Assembly: GCA_015345905.1 (NCBI GenBank)
Contig: JADDTR010000004.1
Coordinates: forward strand, 620,001 to 684,000
Direction: 5' to 3'
Length of the DNA stretch: 64,000 nt
Source of the DNA: Aotearoamyces nothofagi
Lineage: Eukaryota > Ascomycota > Leotiomycetes > Leotiales > Tympanidaceae
Shown piece by piece: positions 1 to 64,000 of this stretch. A program made the position numbers and the translations under genes. Each line of letters begins with the position of its first letter. The stretch's first letter is position 1. The notes under the pieces are model-generated. The model was not told where the DNA came from. It ran no database searches and was given only the letters and a program-made list of their open reading frames with translations.

Positions 1-207
1 GCCAAGGAGCTCAGCGACCTCGTCGAGCGCTGGCGCTGGGCCATGCGTCTCGGTGGCGGCCGCAGCGGGAGCGGCATCATGAGTCTGGGCCTGCTGCGTC
101 TCGACGGGCTCCTGCTCGATGGCGGCGTCGGCATCGCGCGCGCCGACTCGAATGCCCAGTTTGCAGACGAGAGGGAGAGCCAGGGCACCAGTCTGGCGAG
201 TAGTTGA
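1..207. CDS. Unresolved partial coding stretch at the window edge
   Basis: The first 207 bases are open in the same codon register on both strands. On the plus strand the frame runs from base 1 to a TGA at 205-207, and its third codon positions are overwhelmingly G or C, as in a GC3-biased 3' end. On the minus strand the same register is open from about 216 downward and gives an acidic, Ala/Glu/Gln-rich product (for example EQEPVETQQAQT) typical of a disordered fungal tail. It would need a splice acceptor near 196-198, because no start codon is present. No domain is recognised on either strand. Part of the sequence lies outside the window, so strand and gene identity stay open. Confidence 0.3.
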
Positions 208-285
208 TCCAGCTACTTAATCTAGTTAGAGTAGTTGATCCAGCTGGCGAGTACCGTAGTTGATCCAGCTAGTTAATCTAGTTAA
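192..285. repeat. Short direct repeat, three copies of a 14-bp word
   Basis: The word TAGTTGATCCAGCT occurs at 201-214, 232-245 and 257-270. It alternates with CTGGCGAGTA and TTAATCTAGTTA words, so two interleaved units make up the block. It lies just after the partial frame at the window edge and has no coding potential of its own. Confidence 0.75.
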
Positions 286-1155
286 TACCCTTTAGTCTCC
301 ATCAAAACCCTGCAATAAAATATACACATCAACCCCCCAAGACCCCAAGACCCTCAAACCCACCTCGCAAGACCTCTCCATCCCCTCTCCTCTCTCTCTC
401 CTCCGAACCACCCCCCCTTCTTTTTCCATCCACATCGCCCACCCCCCAACCCAGCTCCACTCCGCTCCGCACCGCACCGCACGCACGGTTGACGCTCCGC
501 TGGCCCTCCGGGGGCCGCTGCCGCGGAGGCCGTCCTGGCGCCACGTGTCGTACCGTACCGTGCGGCGAGGCAACGGTGCCAGTATAGAGTATAGTCGCCA
601 GCGAGCGCAGCGAGGAAGGGGGTTTGGGGGAGGATCCCCCATGAAAAGGGATGAAAAGGGAGGTTGAGGAAGAAAGGGGAGGAAGAAAGAAAGAAAGGGG
701 AGGAAGGAAGAAAGAAAGAAAGCCCGCTGTGGACATGGACGTGGACGTGAGAGAGGGGGTGGGTGGGTGTGGAATGGGAGAGTAGAATAGAGGAACAGTG
801 GAAGAGTGAGGGTGTGGCATGGATGGTCAGTGGTGGGTGTGGCGGCGAGATAATCAGCGAGATAATCAGCAATGTGGTGAGATAATAAATATCATCAGTG
901 GGCTCGCATGGCATGATACAGAGGTCATGGACGTGGCTATTTCCACCGGGGCCCGCCCTCAAAGATAGTATTACAAGCAATGCTCGCTACCCCCGCCTGA
1001 ACGCCGTGCATATTCCGATGCTGTATGGGTATGATTGCCCCTTCGCAAGATTGAAAACGCCTCTATGACCAAAATTTTGCCAGATATATATATTTGACCC
1101 GATATACCCTGCCCAGTCTGACATGTCACGTCACATCATCATCACGCTCCAGTCA
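208..1155. other. Gene-free stretch with purine/pyrimidine-rich low complexity
   Basis: No gene is supported. The overlapping open frames here come from long pyrimidine-rich tracts (about 330-430) and GGAA/GAAA-rich tracts (about 650-720), which lack stop codons in several frames at once. The stretch contains hairpin copy 1 (490-535). The 3' part (1000-1155) would be the downstream region of the minus-strand RING gene. Confidence 0.6.
490..535 (+). repeat. GC-rich foldback repeat, copy 1 (subfamily B)
   Basis: Starts TGACGCTCCGCTGGCCCTCC and ends with GCGGAGGCCGTCC. The left arm CTCCGC pairs exactly with the right arm GCGGAG around a CCGGGGGCC centre. It shares its whole length with the copy at 25122-25166 and its left arm with all other copies in the window. 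Confidence 0.85.
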
Positions 1156-2759
1156 TCAACTATCTGTTCGTGGTCGGATCCTGAAGCCAGAATCTCTCAT
1201 CATCCTGTTTGTCCAGCGTGCGGTACGACTCAGCTCCTCGCCACCAGGGCCATCACGGGGATTTGCGCGGTCCTCTCTACGGATCTGACGAAGCTCGGCG
1301 AGGCGTTCACGTGCTAGAGCATTTGGCAAGCCATCTTGAGCAGCCGTGCCACCAGGAGCGTCCTGCGCGCCCGTCTCGGATTCGCCTAGAGGTGGTGCGA
1401 GCCCGCCATCAGCAGTAGCGGCTGTCTCGGTCCCGGCAACGGTTGGTCGAAGATCGACACGACTATGCACGTCAGTATCTGGAGTAGGTGATGAGCATGC
1501 ATATAAGACTTACCATAATGGACATGTGCCAGACACGTTCAGCAGCCACGGGTCAATACAAGCAGGATGATACTTGTGATTGCAGGGCAGAACTCGTACA
1601 TCGTCGCCCACTGCGAAATCATCTGTGCAGATAGAGCATCCCAGCTCAGGTCCGTTTACCTCGCCCTCCTGATCAGGCGGAGCTATTCCGTGCATATCAG
1701 GACCTAGGCCTGACTCTACAGCAGACTCGCCCGCCGTCTTCTCGTTTTCTTGACTCTCATTCATGGCACTGCCGTCTTCAGCTCCCACTGGAGCTGTACC
1801 ATGTATGACGTTTTTTCCGTCCTCCAGCTCGATACTGTTGTTACTTGCTGGCTTTGCTGTGTCAGGATCTCCGAACTTGACAATTGGTAGGGTCTCGAGC
1901 ATAGCCCTAGCGAGCCCCTTAGCACGACTCTGCCGCGGTCGGCCGACGACATTTCGCGGCCCATATCTGTCAGGATGTCGATGAGCTCTCCAGGCGCCCG
2001 TCCCAATGATGACCAGGAACAGCACCGTAATTATGCCGGTGATGCTGTAGAGGATACTCATTGCCACAGCAGTGGTGGGGGTGGATGTTGAGGTTGACGT
2101 GGAATCCGCAGCTCCAGACGACGTAGATGTCGACGAGGAAGCAGTCGTAGCGTCCCTGATGGTAGCGGTGGGTGCCGCCGTATCAATGGCGTTCTTCAGG
2201 TTCGTAGCATCATTGACGTTCGTCATTGTTAGTAAGCTGGTGTAAGCAGTACCGCTGGTCACGTTGCAGTGGCCAGCCAGCAGACTGTAGAGGATGATGG
2301 CTTTGGGATCAAGCTTCATGACCGTGACCAAGACCTCGGAGGGCGTGATGTTCGACGTCGCGGCATTGCCGTCGCAACAGAGATAGGCAATGTCACCTCC
2401 GGCAATGCTGCTCGCGGACGACGGGGTGGCCTCTTTCAAGGTGCCCCTGATAAGGATTTGCTGTGTTCAAAACGTCAGTCGAGATTGAGAATGGGGGGGC
2501 CCGCCGTCTCTATCGGGGCGCATACGTCCATCTCCGCATGAGACAAGCCGATTCCCAGATTGGCCGTCAGCGGCGCTACAATGGCCTCGGAGGTCATGGC
2601 ACCAGAAACGCCAAAGATCAATAGCAGCTGGTCGACAGTGGTCGCCAGCGTGTCGTTCGACGGGCTGGTCGACTGGGCGGCCGTCAATGCGGCCAGGAAG
2701 ACGAGCGCGAGGGCAGCGTAGCTGGCCATGCTGAGATATCCCGACGGACTCATCGTCAC
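1156..2759 (-). CDS. PA-like/transmembrane RING-H2 E3 ubiquitin ligase
   Basis: Three exons on the minus strand, 2759-2526, 2460-1514 and 1462-1156, joined by 65- and 51-bp introns, give about 495 residues. Residues 1-29 look like a signal peptide. A luminal protease-associated-like region follows, then a Ser/Thr-rich stalk, one transmembrane segment near 209-233, and a C-terminal RING-H2 near 353-392. Ligands run CSIC, then CNHKYHPAC, then CPLC. The last RING cysteine codon is split by intron 2 (TG|T), which supports the acceptor choice. Proteins of this PA-TM-RING layout sit in endomembranes and ubiquitinate membrane cargo; that role is inferred from the family. About 100 disordered residues follow the RING. 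The substrate is unknown. The first ATG after the promoter region was chosen because it directly precedes the hydrophobic leader. Confidence 0.85.
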
Positions 2760-4005
2760 TCGGGAGCGATAGCGACTATCTGGACGGAGCCGTGATCACA
2801 TCTGATATGGGGAATGTGTGTTTCTTGCCAGCGTGGAGAAGAGAGCGGAGGAGGGGGGAGGGCCAAGTTAATGAGGAGCGGGAGATCTGGTAGCAGGGCC
2901 AGGCAGGGCCAGGCAGGCCAGGCAGGCCAGGCAGGCAGGCCAGGGCAGCTTGGTTTGAACCGGTTTGGCGCTAGTCAGCAGCGAACGAGAACGGCGGAGC
3001 GGCAGGATTTGGATTTGGGGGGGGGGGGGAAGTTCTGGCCGCCGGGTGGGATAAGGCAGAGGCGCTAAGGCAGAGGCGCTAAGGCAGGCAGGCAGCAGCT
3101 GGGGGGGGGGAGGAGAGGATAAGGCCAGGTCAGGCGGGCCTCAGGCAGCAAGGCCAGCAGGGCCAGTCAAGGCCGGTCAAGGCCAGCAGGAGGATCCAGC
3201 CAGATGGCGCAGATGTGAATGACACCGGGCTATTACAGTCCAGTACAGCTGTGCCAGTCCAGTCCAGCCCAGCCAGTCCCGTCGCTGCCAGCTGCCCCGT
3301 CGCTATCTGCGCCAGTCACCAGGCGGCGTCTAGCGACGCACAGCCCCCCAGCCCACCCGGGCACAGCTGGACCCGATGCTGCGCTTACCCCATACGACGC
3401 CGACGCCCCATCCGCCCCATCGCAGGGCGCAGGGCGCAGGGCGCAGGGCGCGCTGAGGCGCCGAGGCAGCCACCCCCGGGCCGGCTGCGGGCGCAGGAGC
3501 TGCTTGATCTGATCTGATCCCCGTATTTGGAATCCTCGGGGAGGAAAGGGGGAGAGGGGGAGGGGAGGAGAGGAGGGCGTGACACCGAGGCTGGGCTGGG
3601 CTGGGATGGGATGGGATGGGATGGAAGAGGATGAGAGAAGATGAGAGAAGGCCAGGCTGGGTTTGGGTGCGGTGGACTGACCGACTGGCTGACTGGCTGG
3701 CTGGCCAGGTCACCCATCCGTCCATCTACCTACCTACCTCCCTTATCCATCATGCCCTCCAGCGCGCGCGCACCGTGCTGACCTACTCGCACCGCCACCG
3801 CTACCGTGCCTCACCTTGCCCTACCCTCCCTTGCCCTACCCTACCGCACCGCCGCCACAGAGAGGCTCGCGACGCAATCACGACGCCCGCCACGCCCACA
3901 GCCCCCTTCTGCTCTGCAGTACAGCACAGTACAGTACAGTAATCAACCAAATCCCTTCCCTCAATCAGTAATCAAGTAATCAATCAATCAAAATAACCAA
4001 CCAGC

Positions 4006-4046
4006 CACTCACTCACTCACTCACTCACTCACTCACTCACTCACTC
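4006..4046. repeat. (CACT)n microsatellite
   Basis: About ten uninterrupted CACT units, flanked by related CCAGCCAA and CCGACCGA words. Confidence 0.95.
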
Positions 4047-4350
4047 AGCCAGCCAACCGACCGACCGATCCGCGGCCGCACGCAGTCGTGCGATGCCGGG
4101 TAAACAGCGCGGGAGAAAGCAAGGCACTGGGCTCGGGTGACCTGGCCTCGCCGGTGTCTCTCGCCTTTTCTTGCAGGTGACTTTTGCTGCTGCTGCTGCT
4201 GGTCGGGTCTGCTGCACAGGCTGGAGACTGCAGACTGCAGACTGCAGGCTGCCCTGGCTTGCTACAGCAAGAGGCGCCAGGTCACGTTGTGTCGCCCGTG
4301 ACCCCCGCGGCCGGACCTACTCCCGCGTCGGGAGTCGGAGAAGGAAGGGC

Positions 4351-4396
4351 ATGCTGTGCTGTGCTGTGCTGTGCTGTGCTGTGCTGTGCTGTGCTG
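4351..4396. repeat. (TGTGC)n microsatellite
   Basis: About nine tandem TGTGC/GCTGT units ending at 4396, directly before the 17-bp minisatellite. Confidence 0.95.
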
Positions 4397-4404
4397 GTCG
4401 GTTT

Positions 4405-4577
4405 GGTTACTGTAGCGGTGCGGTTACTGTAGCTGTGATAGTTGTGACAGTGCGATTACTCTTAACAGTGACAGTGCAGTTACTCTAGCAGTATAATTAC
4501 TCTAACAGTCCAGCTACTGTAAGTACTGTAACAGTACAGCTACTGTAACAGTGCAAATACTCCAACAGTCCAGCTAC
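4405..4577. repeat. 17-bp degenerate minisatellite
   Basis: About ten degenerate units with consensus near ACAGTNCAGYTACTSTA. Clear examples are ACAGTCCAGCTACTGTA, ACAGTACAGCTACTGTA and GCAGTATAATTACTCTA. The unit is partly self-complementary (ACAGTA with TACTGT). No coding role is apparent. Confidence 0.8.
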
Positions 4578-5451
4578 TTAGTCTAATACCCTCGCCCCAA
4601 CTGCCCCGTTCTATCCCTCTATCCCAGCCTATTCCAGATCCGCCCTCGCCCTCGCCCTCGCCTCTCCCCTCTCTCCCCTCTCCCCTCTCCCCAGCCCAGC
4701 CAGCCCAGCCGCCCCACATCCCCCGTCCCCCCGGAATCCGGAGTCTTTGCTGGGCGCCAAGCTCTGCTGGGCTCTGCTGGCTTCTGCGTGGCGTGGCGTG
4801 GCGGTGCGGGCTGCGCTGTCCGACTCTCGGCTCTCTGCTCCTCGTATCTCCCCGTGTCTGGTCTGTATCTCGCATCTCGCATCTCGCATCTCTCCGTGTC
4901 GCTCATCTCTCTCCGTGTCGCCATGTCGGCGTGTCGGCGTCTACGCCCCCCAGCCTGGATTACCCTGCCCTGCCGTCCGCAATCATTTGTCCGTCGGCAC
5001 AGGAAATGCCGCAGCACAGCACACAGCCCAGTCCAGCCCTCCTCTCCTCTCCCCTCCCTACCCGCCCCATCGTAGCACGTCCGTTTCAGCCCCCCCCCGA
5101 CGACGCAAATCCTCACGCACGTATCTCGTCACGTCATCAGCCATGCCATCCACAGATGCCCGTCATGTCTCAATCCCGCATCACAGTCAACAGTCGCTAC
5201 TGTATATTTTCCGGGGTCCCGCGTTTGGACCGATCGGCAGCAGGGGCGGGACGCGCTCAACTGCCGAGAATTCTCTTCGAGAGAGAGACGGGAGTGGGGC
5301 AAGGCGAGAACGGGGGGAAGGAAGAGAGGAGAGGAGAGAGAGGAGGAATCAGGAATCTTCTACCGTAGCTATACTATGCTATGCAGTAGTCAACTCATCA
5401 CATGCAATATCGCATTCCCCTGATTATTCCATCCCAATCCCAACCAACCAC

Positions 5452-5500
5452 TGACGCTCCGCTGGCCCTGCCCGGGGGGCTGCTGCCGCAGAGGCCGTCC
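5452..5500 (+). repeat. GC-rich foldback repeat, copy 2 (subfamily A)
   Basis: Starts TGACGCTCCGCTGG, has a GCCCGGGGGGC centre and ends GCAGAGGCCGTCC. It is almost identical to the reverse-orientation copies at 6782-6830 and 31345-31393. Confidence 0.9.
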
Positions 5501-6576
5501 AGCCCCTCTCCGCTGCCCACCCAGTTCTTTTTCTTCTCTTCTCTTCTAAAATCAAATCTCCCATGTCTGTATACATGACATACATACACGCGCTCGCTCC
5601 CTGCTGTATTGTACTGCATCGCACGGGTCATGTGCCCCAGCCAGATCTATCGCGTCGCGGCTGGCGGCTAGGGTGCAGGCATTGTGCGCTGTGGAGACCC
5701 CCGGGCGTGGCTGCCTCTTGCCTGAGGTACCTTACCTGCCTCAATCCTCTGGCTGTCTGTCTGTCTGCTCTACCTCAGCCTGGGTAGTTCAAAACTTGCC
5801 TTCCCTCACCTTGCCTCGCCTTGCTTTCCAGCACAGCATCCGCGGCTTCGCTTGGGTACCGTGGGGTGTTTACGCCGCACTTGCTTGGGTCCATTAGCGG
5901 TCCGGGTAGGTGCCGCGGCCAAGTCGGGGAGAGAGGCGCTGGCGGGAGGATGTTATCGCTCCTTGCCTTGTCTGCCTTTCTGTACCTCCTTCTATCTTAT
6001 CCACCTTACTGTACCTCCACCTCCACCTCCACCTCTCCGCCCTCCACCACTACGTACCCCAAAATACCCAAAACACCTCCCAACCCGCGCCACCAGCTCC
6101 CCTTCCGCGCGTCCCTTATTATACCGAGGAATTGGGAAAGAAAAAAGGGAAAAAAAAAAGGGGGGGGGGGCATAGGTGATATGCAGTAAGTGAGCACAAG
6201 TAAGCAAGAGCGAGTAAGCAGGCGAGTAAGGCCGTCTCTACTCCTGGGCCGTGGGTGGCTGTGCCTGGTTATGTTTTGTTCTCTCGAATCCTGCGTTGGT
6301 GGTCGGGACGGGGTGGGTGGTGGATTATCTATCCTACATCCTACGCTTACCTTTGATCTTGCGCTGGCTAGTGTTCGTGTTCGTGTCGAGACTGTTCTAT
6401 CCATCCACCTCTCCACATCCCAGCCACAAAATCCCATCCCCACAACACTCCTATCCTATCCACATATCCACATAACCACGCCACGCCATCCCCACCCCCC
6501 CCGGGGGTATCGGGGAAAAAGAATAGCAGAACGCCTCTCCTCTTGTGGCTTTGCGAACTACTGAACTAGGAGGCTG

Positions 6577-6651
6577 GCAACGGATAACGTAGAGAGAAAA
6601 GCAACGGATAACGTAGAGAGAAAAGCAGCAACGAACAACGTAGAGAGAAAA
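6577..6651. repeat. 24-27-bp minisatellite, three copies
   Basis: Units at 6577-6600, 6601-6624 and 6625-6651 share the core ACGTAGAGAGAAAAGC. The third unit carries a 3-bp insertion and a few substitutions. Confidence 0.9.
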
Positions 6652-6781
6652 GCAGCAAGCAAACAAACAAACAAGGCAAGGCACCACCGCACGCCGCCCT
6701 TCCCCGGCGCCGCGGCTAGGGGGAGGAGAGCCCGCGATCCGGCGTATCCGCGGGGCCAGCAGCACGGGGTTCCCGCAGGCT

Positions 6782-6830
6782 GGACGGCCCCTGCGGCAGC
6801 AGCCCCCCGGGCAGGGCCAGCGGAGCGTCA
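6782..6830 (-). repeat. GC-rich foldback repeat, copy 3 (subfamily A)
   Basis: Reverse orientation of copy 2: it starts GGACGGCCCCTGCGGCAGC and ends CCAGCGGAGCGTCA, with a CCCCCCGGGC centre. Only a few differences separate it from copies 2 and 8. Confidence 0.9.
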
Positions 6831-7023
6831 CCTGCCCCCCGACTACGGGGCTGGTGACCAGGTCGGTCTATCTGGCTGTGTGCTGCGGCACGCGGCACGC
6901 GGTGCTGGGTAGGCCTGTTGGGCGGAGCGGAGCAGAGCAGTGCAGAGCAGAGATATGGGGCACGGGCACGGGTTAGGTTATGGGATCACATCTGGTTCTA
7001 TTCCTACTGGAAGAGCAGGGGTC

Positions 7024-7067
7024 GTGTAGAGGTCATGTAGAGGTCATGTAGAGGTCATGTAGAGGTA
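7024..7067. repeat. 11-bp minisatellite, about four copies
   Basis: Tandem GTAGAGGTCAT units located downstream of the APC10 stop codon. Confidence 0.85.
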
Positions 7068-7149
7068 AAGTAGGTAGCAAAAGGGGGTATCACAACGCCT
7101 CGTCGCATCGCATCGCATGCACGGCACCACCACCACGAGGCCCGACCAG

Positions 7150-8373
7150 TCACCGAAGTTCCACCTCGCCCATCCAATCCGGCTCGGCCAACAGGCCCGC
7201 GCGTTCCAGCGGCGTCCCGAGACTCCTCTCCTTGGAGCCGCCCACGGCCCAGTCGTCGGCAGCAGCGAAGTGGGCGCCGAGCCTCTCGTCTCGGGCATAG
7301 ATCTTCAGGCCCCTGACGTGCGTGTCCTTTCCGTTCTGGTGGTTTTCCACCACCTTGACCTGCACGAGGAATGCGCGCAGGGTGTTGCCGTCGGGGCCGC
7401 CGCCGACGCCGTCGAGCGGCACGTCGATCCAGCCCTTGGGCTGCGTGAACTCGAGGGACGAGAAGGGGATGAGGTCGTGGTAGCCGGTGCCGGCGAGGAG
7501 GGTGATGCGCGTCGGCGTGTAGGACTCGTCGGCTTCGAAGTCGAGGCAGATGCGGATCGAGAGGATCGAGACGAGGCGCGAGAAGTGGATGTTGAGGTGG
7601 TGGGGCTGCGGCCCGTCGGATCTGTGTGGCAGCGTTAGGGAGAGGGGCTGGAGGGTGGTGCTGGTGACGCTTACTGCCAGAAGAGATTTGTGTCTTCGTC
7701 CCGCAAGGCTTCGACTCCGCAGCCGGGTTTGCATGTCGAGACAGTCCATGATGCTAGGTTACCGATCTCTTTCAGCCCTGTTGGGTCGAATTGTGAATCT
7801 AGTTCCATAGGTGCTATATGAGAGTGCCCAGTTAGCAAATGTAGAATTACAGTTTTGGGGTTTCTGGCATTCTGGCAGATGTCGCTCTGGCACTGTGGCA
7901 CTGTGGTCATTGGCCATTGGCCATGCTCGCGAATCCGACAAGACTACGTGGAAAGCTCTGTCCAGGACTGGCATATGGGCATGAAACTCGATGAGGGTCT
8001 GTATCTCAGGCACTGTACGAGAGCTTTGAGCAGACAAGATTCTCTACGTACCTTCATCGTGAGCCCCTTCCCCATCCACGCCGTCAATCTCCACCTCCTC
8101 TGTAATGTCCACCACATCAGCCGTATCCTCCTCTTCTACGTCCTGATCATCCAGATCCGCAGATCCGTCCTCCTCCTCCTCCTCCTCCTCATCCTCCTCC
8201 CCCTCATCAAGCGTGTGCTCCTCGCCTCTCAGATCCTGCCGCGGTGCCAAATCCGCTCTCAATTCCGGTGTAGCATTGGGCGAGGCTTCATAGCCGGTCG
8301 TATTTCTCGGCCTGCGCGCCCGCACAAACTGGCGCGCATAGCCTCGCAACGACGAGGCCGGACTGGGAGACAT
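7150..8373 (-). CDS. apc10: Anaphase-promoting complex subunit 10 (Doc1)
   Basis: Three exons on the minus strand, 8373-8052, 7813-7675 and 7621-7150, encode about 310 residues. Introns are about 238 and 53 bp. The N-terminal third is disordered and strongly acidic (a run of Glu encoded by GAG repeats near 8165-8205), as in many fungal orthologues. The DOC jellyroll follows: IGNLASWTVSTCKPG, then NLFWQSDGPQPHHLNI (split by intron 2 in the Gln codon), then FTQPKGWIDVPL and VVENHQNGKDTHVRGLKI. In the family this subunit sits beside the APC/C co-activator and helps bind D-box degrons, making ubiquitination processive; the role here is inferred from orthology. The 240-bp first intron is the longest in the window but restores the frame exactly. 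The conserved block leaves little doubt about identity; the start codon is less certain. Confidence 0.92.
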
Positions 8374-9449
8374 TGCGGTTCTGCCACCTCACCTGGCGGG
8401 GTCGCGTCTTTGTTGATATTGTTTCTGCCTGAGGCTCGGGTGCGCAGGCGAAGGCGAAGATGCGGGCCTGACGAGACAGGTCCCCCAGGTTGCATGCGGT
8501 CGACGCCCGTGTCATGACGTCAAGGCCGAACTCTGATTCCCCGGGGCAGTTATGGCTTCCAGAATACCAAGTGGAAGCAGCCCGTCCATTCACTGTGAGA
8601 GGGGTGGGAAGATTTGTCACGGCATTGCAAGCACGCATACCGCACAGCATCCGAGCAGAACTCCAGAGCCCGAGGTGTTCCCCACGGCCCAGAATGGCCA
8701 GTGTACACGGATGCGCCGGTAAAGGGGCAGCTGCTGCACTGCACGTGCGGCACCCGACGAGGTCGCGGTAGTTGCGCGTCTGGAACACTCGTGATGTTCC
8801 GTCCCGAGCTCCCCCACTGCCGAGGCTAGCCTTGCGTTCCAGGCCTGCGCGGATCTCGCATGTGCCGCGGTCCAGTCCAGGGAGGAGCTCGCAGTCTCCA
8901 TCTCCAGTCTCCAGTCTCCAGGCCGGGCAACTTGGCAAATGTCAGTAATGCAAGAGGTACTCTGTGTCGGTTCTCTACGTCGCTTCTCTACGTCGCTTCT
9001 CTACGTCGGAGCCCGTCTGCGGCGTCACACGTTCTGGCTGCCGCTCCACGCAATCCGAGGGCGTGGCTGCCCTTTAAGGTTTCCCCCGGCGTTGCATTCC
9101 GAGAAATGTCCACGATCTGGAATCATCTGATGGCTAAGCCGTACGAGGGAGCAATGACGCTCCGTACGGCCCGGGCGGTCTCGACTAGCATGAAGGGGTC
9201 GCCGGCACTGGTGGCACTTTTTGGCGGCAGGACACCGCTATTTTGAGCGTTTTTTTTTCCTTTTGGGGGGGCGGGATGGCTGGGCTCGTCGTTACCGGGT
9301 AAGCGAATGACATGACGCTGACACAACTGACACATTCATCGAGACTACATATTGACTATGTATCCCCCGTATTGCGCCTGCTCTGCTGTTCTGCTGTCCA
9401 ACACCACCAGCACTGGAGTAACATTAGATGCTCTTCCAAATCACTCTTG
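8374..9449. other. Divergent intergenic region between APC10 and the 91-residue orphan
   Basis: No gene is supported. It should contain the promoter of APC10 (minus) and of the small plus-strand gene. A 14-bp direct repeat (TTCTCTACGTCGC core, three copies) lies at 8971-9009. A 216-codon antisense frame at 8288-8938 overlaps APC10 exon 1 and has no recognisable domain. Confidence 0.6.
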
Positions 9450-9791
9450 ATGCAGCCATCGTCTTGTCAAGCCATGGCTAACCTGCTCTGCCTGTATCCC
9501 ATCGGGGTTTTCGACAAGTACGTGCTCCAGCGCCAAGCTGCGGCGTGTTTACTCGCCATCGCTGCCTGCTAACAAGCTCCCAGATACCGAGCGCGCAAGG
9601 CCGCCAGCAGAGAGCTGAAGATCCATGCTGTAGAGATCGAGAAGGAGTATCGCAAGCTCCATGGCCCGTCGCCTCCGTCGTATGAGGACATCATTGCCGA
9701 GCAGAGAGACCGTAGTAGCCGGGATCCAGGGTCAGGTTCCGTACGGAACGAGTCTGCGTACAGCAGCTCCGAGGAGGGCAGTGATCGATGA
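9450..9791 (+). CDS. Small orphan protein with a PPxY-like motif
   Basis: Two exons, 9450-9517 and 9584-9791, encode about 91 residues. The 66-bp intron has a GTACGT donor, a perfect CTAAC branch point and a CCCAG acceptor, so the splice is well supported. The product begins with a short hydrophobic stretch (MANLLCLYPIGVF) and continues with a basic helix-like segment (YRARKAASRELK). The acidic Ser-rich tail contains PSPPSYEDII, a PPxY-type sequence that WW domains can bind. A second in-frame ATG at 9474 could be the true start. No family is recognised. The PPxY role is an inference from motif alone. Confidence 0.6.
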
Positions 9792-10221
9792 GATGGCCTC
9801 ATTATGACTAGATTTCAGCCGGGATACCCATTATGCGTCAGGACTCAGGGAGGTCGGATCGGCATCGGCGACTCAAACGAGGCGGAAAGGCAATTGGTGA
9901 GCCAGGTTCACCAGGTCGCAGGGATTGTTAGACTTTAGCGATAAAACGGACAGGTGTTAGGCTGGGAGTCTTCGATTCGGGATATCATGTTCATATTTGT
10001 TCGATTCTGATCTGAATTCCGGGCATCAAGTGCGGCTGCATGGCCAGCACGGATATTGGCTAGGTTTAAGCCAAGATTATTATCCACAATTATTATCCTT
10101 TTTTTCATGTCTTCATATTATAGGTATCTACTATTTGTCGGAACCATACCGATCAATACATGAGACTAGACACTACTCGCACATCTCGTCGCCCATTCCT
10201 ATCTAGCAATGCCGACCCATT
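9792..10221. other. Convergent intergenic region
   Basis: Lies between the 3' ends of the small orphan (plus) and the permease (minus). Moderately A+T-rich, with nothing recognisable. Confidence 0.6.
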
Positions 10222-12173
10222 TTATGCCAACTTTTCTGCCACAGCTTCGCTCTCCGTCCCACTGTTCTCATCCTTTTTTTTATCATTCTCCTCTGTCGCC
10301 CCTCCTAACCCCTCAAGCTCCAACCCCTCGTCCGCAAGCGCCCGCTGTTGCTCCTCCGTTAATGTACTAACATCAATCGTAACCTTCGGTCCCTCAAACC
10401 ACTTCCGCGCATCGATATAATAATACGCCATTGCACCACCCCAGACCGCCATATTAATCACAACTGTATAATTCATGTCCGATGCTGTAGGGTTCGGTCC
10501 CCCTACCGGGAACATCGCAAGGATGATGCCGAAAATCAGAAAGATGACTGCCAGCCATGCAATAGGCGTGCTAAAACGGCCAGTATGGAAAGGTCCAGGT
10601 ACAAATTTGTGCTGTCCCCAGACTACTCGGCAGAAAATTGGCACCCCCCAGGCGAGATTGTTGCCAGCGACGGCTAGTGAGAAGAGTGCTGATGCTGCGG
10701 CTGTGTCGATGAGACAGAGGAGACCGAGGACTGCGGCTGCCAAGGCACATCCCCAACTAGCGTGCAGAGGGATGTAGCCAAAGCGGGCAGAGACGGTGCG
10801 GAAAAAGGAAGAGTAGGGGAGAGCGCCGTCTCGGGAGAAAGCCCAGGATTGGCGCGATGCGGCGACGAGGATGGAAAGGCCCATGGTGAATTGGACAATC
10901 ATGAGGAGGGACATGAAACCCAGTGCGCCCCGTTTGCCTAGGGCGTCGTAGTAGATCTGTGCCATGGGCTGGCCGAAGGAGGAGCCGAGGATAGCTTCAG
11001 TGTCGGTTGACATGCAGGCTGCGAGTACGATTAAGATGATGAAGCCGAACCCCCAGCAGCATCCGATTGACATTATGATACCGTACGGAACGGCTTTTGC
11101 GGCGTTGGCTGCTTCCTCGCTCATGTGGACGCAGCTGTCGAACGAGCCTATTCCTTGTCAGCAAGTCACACCGGGAACTGGAATCAAAGCATTTACCTAT
11201 AGTCCAAATCGGAGATAACCAGGCGAGTACAAACGTCCAACCAGTTGGCCAGGTTGTGAGGTTATCCATATGCCCAAAGATATATGCCCCATCATTTGGA
11301 GAGGATTTATTGTATGTCCCTATCGGAAGGGCAATAATCGTAGCGATGATGAGACCTGCGTTCAGTACAACAAAGAGGGTCTGGAGTTTCGCCATGACCT
11401 TTTGGAGTGTCATTGCAAGGAGCCCGTGGAGGAGGACTGTGCATAGGAAAACCACATATAAAATGCCATTAGATGCTTCCCATTCGCCGTCACGAGAAAT
11501 GACAATGCTGCTGCGTATCAGCATTTAATCTCCTCGACATTGAGTAGATATACGTACAGAGAACAGAACATCAGAGCCATGCCATAATCAATACTGCACA
11601 ATCCACCGATAAGGCCCAGACTGTTGCTGTATCCTACGAGGAAACAGAGTGGATTTCTCGTCTTCGGCGAGGCAAAGAAATGTGTCCACCTAGTATCGTC
11701 AGTAGGTCAACGCCATTATGGATTGATTATGCTGACCAGTATAAACCTCCAGATGTTGGCATGGCACTTCCCAGATCTGCCATAGCAAGTCCAACCACGA
11801 AGATGAACGCACTTGCAACGAACCAACCCCAGACCATACCAACAGGTCCCGCAGGAATCGAGAAAGACAGGGTCGCGGCAATCGAGGGCATAAGTCCCAT
11901 GATACTGAATGAGATCCCAAAGACTTCGAGCATAGAGAAGTTGCGTTTAAGCTCTTGTTTGTATCCGAGTTGTGCTTCACGGTATCAGTCCCCATCACTT
12001 GGTGGCTCGTAGAAATTGGTCTAGGACTTACCTAACAAATCAGCATCACCATCTCCTCCGAGCACTTCATCTTTCGTATCGGGCAAGGCTTTCTTCGAAT
12101 TCCGACTAACAATTTGATCCAAATCGGCATGCACCTCGGCGCCCGTAGGCGCCGTTGACTCTGCTGCCGCCAT
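10222..12173 (-). CDS. GABA/choline-type amino acid permease (APC superfamily)
   Basis: Five exons on the minus strand, 12173-12032, 11974-11737, 11689-11558, 11510-11197 and 11147-10222, give about 583 residues. The N-terminus is hydrophilic. The first helix region carries the subfamily signature LKRNFSMLEVFGISFSIMG, followed by PTSGGLYWW and, later, SFDSCVHMSEEA. Twelve hydrophobic segments are expected, ending before an acidic cytosolic tail. This matches the fungal Uga4/Bat1-like group of proton-coupled GABA, choline or amino acid importers in the plasma membrane. The exact substrate cannot be read from sequence. Exon 4 can begin at 11510 or three bases later (CAGCAG tandem acceptor), both in frame. 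Upstream GATA sites suggest nitrogen control. Confidence 0.93.
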
Positions 12174-13974
12174 ATCGAGTGTGATATATATGTACGGTGT
12201 GTTTGGTTATCAAGGGACTAGACAATTGGGGCCCCGAGGCCATTTTATAGCATCCCCTGATCCCATCTCCTAGTAAGAGGCTAGTCCGGCGACTTCGACG
12301 CCGTTTCTCTGCATGTCAGCGATCTCTGCATATTATGTCAGATCATTGGTAAAGTGTGCAAAATGCCAGGATGAGGTCGAGATAACGATAAAGGAATCCG
12401 GGAAGAGACAGTGAGACATGGGCAGACGCAACTCCTCAATGGCCATCGAAGCGATCAGAGCTGCAACAAGGCTGGAGGATGCAACCTTGCAGGCAAAGGG
12501 GCTTACAGGGTCGGGACCGTATCGCAGCTAAGGTCAAATAGGTAGCTCAGGATAGCAGGATAGATGGATAGATGATAAGACAGGCCGTTTTGCTGTCCTA
12601 GCGGCTGTAGTGACTGTTGTACAGTGGCCTGTCGATTGCTGTCACTGTCGCATGACATTGCTTCAATTCGCCCGGAAGATCTAGGAGTTCGACAGCCGCT
12701 TTGTCATTATCATTATCAGCCTCGCCGAAAGCCTCGACGGTGGACGCTGACGCGGAAGCCGCATTGTGTAACAATACCTCCTCCCAGCATCGATACAGCT
12801 TGACTGCCCATCTTTCTCTACAGTGGTCTGCATGCGGGTTCAGGGGTTACGTGGATGAGAAGACCGAATGTCTAGTAGCAACCAACGTTGGACAAGCAGC
12901 AGTTCGAGGTCTGCGGAGGAAGTTGATGAGCATTAGGCGAGAGAGAGTGAATGTATGTCAAAAATTGTACTGTCATGTCCTGGGCCGTGCACGATGAACG
13001 GAGCGCCAATACCGCCGAGCCAGTAGTTGACGCCTGCAGGATGCTTATCTGTTCGGGTTCCAGGCACTTGGGCGCTTCTAATAGGTAGTGACGTTGCCCA
13101 CCCGCTTATGGATTGGGGCAGTCCGCCCCGTTAGATTCCGCAGGCAATACTAAAAGACCAGTCCACTTATAAACCTTCTTTACACCTCATTATACAAAAT
13201 ACGCCCTGTGTCTGTGTCTGTGTCTAATCTAGATATATAGTAATATTGGTTATGTTAAGAGAATTGTCAATTTTGCTGACTTATAATTAATTGGGTCAAC
13301 AATGTACTATCTACACTGTACGCCTCCAATTTCTGGCACATTGAAGATTAAAGCAAGGGCCGCAAGGCTAGAAGAATATCCCCTTATTGGCTCATCGACT
13401 TTCTAAATCACGGACACAGCGTAGAGCTCTTTTATTCTACGAAGCGCTGTAGTAGGCATCTTCACTTTGGGCTCGTTCGTATCCATACAGCCATTTGGGG
13501 TAGTCACGTAGCACACACTCTTTATTCTTGATCTTGTATCCTGGATACCGATGCATCTAACTTCAGATTCCACTTAGATTCTCACACAGTAAAAAATATA
13601 CAAAGAGAAACCGTCCATCTTGTCAACTCAACCATGAAGTCTGAAGATGCCTTTTAGGTAGCTTCTGTCCGTCCTGTGCCGTCGCTGGTACCCCTAAGTC
13701 GCTGTGCCATAATTCCCTGCTGGAGGCGGCTATTAAGTATCTGGGGTTTCGGGACGCGTCTCACATCTCATATTTCTCGCATTCTTTTTTCGGCCATTTA
13801 TTTATTTTATTTTACACGGCTTGTCTTTCTGGTGCTCAGCGCTTTGGGCTCGAAGAAACAGTAGTGATGTTGATGCCTCAGGCGAAGCTCAGCTATCATG
13901 ATATGTTTGCGATGTTTGCGAATCAAGTACTTGAGCTCGAATCTTAGCATTTATCCAAACGCACAACATTCACT
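12174..13974. other. Long divergent promoter region of permease and prefoldin genes
   Basis: About 1.8 kb without a supported gene. It contains a group of GATA motifs near the permease start and a short TGTGTC repeat near 13205-13225. A 98-codon plus-strand frame at 12701-12997 has no domain and no splice support, so it was not called. Confidence 0.6.
12380..12579. promoter_or_regulatory. GATA-factor motif cluster upstream of the permease
   Basis: HGATAR-type sites are visible at 12380-12385 (AGATAA), 12386-12391 (CGATAA) and 12573-12578 (TGATAA), with GATAG words between 12551 and 12573. They lie 200-400 bp upstream of the permease ATG. AreA/Nit2-type GATA activators bind such pairs in nitrogen-catabolic promoters. 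Control of this gene is an inference; single GATA words are common by chance. Confidence 0.4.
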
Positions 13975-14592
13975 ATGCAGCGCCGAATGGTAAGTTGATC
14001 AAACTCTAACAATATATTCCACTGGGATTGAAGGTAGTATAGCATACATGCTGATACATATGACATCTACAGCTCTCAAAGGAAGACGAGGAAGCAGCAG
14101 GTGGGGAGGAGACAGAGGTTCGCAGAGAGGACCAAGACAAGATCAACAGGTTCAGCCGCCTACATCAGCGAGAACTAAATCTGGAGGATGATCTGAAGAC
14201 GAAGGCAGTATGACACAATCATAAACAAGGTCGTTGCGCAAGCGTACACTAACACTGCCGTCCCCTATAGAAGGCGAAAGAGGACCTCGAAGATGTGTCC
14301 AACGAGCTCGAGCTCGCAGACGAGGAAGAACTGATCCCGTAAGACCGATACATAATCGACCAACCCTATTATGCAAGATACTTATTCACGGCCGATTAGT
14401 TACCAAATCGGAGATTCCTTCATTTCCCTACCTCTCCCCGAAGTCCAAGAGCTACTCTCAACATCGTCAACAAAGATCGAGGAGGAAGTGTCAGAGCTGG
14501 AAGGAAAGTTGGGCACAATCAGAGAGGAGATGCAGCAATTGAAGGTGGAGCTATACGCACGGTTTGGGCGCAGTATCAACCTCGAAACGTAA
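13975..14592 (+). CDS. pfd4: Prefoldin subunit 4
   Basis: Four exons, 13975-13989, 14073-14207, 14271-14338 and 14400-14592, encode about 136 residues. The first exon is only 15 bp (five codons). The product has the beta-type prefoldin plan: an N-terminal coiled coil beginning EDQDKINRFSRL, a linker with EEELIPYQIGDSFISLPL (split by intron 3 in the Pro codon), and a C-terminal coiled coil ending LYARFGRSINLE. These match human PFDN4 and yeast Gim3. Prefoldin is the cytosolic hexamer that hands unfolded actin and tubulin to the CCT chaperonin. Length fits the family. Identity is firm; the tiny first exon is supported by frame and by a GTAAGT donor. Confidence 0.92.
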
Positions 14593-15372
14593 TTCACATG
14601 GTTACAATATACCCAAATTCTCCACATGCGCTCACCTTTTCGACCCAACCATATATGCTGTGCCACGGCGGAAAAGACGCAAAATATGATGGACAGTGGG
14701 ATGGGCCATTATCATGCTGACTTACCGCCGTCCATCACTTCCTAAAACAGTCTGTGTGTCCGGGGTTTCCATCAAGCGCGAGGGAGGTCACACTTATTAC
14801 CGGCGTCGCTACCCAACTACCAACCATGCTCGCCAAACACACGTGCACACCTCTTGTCTCCCACAAGGCGTACAGACTGTGCACATCTGCATCGCCAATT
14901 GTTGATATGGCTCTGTATGCTATAAGCACACCGAGATGACCTGATATTGTACTTGTCCTTGACATTCCTTGACCTTCCTTGACCTTCCTTGACTGAACGA
15001 TTCTTTATCCCTGGCGACGATTTCAGCGATGTCGCACTGTAACCTTCATCCATGTTTTTGCGGCCACAGAGTCATAGGCGTGCATCCTGGCATTGCATGA
15101 GCTTGGATCTTTCGGCTCAGACGGCATCTCCTGGATCTTGCCGTCTTTTCGACCAATCAAACATCTATTTATCAAGATAACCATGTCGGTTGCGGGGATA
15201 AACTGCAACTAGAGATGAATCCCCTTAGACCTCTTCTGCCTCCTCCACAGGTATCTGATATGTTTAATAAGTGGAATCTGCACTTTCAGAAACCCCCAAC
15301 TTGGACGCAGCCTTTTTCTGGATTCCCCGTAAACATCTATAACCAAACGCACCCTGAGGAAATGATTGCACG
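14593..15372. other. Intergenic region upstream of the MFS gene
   Basis: No gene is supported. A triple CCTTGACCTT repeat lies at about 14964-14995. Small open frames here are short and unsupported. Confidence 0.6.
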
Positions 15373-17256
15373 ATGGCTTCTAATTCCGCAAGTGATCCAT
15401 TGACGACTAAGTCTCCAAACAGGAGCTTAAACAAGAGTGGAAGCCATAGTGGAACCTATTCCGTACGGCCGGCTAGTATGTGTGTGTTGCCAAGTGAACG
15501 TGACAAAGCTGACTTGACTAAGACCATCACCATCATCAGAGTGCATTAGAACGCATCGTCTCACATATTGACGATGAAGATGCTACGACTCGATACCAAC
15601 TCGAAGCAGACGACAATAGACCTCCTAGACATCCTCTAGACTCAACATCAATAGCCTTAGATTCCAACCAAAAACATATCATCTCATGGGCAGAAAATGA
15701 CCCAGAGAATCCATATAACTTTTCAAAAGTACGTACAAGATAGTAAAACTCCCGAGTCGTGGTTTGGTATTGACCCATTAAAGAGAAGGAAATATTATAT
15801 AGTCATTACTGGCATCACTACGGTCCTTAACAGCACAATCGGATCTGCTCTCCCAAGTGAAGCCATATCATATATCGTAACCGATTTTGGTATCACAAAT
15901 GAAACCCAGGCCGTTCTTCCCATCTCGATATTCCTCGTTGGATATGTCCTCGGTCCTCTTCTCTTTGGTCCTCTCAGCGAGGTGTTCGGCCGAAGAATAG
16001 TACTCCTCTCTACCTTCTTCGTCTTTTCCATCTTCACCATGGCCTGTGCATTAGCACCAAACTGGCCAGGATTGATAGTGTTCCGCTTCATAGCTGGCGT
16101 CGTTGCCTCGTGTCCCCTTTCAGTGGTTGCAGGTGTTTACGCAGACATCTATAGCGATCCAGTTACCCGGGGACGCGCAATGGCCGTTTTTATGGGCGCT
16201 ACCTGCTTGGGGCCTTTGATCGCACCAATAGTCTCTGGCTTCATCTCGCCCATCAAGGGATGGCGGTGGTCCTTCTGGATAGCCCTCATGATTGTCGGTG
16301 CCTGCTGGCCTGCTCTGGCCTTACTCCCCGAGACCTACGGGCCAGTCCTCCTGGTCAAACGAGCTCGACACCTCCGCAAATCTACTGGCAATGCACAGAT
16401 CTTTGCACCGATGGAGCTCGAGAAGAAGGGTTTCAAGCAGATGGCCACTGTAACGCTTACTCGTCCGATCCGTATGCTCTTCTTCGAATTAATTGTTAGC
16501 GCAACCGCAATATATTGCGCCTTTGCTTACGCGATATTCTACATGTACTTTGAGGCATATCCGATAGTCTTTCAAGGTGTCTACAAGATGTCTACTGGAG
16601 TGGCTGGGCTGATGTTTATTCCGATCGGTATAGGTGCTTTAATGGCTTCTGGCGTGTTTATGATGTATGATTCGTTTTTACATTATGCCAAGGTGCATAA
16701 TAAGGCCTGGACACAAGTCGAAGAATCTCGCCGTCTCCCCTTGTCATATATTGGCGGTCCGCTGTATGTCATCTCGTTGTTCTGGCTTGGCTGGACTGCG
16801 CGTGAGAATGTTCATTGGGTAGTCCCATTCTTAGCAGGCCTTCCGTTCGGGATGGGGTTTGTGCTTATCTTCATATCGTTGCTGAACTATGTAACAGATG
16901 CATATGACATCTTCGCGGCCAGTGCAATGGCAGCTTTGAGCTGTTCTCGGAGTTTAGCAGGTGCCGTGCTACCTTTTGCCGCGAAGCCTATGTACACTCG
17001 CCTCGGTGTTCCATGGGCAAGCTCGTTGCTAGGATTCGTGAGCCTGGCGATGTGTGCCATTCCATTTGCGTTCGTCAAGTATGGTGAGGTAATCAGGGAT
17101 AGGAGTATGTTCTGCACTTTTTTAAAAGAGAGGAAGGCGAAGGAGCAGTTGGAGCTTGCGGGGGTCGCTGGGAGTGCTGGAAGTTCTGGGAGTGCTGGGA
17201 GTGCTGGGGGTGCTGAGGCGGACGAGGGCGTTGAGGTTGCTGAAGAAAAAGTATGA
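15373..17256 (+). CDS. MFS transporter, DHA1 (drug:H+ antiporter) type
   Basis: Three exons, 15373-15462, 15540-15728 and 15784-17256, give about 583 residues. The hydrophilic N-terminus ends in ENPYNFSK, the usual position just before helix 1, and the 55-bp second intron sits exactly there. Twelve hydrophobic segments follow. The loop between helices 2 and 3 reads GPLSEVFGRR, the MFS motif A. RFIAGVVASCPLSVVAGVYAD matches motif B/C-like sequence of the 12-helix DHA1 group. The C-terminus is a low-complexity Gly/Ser/Ala tail (17160-17220). The substrate is unknown. Exon 1 depends on a weaker GTACGG donor at 15463, because the better-looking GTATGT at 15476 does not restore the frame. The transporter assignment is firm; the first 30 residues are less so. 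Confidence 0.88.
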
Positions 17257-17807
17257 ATGAATCTTATGAATGAATGGAGTTGGATATCAGGTATTAGATA
17301 TTAGATAATGGGGGAAATGGGATAGCCTACAAGGAATTAGAATACATACCTCCTATCCATTTTAGCTAAATGTAATTGACCTCACCAAAGGTAGTTAGGG
17401 CCTAAAGATTACCACTGAACAGCCGCAAACTAATAAAATAGCTCGAATAGTGCTAATAGGAACTACGATCGAGGAGCTCAGACATATACAACACTTCACA
17501 ATAATGTAAAAAATGATTGGCAAAAGTGATATGATATTTAATCAAGCTCCTGTATGCTGAAATAAGAGATACATCCTGTGAGCGACGGGTGATCCCTCAA
17601 TCGCAAGTCCCAAGCCGCGATACCAAGACGCTTGATATTTCAAGATCAAAATCCGTTGCTGACTCATCGGCAGCGGATGCTTAATTTCCTGGACAAGTCA
17701 CAACCCTGCCGTAGAAGAAGGCAGGATCAGCTGGCCAGCTCGTAGGACCGGCTTGATACATCTTCTATACTCGAGATCACGGAGTTGCTGACGCTTGTTT
17801 ACATACA
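17257..17807. other. Intergenic region between MFS and AlaX genes
   Basis: No gene or repeat is recognised. It contains the 3' flank of the MFS gene and the promoter of the AlaX gene. Confidence 0.6.
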
Positions 17808-18670
17808 ATGGTACGGGAGAAGTGATTCTATCCAGCGTGGCGCGGCACATGCTAAATGTCCAGTAGAGCGTGCCTCGACCAACCGTGGCACTCTATCAGC
17901 GTGATGAGACGCTGCGTGAGCACGTCACCAGAGTCACCACCACGGAGCTCGTCTCCGCGCTCTCGGACGCAGACCGCGCTCTCTTCAAGCAAGCCTCCGG
18001 CGACGACGTAGTCGTCGTCACTGTCGAGACCATCTTCTGCGCCCAAGGAGGCGGCCAGCCATGCGACACGGGCACCATGCGGGCCAGCTCCGTGTGCAGG
18101 CCCGCGGTGTTCTCGGTCTCGGCGGTGCGCCGCGCAGCAGACGGGCGTGTCCTGCACCTCGGCCGGTTTGCGGACGCCGGCGCCGCCTTCGCCGTCGGCG
18201 ACAGCGTGCTCCAGGCCATCGACGGGGCGAGGAGGCTGCTGAACTCCCGCGTCCACACGGGGGGCCACGTGGTCGGTCTCGCCGTGCGCCATCTCGCGGA
18301 TCTGATCCCCGGTGTCGCGGAGCTCAAGGCGCAGCATTATCCGGAGCTGGCCTTCGTTGACTTCCGTGGCGCCATCGAGAGCAGGCACAAGGACGCCATT
18401 GAAGCGAAATCTAATGAGTTCATAGGGCGGGCATTGCCTGTTAGAGTATACTGGTGGAACGAGCAAGAATTAAGAGAGAAGTGCGTCGTTGTGCCTGCCG
18501 CCGTAGCTATACCCGACGGTGATCTTATCCGTGCTGTAGATATCGAAGGAGCAGGAGCGTATCCTTGTGGAGGGACGCATGTGCCAGATACGAGTCTTGT
18601 TGGGAAACTAAAAATAAAAAAGATCAGTCGGTCAAAGGGAAATAGTAAGATCTCATATACGATTAGCTAG
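17808..18670 (+). CDS. AlaX-type alanyl-tRNA editing protein (tRNA_SAD domain)
   Basis: The conserved frame runs to TAG at 18668-18670. It has no upstream ATG in frame: a TAG lies at 17864-17866. The best model is a first exon of only ATG (17808-17810) joined by a 56-bp intron (GTACGG donor, CTAAAT near the 3' end, TAG acceptor) to exon 17867-18670, giving about 268 residues. Motifs are CAQGGGQPCDTG near 59-70, HTGGH at 131-135 and PCGGTH near 234-239. The last two supply the His/His/Cys/His zinc ligands of the editing site. Such free-standing proteins hydrolyse mischarged tRNA(Ala) (Ser- or Gly-tRNA) in trans; the role here is inferred from family. It carries the Gly-rich N-terminal module of the larger AlaX forms and lacks the synthetase core. 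Confidence 0.82.
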
Positions 18671-18960
18671 GTGGAAATGTTGACAATTTGTTTCAAAAGC
18701 CAATGTATTTCGTGTATGGGCCTTTAGAATTGTCTGGGATAAGCTATCCATTGTCGTGACGTAAAAATATAGAAACAACCCATATGCATCATAACCACCA
18801 TTTCTCTCATTAATCATCATCTTATCATTAATCGTGGACCCGTCTGCTCTTCCCCCTGAAACCACAAGCCTCCCAAAACGTTCGACCCCAAAGAAGAAGT
18901 TTGCTAACAACCCGACACCATCCTCATGAACATGACGTAGCGTATCATCTGGACCAATTT

Positions 18961-21588
18961 TCATAGCCAGCCCTCATCGGACTTATCATTCTTCTTCTCG
19001 AAACCAAAATCCAATTTCGGTATCTCCATTTTTGGCGCCTCCTCGGCTTTCTTTTTCGTCGGGCTCTTTTTCGTAGGACTCCTTGGCTCTGAACGTGGGC
19101 CACATCGAACATCTCCAACCTCCCAATCATCATCTACTGCAGCAGCTACCCAGCATCTGAGTCCAGCATGCACACTCCCGTAGAATTTCTCTTTGCAGAG
19201 GCGCAAGGTACCACCCATGCAGCGCTCCCAACCACTGACGCGGAGTTGGTCCCGTATCAAGTTTCGCTCGTCCTTAGTCTCAATACAAGAAAGAATGCCA
19301 TTAACAAGATCAAGGTGTGAAGCTAGATAATTAGTCGCATCCCATTCCACTCCACCGACATAGGGCGCGGCTGCAACAGGGGGTAGTTCTTTTGGAAAGT
19401 GCTTGACCATGTAAAGATGAGTCGAGTCAGCAGTGCCACAGGTCGGCGTTTCTTCTGTTGTAGACGGAAGTGCAATCACATTGAGATTATGCAGAAAGAT
19501 CCAGAAAACCTCCTTCGTTACGTTTCCAACTTCTTTACCCCAGACACGGTAAGGTCGCTCCCGGCGCATTTCGAGGACGAAAGGAACAGGTCGTTCCTCT
19601 TCTTTTGGTTCTGGATCACGAAGATAGGAAAGAAGTACACGAGCACGTTGGGGGCGTTCTAGTGGTGTTGCCGACTTCAGGTAGGTGTAAAGAAGTGATG
19701 TAATGATGTTGCGAGTCGTGAATTCGCTTGGGCCCTTCTTTTCCTCGTCAAAAAGTAGATGAATGAGAGTTGGAAATAGAGTACTCTGGATTTCGTTTAG
19801 GTATTTCAAAGCAAGTTCCGTCGTGCAAAGAGCTTTCAGGCAGAGAAGCACCTCGTGTAGTAGTGCGTCTTCATGTTCTTCCCTATTAGGTACAAGACGT
19901 TAATAAAAATATTCCTATTCGCAATAGCATTGATCACGGCAGAAGATCGGAAATGGAGGCACATACCTCCACTCAACGTCAATGGTCCTATGTAGCAGGC
20001 CAACGATCTCTTTCATACCCCCTAATCCAATAAAGGTATCCGTCCACGTTACTGTCTCGTTTCTGAGCAAGAGTCGTAGTTTATGAAGCCTTCCAACTTC
20101 AACTAGTTCTGGTTTCTGTACCTTCCGTATGTAACCCACGAAATCATCAGGAAGTTGTCCTTTCGCTTTAGCAATTAAATTACTTGCAGCAGCAGCGCTG
20201 GAAGAAGTAAGGGATTTGGTGTAGCCATTTGTTTTATCTGCGGACTTGCTTCGCGAATGCTTGCCAATAGTCCCTTCAGGTTTTGCCCTTCCTGTGGATG
20301 ATGTGGCATCTTTGCTAGATCGAGATAACGTAAATGTTCTACTTCGCGATCCCTTTGGCTTGAGATCAGGAGCGGTGGGTCCGGTAAGGCCGTCGTCAGT
20401 GGTATCAGTGCCATTGTTTGTCCCAGACCCGCCGTTTAGTGCTGCTGTCTCTGCCCAATCTTGCTTGATGAAATCGATCTTCATGCTAACTGCTAAACTT
20501 CTCATCTTGTGTCTCTGATGCTCTGGGATGTTTCGCCTATCTAACATTGCCTCAAACTCGGAATCGACATCCTTAATTTCGCGAATGGGCTCTGACTTCG
20601 GATCTATGGGCTTTACTTTCGTTCCGAATGCAGACATTGCCGCCGTCGCAAGCGCGGCGCGCCTTGACATTGTGGAATCCTTCTTCATCTCCGGGGCCAT
20701 TTTCTTCCCATCCTTGCCCGGCTGAGCATCAAGTGAGCTAGGACATGATTGATCTATGCTGTGTCTTCCGCCGCTCGCACGTATGTTAGGATCGTGTACG
20801 TTAAAACTGCTAGGTAGGTTTGTTGACACGGGTCGTCTACGATCATCCCGTCGGCTGAGGGTTGGCTGAGACCCTAACCCCTCGAAGAAGTCCCGTTGCT
20901 TGCTCGGCGAATACTGTTGGGATGTGTATAAATCTATCTGCTCCTCGAGAAACTTAGCTGCTGGGAGTTGAACAGCAAAATGCTGGCTCGAAAATTGGGA
21001 ATATATAGGTGGACCCGGATTTGAATCTGTTGACAATGAACCTGATGGTGTTATGTTCTCCTTGTCCTTTGCACGTGCCTCGTCCTCTGCTACTGTCTTT
21101 CGGAGGTTTCTTGAAGATTTCGGACGTGAGAGGAGTGCTGCAAGACTGGTTGACGACTTCGTTTTTTTAGGTTTTTTTGGCTTGTCGTCTTTTACCTTCG
21201 ATGCCTTCTCCGTATCTTTTCCGGATAAAGATTTAAGTGAGATAGTACTTAGGGCCCTCTTGTGTAAAGATCTGCTAGTCCCTCCGCTGGTAACAGGCCG
21301 ACCGGCATCTTTTGACTTCCTTGGAGATAGAGATGGCGGGCTTTGATGGTTCTGTTTCAATTCACCTAGAGGCCTCAAATGACGATGGTCTTGGTCTTGG
21401 GGTAGAGGTAGAGCTGTTGAATCTGCGGCGTCCGTTGGAGATGCTGTGTAAATATCCGTTGTGATCGTAGGAGATAGAGCTGCGCCTTTCGAATATGTCC
21501 GCTTGTGCATGAACGACTTGAACGCAGACTTCGTACGTTTGTGGTGTGGCCCTGCTTCTGAAGCAGATGCAGCTTCTGTACTCGCCAT
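18961..21588 (-). CDS. Rid1-like GTPase-binding protein (Drf_GBD domain)
   Basis: Two exons on the minus strand, 21588-19967 and 19882-18961, with an 84-bp intron, give about 847 residues. The first 340 residues are basic, Ser/Pro/Lys-rich and disordered. From about 344 a diaphanous-related GTPase-binding fold begins (DSEFEAMLDRRNIPEHQR), continues through DFVGYIRKVQKPELVEVGRL and an armadillo-like helical region, and ends in a Lys-rich tail with two PTKKSPTKKK-like words. There is no FH1/FH2 formin core. Fungal proteins of this shape resemble fission yeast Rid1, a predicted Rho-GTPase effector in polarity. The frame stays open upstream to 21726, but the ATG at 21588 (MASTEAASA) is the first that resembles the family's N-terminus. 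Confidence 0.82.
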
Positions 21589-22127
21589 TGATATTAAGAT
21601 ACGTGACAAACCAGAGTAATTGTTGCAACGACTATACAATGCTGGCGAATACCTATTTGCGTGACGATATCGGATATACGTTGAGGCGTTTGTTTTGTGG
21701 TTTGCAGTTGGCACAACAACCGTCATTTAAGCTTCTTGGCTTGGCCCGTTATCGTCATAGAAGCGTCGGCCACCGGCTGACCGGATTAACCCCCACGGTC
21801 CGGATAAGAGTTGGCAGCAGCCCCACTAACGATCGCACTGGAAGATGACGAAAGCTTGAGGCTGCTTGGCGCAATTGACCATTGGGAAAATTGCGACAAT
21901 TGGGCTTTTCTAAGGTACAGAAGTATGTAGCTGCCCGAAAAAGCAGCAGGAAAAATTTCTTCCGTTTTTTATGTATTTGTTTCTTCAAAATAAAAGATTA
22001 ACACGGACACGGTCTAGTATCTATGTATATTCATTCACAAATCATCCTGGGTCAGCAAGGTCTCTCCTAGCCTCCGATATACAAGATCCAGGTCAAGCTA
22101 TCAGATGCTAATCTTGGCCTTCCCCCA
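21589..22127. other. Intergenic region between Rid1-like and Apd1-like genes
   Basis: Promoter of the Rid1-like gene and 3' flank of the Apd1-like gene. Nothing else recognised. Confidence 0.6.
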
Positions 22128-23341
22128 TCACCAACTAAACACTCCTCTCTTCCTATCAAAACCACCTCGTAGCTGACTTTCCGGCTTAATCACCTTTCCC
22201 TGTAATACGGTAAATTTGACGATTCCCTCGCAGTCTTCTGGTTTGACTCTTGCCAACCATATACATTGCGCAGCGCCTTCTTCCTGCTCTTCACCAGCTG
22301 TTACTGGTGCAACAGGTCGCACCTCGCCTTGTACCTTGGCTCGCTCTAGTGTGTCAAGGCCAAATGCATCCGGCCTTCTGTAAATCATAACATTGGCAGA
22401 ATATTTGTGTCCTCCAACATGACTTATGAAGTAAATGCCTACTCCACCGGGCCGTTCATCGTCAAGATCCCGAAATAACCCTAACGGCCGTAGATGTCTT
22501 CCCAGCTCCTTTCGCAGCAGAGGCGCGCTCTGCCCGCATCGAGCATCTCTTGTCCGTTGCGAACATAATAATATCAACACATTGTGTGGAGATGGTCTAG
22601 ACGTTAACTCGGTAGCCGTAGGCAGTGGCGCATCGAGTGAGCGGGGGATGGAATTTGAGGGGATGGGAGTTGTAGTTGTCGCTGCAGTGTTGATAAACGA
22701 GGTGATGAGGGCGGGAACCGATGTAGGGGTAACATTTTCAATAATTGTGAACGCTGGGAGAAGAAGTACTGTGGTTGGCTCCGCGTAATCGTTGTGGTGT
22801 GAGGGTGTTGGGATGTTGGACGCCGAGAGCATGAGTCTCTACAAATTGAGCGCAGAGTCAGCATGTCTATCTTTACACAAGAATCGACTCGGAATCGCAA
22901 GAAAATGAATCTTACCCCATTACTTGGCTTGACAGAACTCCTGCCAAATGCCTCCATTACGCTGCCCTTCTCATCCTCCACATCCCTCACCCAATCGGTC
23001 TTCCCAGTGGCAACCAAAACATGTGTGGCCCACCCCTTTATATGGCCGTATAGCTTGTCGCTCTCCTCAATCTTGAATCCCTTTGGATATTTCACCTCAC
23101 ACGATTCGCACTCGTGGGTACAGTCGTCTCCGTCAACCGCTGGATCAACTTTGGGAAAGATTCCCTGGATGGACGTCGCATTTGGCGGCGTCCCTGGGAC
23201 AGGCGTCGTCGCCCCAGAGATTGTCTGAATGGCGCTGCTCAACAGCGATTTGAACTGCGTAGACATTCTTTTCGGACGATGTTCTGGGATGGCAGAGACA
23301 TTCTGCGAAGAGCGTGAATTGGCCTCTGTTTTATTGGGCAT
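22128..23341 (-). CDS. Apd1/Suc-Fer-like ferredoxin-fold protein
   Basis: Two exons on the minus strand, 23341-22916 and 22838-22128, with a 77-bp phase-0 intron, encode about 378 residues. Recognisable blocks are DGDDCTHECESCEVKYPKGF near 70-89, HIKGWATHVLVATGKTDWVR, then, after the intron, LLCSQRTRDARCG and YFISHVGGHKYSANVMIY. This is the sucrase/ferredoxin-like family that includes yeast Apd1 and Aim32. Members hold a [2Fe-2S] cluster with two Cys and two His in a thioredoxin-like fold. The C-terminal CxxxxxxxxC-like pair and the HVGGH sequence are the likely ligands here. The biological role is poorly defined even in yeast. The product ends with a Trp after a basic tail. Assignment to the family is strong. 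Confidence 0.87.
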
Positions 23342-23817
23342 CGCGGATACGGAGATATAACAGCTAGTGAGTTCCGGGCGGATTCCGGGTGTGGGGCTAA
23401 TCAGATACGTGTGCTTATCAGATCTAGTGTCCCTGAGGTGCCGTCGGACTCGAGGACAAACAGATTAATAACGACGACGAACAATAGCTGTCGGGGAGCA
23501 AGCCTTCTGAATAACTGGAATTCCTCAGCTTCTGTTGACTGCTGGCATCATTTACTGCCCATTCATGAGGAAAGGGGCTAGAGATATACGCTGCTCGGAT
23601 TTAACGCTCGGTGTACGTGTTGGGAGGTCGGGCACAGTCGGGCACGCTCGGAGTTATCGTCTCGGCTATACATCTGTACCTTAGGCATATACCACCACAT
23701 CAACTACGATAGCTACCTGACGGCGAATCAGGGTGAACGGGATTTGTCAGCTGGCTGAACTCAGCAGATAGGGGTTCTCCGCATACCTTGACATCGACCA
23801 CTGTCCCCTACCTTGAA
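23342..23817. promoter_or_regulatory. Shared divergent promoter region
   Basis: A 476-bp region between the starts of the Apd1-like gene (minus) and the OB-fold-like gene (plus). No specific sites can be claimed. Confidence 0.5.
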
Positions 23818-24960
23818 ATGCCCCCGAGCGTTTTGTTTCTAACCGGAGCACCAACATCAACTTCCCTGGACTGGGAGCATGCTAAGCTCCTCGAAAGCTT
23901 CACCACTCCAGTTGCACGATTTGCAGGATATATCCAACCTAGCAACAGTCTTTCAACACTCTCGGTAACAGGTTCAGCGACAAAACATGCAGCATGGAGG
24001 TCGCTGGATCTTGCTCCTCGGCACCTCACCAGTGGACATTCTCAAGTTCATGAGTTTTTAAACGAGTATCACGGCAATGCGTCATTTTTCAAAACTTCTG
24101 ATGTGTCTTTTTATTCTGATGACTCGGACGCTGTACACGAGCAGGGGAGCCATATCTCCAGTTCCGAATCTGCGGAAGAAGTCTTGTCTCAGTTCTATGA
24201 GCACTCATTTGCTATACACGCAGATGCCGCATCGTCACAGATCCCAGGACAGCTATCGGACAACGAGAAGACCTTCTCATCGAGCAATGAAACTTCCTTC
24301 AGCACAAGTATATCTGGTTCCTCACTAGACTCTCAGCCCGCTCAAAAGGTTCCCGTTCCAGCTGCAGGCCACCTTAGCGACCTTGAAGGCATCCCAAATG
24401 CGGCATACCTCCACTCTATTCAGCCACAGACGATGTCAGTAAATCTCATAGCTGGCATCATCTCCGTCTCACCCCCGCGACGGATCAAAACACGGCGCGG
24501 AGGCGAGGTCGACATCGTGGAGCTCCTGGTGGGAGACGAGACCAAATCCGGGTTCGGGATCAACTTCTGGCTCCCGCCACGCCCAGCAGGGGAACACGCG
24601 AGCGGCGGCCGGGGCGGTCTCGGGGCTGTTCCGGGCGGGCTCAGGCCGCGAGATATCATCCTTCTGAGGAACGTGGCGCTGGCGAGCTTTCGCGGACGCG
24701 TCTATGGCCAGAGCCTCAGGAAGGAGACGACGAAAGTCTACCTGCTGTACCGGAACAGGATCGACAGAAGCGATGTTGGCGGCTGCTACACGACCGAGGA
24801 TCTCCGCGACGCCCTGCCAGCACCCGCGCAGCTTGCAAAGACTGCCCGTGTCCGCGACTGGGTTCTGCGTTTCGTTGGGGCCGGGACGGGCGGGGTCAGA
24901 AGAGGCGGGGAAGGACATATCGAGGTCCTGGAGGAGCCGTTACCGCCAGATACGCCGTGA
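23818..24960 (+). CDS. Orphan protein with an OB-fold-like C-terminal block
   Basis: A single exon from the ATG at 23818 gives about 380 residues. The N-terminal two-thirds is Ser/Thr/Glu-rich and probably disordered. From about residue 205 the pattern changes: NLIAGIISVSPPRRIKTRRG, then VDIVELLVGDETKSGFGI, then LRPRDIILLRNVALASFRGR and VYLLYR. The alternating strands (an entry strand, a Gly-rich turn, a strand starting with RPRDIILLRN and a final strand) look like a single-strand-DNA-binding OB fold of the Pot1/SHLD2/RPA kind. That is my inference from pattern; no specific family is recognised. Third codon positions are strongly G/C in the OB-like block, more so than in the N-terminal part. 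The ATG at 23818 is preferred because no ATG lies upstream in frame. Confidence 0.75.
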   Translation: MPPSVLFLTGAPTSTSLDWEHAKLLESFTTPVARFAGYIQPSNSLSTLSVTGSATKHAAWRSLDLAPRHLTSGHSQVHEFLNEYHGNASFFKTSDVSFYSDDSDAVHEQGSHISSSESAEEVLSQFYEHSFAIHADAASSQIPGQLSDNEKTFSSSNETSFSTSISGSSLDSQPAQKVPVPAAGHLSDLEGIPNAAYLHSIQPQTMSVNLIAGIISVSPPRRIKTRRGGEVDIVELLVGDETKSGFGINFWLPPRPAGEHASGGRGGLGAVPGGLRPRDIILLRNVALASFRGRVYGQSLRKETTKVYLLYRNRIDRSDVGGCYTTEDLRDALPAPAQLAKTARVRDWVLRFVGAGTGGVRRGGEGHIEVLEEPLPPDTP

Positions 24961-25121
24961 GGTCCTGGTGCCTTGGCCAGTTATCATTGCATCCGACCCC
25001 ACGTAGATAGACAGTACTGTAGATACCCTGTCCCCGTGCGAGATCCGCAAATATACCATATCCGCAGCTCCTCCGTCTGCGCAACACCCACCCCGTGTCG
25101 TCGGCATTTAGGGAGTCACTG

Positions 25122-25166
25122 GTCGGCCTCCGCGGCAGCGGCTCCCGGAGGGCCAGCGGAGCGTCA
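25122..25166 (-). repeat. GC-rich foldback repeat, copy 4 (subfamily B)
   Basis: Begins GTCGGCCTCCGCGGCAGCGG and ends GGCCAGCGGAGCGTCA. CTCCGC in one arm pairs with GCGGAG in the other, as in copy 1. Reverse orientation. Confidence 0.85.
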
Positions 25167-25425
25167 CGTCTCGTTTCACATACTCGATCCCGCTATTAAT
25201 AACCCCGTCCCTGAAAAGAAATCTGGGGAAATCTCTGAAGAAATGAAAAGAAAAAGAAGAGAAGAGAAAGATTATCCCCTCAAGATGAATCTCAATCTAA
25301 CGAATTAAATAAAATAAAATAAACAATACAATACAATACAATACATGAACAGCCTGATCCATGAACAGAACAGATCCGAAAGTCCGTCTTCGAGACATTG
25401 ATTCCATGACAGACTCGCAGGCACA

Positions 25426-25472
25426 GACCGCTCCGCCAGCCCTCCCCCGGGAGGGTGCTGCCGCAGGGGCCG
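25426..25472 (+). repeat. GC-rich foldback repeat, copy 5 (subfamily C)
   Basis: Core GCCCTCCCCCGGGAGGGTGC followed by TGCCGCAGGGGCC. The 16-bp centre is close to a perfect palindrome. Confidence 0.85.
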
Positions 25473-25614
25473 CGCCGGGTATTTTCTTCTTTTCTTTTCT
25501 TCTTTCTTTAATTTTTAATTATATATATATATATATTTTTTATACAACCACCTTACAATCAGCAGTACGAGACAAACGAAAATCCCACAGTCCACTTGGA
25601 GACTCGCAGGCACA

Positions 25615-25662
25615 GACCGCTCCGCCAGCCCTTCCCCGGGAGGGCTGCTGCCGCAGGGGCCG
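25615..25662 (+). repeat. GC-rich foldback repeat, copy 6 (subfamily C)
   Basis: Core GCCCTTCCCCGGGAGGGC followed by TGCTGCCGCAGGGGCC. Longer flanks are shared with copy 5. Confidence 0.85.
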
Positions 25663-25735
25663 TGCCGGGTGCTTGATTCTTCTTTTCTCTTCATTTTTTT
25701 TATATATACAGTTACGTTACGCTTAGGGAGGCGAG

Positions 25736-25790
25736 TGACAGACGCTCCGCTAGCCCTCTCCCGGGAGGGTTGCTGTCGCAGGGGCCATAC
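25736..25790 (+). repeat. GC-rich foldback repeat, copy 7 (subfamily C)
   Basis: Begins GTGACAGACGCTCCGCTAGC, has a CCCTCTCCCGGGAGGG centre and ends GCAGGGGCCATACC. It shows C-to-T-like differences from copies 5 and 6 in both arms. Confidence 0.85.
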
Positions 25791-26469
25791 CAAATACTTT
25801 CTTTCATTCTCTTCTTTTCTTCCTTATTCTTCTCTTTCCATTTTTATATATTTTTTTAATTTTATTATATACAACCACCTTATAATCAACGATACAAGAC
25901 AGACAAAAAAACCCTCCAGGGAGTCGGCCATGTGCAGAGGAAGCAGGGTTAGGGTATGGACGAGGTAAAGAGAATTTCCCAGACGATTTGGAAAAAAAAA
26001 ACATGGAGTTCTGGGGGGAAGGGGGAGCGGGAGCCGGCGTGGGTTTAGATAGGATGCAAGAAAGGGGGGCCAAAAAAAAAAAAAAGGAAAAAAAAAAGGC
26101 AATTGCAGAAGGTCAAGTGGCAGGCACGTGGGCAAGACGGATTCGGGGCGTGATACGTTTTTTGATTTCTTCAACGGCACGCGTGCCAGGTCTAACTAAC
26201 TAAATACGCTGTCGTCAGGGGGTTGGGTCTGGGCCCGCGCCGCTGTCTGTGCGAGGTGCGACAACAGAGGTATACCTAAAGCTCCATGCGGTTCAATGCT
26301 TCGCTCACTTCTGTCTTGCGTGATATGTGGGATATGCAAGCGGCCATAGGCCCTGTAGAAATAATAAATATATACATTTGAATTATATTGCGAACATGGA
26401 GGTTGCGAAGATCCGTCAACGGATTCTAGACGACGCTACACTGCGCTACGACGTGAGGCTGGCGTACGT

Positions 26470-27756
26470 TTACGATGTTAGACTGGCGTACGTCTCGCCG
26501 ATTGTGCTGAGGGTGCTGCTGGAGCTGAGCAGGACGTCTTCGGAACACATGAAGTAGGCGTAGCGATCGACGTAGTCTTGCTCGTCTAGCCATGGGATGA
26601 CGGTTTCGAGGAAGGTGTTGATCTCGTCGTCGGTGCCTGTGGCGCCGAACTCCGTGATCCAGATAGGTCGGTTCCCGCCTGCCGTGTAGGCTTCGGCGAT
26701 GTAGGACTTGAAGTAGTCGATGTTGCTAGCACTGTCGTACCAGTGGATGGGGACAAAGTCAATGGTGCAGTCGGTACATGCCGAAATGAAGGATTCGAGG
26801 TAGGTAAGTCCGAGGGGCGAGGCGCCGTTGGTTACAGCCGGGGCGCCAAGCTTGGCTTTGCCAGCGTAGGGCTGAACGTAGGTCTGGTAGCCGGTGACGG
26901 CGTCGCTGACGGCGATGTTGCACTGAGAGTCAAGGTCTGGCTCGTTGAATGCGAGAAGGTGGGTTGAGCCCGAGTCAAGGGCGGTCTCAACTGCCGAGTC
27001 CCAGGTGGATGTGGAAGAGTCGTCAGTGCACCAGAGCATGGGGACGTATTCTAGCGAGGAGAGGACGTCGCTAGTGGTTGACTCCCAGTTGTATGCCCAG
27101 GTGACGGAACTGAAGCCGCTGAAGATATCGGTCAGACTGGCCTCGTTGAAGGCGAGACCACGCTTGCCAGACGAGGAAGAGGATGAAGATGATGCTGCAG
27201 CGGCCGCCGATGAGCTGGCTGTGACTGGCGTAGAAGAGGATTCGGCTGCAACTGGCGTGGTTGATACAACGGCAATGGTCGAGGATGTTTCAACAGGCTC
27301 AACTGAAGATACTGCAACTGAAGTAGTGCTTGGCTTCACGACAGTTGATAGAGTTGTTGGCGTGGCTGAGGAAATGACTGCTGATGATGTAGATACAGCG
27401 ACGGTTTTGGCGTGCGAGCTCTTGACGATAGCCCCTAGGTTGGCTTGAATAGCGGTGCTAGAAGATGATACTGATGATGATAATACTGATGATGATGATG
27501 ATGACGAAGAGGTCGTATTTGCTGATGAGGTTGTGGTTGACACTAGAGTGGCAGATGGGGCAGGCCACTCGACAGTCACATAGTTTGTGACTGTAACAAC
27601 ATTGACATAGTCCTCGACGACGGTATTGGTTACGGTAGCAATGACAACATCGCGGCCCTTGTGGAAGTTCCGATGTCCTCGGTGCACGGCGGCAATAACG
27701 TCTTTGGCCAGCAAAGAAACCACTAGGGTTGAGGCGGTAGAAGCGAAGAAACGCAT
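26470..27756 (-). CDS. GH128 glucanase-like cell-wall protein (Asl1 type)
   Basis: A single exon on the minus strand encodes 428 residues. Residues 1-22 form a signal peptide. A Thr/Val-rich segment follows, then a long Ser/Thr-rich linker (about 70-197) that should be heavily O-mannosylated. The catalytic domain starts at KRGLAFNEAS near 198. The two expected acidic residues of a clan-A fold are Glu272 in LLAFNEPD and Glu369 in PIWITEFGA. Family GH128 contains secreted beta-1,3-glucanases and fission yeast Asl1. The protein is predicted to act at the cell wall on beta-1,3-glucan; there is no obvious GPI signal. The linker is encoded by ATC/TCA-type triplet repeats (27440-27510), so its length may vary between strains. 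Confidence 0.92.
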   Translation of the reverse strand: MRFFASTASTLVVSLLAKDVIAAVHRGHRNFHKGRDVVIATVTNTVVEDYVNVVTVTNYVTVEWPAPSATLVSTTTSSANTTSSSSSSSSVLSSSVSSSSTAIQANLGAIVKSSHAKTVAVSTSSAVISSATPTTLSTVVKPSTTSVAVSSVEPVETSSTIAVVSTTPVAAESSSTPVTASSSAAAAASSSSSSSSGKRGLAFNEASLTDIFSGFSSVTWAYNWESTTSDVLSSLEYVPMLWCTDDSSTSTWDSAVETALDSGSTHLLAFNEPDLDSQCNIAVSDAVTGYQTYVQPYAGKAKLGAPAVTNGASPLGLTYLESFISACTDCTIDFVPIHWYDSASNIDYFKSYIAEAYTAGGNRPIWITEFGATGTDDEINTFLETVIPWLDEQDYVDRYAYFMCSEDVLLSSSSTLSTIGETYASLTS

Positions 27757-27820
27757 GATGGTTGATAACTGGAGTTCTGGCTCGACGGGAGAGGTTGTGG
27801 GTGTAGATCAGGATAGATGC

Positions 27821-27840
27821 GTATATATATATCTATAACG

Positions 27841-27874
<34 letters not shown>

Positions 27875-27876
27875 AC
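27821..27876. repeat. (TA)n microsatellite upstream of GH128
   Basis: Two TA blocks, 27821-27832 and 27841-27876, about 65-120 bp upstream of the GH128 start codon. Confidence 0.95.
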
Positions 27877-28157
27877 CGGGCTGGCGCTGGATGACAATGA
27901 ATGCGATTGTACTTGTGAATGAGGGAATGGATCAACCGTTCAGTCAAAGATCTCGGATCTCGACTCCAGCAATGAATGAATAGACAATGAATATAAATGA
28001 GCGCAACGCTTCAAACGAGCAGAGAGAGAGAGAGAGCGCAATGGACGATCCTTAGCATTCTTGGAGGGGGGAAGGGGGGCAGAGGAAAGATATAGGACGG
28101 AGCAGGCAGCGCACGCGACGGGGAGGGGGGTGACCGGCCCATGCCGTCGGGCGGTGG

Positions 28158-28191
<34 letters not shown>

Positions 28192-31100
28192 CTGGACGGG
28201 ACGGAAGAACCTACTGCAGGAGGTGCGCGTACAGAGGACGGACAGGGCGCCAGGGAGGGGGGACGGGGGCTAGGGAGGCAGGATTGGGACTCAGGCAGGG
28301 AGCGGTTAGTGAAGCCAGCGAAGTCAGCGAAGTGGCCTGCCCGGGAGCACGGGACAGGCGACGGCGGGGCAGCAGCGGGCAGCAGCGGGCAGCACGGGGC
28401 AGCCCAGGGCAGCCACGGACGTTTCATCGATAGCGATTGTGTGCAAACGCCATGCTGCTGCTCTGCCCGCCCCAGCCCGCCTAGCCCGTCCGGGCGGCCC
28501 GCAGGCCCAGAACACGTCGGCGTCCGCAGCGGCCGCCGCGCCGGATCTGAGACAGGGATACGCGTGCGCGCGCCTCACGACAAAGCCCTTGTTTCGCGGG
28601 CCACTCACAGCCCGCGCGGCCCCACCCGACGTTTGGCCACGGGGCGGGGGAGCGTGGCTGGCGGCCCGTGATTGGCCGGCTGCTCGCCCAGGGAGACCGG
28701 ACGAGAGGGGGCCCTGTCTGCTGCAGCCTGCGCGCCCCCTTAGCCGCGGGAAACAATCTCGCTACGGGCTCGCTTCGGGTTGTTTCAGCTTTCTGCTGCT
28801 GCAGAGAGAGCTCTGGCTGCGTATGCAGTCTACCCCTGACGGGCAAATGATTGCCACGGTTGGAGAACAGGCCATTCAGCAGCCATTCAGCAGCCATACA
28901 GCGGCATAGCGGTACAGCTACAGCAGATACCGCAGCGCTGGACTGCACTGGGCTGCACCGCTGGCTAGTCAGGCACAGCGGTCGGGCACATCCAGGCACA
29001 TCCAGGTACGCGACAGCTGGCGCTCGTTCTTTTTGCCATGGATCCTTGGCACTCTGTCGTATCGCACCGGCTTGATAACCTGCTCTGCTCTGCCCTGCTC
29101 TGGCCTGGCCTGGCCTGGCCACCTCCCAGCGCTCGGAGTACAGGACAGCCGCTGTTTGGTGGAGTTTGGGGATGCGAGATATAACTGAAACACGCACCGC
29201 ATCGCCGGACCAAGCAAGCGTGATCGGGGTGCGGCACCTGTCCTGTCCTGTACGTTGCTGGCAGAGGAGCGGGCGGGCGCCTGGACGCGACTGGGAGGGA
29301 CGGGACTGGGCTGCTCTGCTCTGCTCTGCTCTGCTCGCCCCGGATTGGCTCGCGACCGGCACCCAGCATCGCCCGCGCCGCGGCGTCTTCCAGGACTGGG
29401 AACATGGGGCCAGCGCGGCGCCGACACGTGTACGCGGCCGACGGATCACGAGGGTTTTCGCTGCTGGCTGGCTCTCTGTTTCTACGGTGTGAGCCGTGCG
29501 AGGCCGAGGGCGAGGGCGAGGGCGAGGGTGCAATCCAGCCCAGGTGGATGATGTGATGTGATGTGATGTGTACTCTACTACTGTATATACTACCACATAT
29601 ACTACCGTATATACTACTGTACAGTACTGTACTGTGCAGGACTTATGCAGGGCCCAATCCAGCCTGCATGCATCCGCCGTGTTCAGCCAGGTACAGGACG
29701 GCGCTGCAGTACAGCAACAGTACCTGCGTGCCCGGCACCAATGCGGGTTCCTCTTCCTTCCCTCACTCTCTACAGCCCACAGCCCACACTTCGCCGAGAG
29801 AACACGCACACGGCAGGCACTCCCCCAGCCCATGTCACGTGGATCAAGCCATCCATCGGGATCGAGCCCGCTCCGCTTGTCTTGAGAGCTGGAGCCCGTG
29901 TTCCTGCTGCAGCGTCGCCCACTGTCTGTGCCACGCGTATCTGGCCACGCAATCTCCGCCGTGATTACAGTCAATGCTCACTGTGCTGTAAATATCAGCA
30001 AGCCCCAGCGGTGCTACTGGTGAGAGACGGGCTGTGCGAGCGTCCAAGCCATCACAAGGCCTGCCGGATCATCTCCGTGGCATGAGAGAGTCGTATCTGG
30101 CAACATCCCTCCCTCCATCTCGCTTCTAGAAGGACGAGGGACGAGGGACCTGCGAGATGCGGCATCGCTGGGGGGAAAGCTCGTAGCCGAAGAGCCTCTT
30201 GTCCGGTGTCTCGGATATCGCCGGTGCAGTCGAGCAGGCAGGATCCACAGACGAGTCTGGAGGTTTCTGACTCGGCCCTGCGAGTCTATACTTGGTAGTC
30301 CAACACTCAGTACCCTCCACGTCCACGCAGGGCATGCCAGGTCCAGTCACTCAGCCCTCACGTTTGCGTACAATGCGTACGCTTCGTCCGGCGTCTGCGG
30401 CATTCAGTAGCTCCCACGATCTCGCACTGCTTCTGGTGCATTGTAGGAATAGTATGCAGTGGACAGGTAGACAGTATACCTGCGGATATTGTCAAAGGTT
30501 GCAACGCTGGCTGACCAGCATATGTGCATGCGTACATAGTAGCTGGATTGGCAAGATCTGAGCTCTAGGTCAGTCATTGTGTTTCCGGTGCTGCAATGGG
30601 TTCGGAACGACTCCCCTTCTCTCCATTCTACATCTCTACGTCCTTTCAAGAAGGTAGTGGTTGTCTTGATTGCCATCAATAATGACCTCCTCATCTCACT
30701 CATCCTCATCCTTTCTGGTAGTGGTGGTCTTGATCGCCATCAGTAATGACCTCCGCACCTCACTCATCCTTTCTGGCCCGACGAGCCGTCATGGAACTGC
30801 AGTCTGGCTTCAAACCGTCCTGGATCCCAAGTTCAACACCCGGCCCAGTCATATCGTCGTAATGAAGGCAGAGTGCTTTTCTAGTTAACCAACGTATAGC
30901 TTCTCAAGCCTTACAAAGAAGTTTGTCGCCATCTATTATCTATCTCAACTCTCACACACACTTAATACTGCCTTCAGCGGAGTAATCCATACATTCTTTG
31001 TTTAAATAAGTATATCTTGAAATTCAAACGTTTCGACGATGTGATCAAATATGATCAAATGTGCTAATTCATCTCCTTTATTTCACCGTCTTGTCCATTC

Positions 31101-31344
31101 GAACACCAGAATCTGTGCATTCCCTCTTGGAGCTTTCCACATCCTATCGCTAAGTCTGTTCTCTACATCTTTTATTGTAATCGACAAACGTATTGTTCAA
31201 TACTGGGCCAAATACGGTGGCTGGCATGGACAAAACCTATGTACCTCTCGCACCTGGTCCGAAGTCATCACTCTCTTATCCGTACATCCAAGCAAGCGAA
31301 ATGTTGGGGCTATCCAGACATCCCGAGCTTGGTAATAAAGCACC
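27877..31344. other. Long low-complexity island without a supported gene
   Basis: Contains (GA)n tracts (28019-28037, 28156-28191), GCAGCGGGCA repeats (28372-28405), CTCTGCTCTG runs (about 29085-29100, 29316-29334), GAGGGC repeats (29505-29530), a 12-bp CTACYRYATATA array with ACTGTACAGTACTGTA (29575-29637), and a tandem duplication at 30653-30774. A 497-codon frame on the minus strand (28481-29974) runs through these repeats. Its composition (Arg/Ala/Gln/Ser words repeated) and lack of any domain argue against a gene, so it is reported only as a finding. Confidence 0.6.
30653..30774. repeat. Tandem duplication of a ~60-bp unit
   Basis: Units 30653-30716 and 30717-30774 share GGTAGTGG, GTCTTGAT, GCCATCA, TAATGACCTCC and CTCACTCATCC. 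They differ by several substitutions and a CATCCT insertion in the first unit. Confidence 0.9.
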
Positions 31345-31393
31345 CGGACGGCCCCTGCGGCAGCAGCCCCCCGGGAGGGCCAGCGGAGCATCA
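31345..31393 (-). repeat. GC-rich foldback repeat, copy 8 (subfamily A)
   Basis: Begins CGGACGGCCCCTGCGGCAGC and ends CCAGCGGAGCATCACC, with a CCCCCCGGGAGGGCC centre. It is the most distal copy seen; none is found in the remaining 32 kb. Confidence 0.9.
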
Positions 31394-31748
31394 CCACCCG
31401 CCAGCAGATCCCTATTATTCTGGACACTCGAAAAGAGAACTCTAAATAAATTTCAAAGGCTTAGGACAGTAAGAACATTGACGCTGTCAACCTTATATAG
31501 ATGACTAATCAGCAATCAGAAAATATATTCGGACTTCGGTGGGCATGTCATTACCTCCTGCAACGCCGTCTCCGGTGCCGAGCTCGGTAGTATTTTCTCC
31601 GTACAACTCTCCGTCATCCCCGCAATACAGTAGAGAACAACGATACATAAGGCTCATCCTGGCTGAATCGAATATTTCTTACTACGACCTTATTTCTTTT
31701 ACATCCGAGCCAAGGTTTACTTTGTTGCTGGTGACGCTTTGATACGCG

Positions 31749-32702
31749 ATGCACATCCTCATTACTGGAGCCGCCGGCTTCATCGGCCAACTCCTTGCAA
31801 AAGAGCTCTTGAATGACATTTCGCATACAGTAATCCTCACCGATGTAATCAGACCACCGGTTCCAGCCGGCGTCAAGTATCCCCAGAATGCAAAATCCAT
31901 CAAAGCAGACCTCGTCACAGCAGCCAACGATGTCGTTGACACGAATCTAAAAGCCGTCTTTGCCTTTCATGGAATCATGTCAGCCGGCTCCGAGGCGAAT
32001 TTTGATCTCGGCATGCGAGCCAACGTTGATGGCACTCGCAATTTACTGGATGCGTTGCGGAGAACTTGCTCTGGCGTCCGTGTCATATATTCATCGAGCG
32101 AAGCGGTGTATGGACTACCCTTACCGAGAGTCGTAGACGACTCCGTCATCCCAACGCCGCAATCCTCCTACGGAGCCGAAAAACTGATTGTCGAGATCCT
32201 AATCAACGACTACACCCGGCGAGGATTCATCGATGGCATCACCTTGCGATTCCCCACGATCTCGGTCAGACCCGGGGCGCCGACTGCTGCGGCATCGTCG
32301 TTCCTATCAGGCATGATCCGCGAGCCCCTCAACGGGAACGAGTGCGTGATCCCCATCGAGGACCGCCAATTCGAGTCCTGGATCTCCTCGCCCCGCGTGC
32401 TGGTGGCCAACCTCCTCCACGCCCTCACGATGGCCACCTCCAGCCTCCCTCCCCACATCCGCCAGATCAACCTGCCGGGGATCTGCGTCTCGATCCAGGA
32501 CATGATGGACGCGCTGGCCAAGGTGGGGGGCGAGGACAAGCTGAAGTTCCTGAAGGAGAGGCCGGATCCGGCGCTGATTGCGATCCTGGAGTCGTGGGCG
32601 ACGCGGTTCGATAACGAGCATGCGATTGGGCTGGGGTTTGGGAGGGACGAGTCGTTTGAGAGGGCGGTGCGGGATTACATGGAGACGCTGACGAGGAAGT
32701 AA
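31749..32702 (+). CDS. NAD-dependent epimerase/dehydratase, D-erythronate dehydrogenase-like
   Basis: A single exon encodes 317 residues. The N-terminus MHILITGAAGFIGQLL carries the GxxGxxG nucleotide-binding motif (Gly7, 10, 13). The active-site triad of the extended SDR group is visible: Ser115-117 in IYSSSEAVYG, and Tyr141/Lys145 in YGAEK. PTISVRPGAPTAAASSF and the C-terminal helix ending ETLTRK match the DenD-like branch, which oxidises D-erythronate in bacterial sugar-acid catabolism. Fungal members are usually annotated by similarity only, so the substrate is an inference. The ATG at 31749 is chosen because the dinucleotide motif starts four residues later. The stop is followed at once by a GAAA microsatellite. 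Confidence 0.88.
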   Translation: MHILITGAAGFIGQLLAKELLNDISHTVILTDVIRPPVPAGVKYPQNAKSIKADLVTAANDVVDTNLKAVFAFHGIMSAGSEANFDLGMRANVDGTRNLLDALRRTCSGVRVIYSSSEAVYGLPLPRVVDDSVIPTPQSSYGAEKLIVEILINDYTRRGFIDGITLRFPTISVRPGAPTAAASSFLSGMIREPLNGNECVIPIEDRQFESWISSPRVLVANLLHALTMATSSLPPHIRQINLPGICVSIQDMMDALAKVGGEDKLKFLKERPDPALIAILESWATRFDNEHAIGLGFGRDESFERAVRDYMETLTRK

Positions 32703-32720
32703 GAGAGGGTAGTGTAGCGT

Positions 32721-32721
<1 letters not shown>

Positions 32722-32759
<38 letters not shown>

Positions 32760-32760
32760 A
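32722..32760. repeat. (GAAA)n microsatellite
   Basis: About nine and a half uninterrupted GAAA units starting 20 bp after the DenD-like stop codon. Confidence 0.95.
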
Positions 32761-33420
32761 TTATCAGCATGGCTTGAACGTGGCGTATCTTGTCAAGCTT
32801 GCTGGGCTAGTCGGCGATTTCGTCCCCCTAACCAGGCCACTTTCTTGAATCCCGAGGGTTGATTTTTGCATATCGTAAGAACCCCACCACAGGGCCACCG
32901 CGGTCCGCTGGCGAATCCCTCGATGGCAGCAGGTGCTATACCACACGCAGACCGGTTCCCGAAAGAGTCATCCTCCCTACCTGCGCAGCCCGCAAGGCCA
33001 CGAGGTGCGTCCGCGCCCCGTTGATAGTTTGCGACGGGATGGTATGGTATGGGACGTGGGCGGGCAAGACGAGACGAGACGAGACCGCAAAAGCCGCCGG
33101 CTGCAATGGATTGCCGTACAGAGCCCTGTTCTGTTATCTCTGTCGCTGCGCTGCGCTGCTGTGCCGTACGGGATCGCCTGCTGGAAGGGCTCGGGCGCTC
33201 CTCACTTGCAGCTGCGCTGCGCTGTGCTGTGCTGTAGTCGGATGAATGAATGTAGTTCGCACACGAGTGAGCACTCAAGCAAAACAAAACCCAGCACGCG
33301 ATTGATCGATTGATTGATTGATTGATTGATCCACCCTTTTCTTTTTCTTTTTCTTTTTCTTTTCCTTCCCCTGCCGTTGATGCCAGATGCCAGCTTCTCT
33401 CTCTCTCGATTCCGTACTCT

Positions 33421-33458
33421 GGGACGGGACGGGACGGGACGGGACGGGACGGGACGGA
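33421..33458. repeat. (GGGAC)n microsatellite
   Basis: Seven GGGAC units and a partial eighth. Confidence 0.95.
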
Positions 33459-33472
33459 CTCTTCTCCCCCAC

Positions 33473-33702
33473 CATGTCGTCGTTCGGCTGAATCGGATCC
33501 CCTGACCTGCCTCGAGAGAGAGAGATTCGTAATACGGGCGCGCTCTACAGACCGAGGATGCCGCTCCTCTTCCAACGCCTGCTCTGTCCGCGCAGTACTA
33601 CTCGTTCCATGTCGCCGTCCGGCTGCTGGATCGGATCGGATCCCCTGACCTGCCTGCCTCGAGAGAGAGATTCGTATCACGAGCGCGCTCTACAGACCGA
33701 GG
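33473..33702. repeat. Diverged direct duplication of a ~90-bp unit
   Basis: Copies 33473-33558 and 33608-33702 share CATGTCG, CGGATCCCCTGACCTGCCT, CGAGAGAGAGATTCGTA and GCGCGCTCTACAGACCGAGGA. About 50 bp of unrelated DNA separates them. They differ by transitions and by small indels in the simple-sequence parts. Confidence 0.85.
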
Positions 33703-35297
33703 AGGACATTCAAGGAGACCCACTTGCCGAGACTTGGTATGCTCGGTTGGAGGTCTGGCGAGGTGACGCTTCGCGCTCTCTCCTCTTGCAAATGGATTGG
33801 TGATCTGAGGTGTCTGAACCCCTCTTCTAGATCCTCTCATAGAGAGATATAGCGAATGGTTCTAAAGAATCTCTTTCGTATAGCGAGTCCGACTTACTCT
33901 GTACTCCCCCTTCTCCATCACCAACTAAAGGATCGGTACAGTTCTACTCTTCTAAAGCAAGCCTGGATCTAAAAAAAATTTGACGTGAAGTTATATATCC
34001 AATCAATCTTCCAAACTGTAAATGACTGTCGGCCTTGGCGAAAAGTAAAATTGAATACAGTCTGAGATCGCTGTCTACAGCTTCTCTTTCTCTAGATTCG
34101 GCTGTTGTCTAAATGTCTGAGTGGTGGAAGATGATTCATCTATATAAAAGTCCTCGTTCTGAAAAAAAAAAGGACTTTCTTTTGGCTTTTAAAGGCTGGT
34201 AAAATTCAAGCTTTGGGGAGGGGGTTTGGAGAGATAGATAGATAGAAGGCTTTGTTTTAGGAATATATTTATGATAACCAGGTTGATTTAGAGAGCGGAA
34301 TAGTGTTGATGGACTATACTCATGTTGAGAGTGTTCAATGATACTTTGGATGATCAAGGACACAGCAGTTATAATAACCTGTAAACCATTTATCAATTGC
34401 TTCAAGCTGAGCAATTTGATATCTTTCCTCGACCGAGCACTTTACAGTTTTCCCCGTCTGTCGTTCAGTAGCTTCCTTAAGCCACCGTGCTCCGCTAAAT
34501 TAAAGTATATCAACTTCTTTAGCAGCAGCTCTCTGGGGCCATTTGGCACTCTCCACCAAGGCACGGAAACCGAGATTTTTTTTTTTTTTTTTTTTGGAGT
34601 GGTCCACTCCTTACAGACACGAGCCATGATTATTACTAGATTTTTTTTTTATATTCCATTCGTTGTAGTTCTATATCCTGATGGGGTTCTCTACACCGCA
34701 ACTTCAGCGATCCGTGACTTTTGCCGACACCCTATTATACAAAGCATTTGGAAGAAGAAGCAAACGTCTCTTGCGGCTCAGCAGAGACCTTCTCTGGGCA
34801 GCAAAGAGCCCGAGCCGATGGGCCTGAGCTGGGATAGATGAGTTATGTAGATAAGTAGAGAAACTGGCCTTGCTTATAGCACTTCGGGGGTATAAGATCT
34901 GCTGGGTACAGGCTTGGTGGAGGACTTTGCAGTGTTAGAGTAGAGCTCTATACCTGCGTCTACCCTCGAGGGAGCAGAAGCCCTCCGATGCCAGTGCTTG
35001 CTGAGCTCTCTGTCCCTACCCGAAAGTCAAATCTCTGGCTGTTTATGCCAAGCACGCAAAGAAAGAATGTATTGTGCAATCGCGTCTGAGCCCCTCGTAG
35101 AGCCTGATTACCAGATCTCTTGGGGTGTTTCTTCCTTCTCAGAGCTTTATCGACATATCTTCTACCTCCACTATTATACCTCTTCGTGGCAAAGTAAAGT
35201 ACAGATCAACGGTCCCTATTCACCTCCGAAGTAGAACGACTTTCGAATCGCCATATGATCTTCCAGGCTGGAGGTGCCGGTGGAGGCGCTGACTGCT

Positions 35298-36330
35298 TTA
35301 TCTCTGTAATTTGCAAGTAAGAGAGAGGAACTTGAAGATGGACCAGGAGCTCCTGCCTTGATTCAAATCTTTGCTTCTCTGGACTGAGAACGGACATCTT
35401 GCTTGGATGTATCGAACCCGGCGCAAAAGCTCCAGCTGCCGCTTGGTTTCCGCAGTCTGTAGTGGCAGACATTCTATCATTCGGGAAAGGATTCGATCAA
35501 ATGATGAGCGAGCATGTAGTGTATAGATCTCGAAGATAGAGGGATATATTCCTGCAAACGCCTAGTGATCAGATAAAGACCACCATTGCTTGCTATGATA
35601 ATGTTGCGAGGGGCAAGATCGGTATGACAGACGCTGAAGCTCTGAGGACCGAACATCATTCTCAAAGTTGCAATCTGAGCTCCTGGCTGAAATCATAAAA
35701 ATACATCTAATCGCTGGTTGAACCAGGTATCGGTTTCATAGATCGACTCAAATGATCTGTCTGGACCGCTATCGCTGAATATATCACCTTGGGGAACTCC
35801 TCGCGCCAATGGACCAGGAGACCACAGCTCTGGTAGAGGAAGGCGTGAGATATGAACAATTGCCCGACTTGTCTTGGAAGCGACTTCTTTCTCAGCAACT
35901 TCTTTCTCAGCAACTTCTCTCTCAGCAACTTCTCTCTCAGCAACATTGCGAGAGCCAACCTCCTCTCGAACCATTTCAAGAGTTGGACCGTCAATATACT
36001 CCATAACAAGATAACCTCTCTGGTGCAGTATAGCATCAGTAAAGAACTTTGAAACTCGAGGAACACGGAATATCTCTCAATCGGCACATGTCTAGACATA
36101 TTCCTACATAGCCTCCTCTGTTGCTGTAACACCTGTCCCATCTTTGACAGCAACCGTCTTGCTGAGTTGGACTATCCTAGTACCTGGAATCCTCGAATTG
36201 CTGCACGCTCGGATAATGTCTCCATTGCACATTGTCGATAGGTCAAGTTCGTTGTCTAGTAAGTTGGGTTGTCTTGTCCATCGTGATAGAAGTCGAAATG
36301 TACATGAGGATTTAGATCAAGGCAGGGAGG
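35298..36330 (-). pseudogene. APH-family (aminoglycoside/choline kinase-like) phosphotransferase pseudogene
   Basis: A protein-kinase-like APH frame can be followed on the minus strand. It starts with FRLLSRWTRQPNLLDNE near 36290 and continues with IVQLSKTVAVKDGTGVTA, EIFRVPRVSKFFTDAIL and GYLVMEYIDGPTLE. The catalytic loop is SVCHTDLAPRNIIIASNG near 35610, with the expected HxDxxxxN. The downstream IDW/AFAG block follows after a one-base frame change near 35560-35570. In-frame stops lie at 36104-36106, 36092-36094, 36077-36079 and 35693-35695, and the metal-binding IDW Trp codon reads TAG. The stops fit CAG/CGA/TGG changed to TAG/TGA, as repeat-induced point mutation or plain decay would give. 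A 15-bp in-frame repeat (35885-35945) inserts a VAEKE array between the hinge and the loop. No start codon is identifiable. Family members phosphorylate small molecules; no substrate is implied. Confidence 0.75.
35880..35945 (-). repeat. 15-bp in-frame repeat inside the APH pseudogene
   Basis: Four to five tandem GCAACTTCTTTCTCA units (plus-strand reading) encode VAEKE/VAERE on the minus strand. Confidence 0.9.
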
Positions 36331-36404
36331 AATACTGGTATAAAGTCTGGTATAAAGTACTGGTATAAAGTACTGGTATAAAGTACTGGTATAAAGTATA
36401 GTAG
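36331..36404. repeat. 13-bp minisatellite next to the APH pseudogene
   Basis: Five to six TACTGGTATAAAG units in tandem, lying in what would be the 5' region of the pseudogene. Confidence 0.92.
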
Positions 36405-37498
36405 AAAGTAGAAAAAACAATCGATACATCGGCTGCACCAATCATCACAGCCAGAATTAACCACCTGCGGTGAGCGTCAGCGGAATACAGTAGCCGGCGG
36501 GTGCTGTCGAGCCTCAGAACCCCATCAGGCATTCAGGTAGGGAAATCATCACTGAGCCGAGAAGCTTTATACAGGACTTAGCTGCTTACACCCTGGAAGT
36601 CGCAAGTGCACTATGATACGGCTCCTAGAAGTACCAAGAGGAAAGAAAGCGAGAGCCTGGACGGTCCGAAAAATAGATCCGCGGACTCCTCGATGCACCG
36701 AAAAGTTCGCAGACCGGTACCCTCGAAGTCGAAAACGGCTGCGGGCCTGCAGAGCGGGGCGTGTAGGCAGCCTGCGAGTCCCCAGAACGGTAATCGAGGG
36801 CGCCTGGAGCGGCAAGAAGTCGGCAGATTCGGGAGCTTGGGAGCCGCGAATACAGCCATCGATGACTCCGGGGAGCGGCAAGAAGTCGGCAGATTTGGTA
36901 GCCTCGATGCCGATATGACCAGACGCTGCAGAGGTGGGCAGCAAATGGGCGACTGGAAGGTTCTCAAAGGTAAGCAGGCATTCTCCGAGTCCTGCGACGC
37001 TCAGATGCCGGCCGGCTGGTAGTGCCAAAGGCGATATATCTCACTCTTCGCCAGAAACCCAGAGCGTCAACACCGTCCTATATCGATCGCGAGTTCAAAC
37101 AGAGCACCCGCTCTCGCCGAGCTCCAAGCGAGAGTGCCATTGCCAGCCCCTGGTTTGGAGAAACTCACTGGTCTGCACTGTTTATAAGATGTTGGACGAG
37201 GACCGCGTGATGGAACGTCTGTGGACGAATTTTTTTTTCCTGGCGAAGGTGATCTCATCTGGCTTGAAGGGAGAGAGACGAGGAGATCGGAGATGGCCAT
37301 GTGTGCTTGATTATGAAGCATAGATGTGATGATAACCTCTGCTACGGTGGAGATCTGCATGTATTTGGTTTGGGGTGCGAGATGGTTAGGATTGTAGGAG
37401 AGCGTTTTCTCTTGATGGACTATTTATCTGCTATATTATATCTGTGTCATCTCCATTATACATATATGCCAACATTCACCATGTGACTCTATACCGTA
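36405..37498. other. Unassigned stretch with a weak internal direct repeat
   Basis: Overlapping frames of 100-150 codons occur on both strands at 36567-37028 without any recognisable domain. The word GGAGCGGCAAGAAGTCGGCAG occurs at about 36810 and again at about 36877. No gene is called. Confidence 0.5.
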
Positions 37499-38200
37499 GG
37501 CCTATCACAACGCATTTTGCCTCGCCAGAAGAGTTCTTGGAATTCCCAACTTCCAGCTTGCAATTAGAGGTTGCTTATATGTATTGGAAGAGTAGGACGC
37601 CTCAGGTCTACAATCTACACTCCTTGCACTTGTGCTCAGGCGGACTGTCATTTGGTAACATGAGGTACGGGCTTGGCTGACAGAGCGTTGAGGCGATAGA
37701 GAAAGATAGACCCGACATTTGCAAGCAGTGGAGGCATTTACGCCATCAAGGAGAATACAGCAAGGGGACGAGGAGCTCTTCTCCAACTACATTTTCTAGT
37801 ACGACCAGGTAAGAAAGCTAGATAAGATAAGTGGAAGACTGCCATTCTGCTCAACATCAAGGGCCATCTCGAGGCTAAAGGAGAAGACTTCTCCTCATTC
37901 GCAGGCACCGCACCGGTACCCGTCGAGCCTGGAACACGGAGCCAGAGAGGCTCGTGGCGAGGCTCGGGGATCTGACGACAGCCCAAGTCGGCGCAGCTGC
38001 TTCTCAGGCCTCACTCAGGACAGGAAGGAATGCATCCTGTGCTGGTGTCCGCCGCAGAGACCGTTGCGACATTGGCGAGGGGAAGAGCTGGCGGTCCTTG
38101 ACCAACGCGGCACGATGTCGTGAGTGAGTTCACTTGGCCTGGAGCCCCTGGCGATAGCTTGCCTTCTCTCTTCGGCACCCCTGCAAGTCCCATCGCATTG
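37499..38200 (+). pseudogene. Unidentified gene relic
   Basis: A protein-like plus-strand frame runs FASPEEFLEFPTSSLQLE, then VYNLHSLHLCSGGLSFGNMR. After one in-frame TGA near 37678 it continues QSVEAIEKDRPDICKQWRHL and YSKGTRSSSPTTFSS, up to a GTAAGA donor-like site near 37808. A second open stretch beginning GHLEAKGEDFSSF follows after a possible intron but contains its own stop. The amino-acid texture on both sides of the stops is coherent, so this looks like a decayed host gene. I do not recognise the family and cannot find a start. Confidence 0.4.
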
Positions 38201-40205
38201 CTTCAGCAGAACTGCCGTCGCGTAAATAAGCCGCAGTTATCGATAGGGGGATGCGCCGTTTGAAGAAGCGAGAGGAGCTGGAGGAAGCGTTAGGGGATTT
38301 GTGGAGCGGCTGCGACGGAGTGCTGGGGGACAGATTGTTGCCAATGGAAGCTTCTTGGGTAGCTGAGACCGAGCTGGCTGCGAGCCTTTCGTTCGTGTGT
38401 TGCGCGGCGGCGTCTGCTGCTGTACGGTACGGTATTGTACAACAGTAATGCAGCCTCTGGAGAGAGATACTGCAGATGTCAGAAGTACATCGGATGCTAA
38501 CGCCCATCAGACGCACGTCGGAAGTACGGGTAATAAGTACAGTATGTGCATTATCTGTTTCTGCTGGGAAGGACTCCCTGGTCTGGGTCATGCATATGAT
38601 GTAAGGATTCGCTAGGTCGCTCCGACAAGGTAGCTAGAGATACAGTACAGTACCTAGACAGGAGTCGGGCGCAGGACAGCCGGACGGAACATCAAGATAA
38701 TACCTACGACGTATAGACTACCTCAGTAACAAATCGGATGGGATTTCAGGAGAACACGAAGCCGTTGACAGGCCATTTCATTGCGGTATTTGGCTGAGAT
38801 ATGCCCCGAAGAGGACATCGCTAACTGTAACTGCCAGTACCCCATCCCTGGCATATACTCGCTCTCTTATCTACTCCTTGGAGAACTGCAAAAGCCTCCT
38901 TTTCTGCATCGTGGCCTACTGCCGGTACCTCCAGAGCGCGTCTTGGCGCACCCGGCCAATCCCCTTTCCGCAGGCGATGCGGTCATTTGCACGCGAAATG
39001 AGGCAAGAGATCAGCGATAACGAAATTCTGGTGAAATGAAACGTGCATTGAGCCGGGGCTAAAAATAGGGAGAAGGGACAGACGGACAGCCCACAATAGG
39101 TACAGGACAGGACAGGACAGGACAGCATAGGATAGGATAGTAGCTTTGACGGGATGGGAAGTGTGGTATGGAGGGGATGGAAGGTGGTGAAACACAGCTC
39201 AGCTCGATCGACGGTTTGGGGCGGATTGCCGGAATATGGGTCTGTTACTGTATTGCAGGAGTCCTGGTGCTCGAGCAGCTCGCTCCCCTCCGCGGTACCT
39301 GTACATTACATGCTGTAGTATAGCAGCGACACGAGCTGACCAGGTAAAACCGCAGCTCTTGCAACACGCGTACCAGGAGGAGAAGACACAGTGGTAACAG
39401 CCTCCATTTCCTGCCACGCGCCTGGCAGAGATTGAGTTCTGGCTGATGCCCCATCGAGCCGAGCCAGGCAGTGAGTGCTGGGCACAATCCAGCCCAGATG
39501 GGCATCTGCAGGATTACGGACGGGAATTTACACGAATTTACAGAGTTCCCTACTCTACAGCACGGCAGAGACGCCAGAAGGGGGATCGGAGAGGGCCGTG
39601 GCGATGCTTATTGCTGCTAGGGGGCATCTAAGCGTTGCTGAGCGGCGGCGCGGCGGGACGCGCGAGAGAGGAAAAAGAAGGCCCGCAGAAGAAGATTTTT
39701 ACCTTTTCGTGAAACGGGCCCGCTGGGGGCGGAGCTGGTGGGAGGGGAGGGAGAAAGCGCCGCGGGACTCGCTGGGCCTGGCCCCCAACAGACTCTGCGA
39801 AGGAGACTAACTACTGTATTGTATGTACAGTGGGCGGAGCTCTACAGTGGACCGTACACGCTGGAAACACCACGGTGCAGTGCCGCACAGTGCAGTGCAG
39901 TGTAGTCCAGCGAACAGAACCGCAGATACAGCTACTCATCAGCTGTCGCAAGATGGCCGTCTTCCACCAGAAAGCATGCCTACGGGCGATGTGCCAGTCC
40001 CCCCCCTAGAAGCCGAATGCGGGTCGAGGGGCAGGGGCGTGCGCTACAGCACAGCAGAGATAAGAAGGCGAGGAGCGGGGATGACAGCGCGAAGAGGCAC
40101 CCGGCAGCCGCCCAGCAGTTATTACTGTATATCCGCACGCTGGAGACTGGCCTGTGAGGATGCTGTAGATGCTGTAGATGCTGCAGAAATAGCACTGGAA
40201 TGCCT

Positions 40206-40268
40206 GTCGGATACTGTGGTAACAACTGCGGTAACAACTGCGGCAACAACTGCGGCAACAGCTGCGGT
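40206..40268. repeat. 12-bp minisatellite
   Basis: Four to five AACAACTGCGGY units in tandem. Confidence 0.9.
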
Positions 40269-40469
40269 CCCTCAACAGCGCTTGGTGCTGTCGCTGTAGT
40301 TGCAGTGGTCCCTGTACTTGGTGCCGCAGTCCTGGCGGTCCTCCCTCGTCCTCCCTCGTCCTCACACGGCGACACCTCACGTGGGGAGGCGCAGAGAACG
40401 CAACGGCGCAACGGCACAACCCCGGCTAGAGCAGCTGCTTCCCAAGGTACCGCAGCCCAGCAGAGGCAC

Positions 40470-40541
40470 ACTACACTGCACTACACTACACTGCACTACA
40501 CTACACTGCACTACACTACACTGCACTACACTACACTACAC
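40470..40541. repeat. 15-bp minisatellite
   Basis: About five ACTACACTACACTGC units in tandem, some missing one five-base subunit. Confidence 0.92.
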
Positions 40542-40964
40542 CACGTTGGCTCTTTTAATCTTTTAATCTTTCAATCTTTAATCTTTCTTACTGTCATATT
40601 TAGCATCATCTTCCCTTCCATCCCCCCCTCCACGAGATGCCATGCCACCCCGGCAAAAAGTGGGTTTCTCCATGCCCAAAGCGCCGTCACGTCCGCGCAG
40701 CTCCAATCCCGACCGCCCAATGCGACCAGGGCGGCCATGGCCTCCCCGTTCTTTTACATTGGCTCTTTATTGTCTTCTGCCCCAATGTTACGCTTTTCCT
40801 TCCCTGATCGTCATGGCCGCCTGGGAGCGTTGCCAGGTATCCCTCCGACACCTCCTCCCTTCCTCCTGATAGATCCTCTTGCTATCACCTCGCACCGTTG
40901 CCCAGGAATGCGTGTGTAGTGTGTAGTGTGCAGTCATCACCAGAGGGATCCAGTCAGGACCATT

Positions 40965-43160
40965 ATGTTCCCTTCTCCGAAGCTGATGGCAAAGGGCTTC
41001 GTCGTGCGGACTCTGAGTTTCCCCTTGCCGGCGTCGATGAAGTCGCAGTACTCGCTGCTGGCACAGTCGGAGCAAGGCTCGCCGCGCTTTCCACGAGCCC
41101 ACCATGCCGTCCAGCGAGTTCGGAGCGTATATGCCTCGTCCAGGCTCCTCCGCTGGGCAGTCTTTCTATTCATCATCTCGATATTGGGTGTCGTTGGGCA
41201 CTTGTCTCGGCCTCTCCCGCCTCCTCCTCCAGAGCATCACTGGTTGACATACGCAAAGTAAGTGCCTGGCCCTGTATACATTCCTGTCCTCGAAGCGGGC
41301 CGGAGGCTAACGGCACATTGTTATAGCATCGATGGGTACTTTACAGGTCTGAAGAATCTCGTCCCATATTCCAAATATGTACCAGAATGGCCGAGCTTAA
41401 ATCCGTATCGACGTCCTCCGAGGCTGTCTCTTGTCAGCCCGTACCCGCCGCCGACGCCCTTCCCGACGAATCCCTACCCACAGTACAACTCTTCGGTGTA
41501 TCTCGAAGAGTATTATCCCGTACGTGAATGCTTCTTGGATGTCAATGAGACAATGGAAACACCGGACATCTTCCACTATGATGGTGTTGTGCAGCTGCAG
41601 GCAGAACCTGGAATAGGATCGCATAACTTGCTAGGTCTGCGTGATGACATTTGTTGGGAGAGGTGGGGCAGGCTTGGACCCTACGGGTTTGGTTATGAGG
41701 AGTCTGAAGGTGGCACAGGAATCGGAGTCAAGACTGAAAATGCCGGCAGTGAGGATGTTTGGAGGCAACTCGGTGGCCAGATCGACTATAGGGGCGTTGA
41801 CTGGGGATCGGCACAGAAGCACTGTTACGAAATAAACAAGCAACGCTTCCATAGCGACGACAGCGAGCCGGATGCTAGTGGTGAACCTCCTGCCAGAAAG
41901 ACTGTTGCCCGATCGGCAGTTGTTATCCGACTCTGGACTGGATTCAACTGGACTCCAAACGCAATAATCAACTTCCGCGCAATGATTAACGAGCTTTCGT
42001 TGAAATCTGGGGGAGAATATGATGTCCATTTCCTCCTTCATGTCAGAGGGAATGGAAAGGATGATGATATTCGTATTTGGATTTCGGAGGAGGCATATCA
42101 AGAGGTAATCGATGAATACATACCCGAAGAATTCCGTAACTTGGTCACACTGTGGTCTGAGAAGCAGGTGGAACTCACCTACTTGGGCGACTATGGCGCA
42201 TCATTTGACGCCCCTAATGGAAGTCCTCCCAAGGCCGTATATCGCGGCCAGCATCTACCATTTACGCTCTTTGCGAGCAAGCACCCCGAGTATGATTTCT
42301 TCTGGAACTGGGAGGTCGACATGCGGTATACTGGCCATTTCTACGAATTCTTCAACCGCCTGGGCGCTTGGTCAAAGGACCAGTCGAGAGATTGGCTCTG
42401 GGAGAGGAACGCAAAGTATTATATCCCCCATCTCCATGGAACATGGGAAAACTTTACAGAATTGGTCAAGGTCGAAAACCAAGGCAATGAAGAGGCCCCG
42501 ATTTTGGGCCCGGTCCATTACCCTGGTGATAACCTTATCAACTCTAGTATCCCACAAACATGCCCAGACTCTGTGCCTGCCGCACTCTGTGGTGTGGGTG
42601 AAGATGCAGACCTCATCACCCTGAATCCGATCTTCAACCCCAACGCGTCAAGATGGGTCTTCCACAGTGATGTTACGGGCTACAACACTTCACTACCTAT
42701 TCCGCCACGTCGCACAGCCCTCGTTGCGGCAGGGCGTTATTCTAGGCGCCTCTTGAACATCATGCACGAAGAATCATTTTCGTTGCATCACACCATGTTT
42801 GTCGAGATGTGGGGTACGTCTATTGCCCTTCAGTACGGTCTCAAAGCCGTATTTGCCCCCCACCCGGTCTACATCGACCGGGCGTGGCCAGCTGATGTTC
42901 TCGAGAGCACTTTCAACGGTGGCTTGTATGGCTCGAGTGGTGGAAACTCGTCAAGCGTCTTCGCACCGTGGAATGAGCATAATTTCTTCGGGACGAATTT
43001 CTACTACAATGCAGGGTTCGCGCACCAATTATGGAAACAGTGGTTGGGATACAAGGTTCCTGGACGTGGCGGTGAAGTGAAGGAGAGGAAAGGCACTGGG
43101 AGGATGTGCCTGAGAGGAATGTTACTCCACCCCATCAAAAACGAAGATGGCGAGCCGTGA
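40965..43160 (+). CDS. DUF3405 family type II membrane protein
   Basis: Two exons, 40965-41257 and 41327-43160, with a 69-bp intron, encode about 708 residues. A basic cytosolic N-terminus is followed by one transmembrane segment near residues 63-80 and a Pro-rich stem. This gives the type II topology of Golgi enzymes. The large luminal domain carries DUF3405 hallmarks: RSAVVIRLWTGFNWTPNAI, EYDVHFLLHVRG, YDFFWNWEVDMRYTGHFYEF, and near the end HHTMFVEMWGTSIALQYGLK with FAPHPVYIDR. The acidic residues in WNWEVDMRY recall a glycosyltransferase DxD-type site; that function is an inference, as the family is uncharacterised. Length is normal for the family. The ATG at 40965 was chosen because it gives the transmembrane anchor and is followed by an intact frame. 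Confidence 0.9.
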
Positions 43161-45066
43161 AATTGTACTTGGTCAGGAACCAAGATATGCGTGGCAGCGA
43201 AATAGCGGCATCGGTGGCGCCAGAATTGGCGGTCCACCTCATTGATATCATAGCGGTATCACAGTACACTTGTTTTAGAGTCAGAATTCCGCGATATGAT
43301 ACCATTTATCGACCTGTTTGCCAGTCATGGCTGGAACTGGCTGGAGTTGGCATTCTGGGGCACAAGTTAATGTTTTTTTTGGTGCCCGATATGTAGAACA
43401 TCACATGATTCGAGGTCATGTGATATGTCCATTGGTTAGTTAAGACGTTGGGGAATTTGTATGTACATGTTGATACGATACGCATATTGGGTAAGGGCTC
43501 TGATCCGATAGAATACCAGAAGAGAGAAGAGATCTGTTGACGAGCCTTGGAAATGGCTCATGTAGGACGAGGAAGCTTACAGTTTTGGGGGTTTTTGTAT
43601 TCTATGATGGACGAATGGATGGATGGGGAAGGTAGGCCTGCGAAAGATTGGGATAGGCTAGATAGAGAATTAATGTAATTCAGAGTTCATGATGTCTGGG
43701 CGACTTTGATTGGTCGTGAATGCTTGTGCTGCTGGCTGTAGTTGTTGCAATTATGCACTTAGTAGAGGGCTGCGGTGTTTGTAGTAGATGCTTGATTCTA
43801 TGGTTGCTTAAGGCTTAGGCTTACAGGTTGGTGGGAATACCACTTAAGGTGGCTCCCGCTACTACTGTTGCCTAAAGCATGGACTGAATGACCGGTACTG
43901 GCCCTCAGATTTCAACAATTCAGACGAGACTTGGATTACTGTAGAGGTCCTACTACTACTTCCCGACACCTCGATAGGGTCGCCGTACACCAAGCAGTCG
44001 CCGGAGAGGCTCCAGATAGTCGTAGATGGAGTACATTTACGAAGACCGATTCCCAACGCGTCTGCGAAGTGGAAATACACTTCACTATCTATTATTGGCG
44101 ATGGAGGCTGCGTGGGCATTATTACAACTGTCGTTTCTACTAGTGTCTCGGGAAAAAGGAGCCACGTGACTTTATACCGGAACCCCTATTTTTTTCTTTT
44201 TCTTTTCCTGAACCTCTTTTTCCCTGACCCCGCTTTTTTCCCCTCTGGCCTTGCGCCATCGTCACAGCTTTGCTGTTGGAAATCATTGTCGGAACCTGGG
44301 TTGCTCGTCGTATTTTGATGAATCAACTAAATATGACATGTGTACTGAATCGAAAGCTGTTAACATTTAGCACACGTGATCTCCGGGTAGCGCTGGTGGG
44401 AGCATAAGGACAGCGCGTAACGCATAGACTTTTACATAGTTAGACATAAATCACACGCTATTTCGCGACAGAAGCCTGGCTGGATATTCCAGAGCTGTTT
44501 TTCGGGAAACATCGCAAGTGGCTTGGTAGCTTTTGGAGAGAAGGCTGGGGGGGGGGGGATTACAGCTGAATTATGCTCGGCGTATGAAATTGCTGTTGTT
44601 GATGGATGGATGAGAGTGCAGCCGGGCTAACTTTTCATACACGATAATTTTCTAATGTGTCGGAGGCGGCTGGGTGTACGCGATGCGGACGTGATATATA
44701 TATGAAATGGTAGACCGGTACGTAATTTATTTTGAGAGAGTATGCTCCACAGTATTGTAGATCACTGGTCTATTCAATAATTGGCAGACAAATTCTATCA
44801 GGATCCAGGTTATCGTCTCTCTTCATAAATTGGAGCATTTGTGATAAATAATATACGCTCGAGTGTAGATGAAATTATCTGAAATGCCGCTGGATGTTAC
44901 AACGACTTGTTTCGATTAAAGGAACTCATAACTTCATAAGATTCGTTAGATATGACGTTAAATCTGATAACCGGACTAGTACCGCTAATGGAAGCCACAA
45001 CCGCTCATCAAATCCATATCCGTCACGACAAGAAAGGCTGCCGATACCACAACGACAAGATCACCT
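43161..45066. other. Convergent intergenic region
   Basis: About 1.9 kb between the 3' ends of the DUF3405 gene and the sugar transporter. One small frame (43862-44119) is listed separately. A poly-G run lies near 44548-44557. Otherwise nothing is recognised. Confidence 0.55.
43862..44119 (-). CDS. Possible small orphan ORF (85 codons)
   Basis: An ATG-initiated frame on the minus strand gives 85 residues starting MPTQPPSPIIDSEVYFHF. It has a non-repetitive composition and no signal peptide, domain or splice sites. It stands alone between two convergent genes. It may be real or a chance frame; no function is suggested. Confidence 0.25.
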   Translation of the reverse strand: MPTQPPSPIIDSEVYFHFADALGIGLRKCTPSTTIWSLSGDCLVYGDPIEVSGSSSRTSTVIQVSSELLKSEGQYRSFSPCFRQQ

Positions 45067-46824
45067 TTATACAAGCGCTGTAGATGGCTCTTTATCTCCC
45101 CCCGCGATTATGGTGTCCTCTGAATAACCATCCATTCTGTAAGTCCCGAACTTCCGAGTCGGTATGCGCTTTTGGAACATAATGTCCAGCTCCTCGTATG
45201 TGCGACGGCCTGTTTCAGGGAGGCGAAAATATGTCCAGATGATACAGAGTATACCAAGGCCGCCAAAGAAGAATCCTGATTTCCCTATCCAGTTCCAAGC
45301 TGTTGGGTTGAGCATATATCTGATAGCCTGTTAGCAGAAGTGAGAAAAGCTACGCATGGCTTACGATACCTACGGTACCATGACTCCAATAATAACATCA
45401 ACAAGATATGCAGTTGCCCTAGCCAAAGCCACAGTTTTCCCTCGTAACTGCGAAGCGCCGACCTCAGCGACGATTGTGTAGAGCGTGGCTGCAACTGATG
45501 GAGAATAGACAAATAGGAAGACGATCAAGAGCACAGACTGCGCCCAATCTGCGCCATCGGTTTTCGGAAGCGAAGCAAAGCCGATGGCAAAGTATAACAT
45601 GGTCATGCTGACAAGCCCGTATAAAAATATGTCACGCCTGCCAACGTAGGAGATTAACGGCCATGCGAGTATGGTTCCAACGACCGAGATTGCACTGTTC
45701 CCGATATTCAAGAGGAAGGCTTGATTGGTAGTCAGACCAGCTTGAACGAAGAAGTATGTAGTATATCCTTGAAGTGGCGAGCCAACTAGGGCTTGAATAG
45801 CATATGCTACACAAGCAATCTCGGTCCGTCGCAGGTCGATTCCATGGAAGCAATCCAAGTATGAGGTACCAGTATTCGAATCTTGTTCGACTCGGTGCGT
45901 GCGTATCATCAAGGCTATGGTCTTCGTAGCGTTTGCCGCAGTAGCTCCTGATGATAGACGCCTGAAAGCTCTTTCAGCATCTGCGTAACGTCCTTGTCGA
46001 ACTAGCCACCAGGGCGATTCTGGCGCGAAAAGGAGGATTGAGAATATCGGTAGGGGCCACGCCCATTGAACGGCAATGGGTATCCTGTAAGCCCATTGTG
46101 TGGTGAACTCCTGTACACTGTAAGTGACGCCAGATGAGACAAGCTGTCCAAGGATCCAGCAGAGGCAGACGTAGGTGGTCAGGTAACCTCGTAATACGAC
46201 CGGACATATTTCCGCAGAATAAGTCGTTGTCGAAGAAGCAAAGATGCCAAAGGGGACACTTGACAGCATTCGACCAACCAGGAGGACTGGCAGAGACTGC
46301 GCAAAGAACTGGCAGAAGATCGCCCCAGTTACGACCACAAGGGCCCCGAGTGTGACTACCTTCCGCCCAATCCGCTCGGAAAGCCATCCGTCAAGGACAA
46401 CGCCGATGATGGTTGCGACGGAACCCATGATATTCAGAAGCGTCTGCCATCCAGCCGTCACTTGATACTGCTTATGATCGTCATAGGGTTCCCCAAAGGC
46501 TCGTTGGAAGACTGGAAGCGCGTATAAGGAGCCGAGGAATGCAGTGTCGTACCCGTTCATGATGATTGTAAGTGAGAAAGCGACCGACCAGAAGACGGCT
46601 TTTCGATATTCCTTGAGACCGATCCATGCTGTAAGGCTGTGTTCGTCTAAAGTTGCTTGCTGGGCGTCTCGAGTGATTCGAAGCCACTTGTCGTCCTCGT
46701 TCTTCCTCTGAGAATCCTCGTGCGAGTCCTGGCCCCTCTCGATCTGTTGAAGCTTGACGCCGTGATCTTTGCTGTGGCTTGTTTGGATTGCTTCTGCAAG
46801 CCGTGGGCTTATTGCAAAACTCAT
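45067..46824 (-). CDS. MFS sugar transporter, alpha-glucoside/maltose permease-like
   Basis: Two exons on the minus strand, 46824-45374 and 45319-45067, encode about 567 residues. The 54-bp intron has a GCTAACA branch point and splits the Pro codon of MVPYMLNPTAWNW. After a 75-residue hydrophilic N-terminus, helix 1 reads NGYDTAFLGSLYALPVFQ. The sugar-porter signatures are present: DGWLSERIGRK between helices 2 and 3, PESPWWLVRQGR after helix 6, the YVGRRDIFLYG loop, and PETGRRTYEELD after helix 12. The closest remembered group is fungal maltose/alpha-glucoside:H+ symporters. Substrate specificity cannot be fixed by eye. The protein acts in the plasma membrane. Confidence 0.92.
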
Positions 46825-48810
46825 TGGAGATGAAAGTCTGAGTAGTACCTGATATGGCTCTCACTATGCACCCTTTGGGGTTGGTTGGGCCTACTGAATG
46901 CCCCATTTAGTGATGCCGAGAAGGCTCTTCACCCTGAGTGACTAGCAACTTGCAACTCGCGTCCGAGTTTCCACTCTGGCTAGCAAGCCCTCGCACTCCA
47001 CTGCATCTTTATGTCTATATTCTTCGACTCTTATTCCTTGCCACGATAGTTTACTGGCTGAGGAATCACAAGGTTGAATCTTCGGAGCCGCTGAGTTTTG
47101 GAAGCGGACAGGCATTATATTATAGGATTATACTGTGTTATTTGCCTAAATAATTGTTTATTGTGCATAGAGCAATCAGTCGGGGCTTTTCTTAGCACTG
47201 TCTAGATCACCGACTTAAAGGGAATCCCATCTATTTGTAAGCCTTGTTGCAGAGACTTACTAGAAAACTCTTCTAAAAAACTTTCGGGCTGATACCATAG
47301 CATATAGGAGCACAATGAATATCAAATTAGTTTGGTCTAGAAGCTTAGTATCCACTACCCTGACCCGAGTGTCAGTGTTCCTTGCCGTCACTTGCCGTTT
47401 TTAGGGGAAACTTACAGCAAACACTTCACAAGAATATTACCACCAGATATCTCAAATATTACAAGACACTCGGGATAGGTCAATTCGAGCATTCAAAACT
47501 TTCCTACGGCCACAGATTCCTATCTAGTGACGACTCTCGCAATCTACAACTTTCCGGAATTGACTTTGTCTAAGTTTAAACTTTCTCCTAAAACTTTCGC
47601 TAAAGGTATCAAATGTATAATGCCAAAATCACTCCCTTACATTCCGAACTATTCTACTAGGGAGTTGCACAACAATTACCAATGACTCAAAAGTAGTTCA
47701 TAGATGAGGAGAAATAGATGTGTAAGCTGGCTTAAAGGACATTGACTTTTACTTTGCTGACGCCGATGCCAATATATCAAAGTGTCTACTGTGTATACTT
47801 TTTACAAGATATTATGGATCGTGTTATAGCAGACATAGGTAGACCTTGAGGCTAATAGGGCAAAAGCGTAGGGTTGATAACTAACGCTTTTGATGTATAC
47901 TATCTAAATAGGCAAGGCAGCGAATATAAGAGCATTAGTTGATTGACGATAAGCAACGTCATATAGCTTACAGCTTACCCTCAATATATAAAATCAAGTT
48001 CTGATAAATGTGGTTAAACTATAACATATAGTCCCTTTTCTCTAGATGAATTGTTATACTGCCCGTTTTGTATCCGGTGTTGTAGGCTAGTAGCACAATA
48101 GTATAAAACAAATGCTCCACCCGAACTCGTCATCCGCTCGTCTTTCCCAATATAGCTTACTGCCTCCGTAATTAACCCTTACAGTGGTAAGAAGTGAACA
48201 TAATACAGATAATATATATAATATTCATAGCGTTGTGGAAATACTTCTATAGTCTTATAAGCTATATCACTGCGTAAAAGGCTTGCTTTTTAAAAGATTC
48301 TGGCAATAACTAGAAATACTTTATAATACAAACGACTACTAGATGCTACTGACCTGCTCTGCTCCTTTAATGTAATGTTAAGTTAGGATGATCGTTTAGC
48401 TACACTGAACATTTGTTCTTATCAACCTTTGGTAGACGGGGTTTAAGGAGTCCTAGATATTGCTGGGGAATGTCTCTCAGCCAGCAATCCAGAGAGAGAA
48501 TTTAGTTAGAAAAGGAAGGTTTCGGTTATTACAGAACGTCCGCGACGGGATTAGACACGGACATCTAATGCCCTTTATTGAACGTTGTGGGTATTCATTG
48601 CTCGCGCTCCACTTTCCGTTTGAAGTTGTTATGCAGATGAGGAAACTTCACTCCGACTGGTCCGAAGGCCACAAGCGTGGCAGAGCGTGGCAGATCTTGT
48701 CTCCCTGGCATCACAATAACATTGTCACCAGGAAATAACTTCAAATCCGGGCCAAAACTGGACGCCCTCAACTTACGCGTAATGTGTCAGCTTCTACAAG
48801 GCTAATCATC
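46825..48810. other. A+T-rich gene-poor stretch
   Basis: The first few hundred bases are the promoter of the sugar transporter. The rest is visibly A+T-rich with short frames only. A 92-codon plus-strand frame at 48460-48738 has no recognised domain and is not called. Confidence 0.55.
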
Positions 48811-49591
48811 ATGACAAACAGTTACAATACCAACTACGACAACGGTCTTTCTCTTCCTCGTGTCTCTAGCCCACTCTCAACCTTCTCACTCTCGCCTTCA
48901 TCGCCACTTTCGTTGCAGCCTCTACCGGCATCTTTGAGTTGTGTAGCTCCTCATCTCGAGTCGGCACAGGAAGCAGATATTCGACTAGTCAACACAAAAG
49001 GAGAGGCTTCTGCGCACCCGAAGCGCGATCGTACTGGAATCTGCCCTCCGATCCGTTCCTTCATCAGCCCATGGCGAGAGGCTGCTTTTTTATGAAAAGG
49101 TACAGTATCCTCCGTCCGCAAAAGCTCATCTCGTCGAACGAGTTTCACATGAACTCAGGCACCCAGTCGTATATGAGATTCGCATACTCCATCTTGTCCT
49201 GTTCTAGGGAACCTAGGCTAGACCACGTCCGAAACATCCTCTACAAACTACAACTCAGACCATGAGGCCAGATTTTAAATTCGAGCTGTTGCCGCTTCAC
49301 CTACCGTTACTCACGCAATCGCTCACACAATCTCTGCTGGTTTTTGTAACTGCTTTACTCGTGGCTAGAATGGCTTAACTAGCTTTATTGCAGAGACATA
49401 ATCGACAAATAACTCGACGAGCTTTTCTGCCTCCTGAATTCGTCAATATCGACCTTGAAGCCCCCAATACATATCTAGGAGTTGAGAGTCTTGTGCAACC
49501 TGCTCTACCCGAAGGCCTCGGATTCAACGATCTTGATATCAGATATCCAATTCATATTCCGACTCCAAATATCTCGATAAAGACAGACTAG
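48811..49591 (+). CDS. Unrecognised four-exon gene
   Basis: Four exons, 48811-48942, 48989-49168, 49217-49345 and 49394-49591, join in phase 0 at every junction and give about 212 residues. The introns are all 46-48 bp with GTAGCT, GTATAT and GTAACT donors. The last ends TTATTGCAG with CTTAAC upstream. The product begins with a Ser/Pro/Leu-rich segment. A coherent block follows: RTRSAIVLESALRSV, then GERLLFYEKVQYPPSAKAHL and ERVSHELRHPV. The end reads LPPEFVNIDLEAPN and IRYPIHIPTPNI. No family comes to mind. The identical phase and intron length argue for a real gene, but the model rests on hand splicing alone. Confidence 0.45.
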
Positions 49592-51537
49592 ATAATTATC
49601 AAAAGGTCTGGACTCTTATTATATCATGACGATACACTTAACGCGTCATCACGTACGTACCATCATAAACGAAATCTCTCTTTATCGATCTTATGGACAA
49701 ATATTCCTAAACATAGCAAGCTGCCGACTCCAGAATAAAATCAGCTCAGCTATTCTTGGAGTGTTTTGATCGGTAAAGACTGGCATTCCTTTCTCCGTCA
49801 AAGGTTATCTGCATATCGTCTGCTCCATCTATGCAGAGTGCGTGTTGAAATTACTTCACACACAACTCAGAGTACTTTCGCCTATACCGATGGTTCTTAA
49901 TCTGTCCGTGGACTGAATCGGTCGACTACGTCTTGAAGGTTTGTTACATTAATTCATATAGGACAGCTTTGATGGCACTGCATTTATTGCAAATTGCTGC
50001 CCCAAGATGATAGGTAGCTTGGCAATATCACTTACCAAGGTGAGTATTGCATCACTCGCATTTACACACAGCTGACGTATTAATGCTATGTTTCACAGGT
50101 CAGAGCACGTCTCGAGCACGACCAACTCAATCCAAACCTCTACTACTAGATTCGCAGATTACCCAGAGCCATGAAGGTAGTCGAATCTTATATATCGAAT
50201 CGAATGCTTCAAACCCTCCCTTAATTTCTATACACGGCTAGCATATGTTGAACAGGCATAGATCTTCCCCTCGCATAAATGGAACCTGGTGACGTTGACA
50301 ACCTTGAAAGCCACACATGGACTCTTTATAGTCACTCTCAATTTGTCATTAAAATTATATCTGGGTCTCATGGAATATGGCCCCGCAGCATCATGGGAGA
50401 AACAGAGGCTTCGCTGGCACTCGGTGCATATTTCAATTTCCACCAGAAAGTCTCTTACAATATTTCAAAGCCCTCAGATTATTGTTACTACTGGACGCAG
50501 GAGACCAATGTGTCTTGGCTTGGAGAGGCTTACAACTTTTCTAGTGAAACCTTTGCCAATCTTGCTTGTGGTATGAATAGCCTTAATATCAGCACCGGTG
50601 GTCTATTGAAACTGTGATACCACCTTTACTGACCGAAAATGCTATGCCTGGGAATGCTGTGTACGAGACCGTAGGAATATGAAGACTGGCTAAAGAGTCT
50701 CTCCTAGATAGAGCCAAGCACAATGGTGGAATTCACGACTCCATCTATGAAACACCGCAGCTCATGGGCCATGAGAGCATAACATTTTAACTACCGTGCA
50801 CTTCTCATTTCATGAATGGCCGTCCACAGAGAGTCCTTTCTAATAAGTATAGTTTGAGCTGCGCAGCGTCGTGCAAACTGACTCACCTTTAGGATATTTG
50901 ATCATCCTTTGGTTTTATATTAGAACATGACCGTTCACAGTATAAGATTAGGTGAGTTTATGAAAATAATTATACAGGATATGTGTCCATTAACTTATTA
51001 GCCTCACTCCAGCACGCTTGAGAGAAGTCTTCAATAAGCCTTTGATATCCTAGGCTGGTGGCTGGTCAGAGATGGTCTTTTTGATATATATATTGAGCCA
51101 CTTTGGCCCAGCCTTCAAGGGTCGTGCTCTGTCGCTTGTTGGACCACATCTAGACCTTGCAGTCCCTTCAGCCCTGCAGAATTGTCGCTACTGGAATCAA
51201 TCGGATGTGCACCATTCCCTGCCCCGGTCAATCCAGATATCCCGTGACGGGATGTCGATTATCATTTAACGTTAACTGTCTGCAAAGGCAACCGTAGCGC
51301 ACGTGAGGGGCCTGGGGAGGGGAGCGACGAGCAGCTCTTCATCGGGAACTTTAAGACCCCCGGCGACTCCGCCTCGTCCACTTCCCTTCGCTATCCTTAC
51401 AACGTAACACATGAGTGCGAATCTCGGGCTTCCAAGTAGCAGCGGTCGCGCACATCTCAATATTATTTTTGTCGAGATCTAGCAGCAGCATAGATGCTCT
51501 TCCGTAGCCTTACAAAGGATTGACCGGCTGAAGCGCC
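49592..51537. other. A+T-rich stretch with possible gene fragments
   Basis: Mostly short frames. Apart from the two exon-like segments at 49962-50149, a 112-codon frame at 50279-50617 is ATG-initiated but has no domain. The segment 51270-51537 is the upstream region of the Zn2Cys6 gene. Confidence 0.5.
49962..50149 (+). pseudogene. Two exon-like segments of an unidentified gene or relic
   Basis: Segment 49962-50039 (DSFDGTAFIANCC...ISLTK) ends in a GTGAGT donor. A 59-bp intron with a GCTGAC branch point and a TTTCACAG acceptor leads in phase 0 to 50099-50149 (VRARLEHDQLNPNLYY, then TAG). The splice signals are good, but no convincing exon joins upstream. This is either the 3' end of a decayed gene or of one I could not assemble. 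Confidence 0.3.
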
Positions 51538-53646
51538 ATGAGAGGATGGTATGTATTTTGGCCCTCCCTCGTCGCCCTGTGCGCATAAGAGCAGGAGGCT
51601 GAATCCAGTGCAGTCTTACTTGCAGGCAGCGTCACCTGAAATGTATGTTCATGCTCCCGCTTACTATGCTGGACTTTTACTCAACTGTACGAAGGCGATC
51701 GGGTGGGGCCAGAATGCCTGCAGTGTCAAAAGTCACGGCGGCAGTGCCTCTCCCCGGCGCAGGCGTCACCAGGTATTACCTTCCGACATGGTCAAAATCC
51801 TTCGCGTCACATCGAAGGGTTGCTTAGGTATGGCGAGAGGGCTCAGATGTTTGCGCAAGACCAGACTTGGGTCGACGTTCCTGGAAATGGCAAGTAGGAT
51901 ACCCAGGTTCATTGCGTCTGTACTGATCAGCTTAGTTGTGTTTGAGGATCAAACGGAACAAATTGCGTCAGGATATCAGATAGGGAAATCTCGTCAAGAT
52001 TCAGACGAACCTCCACAACAGCAAGAGTCACCAATGAGCTTCAATCGCAGGGAGTCTCGCACAGTAACCTCCTCAACTTCATCGCCCACTATAGCTAATT
52101 TAATCCAGTCAGATGTTTCTCCTTCTAATCGTGACTGCAGTACAGCATCACCTATTGGCATTATTTTAGGCCCTCAAGCCGAGCCTGTATTTGACAAGCT
52201 CCTGACCAGTGATCAGAAACTGAAGGACTATAACGAAGCTCGTCTCCTCCGTCATTTTTCAAGTGTTTTAGGTCCTTGGGTGCGTAAATTTCTCTAGATA
52301 TAGCTATACGCTGTATCCGCTGACGTTTGTTAAATTTAGTTTGATGTATGCGATTACGACCGCCATTTTTCGGTCGGGGTTGTATCCCGAGCATCATCAT
52401 GCCCTCTTTTGTTATATGCGTGTCTTGCATTATCAGCGCATCATCTGGCCCAGACTACTACTGGTTTATATAGCTCGGAGGCAGCCGATTATTATCATAA
52501 ATGTTGTGCCCGAATCCTCATTCCTATGCTAGACAATCCCGATTTATCCCCAAATATCGATGTCCTTCTTGCTTCAACTGTTATCCTTCGCCTGTTAGAA
52601 CAAATGAGCTGTAGGTTTCTGATTTAATTATAATATCGTGAGCGAAGTGTCACTGACCTCTATCGGTAGCTCATGCTCCCGATAATGATCTTCAGCGACA
52701 TCTCTTAGGCGGCTCGGCATTTGTGAATTCTCACGTCGATTGCGCTGTTTCTGGTGGCCTGGCTGAGGCCTCGTTCTGGATCTTTGTGATCCAAGACATT
52801 CAGGTTGCACTTGCCTACCAGAAGCCTTTAAGAATGCGCTTCGTGTCCTTCAACGAAAGGCTCCAGGAAACGTGGCGAACAGAAGTATCACCTACGGAAC
52901 GAAGCTGGACTCACCGAGCCATCTGGCTACTAGCAGAAACTATCCAGTACAGCTATAGCGTCAACGACAACAAAAGTCTAGCAGAGTGTGGTCGCTTGAA
53001 AAACAGTATAGAAAATTGGGAGACATCTAGACCTGAGACTTTTTCCCCACTATACTTTGCACAGCCAGATCCCCCCAATGGTAACCCATTTCCCACTATA
53101 TGGCATTCTCATACCTGGCATGGTAAGTCCTTATACTCTATATCTGTAGTCTAAACACTGATCACGAACTACAGTGGCTGCAATACAACATATTTGCATG
53201 GCTAGGATTCTCCTTATTATATGCGACCCAGCTCGGTTGCAAATGGGTGTTGGATCTGGCCGAGACCTCAGAAGATCTCAGGTTCATATTCCTATAGCTC
53301 GTCATCAATCGAACCTCATGGCTTACATATAACTAGGCGAATGTCTGTGGATATGCCAGCATTCTCTTTGGTGCAGCATTATCCACTAACCATGCCATGG
53401 ATCGCTTCGGTGCCTGTCATGCTCTTTGCGCTTGTGAGCCTCCAATCCTTTTACTAGAGAACTAGCTTAATGAGTCTATTAGGTGGCCCTTGGATTCTGG
53501 ATCGCAAAATGCAGAATGTTTTGTTACAGTTATTGAAACGAACAGAGAAAGAAAATGGCTGGCCTTGGACATTTATTGTAGACGAACTGAGAGAGGATTG
53601 GGGCTGGACCTCTGAGGAGTCGCAATCGGCTCTCCTTGTAGTATAG
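51538..53646 (+). CDS. Zn2Cys6 transcription factor with fungal-specific regulatory domain
   Basis: Nine exons: 51538-51548, 51614-51642, 51695-51889, 51936-52279, 52340-52610, 52670-53122, 53175-53281, 53337-53433 and 53483-53646. They give about 556 residues. The zinc cluster forms only after splicing: exons 1 to 3 yield MRGCLTCRQRHLKCDRVG and then PECLQCQKSRRQC. Cysteines sit at 4, 7, 14, 21, 24 and 31, with regular C-x2-C-x6-C-x6-C-x2-C-x6-C spacing. TWVDVPGN follows, then a middle-homology/Fungal_trans_2-like region (LGPWFDVCDYDRHFS, CPLLLYACLALSAHHLA, ACGPWILDRKMQ). Intron 3 appears to use a GC-AG pair (GCAAGT donor at 51890); no GT donor restores the frame. The protein is a nuclear DNA-binding regulator; targets are unknown. 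An upstream in-frame stop fixes the start at 51538. Confidence 0.85.
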
Positions 53647-54948
53647 AGTGTTTGGACAGGCGTATATATTGGATTGGCAAATAGGATATATGCAATACCG
53701 CAGCAAGGAGCCCGAATCGCCCGACAGCTGGAAGAGTTTCATTTAAAAGAGAAACCTTAGTGCCTGTTATTGGATTGGAACATGTTTGGAGACGAAATGG
53801 GAAATGTTTGTCTACCAATAACAACCAAGGCAAAAATAACTAAACGCTTATTTTTTGATTAGCTAGATATACGAAGGTATTTATAGTCCTAACATCTACG
53901 CAAGGCTAGGGCTGAATTTTCAGATCTTGATCTCACCCCCTACCAAATATTCCCAAACGCCATGATTGGCACACGACAACCACACACTCATCTAAGACTT
54001 TTCTAATACCAAATAATTTTTTTGAACAAAGCAATCACTGTATGCATGTTTACAAATACATACTTGCTGAGCTGTGTACAATAATTTTAATCTACGACAA
54101 GGTAAATTGGGGGCCATTTGAGCCATTGACACTATTGGTCACGTGAGCGAATACTACCGTGTAGCATCCACCTCCCCTGTACTCGCTCAGCACCATCCTG
54201 CAGGCATTATCCCACGCTGAAACAAAGCCATTGTCAGGATTCTTTTTCCAACGGTCGTATTTGCGGATCGGGGGCCTCGGGGTAACAACCAATATATACA
54301 AGCACGAGACACTTCGGCTGCGACCTCAGTGCTTATCCTACGGAGATAGAATTATACCTGCTAGCTTTTTCGGACAGTATCCTGCTATGACATATGCCTG
54401 TCTGCTGCTTATTCTCATCACTTAGCTGTAGTGTAACGCCTGTAACATGATCAAATCCATCGTTTGAGACGACTAGGTCAGATACTACAAGAGAAAGGAG
54501 TCATCGATGGGCCAGGTGCAGACTGCAGGGTTAAAACTGTAGAGAAATTAAAAATTTGTGATCTTGGTTAGGCGGATTATAAACAAACTACTATTGGGAC
54601 ATACATAATATCTAACAAAATCCTGAGGATGAATTTAAGAGATTTTAGCAGTTGGGCTATTGGCAATAATTAAATATAAAATGAATTTAGAAGATTATTA
54701 CTAGCGACTGGATTTTGGAAAGATAGACAGTGATTAAACCAAAAATAATTGCTTTGAAATTTTTGTTCTGGCAGCAAGTGCGAAGCATTATGGCTAGATA
54801 TTTAGTCTCAATAATATCACATACAACTAGCAGAAAGACCCAAAACCCATTTCTCCAGCTAAATGCCATTAATCCATCAAATACTATCAACTAACTCACA
54901 ATCCTCTAGCCTAAATCAAAATCGTAACATAACTCCAACCCCCATCTC
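53647..54948. other. A+T-rich convergent intergenic region
   Basis: About 1.3 kb between the Zn2Cys6 gene and the membrane-protein gene, both ending here. No gene or repeat is recognised. Confidence 0.6.
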
Positions 54949-57009
54949 CTACATCGTCTCATCCAACTTCCACCCACCCTCACCGTCGTTACTATACCTC
55001 GTAAAAACCCCCTTCCCCGCCCTCCCCCAACCCTTCTTCTCATACGGCCCCGCCCGCACCTCCATCCTCCTCACCATCGGTCTCAGAAAATCCGCCATGG
55101 CGATATGACTATCCGGCCGCACCGTCACCCTATTCGCAAGCAGACCGACCACGAGAAACAGCACAAACTGCACGGCGCAGAGTAGAGCGATGATGAGGAA
55201 GAAGTAGATAGGGTTGATGAAGTTGAGGTACTGGCCTGATTGCGGCTGCATGCCGTGGTAGTAGGCCAGCGGGTTGTTGTATGCCGCCACTGCGATGGAG
55301 CCCATCGCAAACAGCGCGATCCACTTGCCCATGCTGGCGGCGTCGCCGTTGACGGGGTGGCCCCAGAAGGAGTCGTCGGGGTAGACTTGGGCTTCCTGAG
55401 GCTGGCTGTCCGGGACGGTAGTCGTGTAGCCCTCGAGCGCAATGGCAGCGCCGGCAATCCACGCCATGCTGTCGCTGACTTGCATGGCGGGGACGTCAGC
55501 GCGAGCATTCTGCACCTCGCCGATGGTGATCTCGCAGCTGTAGAACCAGGGATGGGTGTCCGAGGCCTCGAAGACGGTGACGAGGGCGCAGCGGCTGTTG
55601 GTGGGGTCGGCGCACTCGTTCTGCGTGCTATTGGTGTAGAAGACGGTGGAGTTCGGCAGGGCCAGCGAGACGTTGTAGAGGCCGCGGTTCTGGACGTCGA
55701 ACTGCAGGCTGGTCCCGTCGCCGTTCTCGGTGATGAAGTCGGACGAGCAGGACCAGGTCGCGTTGATGGTGCGGTTGGTGAAGATGGACGCGGCGCCGTA
55801 GCCGCTGGGGGGTGATTCGAAGAAGACGAATTCCCAGGTCTGCTCGTCCTTGAGCCAGATCGAGGCGTCGGCCATCTGCACAGTGTCGGTGGGATCCGGG
55901 ACGTAGCCGGTGATGTCGGCGTAGTAGTTCATCATCCCGTACCTAGATTATATTAGAGCAGGAAGTGGCTTGGATAGACGCCTTCTACTCACGAATGAGC
56001 AGCATACTCCTGATCCGACAACCACGCATCCGACGAGGAATTTATACCGGGTGCAAACGACGTCATGTCTGGGATGGAGACATTTCCCGGAACCCGGAGA
56101 GCAGTGCGCACGTCTGGTTCGATTCCGTATGTGAGACTCAGCATGGCGATTCCTGCTTGCGCGATCTGGAGACCGTTAGGCTGATTTGATAACTGGATCG
56201 CTGGTGAGGGACTGCACTTACGATATTGAGAAGCAGCCAAGATATGCAGAAGAGTATCAGCAGCGGAGTGCGGACCTTGAAGGCAAGTTGTGCAAGGCTT
56301 GTCAGGCTGTCGGATTTGAGGATAAGATCCACCTATTCATCGTCAGAGTCAAGACTAAATATAAACTCTCCGAAGCATACCTCATTCAGATTGCGTTTCG
56401 AGAGACTCAAAATCCACCACCGCAGGTCCAACGCCATAGCCTTGAAATTACTGGAAACATTCAAACCCATCGTGATGCTGAGCGCCGTCGTCCAGGTATT
56501 GAACTTGCGCTTCTCGACCTCGTTCATGATATCCTTGGCGCCATAGTGGTATACTGTGAGGACGTACAACCCGCACAAGGCCGCCGAGATGAGCCAGCGC
56601 AGAGTACTGATTCCGAAGAGTTTGAGGAGCTGCCGCCGAGGTCGGTGTGATGGTTTCTGCAACACCTTTTCTTGTCGGTAGCCGCCATTGCCGTCGTAGC
56701 CAAAATCAAAGCTCTCTGGAGAGGCGGGGTGCGGTTGTGGTCTCACTGGTACTGATAAGTTTCACGATATATTTTGCTTTGATGGTCTTCCTTACCGGGC
56801 TCATAATTGTTCGGGTTGGGATTTGTTGGTGGGAAATACGATGACCAGCCAGGTGGCTGCGCTTCTGGAGTTGAGAGCAAGCCGGTAATGCTGTTTGGCG
56901 ACGATATCATGCTTGCTTGCCTTGAATTGAAGCTTGAAGCTCCAGATGGGACTGGTCTTTGTGGCAGAGGCGGGGGGGAGGAAAGGGGGGCATATGCCTG
57001 ATGAGACAT
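54949..57009 (-). CDS. Polytopic membrane protein of unknown family
   Basis: Five exons on the minus strand, 57009-56796, 56745-56381, 56332-56222, 56180-55993 and 55942-54949, encode about 623 residues. The first 90 residues are Pro/Ser-rich. Hydrophobic segments occur around TLRWLISAALCGLYVLTVY, near TPLLILFCISWLLLNI and NGLQIAQAGIAMLSLTYG. A large extracytosolic domain follows, with several N-glycosylation sequons (NRT, NAT, NVS, NST) and conserved-looking Cys. Two or three helices come near the end (KWIALFAMGSIAVAAY, YFFLIIALLCAVQFVLFLVV). The layout suggests a plasma-membrane or secretory protein with an ectodomain between helix groups. I know similar fungal hypothetical proteins but no function. 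The introns keep the frame at each junction. Confidence 0.8.
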
Positions 57010-58571
57010 ATTTGCAGAAACGACAGTTTAGAGAGATGATAGACAGCAGCTTTTGTTTACTTCAGCGCCAGCGAAGGATCCCGTGAGGGTGTTGGTGGCA
57101 TTTATATGGCAAAGGATGGAAAGCACTCAGGCGAGGAAGCGCAATAGTTATAGGCCGTTGATGGTGACAATTATACCTAAAGATGGGGTCCAACTCATTA
57201 TCCTGGCATTCTCGAGCTCCGGCACAGAGTCTTTTTCTACCACATCCATCCTTCATCAGCACAGATGCTCGCTGACCCCTGTTCTGGGTTTGGGGCTCAT
57301 TCAGGCCCGAGGAGATAAGAAGGGATGGCACGGGACGGGAAAGGTGGTGTTTGCGGTGCTGAGTAAGACCTAAGAGGATGCCAAGACGCGGAGGAAGCAC
57401 GGTGGGATCGGGATCCTTGTGCATGGCTTGCTGGACGAAATGCATCTGTCACTGTCACTCTCACTCAATTTGGAATTCTTTCCGACAGCAACGAGCAATG
57501 AGCAAAGCCAGAATGTCCGTTTCGGCCACCATCTGTATGGATATTCTCTTTCTGGGCGAGCTGATATACTGCCATCTCGCTCTCCTAAACAACACGCAGA
57601 GGACTCCTTATTTCTATCTATATAACAGCGGGCGTTGCCGCTCAGTCGGACATCGCGCAGCCACAGGACTCGACATTTATGCCAAACGAGGATTGATTAG
57701 CCGCGTCCGCAAGGGAGGAGAAAGGCCCCCAAAGCAAGTCCCCTTTGGGAAGGTGGCGGATGTGATGAGGCAATGTGATTGGGCGCGAGTTGTGACGAGA
57801 TATGCATAAGGCTTCAGCCGCAATTAAGGCTGGAGAGTTGGCCGTCTCATGATCCCATGCCAAGATCGGATGCCAAGAAGGAGGATTAAGGGGGGAGGGG
57901 GGGGAAAGGGGGGAGCAGAAGGCTGGGCCTACAGTACGGGTCGTAGAATGAGGTCTGCACAGTACTTTGCAGTAGACAACGCGCTGTGCCGTGGAGAGAC
58001 TTCGTAAAAGACCTTTAATCAATGCTTCATTGATTGATGGCCCGTCCATCCCTCCACATCTCCTATCTCTTCGAGGTCAGCCTCGAGCCACACGTGACGC
58101 CGACACGAACCCTGCGGCTAGTCTGTCTCGCCTCCACATCGCAACGGATCGACCCGATCGCCCCCCCAACTCTAATTCCGGGCTAGCATTGCCTGAATAG
58201 AGCCTAGTGCTTTCTTCACGTGCTCCACGTGATACAGGGGCATTGCACCTGCGTACTAACTTATCATAATCGTATCTCGATATCCTTCCTGGCTGGTCCA
58301 AGACAAAATGAAGACAGAGAAATCTCTGATGATGATGCTTGAACTCTCGCTGCTCTCGGTGAAAACACTGTGATATCCGCTATCTCCGAAACGGCATTCC
58401 ACATCGCCAGAACGACGACAGCTTAATCCCGATACCTCCACGTATCAGCCCTTACATCCTTCACAGTATAAAAAGCATCAGTTCATCTGCAAAATACATA
58501 AAAAGCCCAAAGCCCAACATCCGTCTACATCTCCTCACACCGCTGAACCATCCCCATCTCTCCACAATAAA
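57010..58571. other. Divergent intergenic region
   Basis: Contains the promoters of the membrane-protein gene (minus) and the SDR gene (plus). A poly-G-rich stretch lies at about 57890-57915. Open frames are short and unsupported. Confidence 0.6.
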
Positions 58572-59601
58572 ATGACCAACCAACCGGTCTGGTTCATCAC
58601 CGGGGCCTCCTCTGGGTTCGGCGCCGCATTGGCTCTTCACGCCCTTAAGGCCAACCACCGAGTCATCGCAACAGCACGCAACACGACAACAGCCTCGGCA
58701 AGCTATCCCGAGATCTCAAAACTCGGCGGGAGATGGCTCGCGCTCGACGTCACGGGATCAGATGTTGAAGAGCGAGTCGCTGAGGCGGTGGGGATTTTCG
58801 GACGTCTGGATTATGTGGTGAATAATGCGGGGTATTCGGTGTTGGGAGCTTGTGAGGATATTAGGTATGTTGAGGGTCTTTGACGTGCTGGGTCTTTTGT
58901 TTAGACGAATCTGGTTTGGGGTGGACTGGGATGCGTTGAAATACATTTCAAGAACTGATGAAAGTGGAACGCAGTGATGAAGAAGCCCACGCCCAAATGG
59001 AAACCAACTTCTTCGGTCCCCTCAAAATAATCCGCGCCGCCCTTCCCACTCTCCGCGCCCAAGGCTCCGGAACCATCATCAACATCAGCAGCATAGCTGG
59101 TCTCGACGCCCTGCCCACATGCAGTCTCTACGCCGGCAGCAAATTCGCTCTCGAAGGTCCGTTACCGCTCCCATCCCCATCCCTATTCCTCGTTACTTAC
59201 CATACCGACTAACTGCTCCAGGCATGTCTGAAAGTCTCGCCCTCGAAGTCTCCCCATTCAACATCCGCGTTCTGCTCGTCGAGCCCGGCGCCTTCAGGAC
59301 GAATTTCCTGGGCGCGATGAAAAAGACGGAAAGAGGGAGCAGCGCGCCGTATTGGACCGGACCAGTTGCGGATGTTATGCGCCACATGGAGGGGATGAAT
59401 GGTAAGCAGATAGGGGATGTTGAGAAGGGTGTGAAGGGTGTCTTTGATGTCGTGACGGGGAAGGGAGGGGATTTTGGCAGTGTGCTGCGTCTGCCCCTGG
59501 GAAGCGATTGTGTGCGCAGGTTTGAGGGGAAGATTGCGTTGCTGAAGAGGGATTTGGAGATTACGAGGAGGGTGGCGATGGGTACGGATTTTGAAAATTG
59601 A
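58572..59601 (+). CDS. Classical short-chain dehydrogenase/reductase
   Basis: Three exons, 58572-58864, 58975-59156 and 59222-59601, with 110- and 65-bp introns, encode about 284 residues. The second intron ends with a CTAACTGCTCCAG signal. The dinucleotide-binding TGASSGFG lies at 10-17. NNAG stands near 88-91, INISSIAG supplies the catalytic Ser, and YAGSK (YxxxK) follows. VEPGAFRTNF is the usual loop after strand 6. These place it in the classical NAD(P)-dependent SDR group, close to oxidoreductases acting on ketones, sterols or retinol-like substrates. The substrate is unknown. There is no membrane segment or signal peptide. A TATA-like TATAAAA lies about 100 bp upstream of the ATG (near 58467). 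Confidence 0.92.
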
Positions 59602-59663
59602 GATTGGTCTTTTACGGACTTGAGATGTCGGTGGTAGGATGGGGAGGACTATAGCTAGCATGG

Positions 59664-60478
59664 TGCAACAACCGTATATTCGACAATAGCAGTACATTCA
59701 GCAACAGCAGTACGCTCCGCAGCAACAACTACCCGGTTCTCTAGGTCTACCTCGTCTGCCAAGTCTGCCTGTGCAGTATATGTATTATCAACAGTACCCT
59801 TTACAGCGGTATGGACCTCTAGCTCTACCCCGACTAATCGCCCAGAACATACACCCCCTACCACGCCAACCTCCAGGAAATATTCAGTAAGTTGTTGAAA
59901 CCGACTATTCGAAGTCTGTGTTCCTTCTCGTTGCTTCTCGCGGTGGCAATCATGCTGAAACCGGCAGCGTTGCTCTGTACAGTAAACATTATTGGAGATT
60001 AGATTACTATCTAGCCGTTTTGCAAACTAAGGGCTGAGGTTCTAGATATTGTTCGGAGGCAGTTTAAGGAGGTGGATACATGTCTATACCAAGAAATTCG
60101 GGTTTGAGACAACGCTTTCCAATGCAGACTTTAGATTGCCCATGTCTAATACCAGGACATACAACCCATATCCATAACCTGGGAGAGGTGAAGTGGCTAC
60201 TGCTTGCTCTTGGCGAATTCTCATATCGCGATTGGAAGGAAATTATCTTAGGGGATTCTGGATGGTCCCACCTATACCACCATAGATTATGCAAGCATGC
60301 ATATCATGGAATGATCGAATCTGTGGCTGGAAACACACGACAAACGGCTATGGGATGTGGAATTGGACTTCGTGGTAGAGTTGAGAACAATGGGTTTCGT
60401 CCTTCTAAAAGGGGTTCACACAGATGCAAAAGGGTTATTGAAGATAGTAGAGATACATCGCTAAATCAATACTTATAG
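59664..60478 (+). pseudogene. Decayed gene with Gln-rich start and zinc-loop endonuclease-like block
   Basis: A Gln/Tyr/Pro-rich frame starts at an ATG near 59664. It continues through one in-frame TAG as QYAPQQQLPGSLGLPRLP and YQQYPLQRYGPLALPRLI, up to about 59885. About 200 bp later an intact frame (60080-60478) reads QTLDCPCLIPGHTTHIHN, then WSHLYHHRLCKHAYHGMIES and VAGNTRQTAMGC. The latter resembles the zinc-binding loop found in His-Me-finger (homing-endonuclease-like) proteins common in ascomycete genomes, although one expected Cys after SHL is Tyr. Whether both pieces belong to one gene is unclear. It looks partly decayed. The last 133 codons could still be expressed. Confidence 0.45.
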
Positions 60479-61023
60479 TCAGATTTTAGAAGGATCCTAC
60501 CGCTAGGTCCACCAAGGTATGTTCACTTAGTACTCGTAAATCACTAGTGAGGCACTGGGAAAGTCTTCAAAGCAGTAGGTGATAGTATGCGAAGACTAAC
60601 TCTTGAGGACTCCCCATTTCAAAGAGATCCTTCTACTTAAGGGGAGGAAGGAAAGCGTAGGCGCTTCCCTAGGCATTCGCCGTGTTCGGGAACATGAGAG
60701 TGCACCATGACACTATTTATATCTATCACTTGCCATTTTTAGAGACAGCTATATGCCGCGTCACTTGCCTTAGTCTGTGGCTCACGGAGAGGGTAGCGCA
60801 TGGGACTCCTATCTCCACGTTCTGTTTAATCTTCGCCTCGTGTCCCTGGCGCCCGCAACGTCACATACGAGGATGTCACTTCCGATCTGCTTCACTTGGT
60901 TCACTTATTCATAGACCTTTCTAACGTCTTCTAAGCAGGTTTTTTTTCTGGCATCAGATATGTACCCGTTGGTGATCAACTTCCTGTCAGATTTCCAGTC
61001 ATGCCCAGGAAATACCGAAGACT
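60479..61023. other. Intergenic region
   Basis: No gene, repeat or RNA is recognised. An 80-codon frame at 60682-60924 has no support. Confidence 0.55.
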
Positions 61024-61671
61024 CTACCCTCTTATGTATTTACTATCTACACCCAACACCATCTTCCTATTGAGTGAGACTTCCTGCGCCCTACAACCTA
61101 CGGGGATGCCACTAAAATCGCCATTCCGATCACAGTACAATCTCCACAACCCATCCCTCTCGACCGCCACGAATCCCTCATCATTATTCAACACCATGCC
61201 CTTTTCATCTTCCGTCCAGTCCCAAGACCCAACAATATGATTCAGGGAATCGGAACGGCTGCCGTACCTAAGCTCCCGAGTATCTCTGTCAACGAAGATC
61301 CAATTCAGCATCGGTGGATCGTCAGAGCTGGTCGATACGAGGCCTTCTTGTCTTCTCTCGTCCGGATACTGGAAGAAGAAGCCGCGGAAACGGTGGCCTG
61401 GTTGCTGTCTGTCGTGATCGAGATATAGCTTCGACACCTAGAGTCAGAATGCCCAACACGATTTCGTAGAGTGAGTTTAAGTTATCTAACTTACATTGCC
61501 ATCTCTCAACAATACAAGCACCTCTTCAAGTTCATTTTCAACGTATAGTTCTGCTGTCAGGTTGAACTTTGCGCTTCGTTTCGCTTGAGCGTTCTGTTTC
61601 TTCTGGGCACTAATCGCTTCACTTGTTCCAATCGTCGTAGGTATTGCTACAAGCGTCAGGATTCCGAGCAT
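61024..61671 (-). CDS. Conserved ascomycete protein of unknown function (~196 aa)
   Basis: Two exons on the minus strand, 61671-61495 and 61437-61024, with a 57-bp phase-0 intron, encode about 196 residues. I recognise the pattern from many ascomycete genomes. The N-terminus is MLGILTLVAIPTTIGTSEAI with a charged helix after it. The middle reads GHRFRGFFFQYPD, then EGLVSTSSDDPPMLNWIFVD and GSRSDSLNHIVGSWDWT. The end is a strand-rich segment with GLWRLYCDRNG. Members are small, probably cytosolic, and often near subtelomeric or variable regions. No function is established. Length and exon structure agree with the family as I remember it. Confidence 0.85.
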
Positions 61672-61925
61672 ATTGAATTGAGGAAAGGGCTTGAATGCTG
61701 TTTCTGTCTGTGTTCGTCTACGCGTTATAAAGGCTGTATCATCTGATGCTCAGGTTGCCTTGCTGCCTGTTCCGAAGTCTTTAAATCGTCACGTACCCGT
61801 CTTTGATCGCCCGACACATTTGTCATACTCAGCAATGTGGCGGGGCAGCATACAGGTACAGGCCCAAAGAGAGATCTAAATGTGGTTCCCATCCCTTTTG
61901 ATGGTGTTTTTATAGTTAGATACCG

Positions 61926-62368
61926 TCAAGCTACAGTTCTTTCTGCAAAAATAGAAGCATTAACGTCGACGACGGGCTGATATTCCCAGAAGAGCCAAAC
62001 AACCCGCCACCCGTCTGAATGTCCATCACAATCCGCTTCGTTGCAAGCAATTCCCCCTTTATTACGGACTATCGGGATCGTATTTAAACCCTGTCGTCTC
62101 AGCATCCCATCGCGCTCTGTTTCTAAGTAAAGCTCATCATCCGTATCGTGACCTGTATTCCACACCCTCTCAGCCACCTCCTGAAAATTTTCCAAGGCTC
62201 TCGAGACTTTTCGCTTTTCATACTTCTATCCTTATCCGAAGATCTTAATGACACCAAGTTATACGCCCTGGAGTAACACGGGCACACGGGTTCCCGGTAG
62301 GGCTTGGATATCCTAGTTTTGCCTCGTTGACCCCGTAGATGGTGCGCGTTCCTTGAGTTAGACGTCAT
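61926..62368 (-). CDS. Possible small two-exon gene, unrecognised
   Basis: Exon 62368-62288 begins MTSNSRNAHHLRGQRGK. A 62-bp intron (GTGTGC donor, GGATAG acceptor) joins it in phase 0 to 62225-61926. The sum is about 126 residues. The second exon reads KYEKRKVSRALENFQEVAER, then DDELYLETERDGMLRRQG and ends WEYQPVVDVNASIFAE. The charged helix followed by a mixed segment is protein-like, but no domain is recognised. It sits upstream of the conserved ~196-residue gene on the same strand, so co-transcription or a decayed relative of a neighbour is possible. The donor is not ideal. Confidence 0.4.
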
Positions 62369-62570
62369 AGCAATACAGGATCTTCCGAATGCGATATGGA
62401 GATACTCCAGCTCTATTCTGTCATTATCTTGTCGACAGAATTATATAAGTTTTATCGTATATCTCTGCCCTCTATCCACTCCAATTTACATTACTGATAT
62501 TTTCGCTTGTCTATTTATCCATTATATTCTTGTCACCTACACCAGCTACATACTTCCTACCGCAACCGAA

Positions 62571-63224
62571 ATGGCTTCTATGAATTCAAAGTCTGACACG
62601 CTTCAGAATAAGGATCTTCCGACTCCTGAAGCTACACCGACGAAGAGAAAACTTTCGATTGAGAATGAGCAGCTAGGTAACAGACAGCACTATCAGCCAA
62701 CGGAAGATGAAGAGCCCACCGATAAAGGCAATGAGCGAGGACAGGACAAAGAACTCAACTCCTCCTCCTCCGCGTCTCTCCAACACCCCCCAGCTCAGAC
62801 CCAACCACACCAACGCTACCCCTATCGCTCTAATTTGACCTCATCAAACCGACAATGGCTGGCCGACGAGAACGAGCACGAACTCCCTACTGTTCAGCGC
62901 CGACGGGAGCAAGAATCGGACCGGAATAGTCGGCAGAGCCGACAGGTGCAGCAGGAAAGTGGCAATGGAGGTGGGAAGGGAGATGGCAAGCAGCCGCTGC
63001 GACTACGGCTGGATCTGAATCTGGAAGTCGAGCTGGAGCTGAGGGCGAAGATTCATGGGGATTTGACGTTGGCTTTGCTGTTAGTTATCACTGCTTCTTT
63101 GCTTGTCTTTTGCTTGTTCCCGTCATTCCTCGTCTGCCCTCTACTCTACAAGCTCCATCACCACCCTTTTCCACATCTCACATCCCACACCTCCCATCTC
63201 CAACATAATCAAATCTCTGGGTAA
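62571..63224 (+). CDS. Disordered protein with conserved DLNLEVELELRAKI-type tail
   Basis: The unspliced frame from the ATG at 62571 gives 217 residues. The first 140 are charged, Gln/Asn/Pro-rich and disordered. A conserved amphipathic segment follows: RLRLDLNLEVELELRAKI, then HGDLTLALL. I recall this segment at the extreme C-terminus of many ascomycete proteins of unknown function, where the protein ends just after LTLALL. Here the frame continues into a hydrophobic stretch (LLVITASLLVFCLFPSFLV). Either this copy has gained a membrane-like tail, or an intron starts at the GTTAGT at 63080 and the tail is non-coding. Function is unknown. Confidence 0.7.
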   Translation: MASMNSKSDTLQNKDLPTPEATPTKRKLSIENEQLGNRQHYQPTEDEEPTDKGNERGQDKELNSSSSASLQHPPAQTQPHQRYPYRSNLTSSNRQWLADENEHELPTVQRRREQESDRNSRQSRQVQQESGNGGGKGDGKQPLRLRLDLNLEVELELRAKIHGDLTLALLLVITASLLVFCLFPSFLVCPLLYKLHHHPFPHLTSHTSHLQHNQISG

Positions 63225-64000
63225 TTCTTCATTCTACACGAACTGATTCTATCTAGCTCCTAAACTACGCATTCTTGAGATCTTACTTTCTGTTTTCCTT
63301 CGAAAGATGGTAAGATTGCTGATGTTGAGGGCGGTGGGTAGAGAGGGGCTGTGAGGGTTCAGATGCAAAAGGGGGGTTTGATGGGGGTTTAATGAGAAAG
63401 GGGGTTTAGGGGAGGAGGATAGAATGGAGGAAGATTCAGCGAGCGAAGTGGATTCGGAAAGTTGGTTTAGGTCTTGGATCTCGGGCTAGGACGGGGTCGG
63501 AGATGTGGATGTAATGAGATGGGATGGAATTGGATCAAGTGGAATTGGATCAAGTGGAATCAAACCAGCCTACAGTGCAACCCAAGCAAGAGATACATAT
63601 AACCATAAATAACGACCCCTGCATCGCCACTCTATTTTTTCCTGGACGGGGTATATTCAGATGCTGTTATATGTACTTGTACACCTTATACAGGTCTGTT
63701 GATGAATTGCTGCACGCGATATACGAAGAGATTGGCCATCTGCAAGTTTGACAGTGTGCAAGTGTGATTTCGGATGGGAGAGGTGCATCTCGGGATGTTG
63801 ATGTGTCGTCACGGAGGAGCGTTCCGGGTGGAGCATGTGATTGTTCACGTCGATGGCGATTGGCCGAGGCCGGGGAGGGCGGTGTGACCTGCACATGACA
63901 AGCCACAGCGGTGCCTTGATGCCTTAGGTTCGGAGGGGAAACATAGATGTTACACGGTGCATACACTATCACACTATCACAGCGCCATTGGCCTGGAATC
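63225..64000. other. Window end, no supported gene
   Basis: G-rich tracts near 63370-63420 and a short duplicated GGAATTGGATCAAGT word near 63525-63555. Open frames on both strands are short and unsupported. Confidence 0.55.

Follow-up and report, generated by a model that had tools for sequence, protein, structure and literature searches.

A unit of ~48 bases with a very high GC content is present in eight full-length copies in the window, the 64-kb stretch of DNA that was analysed, and both arms of this 46-51 nt unit recur together at all eight places and in both orientations. The repeat is real and is found whole at six or fewer independent places, because three of the copies (copies 5 to 7) share a local tandem duplication. 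It is probably a very short (~46-51 bp), non-autonomous dispersed element of the nuclear genome that is copied as a unit, and we infer that it spread to other sites by the copying of a DNA segment. The original prediction described a short dispersed element, and that part stands; it also took arms said to change together as a sign that a hairpin is under selection or serves in copying, and that part does not.

The unit and its eight copies

Five copies lie on the forward strand: copy 1 (positions 490-535; 46 nt, with a centre of 9 nt), copy 2 (5452-5500; 49 nt, centre 12 nt), copy 5 (25426-25475; 50 nt, centre 13 nt), copy 6 (25615-25665; 51 nt, centre 14 nt) and copy 7 (25740-25790; 51 nt, centre 14 nt). 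Copy 3 (6782-6830; 49 nt, centre 12 nt), copy 4 (25121-25166; 46 nt, centre 9 nt) and copy 8 (31346-31393; 48 nt, centre 11 nt) lie on the reverse strand. The number of copies and their occurrence in both orientations are thus as first proposed, and the proposed start positions are correct to within 4 nt. The right-arm 18-mer GCTGCTGCCGCAGGGGCC has eight matches in the window, all of them in the copies, and a mean of 0.06 in shuffled sequence. The left-arm 14-mer GCTCCGCTGGCCCT, with up to three mismatches allowed, has 18 matches, of which eight are the copies and the other ten have no right-arm match adjacent to them; 100 shuffles give a mean of 6.6 and at most 12.

Both strands of the window were also searched, with filters off, using a covariance (structure) model and a sequence-only model. 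The former returns the eight copies at E-values of 7e-14 to 1e-9 and five further matches at 1.1 or above (13 in all), and the latter returns the eight at 1.4e-17 to 1.5e-12 and 19 more at 0.83 or above (27 in all). Since the eight copies themselves served to build the two models, a match to them is given by construction, and the searches add only the absence of a ninth or partial copy; no such additional copy, diverged or partial, rises above background with either model across the whole window. When the window is compared with itself the unit is the sole dispersed family, with E-values down to 1e-18, and the remaining hits are local duplications. All eight copies fall within the first 31.4 kb of the 64 kb and none in the remainder, and the element may therefore be a local feature.

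The consensus reads TGACGCTCCGCTGGCCCT, a centre of 9-14 nt, and GCTGCCGC(A/G)G(A/G)GGCCGTCC. In the orientation beginning TGACG, the left arm is 18 nt and the right arm 19 nt in every copy, with no insertions or deletions. The aligned tips are TGAC at the start and GTCC at the end (GGAC and GTCA on the other strand). GC content is 0.69-0.84 in the core, 0.43-0.60 in the 300-nt flanks and 0.515 in the window as a whole. An identity profile was made from copies 1, 2, 3, 4 and 8, with copies 5 to 7 excluded since their local duplication means they are not independent. Within the unit these five dispersed copies have a mean pairwise identity of 0.98 in the first 18 nt and 0.91 in the last 18 nt; in the adjoining 40 nt it is at chance level (0.23 on the left and 0.27 on the right). 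The ends are sharp and the unit is a discrete, bounded one.

The position of the right end is not as firm as that of the left. All five dispersed copies have G as the second base past this end, and copies 6 and 8 have about 12 nt in common past it (anchored score 8; p 0.0005 as one of 56 comparisons, or about 0.03 after correction). The other flank comparisons with p below 0.01, copies 5 and 6 on both sides and copies 5 and 7 on the right, all lie within the tandem duplication. Because of the match between copies 6 and 8 and the shared G, the unit may extend further to the right than drawn here, or its right end may differ between sequence types.

There is no consistent target-site duplication among the eight copies when 12 nt of flank and 4 nt of element are searched. 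The longest word shared by the two flanks of a copy averages 3.6 nt, against 3.3 nt for flanks paired across copies. The longest matches within a copy are CGGGTG (6 nt) at copy 8 and GTGAC (5 nt) at copy 4, neither of which exceeds the largest crossed-pair match of 6 nt; with other boundaries for the unit, both would count as target duplications. The original prediction had likewise seen no terminal target duplication and had judged the element too short for a standard MITE, a view to which the sharp boundaries, the chance-level flanks and this result lend support.

At least three sequence types can be told apart, whose nearest members lie apart and in unrelated flanks. Type B comprises copies 1 and 4, which are alike at 41 of 43 ungapped positions, 24.6 kb apart and in opposite orientation. 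In type A, copies 2 and 3 are alike at 45 of 46 positions, 1.3 kb apart and also in opposite orientation, and copies 3 and 8 are alike at 44 of 45 positions and 24.5 kb apart. Such near-identical pairs in unrelated flanks, two of them inverted (copies 1 and 4, copies 2 and 3), point to the copying of a discrete unit and not to segmental duplication. Among the five dispersed copies seven ungapped columns vary, five of them by transitions. Type C consists of copies 5 and 6, alike at 45 of 47 positions, and copy 7, which is the most diverged and has the lowest GC content (0.69). Self-comparison places these three copies in a locally duplicated block at 25411-25909 on the forward strand, in which 25411-25508 matches 25600-25701 (102 nt, 88%), 25423-25582 matches 25738-25909 (173 nt, 75%), and a further alignment covers 88 nt at 77%. 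The subfamily C originally proposed thus lies in a local tandem duplication.

Pairing between the arms

The arms had been described as an imperfect inverted repeat along the full length of the unit, with changes in one arm answered by changes in the other. In the alignment CTCCGC is present in all eight left arms and the right arm alternates alone, with GCGGAG in two copies and GCAGRGG in six, so that the arms do not change together. The base pair that separates the subfamilies (columns 17 and 49) is a C-A mismatch in six of the eight copies, with no compensating change. Among the 16 pairs of the proposed structure only one has changed on both sides, a count equalled in 230 of 500 shuffles of the eight copies, and its covariation score is equalled in 177 of 500; the RNAalifold consensus has two-sided change at none of its 11 pairs.

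Nor is the unit more self-complementary than its composition gives. Relative to dinucleotide shuffles, z-scores range from -0.90 to +1.62 for DNA folding of each copy with a few flanking bases and from -0.99 to +0.97 for RNA folding of the eight cores. Alignment of each core with its own reverse complement gives -1.13 to +1.42 (mean +0.14; 150 shuffles per copy). Copy 1 does fold to a near-complete hairpin. The inverted repeat at the tips is GACG/CGTC, of 4 nt only, in which two positions pair in five of the eight copies each and the others in seven and in eight.

Two measures point towards a hairpin. Paired cells make up 89.0% of the proposed structure against a shuffled mean of 87.1%, a value reached by 28 of 500 shuffles. 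Structures slid along the alignment are lower in both pairing (36.5-52.3%) and covariation (0.013-0.060 against 0.147), but this is to be expected of a structure derived from copy 1, itself part of the alignment, and the tool cautions against the resulting bias. A third hint is that length variation is confined to the centre, as the centres of palindromes are prone to length change. A hairpin with co-varying arms is unsupported on the eight copies, with fold energies, covariation and self-complementarity all within the range of shuffles. We therefore withdraw the evidence for a hairpin; the hairpin itself is not disproved, because the power of covariation tests on eight copies is low.

Surroundings, spread and alternative explanations

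Pfam matches are found in 11 of the 28 open reading frame pieces scanned and no copy lies inside any of those 11, in keeping with the claim that none is inside a called exon. The 11 include an APC10 exon (Pfam E 1.5e-33; solved APC10/DOC1 chains at 3.8e-27 to 4.9e-16), a RING protein, MFS and sugar transporters, an amino-acid permease, a Drf_GBD (formin-type GTPase-binding) protein, DUF3405, Glyco_hydro_cc, a Suc_Fer-like protein and an epimerase. This gene set (APC10, MFS, formin-type GTPase-binding, RING and glycosyl hydrolase) is of eukaryotic nuclear type, which speaks for nuclear DNA and, by location, against a mitochondrial GC cluster. From the same gene set the organism is probably a filamentous ascomycete. 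Copy 4 is 161 nt beyond a 407-codon reading frame that has no Pfam match. Stop-free frames cross several copies, and two of these (24964-25305 and 25361-25723) have no Pfam match. Rfam gives no match in the window at the gathering score, and between 25000 and 26000 its one match is far under the cut-off (15.3 against 70 bits, E 3.4); no known RNA family or tRNA was found in the window.

A plausible scenario is that the unit would be copied by a trans-acting enzyme that uses the two invariant arms, which would explain their invariance, or else as filler when breaks are repaired, which would explain the absence of target duplications. The arms would keep a constant length as the part that is recognised or copied, and the GC-rich centre could gain and lose bases through slippage or the processing of a transient foldback. 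Copies would later decay through changes of C:G to T:A, and copies 5 to 7, the older group, would have multiplied through ordinary local tandem duplication. The fungal defence RIP is known to need a repeat length far above ~50 bp, and so short a unit may persist for that reason.

More tentatively, the unit could be a nuclear counterpart of the mitochondrial GC clusters, that is, a mobile element of ~48 bp with fixed arms, a length-variable centre and no target duplication, too short for RIP to act on. If that reading is true and the window is typical, there would be thousands of copies per ascomycete genome, and, at ~48 bp, an element mobile in a nuclear genome would fall far below the size of known eukaryotic nuclear transposons. 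Its mobility would raise two questions: what enzyme or repair pathway is responsible, and whether the unit escapes RIP by being so short.

An unlikely alternative, though the one that survives best, is a conserved protein-binding site or boundary element held by selection at the edges of genes, whatever spread it first. Two invariant blocks flanking a variable spacer would suit such a site, as would the lack of copies in Pfam-supported coding pieces and the positions of copy 3, which is 320 nt beyond the end of the APC10 exon reading frame, and copy 8, which is 356 nt upstream of the first ATG of the epimerase reading frame. However, the close pairs of type A are alike over the whole unit (45 of 46 and 44 of 45 positions), which is beyond what binding needs and is a sign of recent copying, and the copies do not share one orientation with respect to the neighbouring genes. 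Were the unit a bound site instead, it would be a candidate dispersed regulatory or boundary motif, and its fixed arms and variable centre make both this idea and that of mobility directly testable in a complete genome of the species.

Slightly less likely is an element of REP-like or foldback type, mobile as single-stranded DNA by way of a hairpin. The unit is short, GC-rich, extragenic, present in both orientations and without target duplication, as are the bacterial REPs in the part of PMC2817692 that treats them, and the hairpin of copy 1 would fit. Against it, the fold energy of no copy is better than that of shuffled sequence (best z -0.99), covariation is absent on the eight copies, and the 28 reading frame pieces scanned, which cover part of the window, have no Pfam match to the Transposase_17/Y1 (RAYT) transposase of such elements.

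A further alternative, improbable and a little more so than the last, is that the unit is the end or a fragment of a longer transposon such as a MITE, Helitron or SINE. The ends of Helitrons bear short GC-rich hairpins, and the ~12 nt that copies 6 and 8, and more weakly copy 5, have in common on the right would be consistent with a longer element, but copies 1 to 4 have nothing in common past a few bases, and all eight copies are the same unit, none of them longer or randomly truncated. Chance likeness of GC-rich DNA, which the shuffle counts for both arms and the self-comparison E-values argue against, and plain segmental duplication, which applies to copies 5 to 7 with their shared flanks, are together very improbable and are refuted for copies 1-4 and 8, whose flanks are unrelated.

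Comparison with known systems

The reading of the unit as a short, unit-copied nuclear element can be set beside several known families. The MITEs of filamentous fungi (mimp, Guest and others) are ~100 bp or more in length and have terminal inverted repeats and target duplications. The unit resembles them in being non-autonomous, dispersed and near genes, but it is ~48 bp long with neither terminal inverted repeats nor target duplications demonstrated, and on these two features it is not a MITE. The introner-like elements of Dothideomycetes are likewise short near-identical repeats in an ascomycete, with GT...AG ends. The unit, whose tips are TGAC...GTCC or the reverse complement, does not have such ends and is not in the Pfam-supported coding pieces, and it is not classed with them. 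A possible link with repeats of Tolypocladium was dropped, the literature searched having yielded no paper on Tolypocladium.

Three patterns drawn from the unit match one, no and five stretches of viral contigs, and two patterns match no and one stretch of bacterial and archaeal genomes; all of these are single arms or short pieces and are judged to be chance, and absence from these collections says little because they hold no fungal nuclear genomes. A literature search that took in few of the subscription journals found no description of the unit or of a nuclear fungal element of similar size, and six oligomers of the unit gave one match, of a 15-mer, in a paper on a bacterial secretion system.

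The short interspersed fungal elements found in print are mitochondrial, as far as the relevant portion of PMC7218506 describes them: GC clusters in yeasts, PstI palindromes in Neurospora, MUSE1 in Podospora and double-hairpin elements in Allomyces. Most are GC-rich, several are palindromic and their mobility has been argued (PMC7218506, same portion). The unit is like these repeats, as characterised there, in being very short, interspersed and intergenic, and unlike the mitochondrial GC clusters in that it sits in nuclear-type DNA and its palindromy is not significant. Bacterial REPs, in the account given in part of PMC2817692, consist of a GT(A/G)G head and then a palindrome and are associated with a RAYT gene, and relatives of IS200/IS605 make no larger target duplications. 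With TGAC and GTCC at its tips, the unit lacks a GT(A/G)G head beside a significant palindrome, and shares with REPs, on the same account, its shortness, GC-richness, extragenic position and occurrence in both orientations. By analogy, its closest counterparts would be the fungal mitochondrial GC clusters and the bacterial REPs, with the latter nearest in form.

Local duplications

The block at 25411-25909 is a local tandem duplication with units of approximately 100-170 nt, which contain the element (the GC-rich dispersed repeat of 46-51 nt) together with pyrimidine-rich DNA, and it is flanked by a 407-codon ORF on the + strand and a Glyco_hydro_cc ORF on the - strand. Other local duplications are present at 33472-33703 (97 nt, 81% identity) and at 30653-30770, where 54-nt units form a tandem pair that is 91% identical.

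The DUF3405 ORF

The 632-codon ORF at 41262-43160 has a full-length match to DUF3405 (E 3.7e-185); a search for a solved relative found none.

Short tandem repeats

The region 2800-9000 is GC-rich, with sparse coding signs, and short tandem repeats with periods of 3-27 are abundant, examples being TGCTG x9 (4352-4396) and CACT x10.5 (4006-4047).
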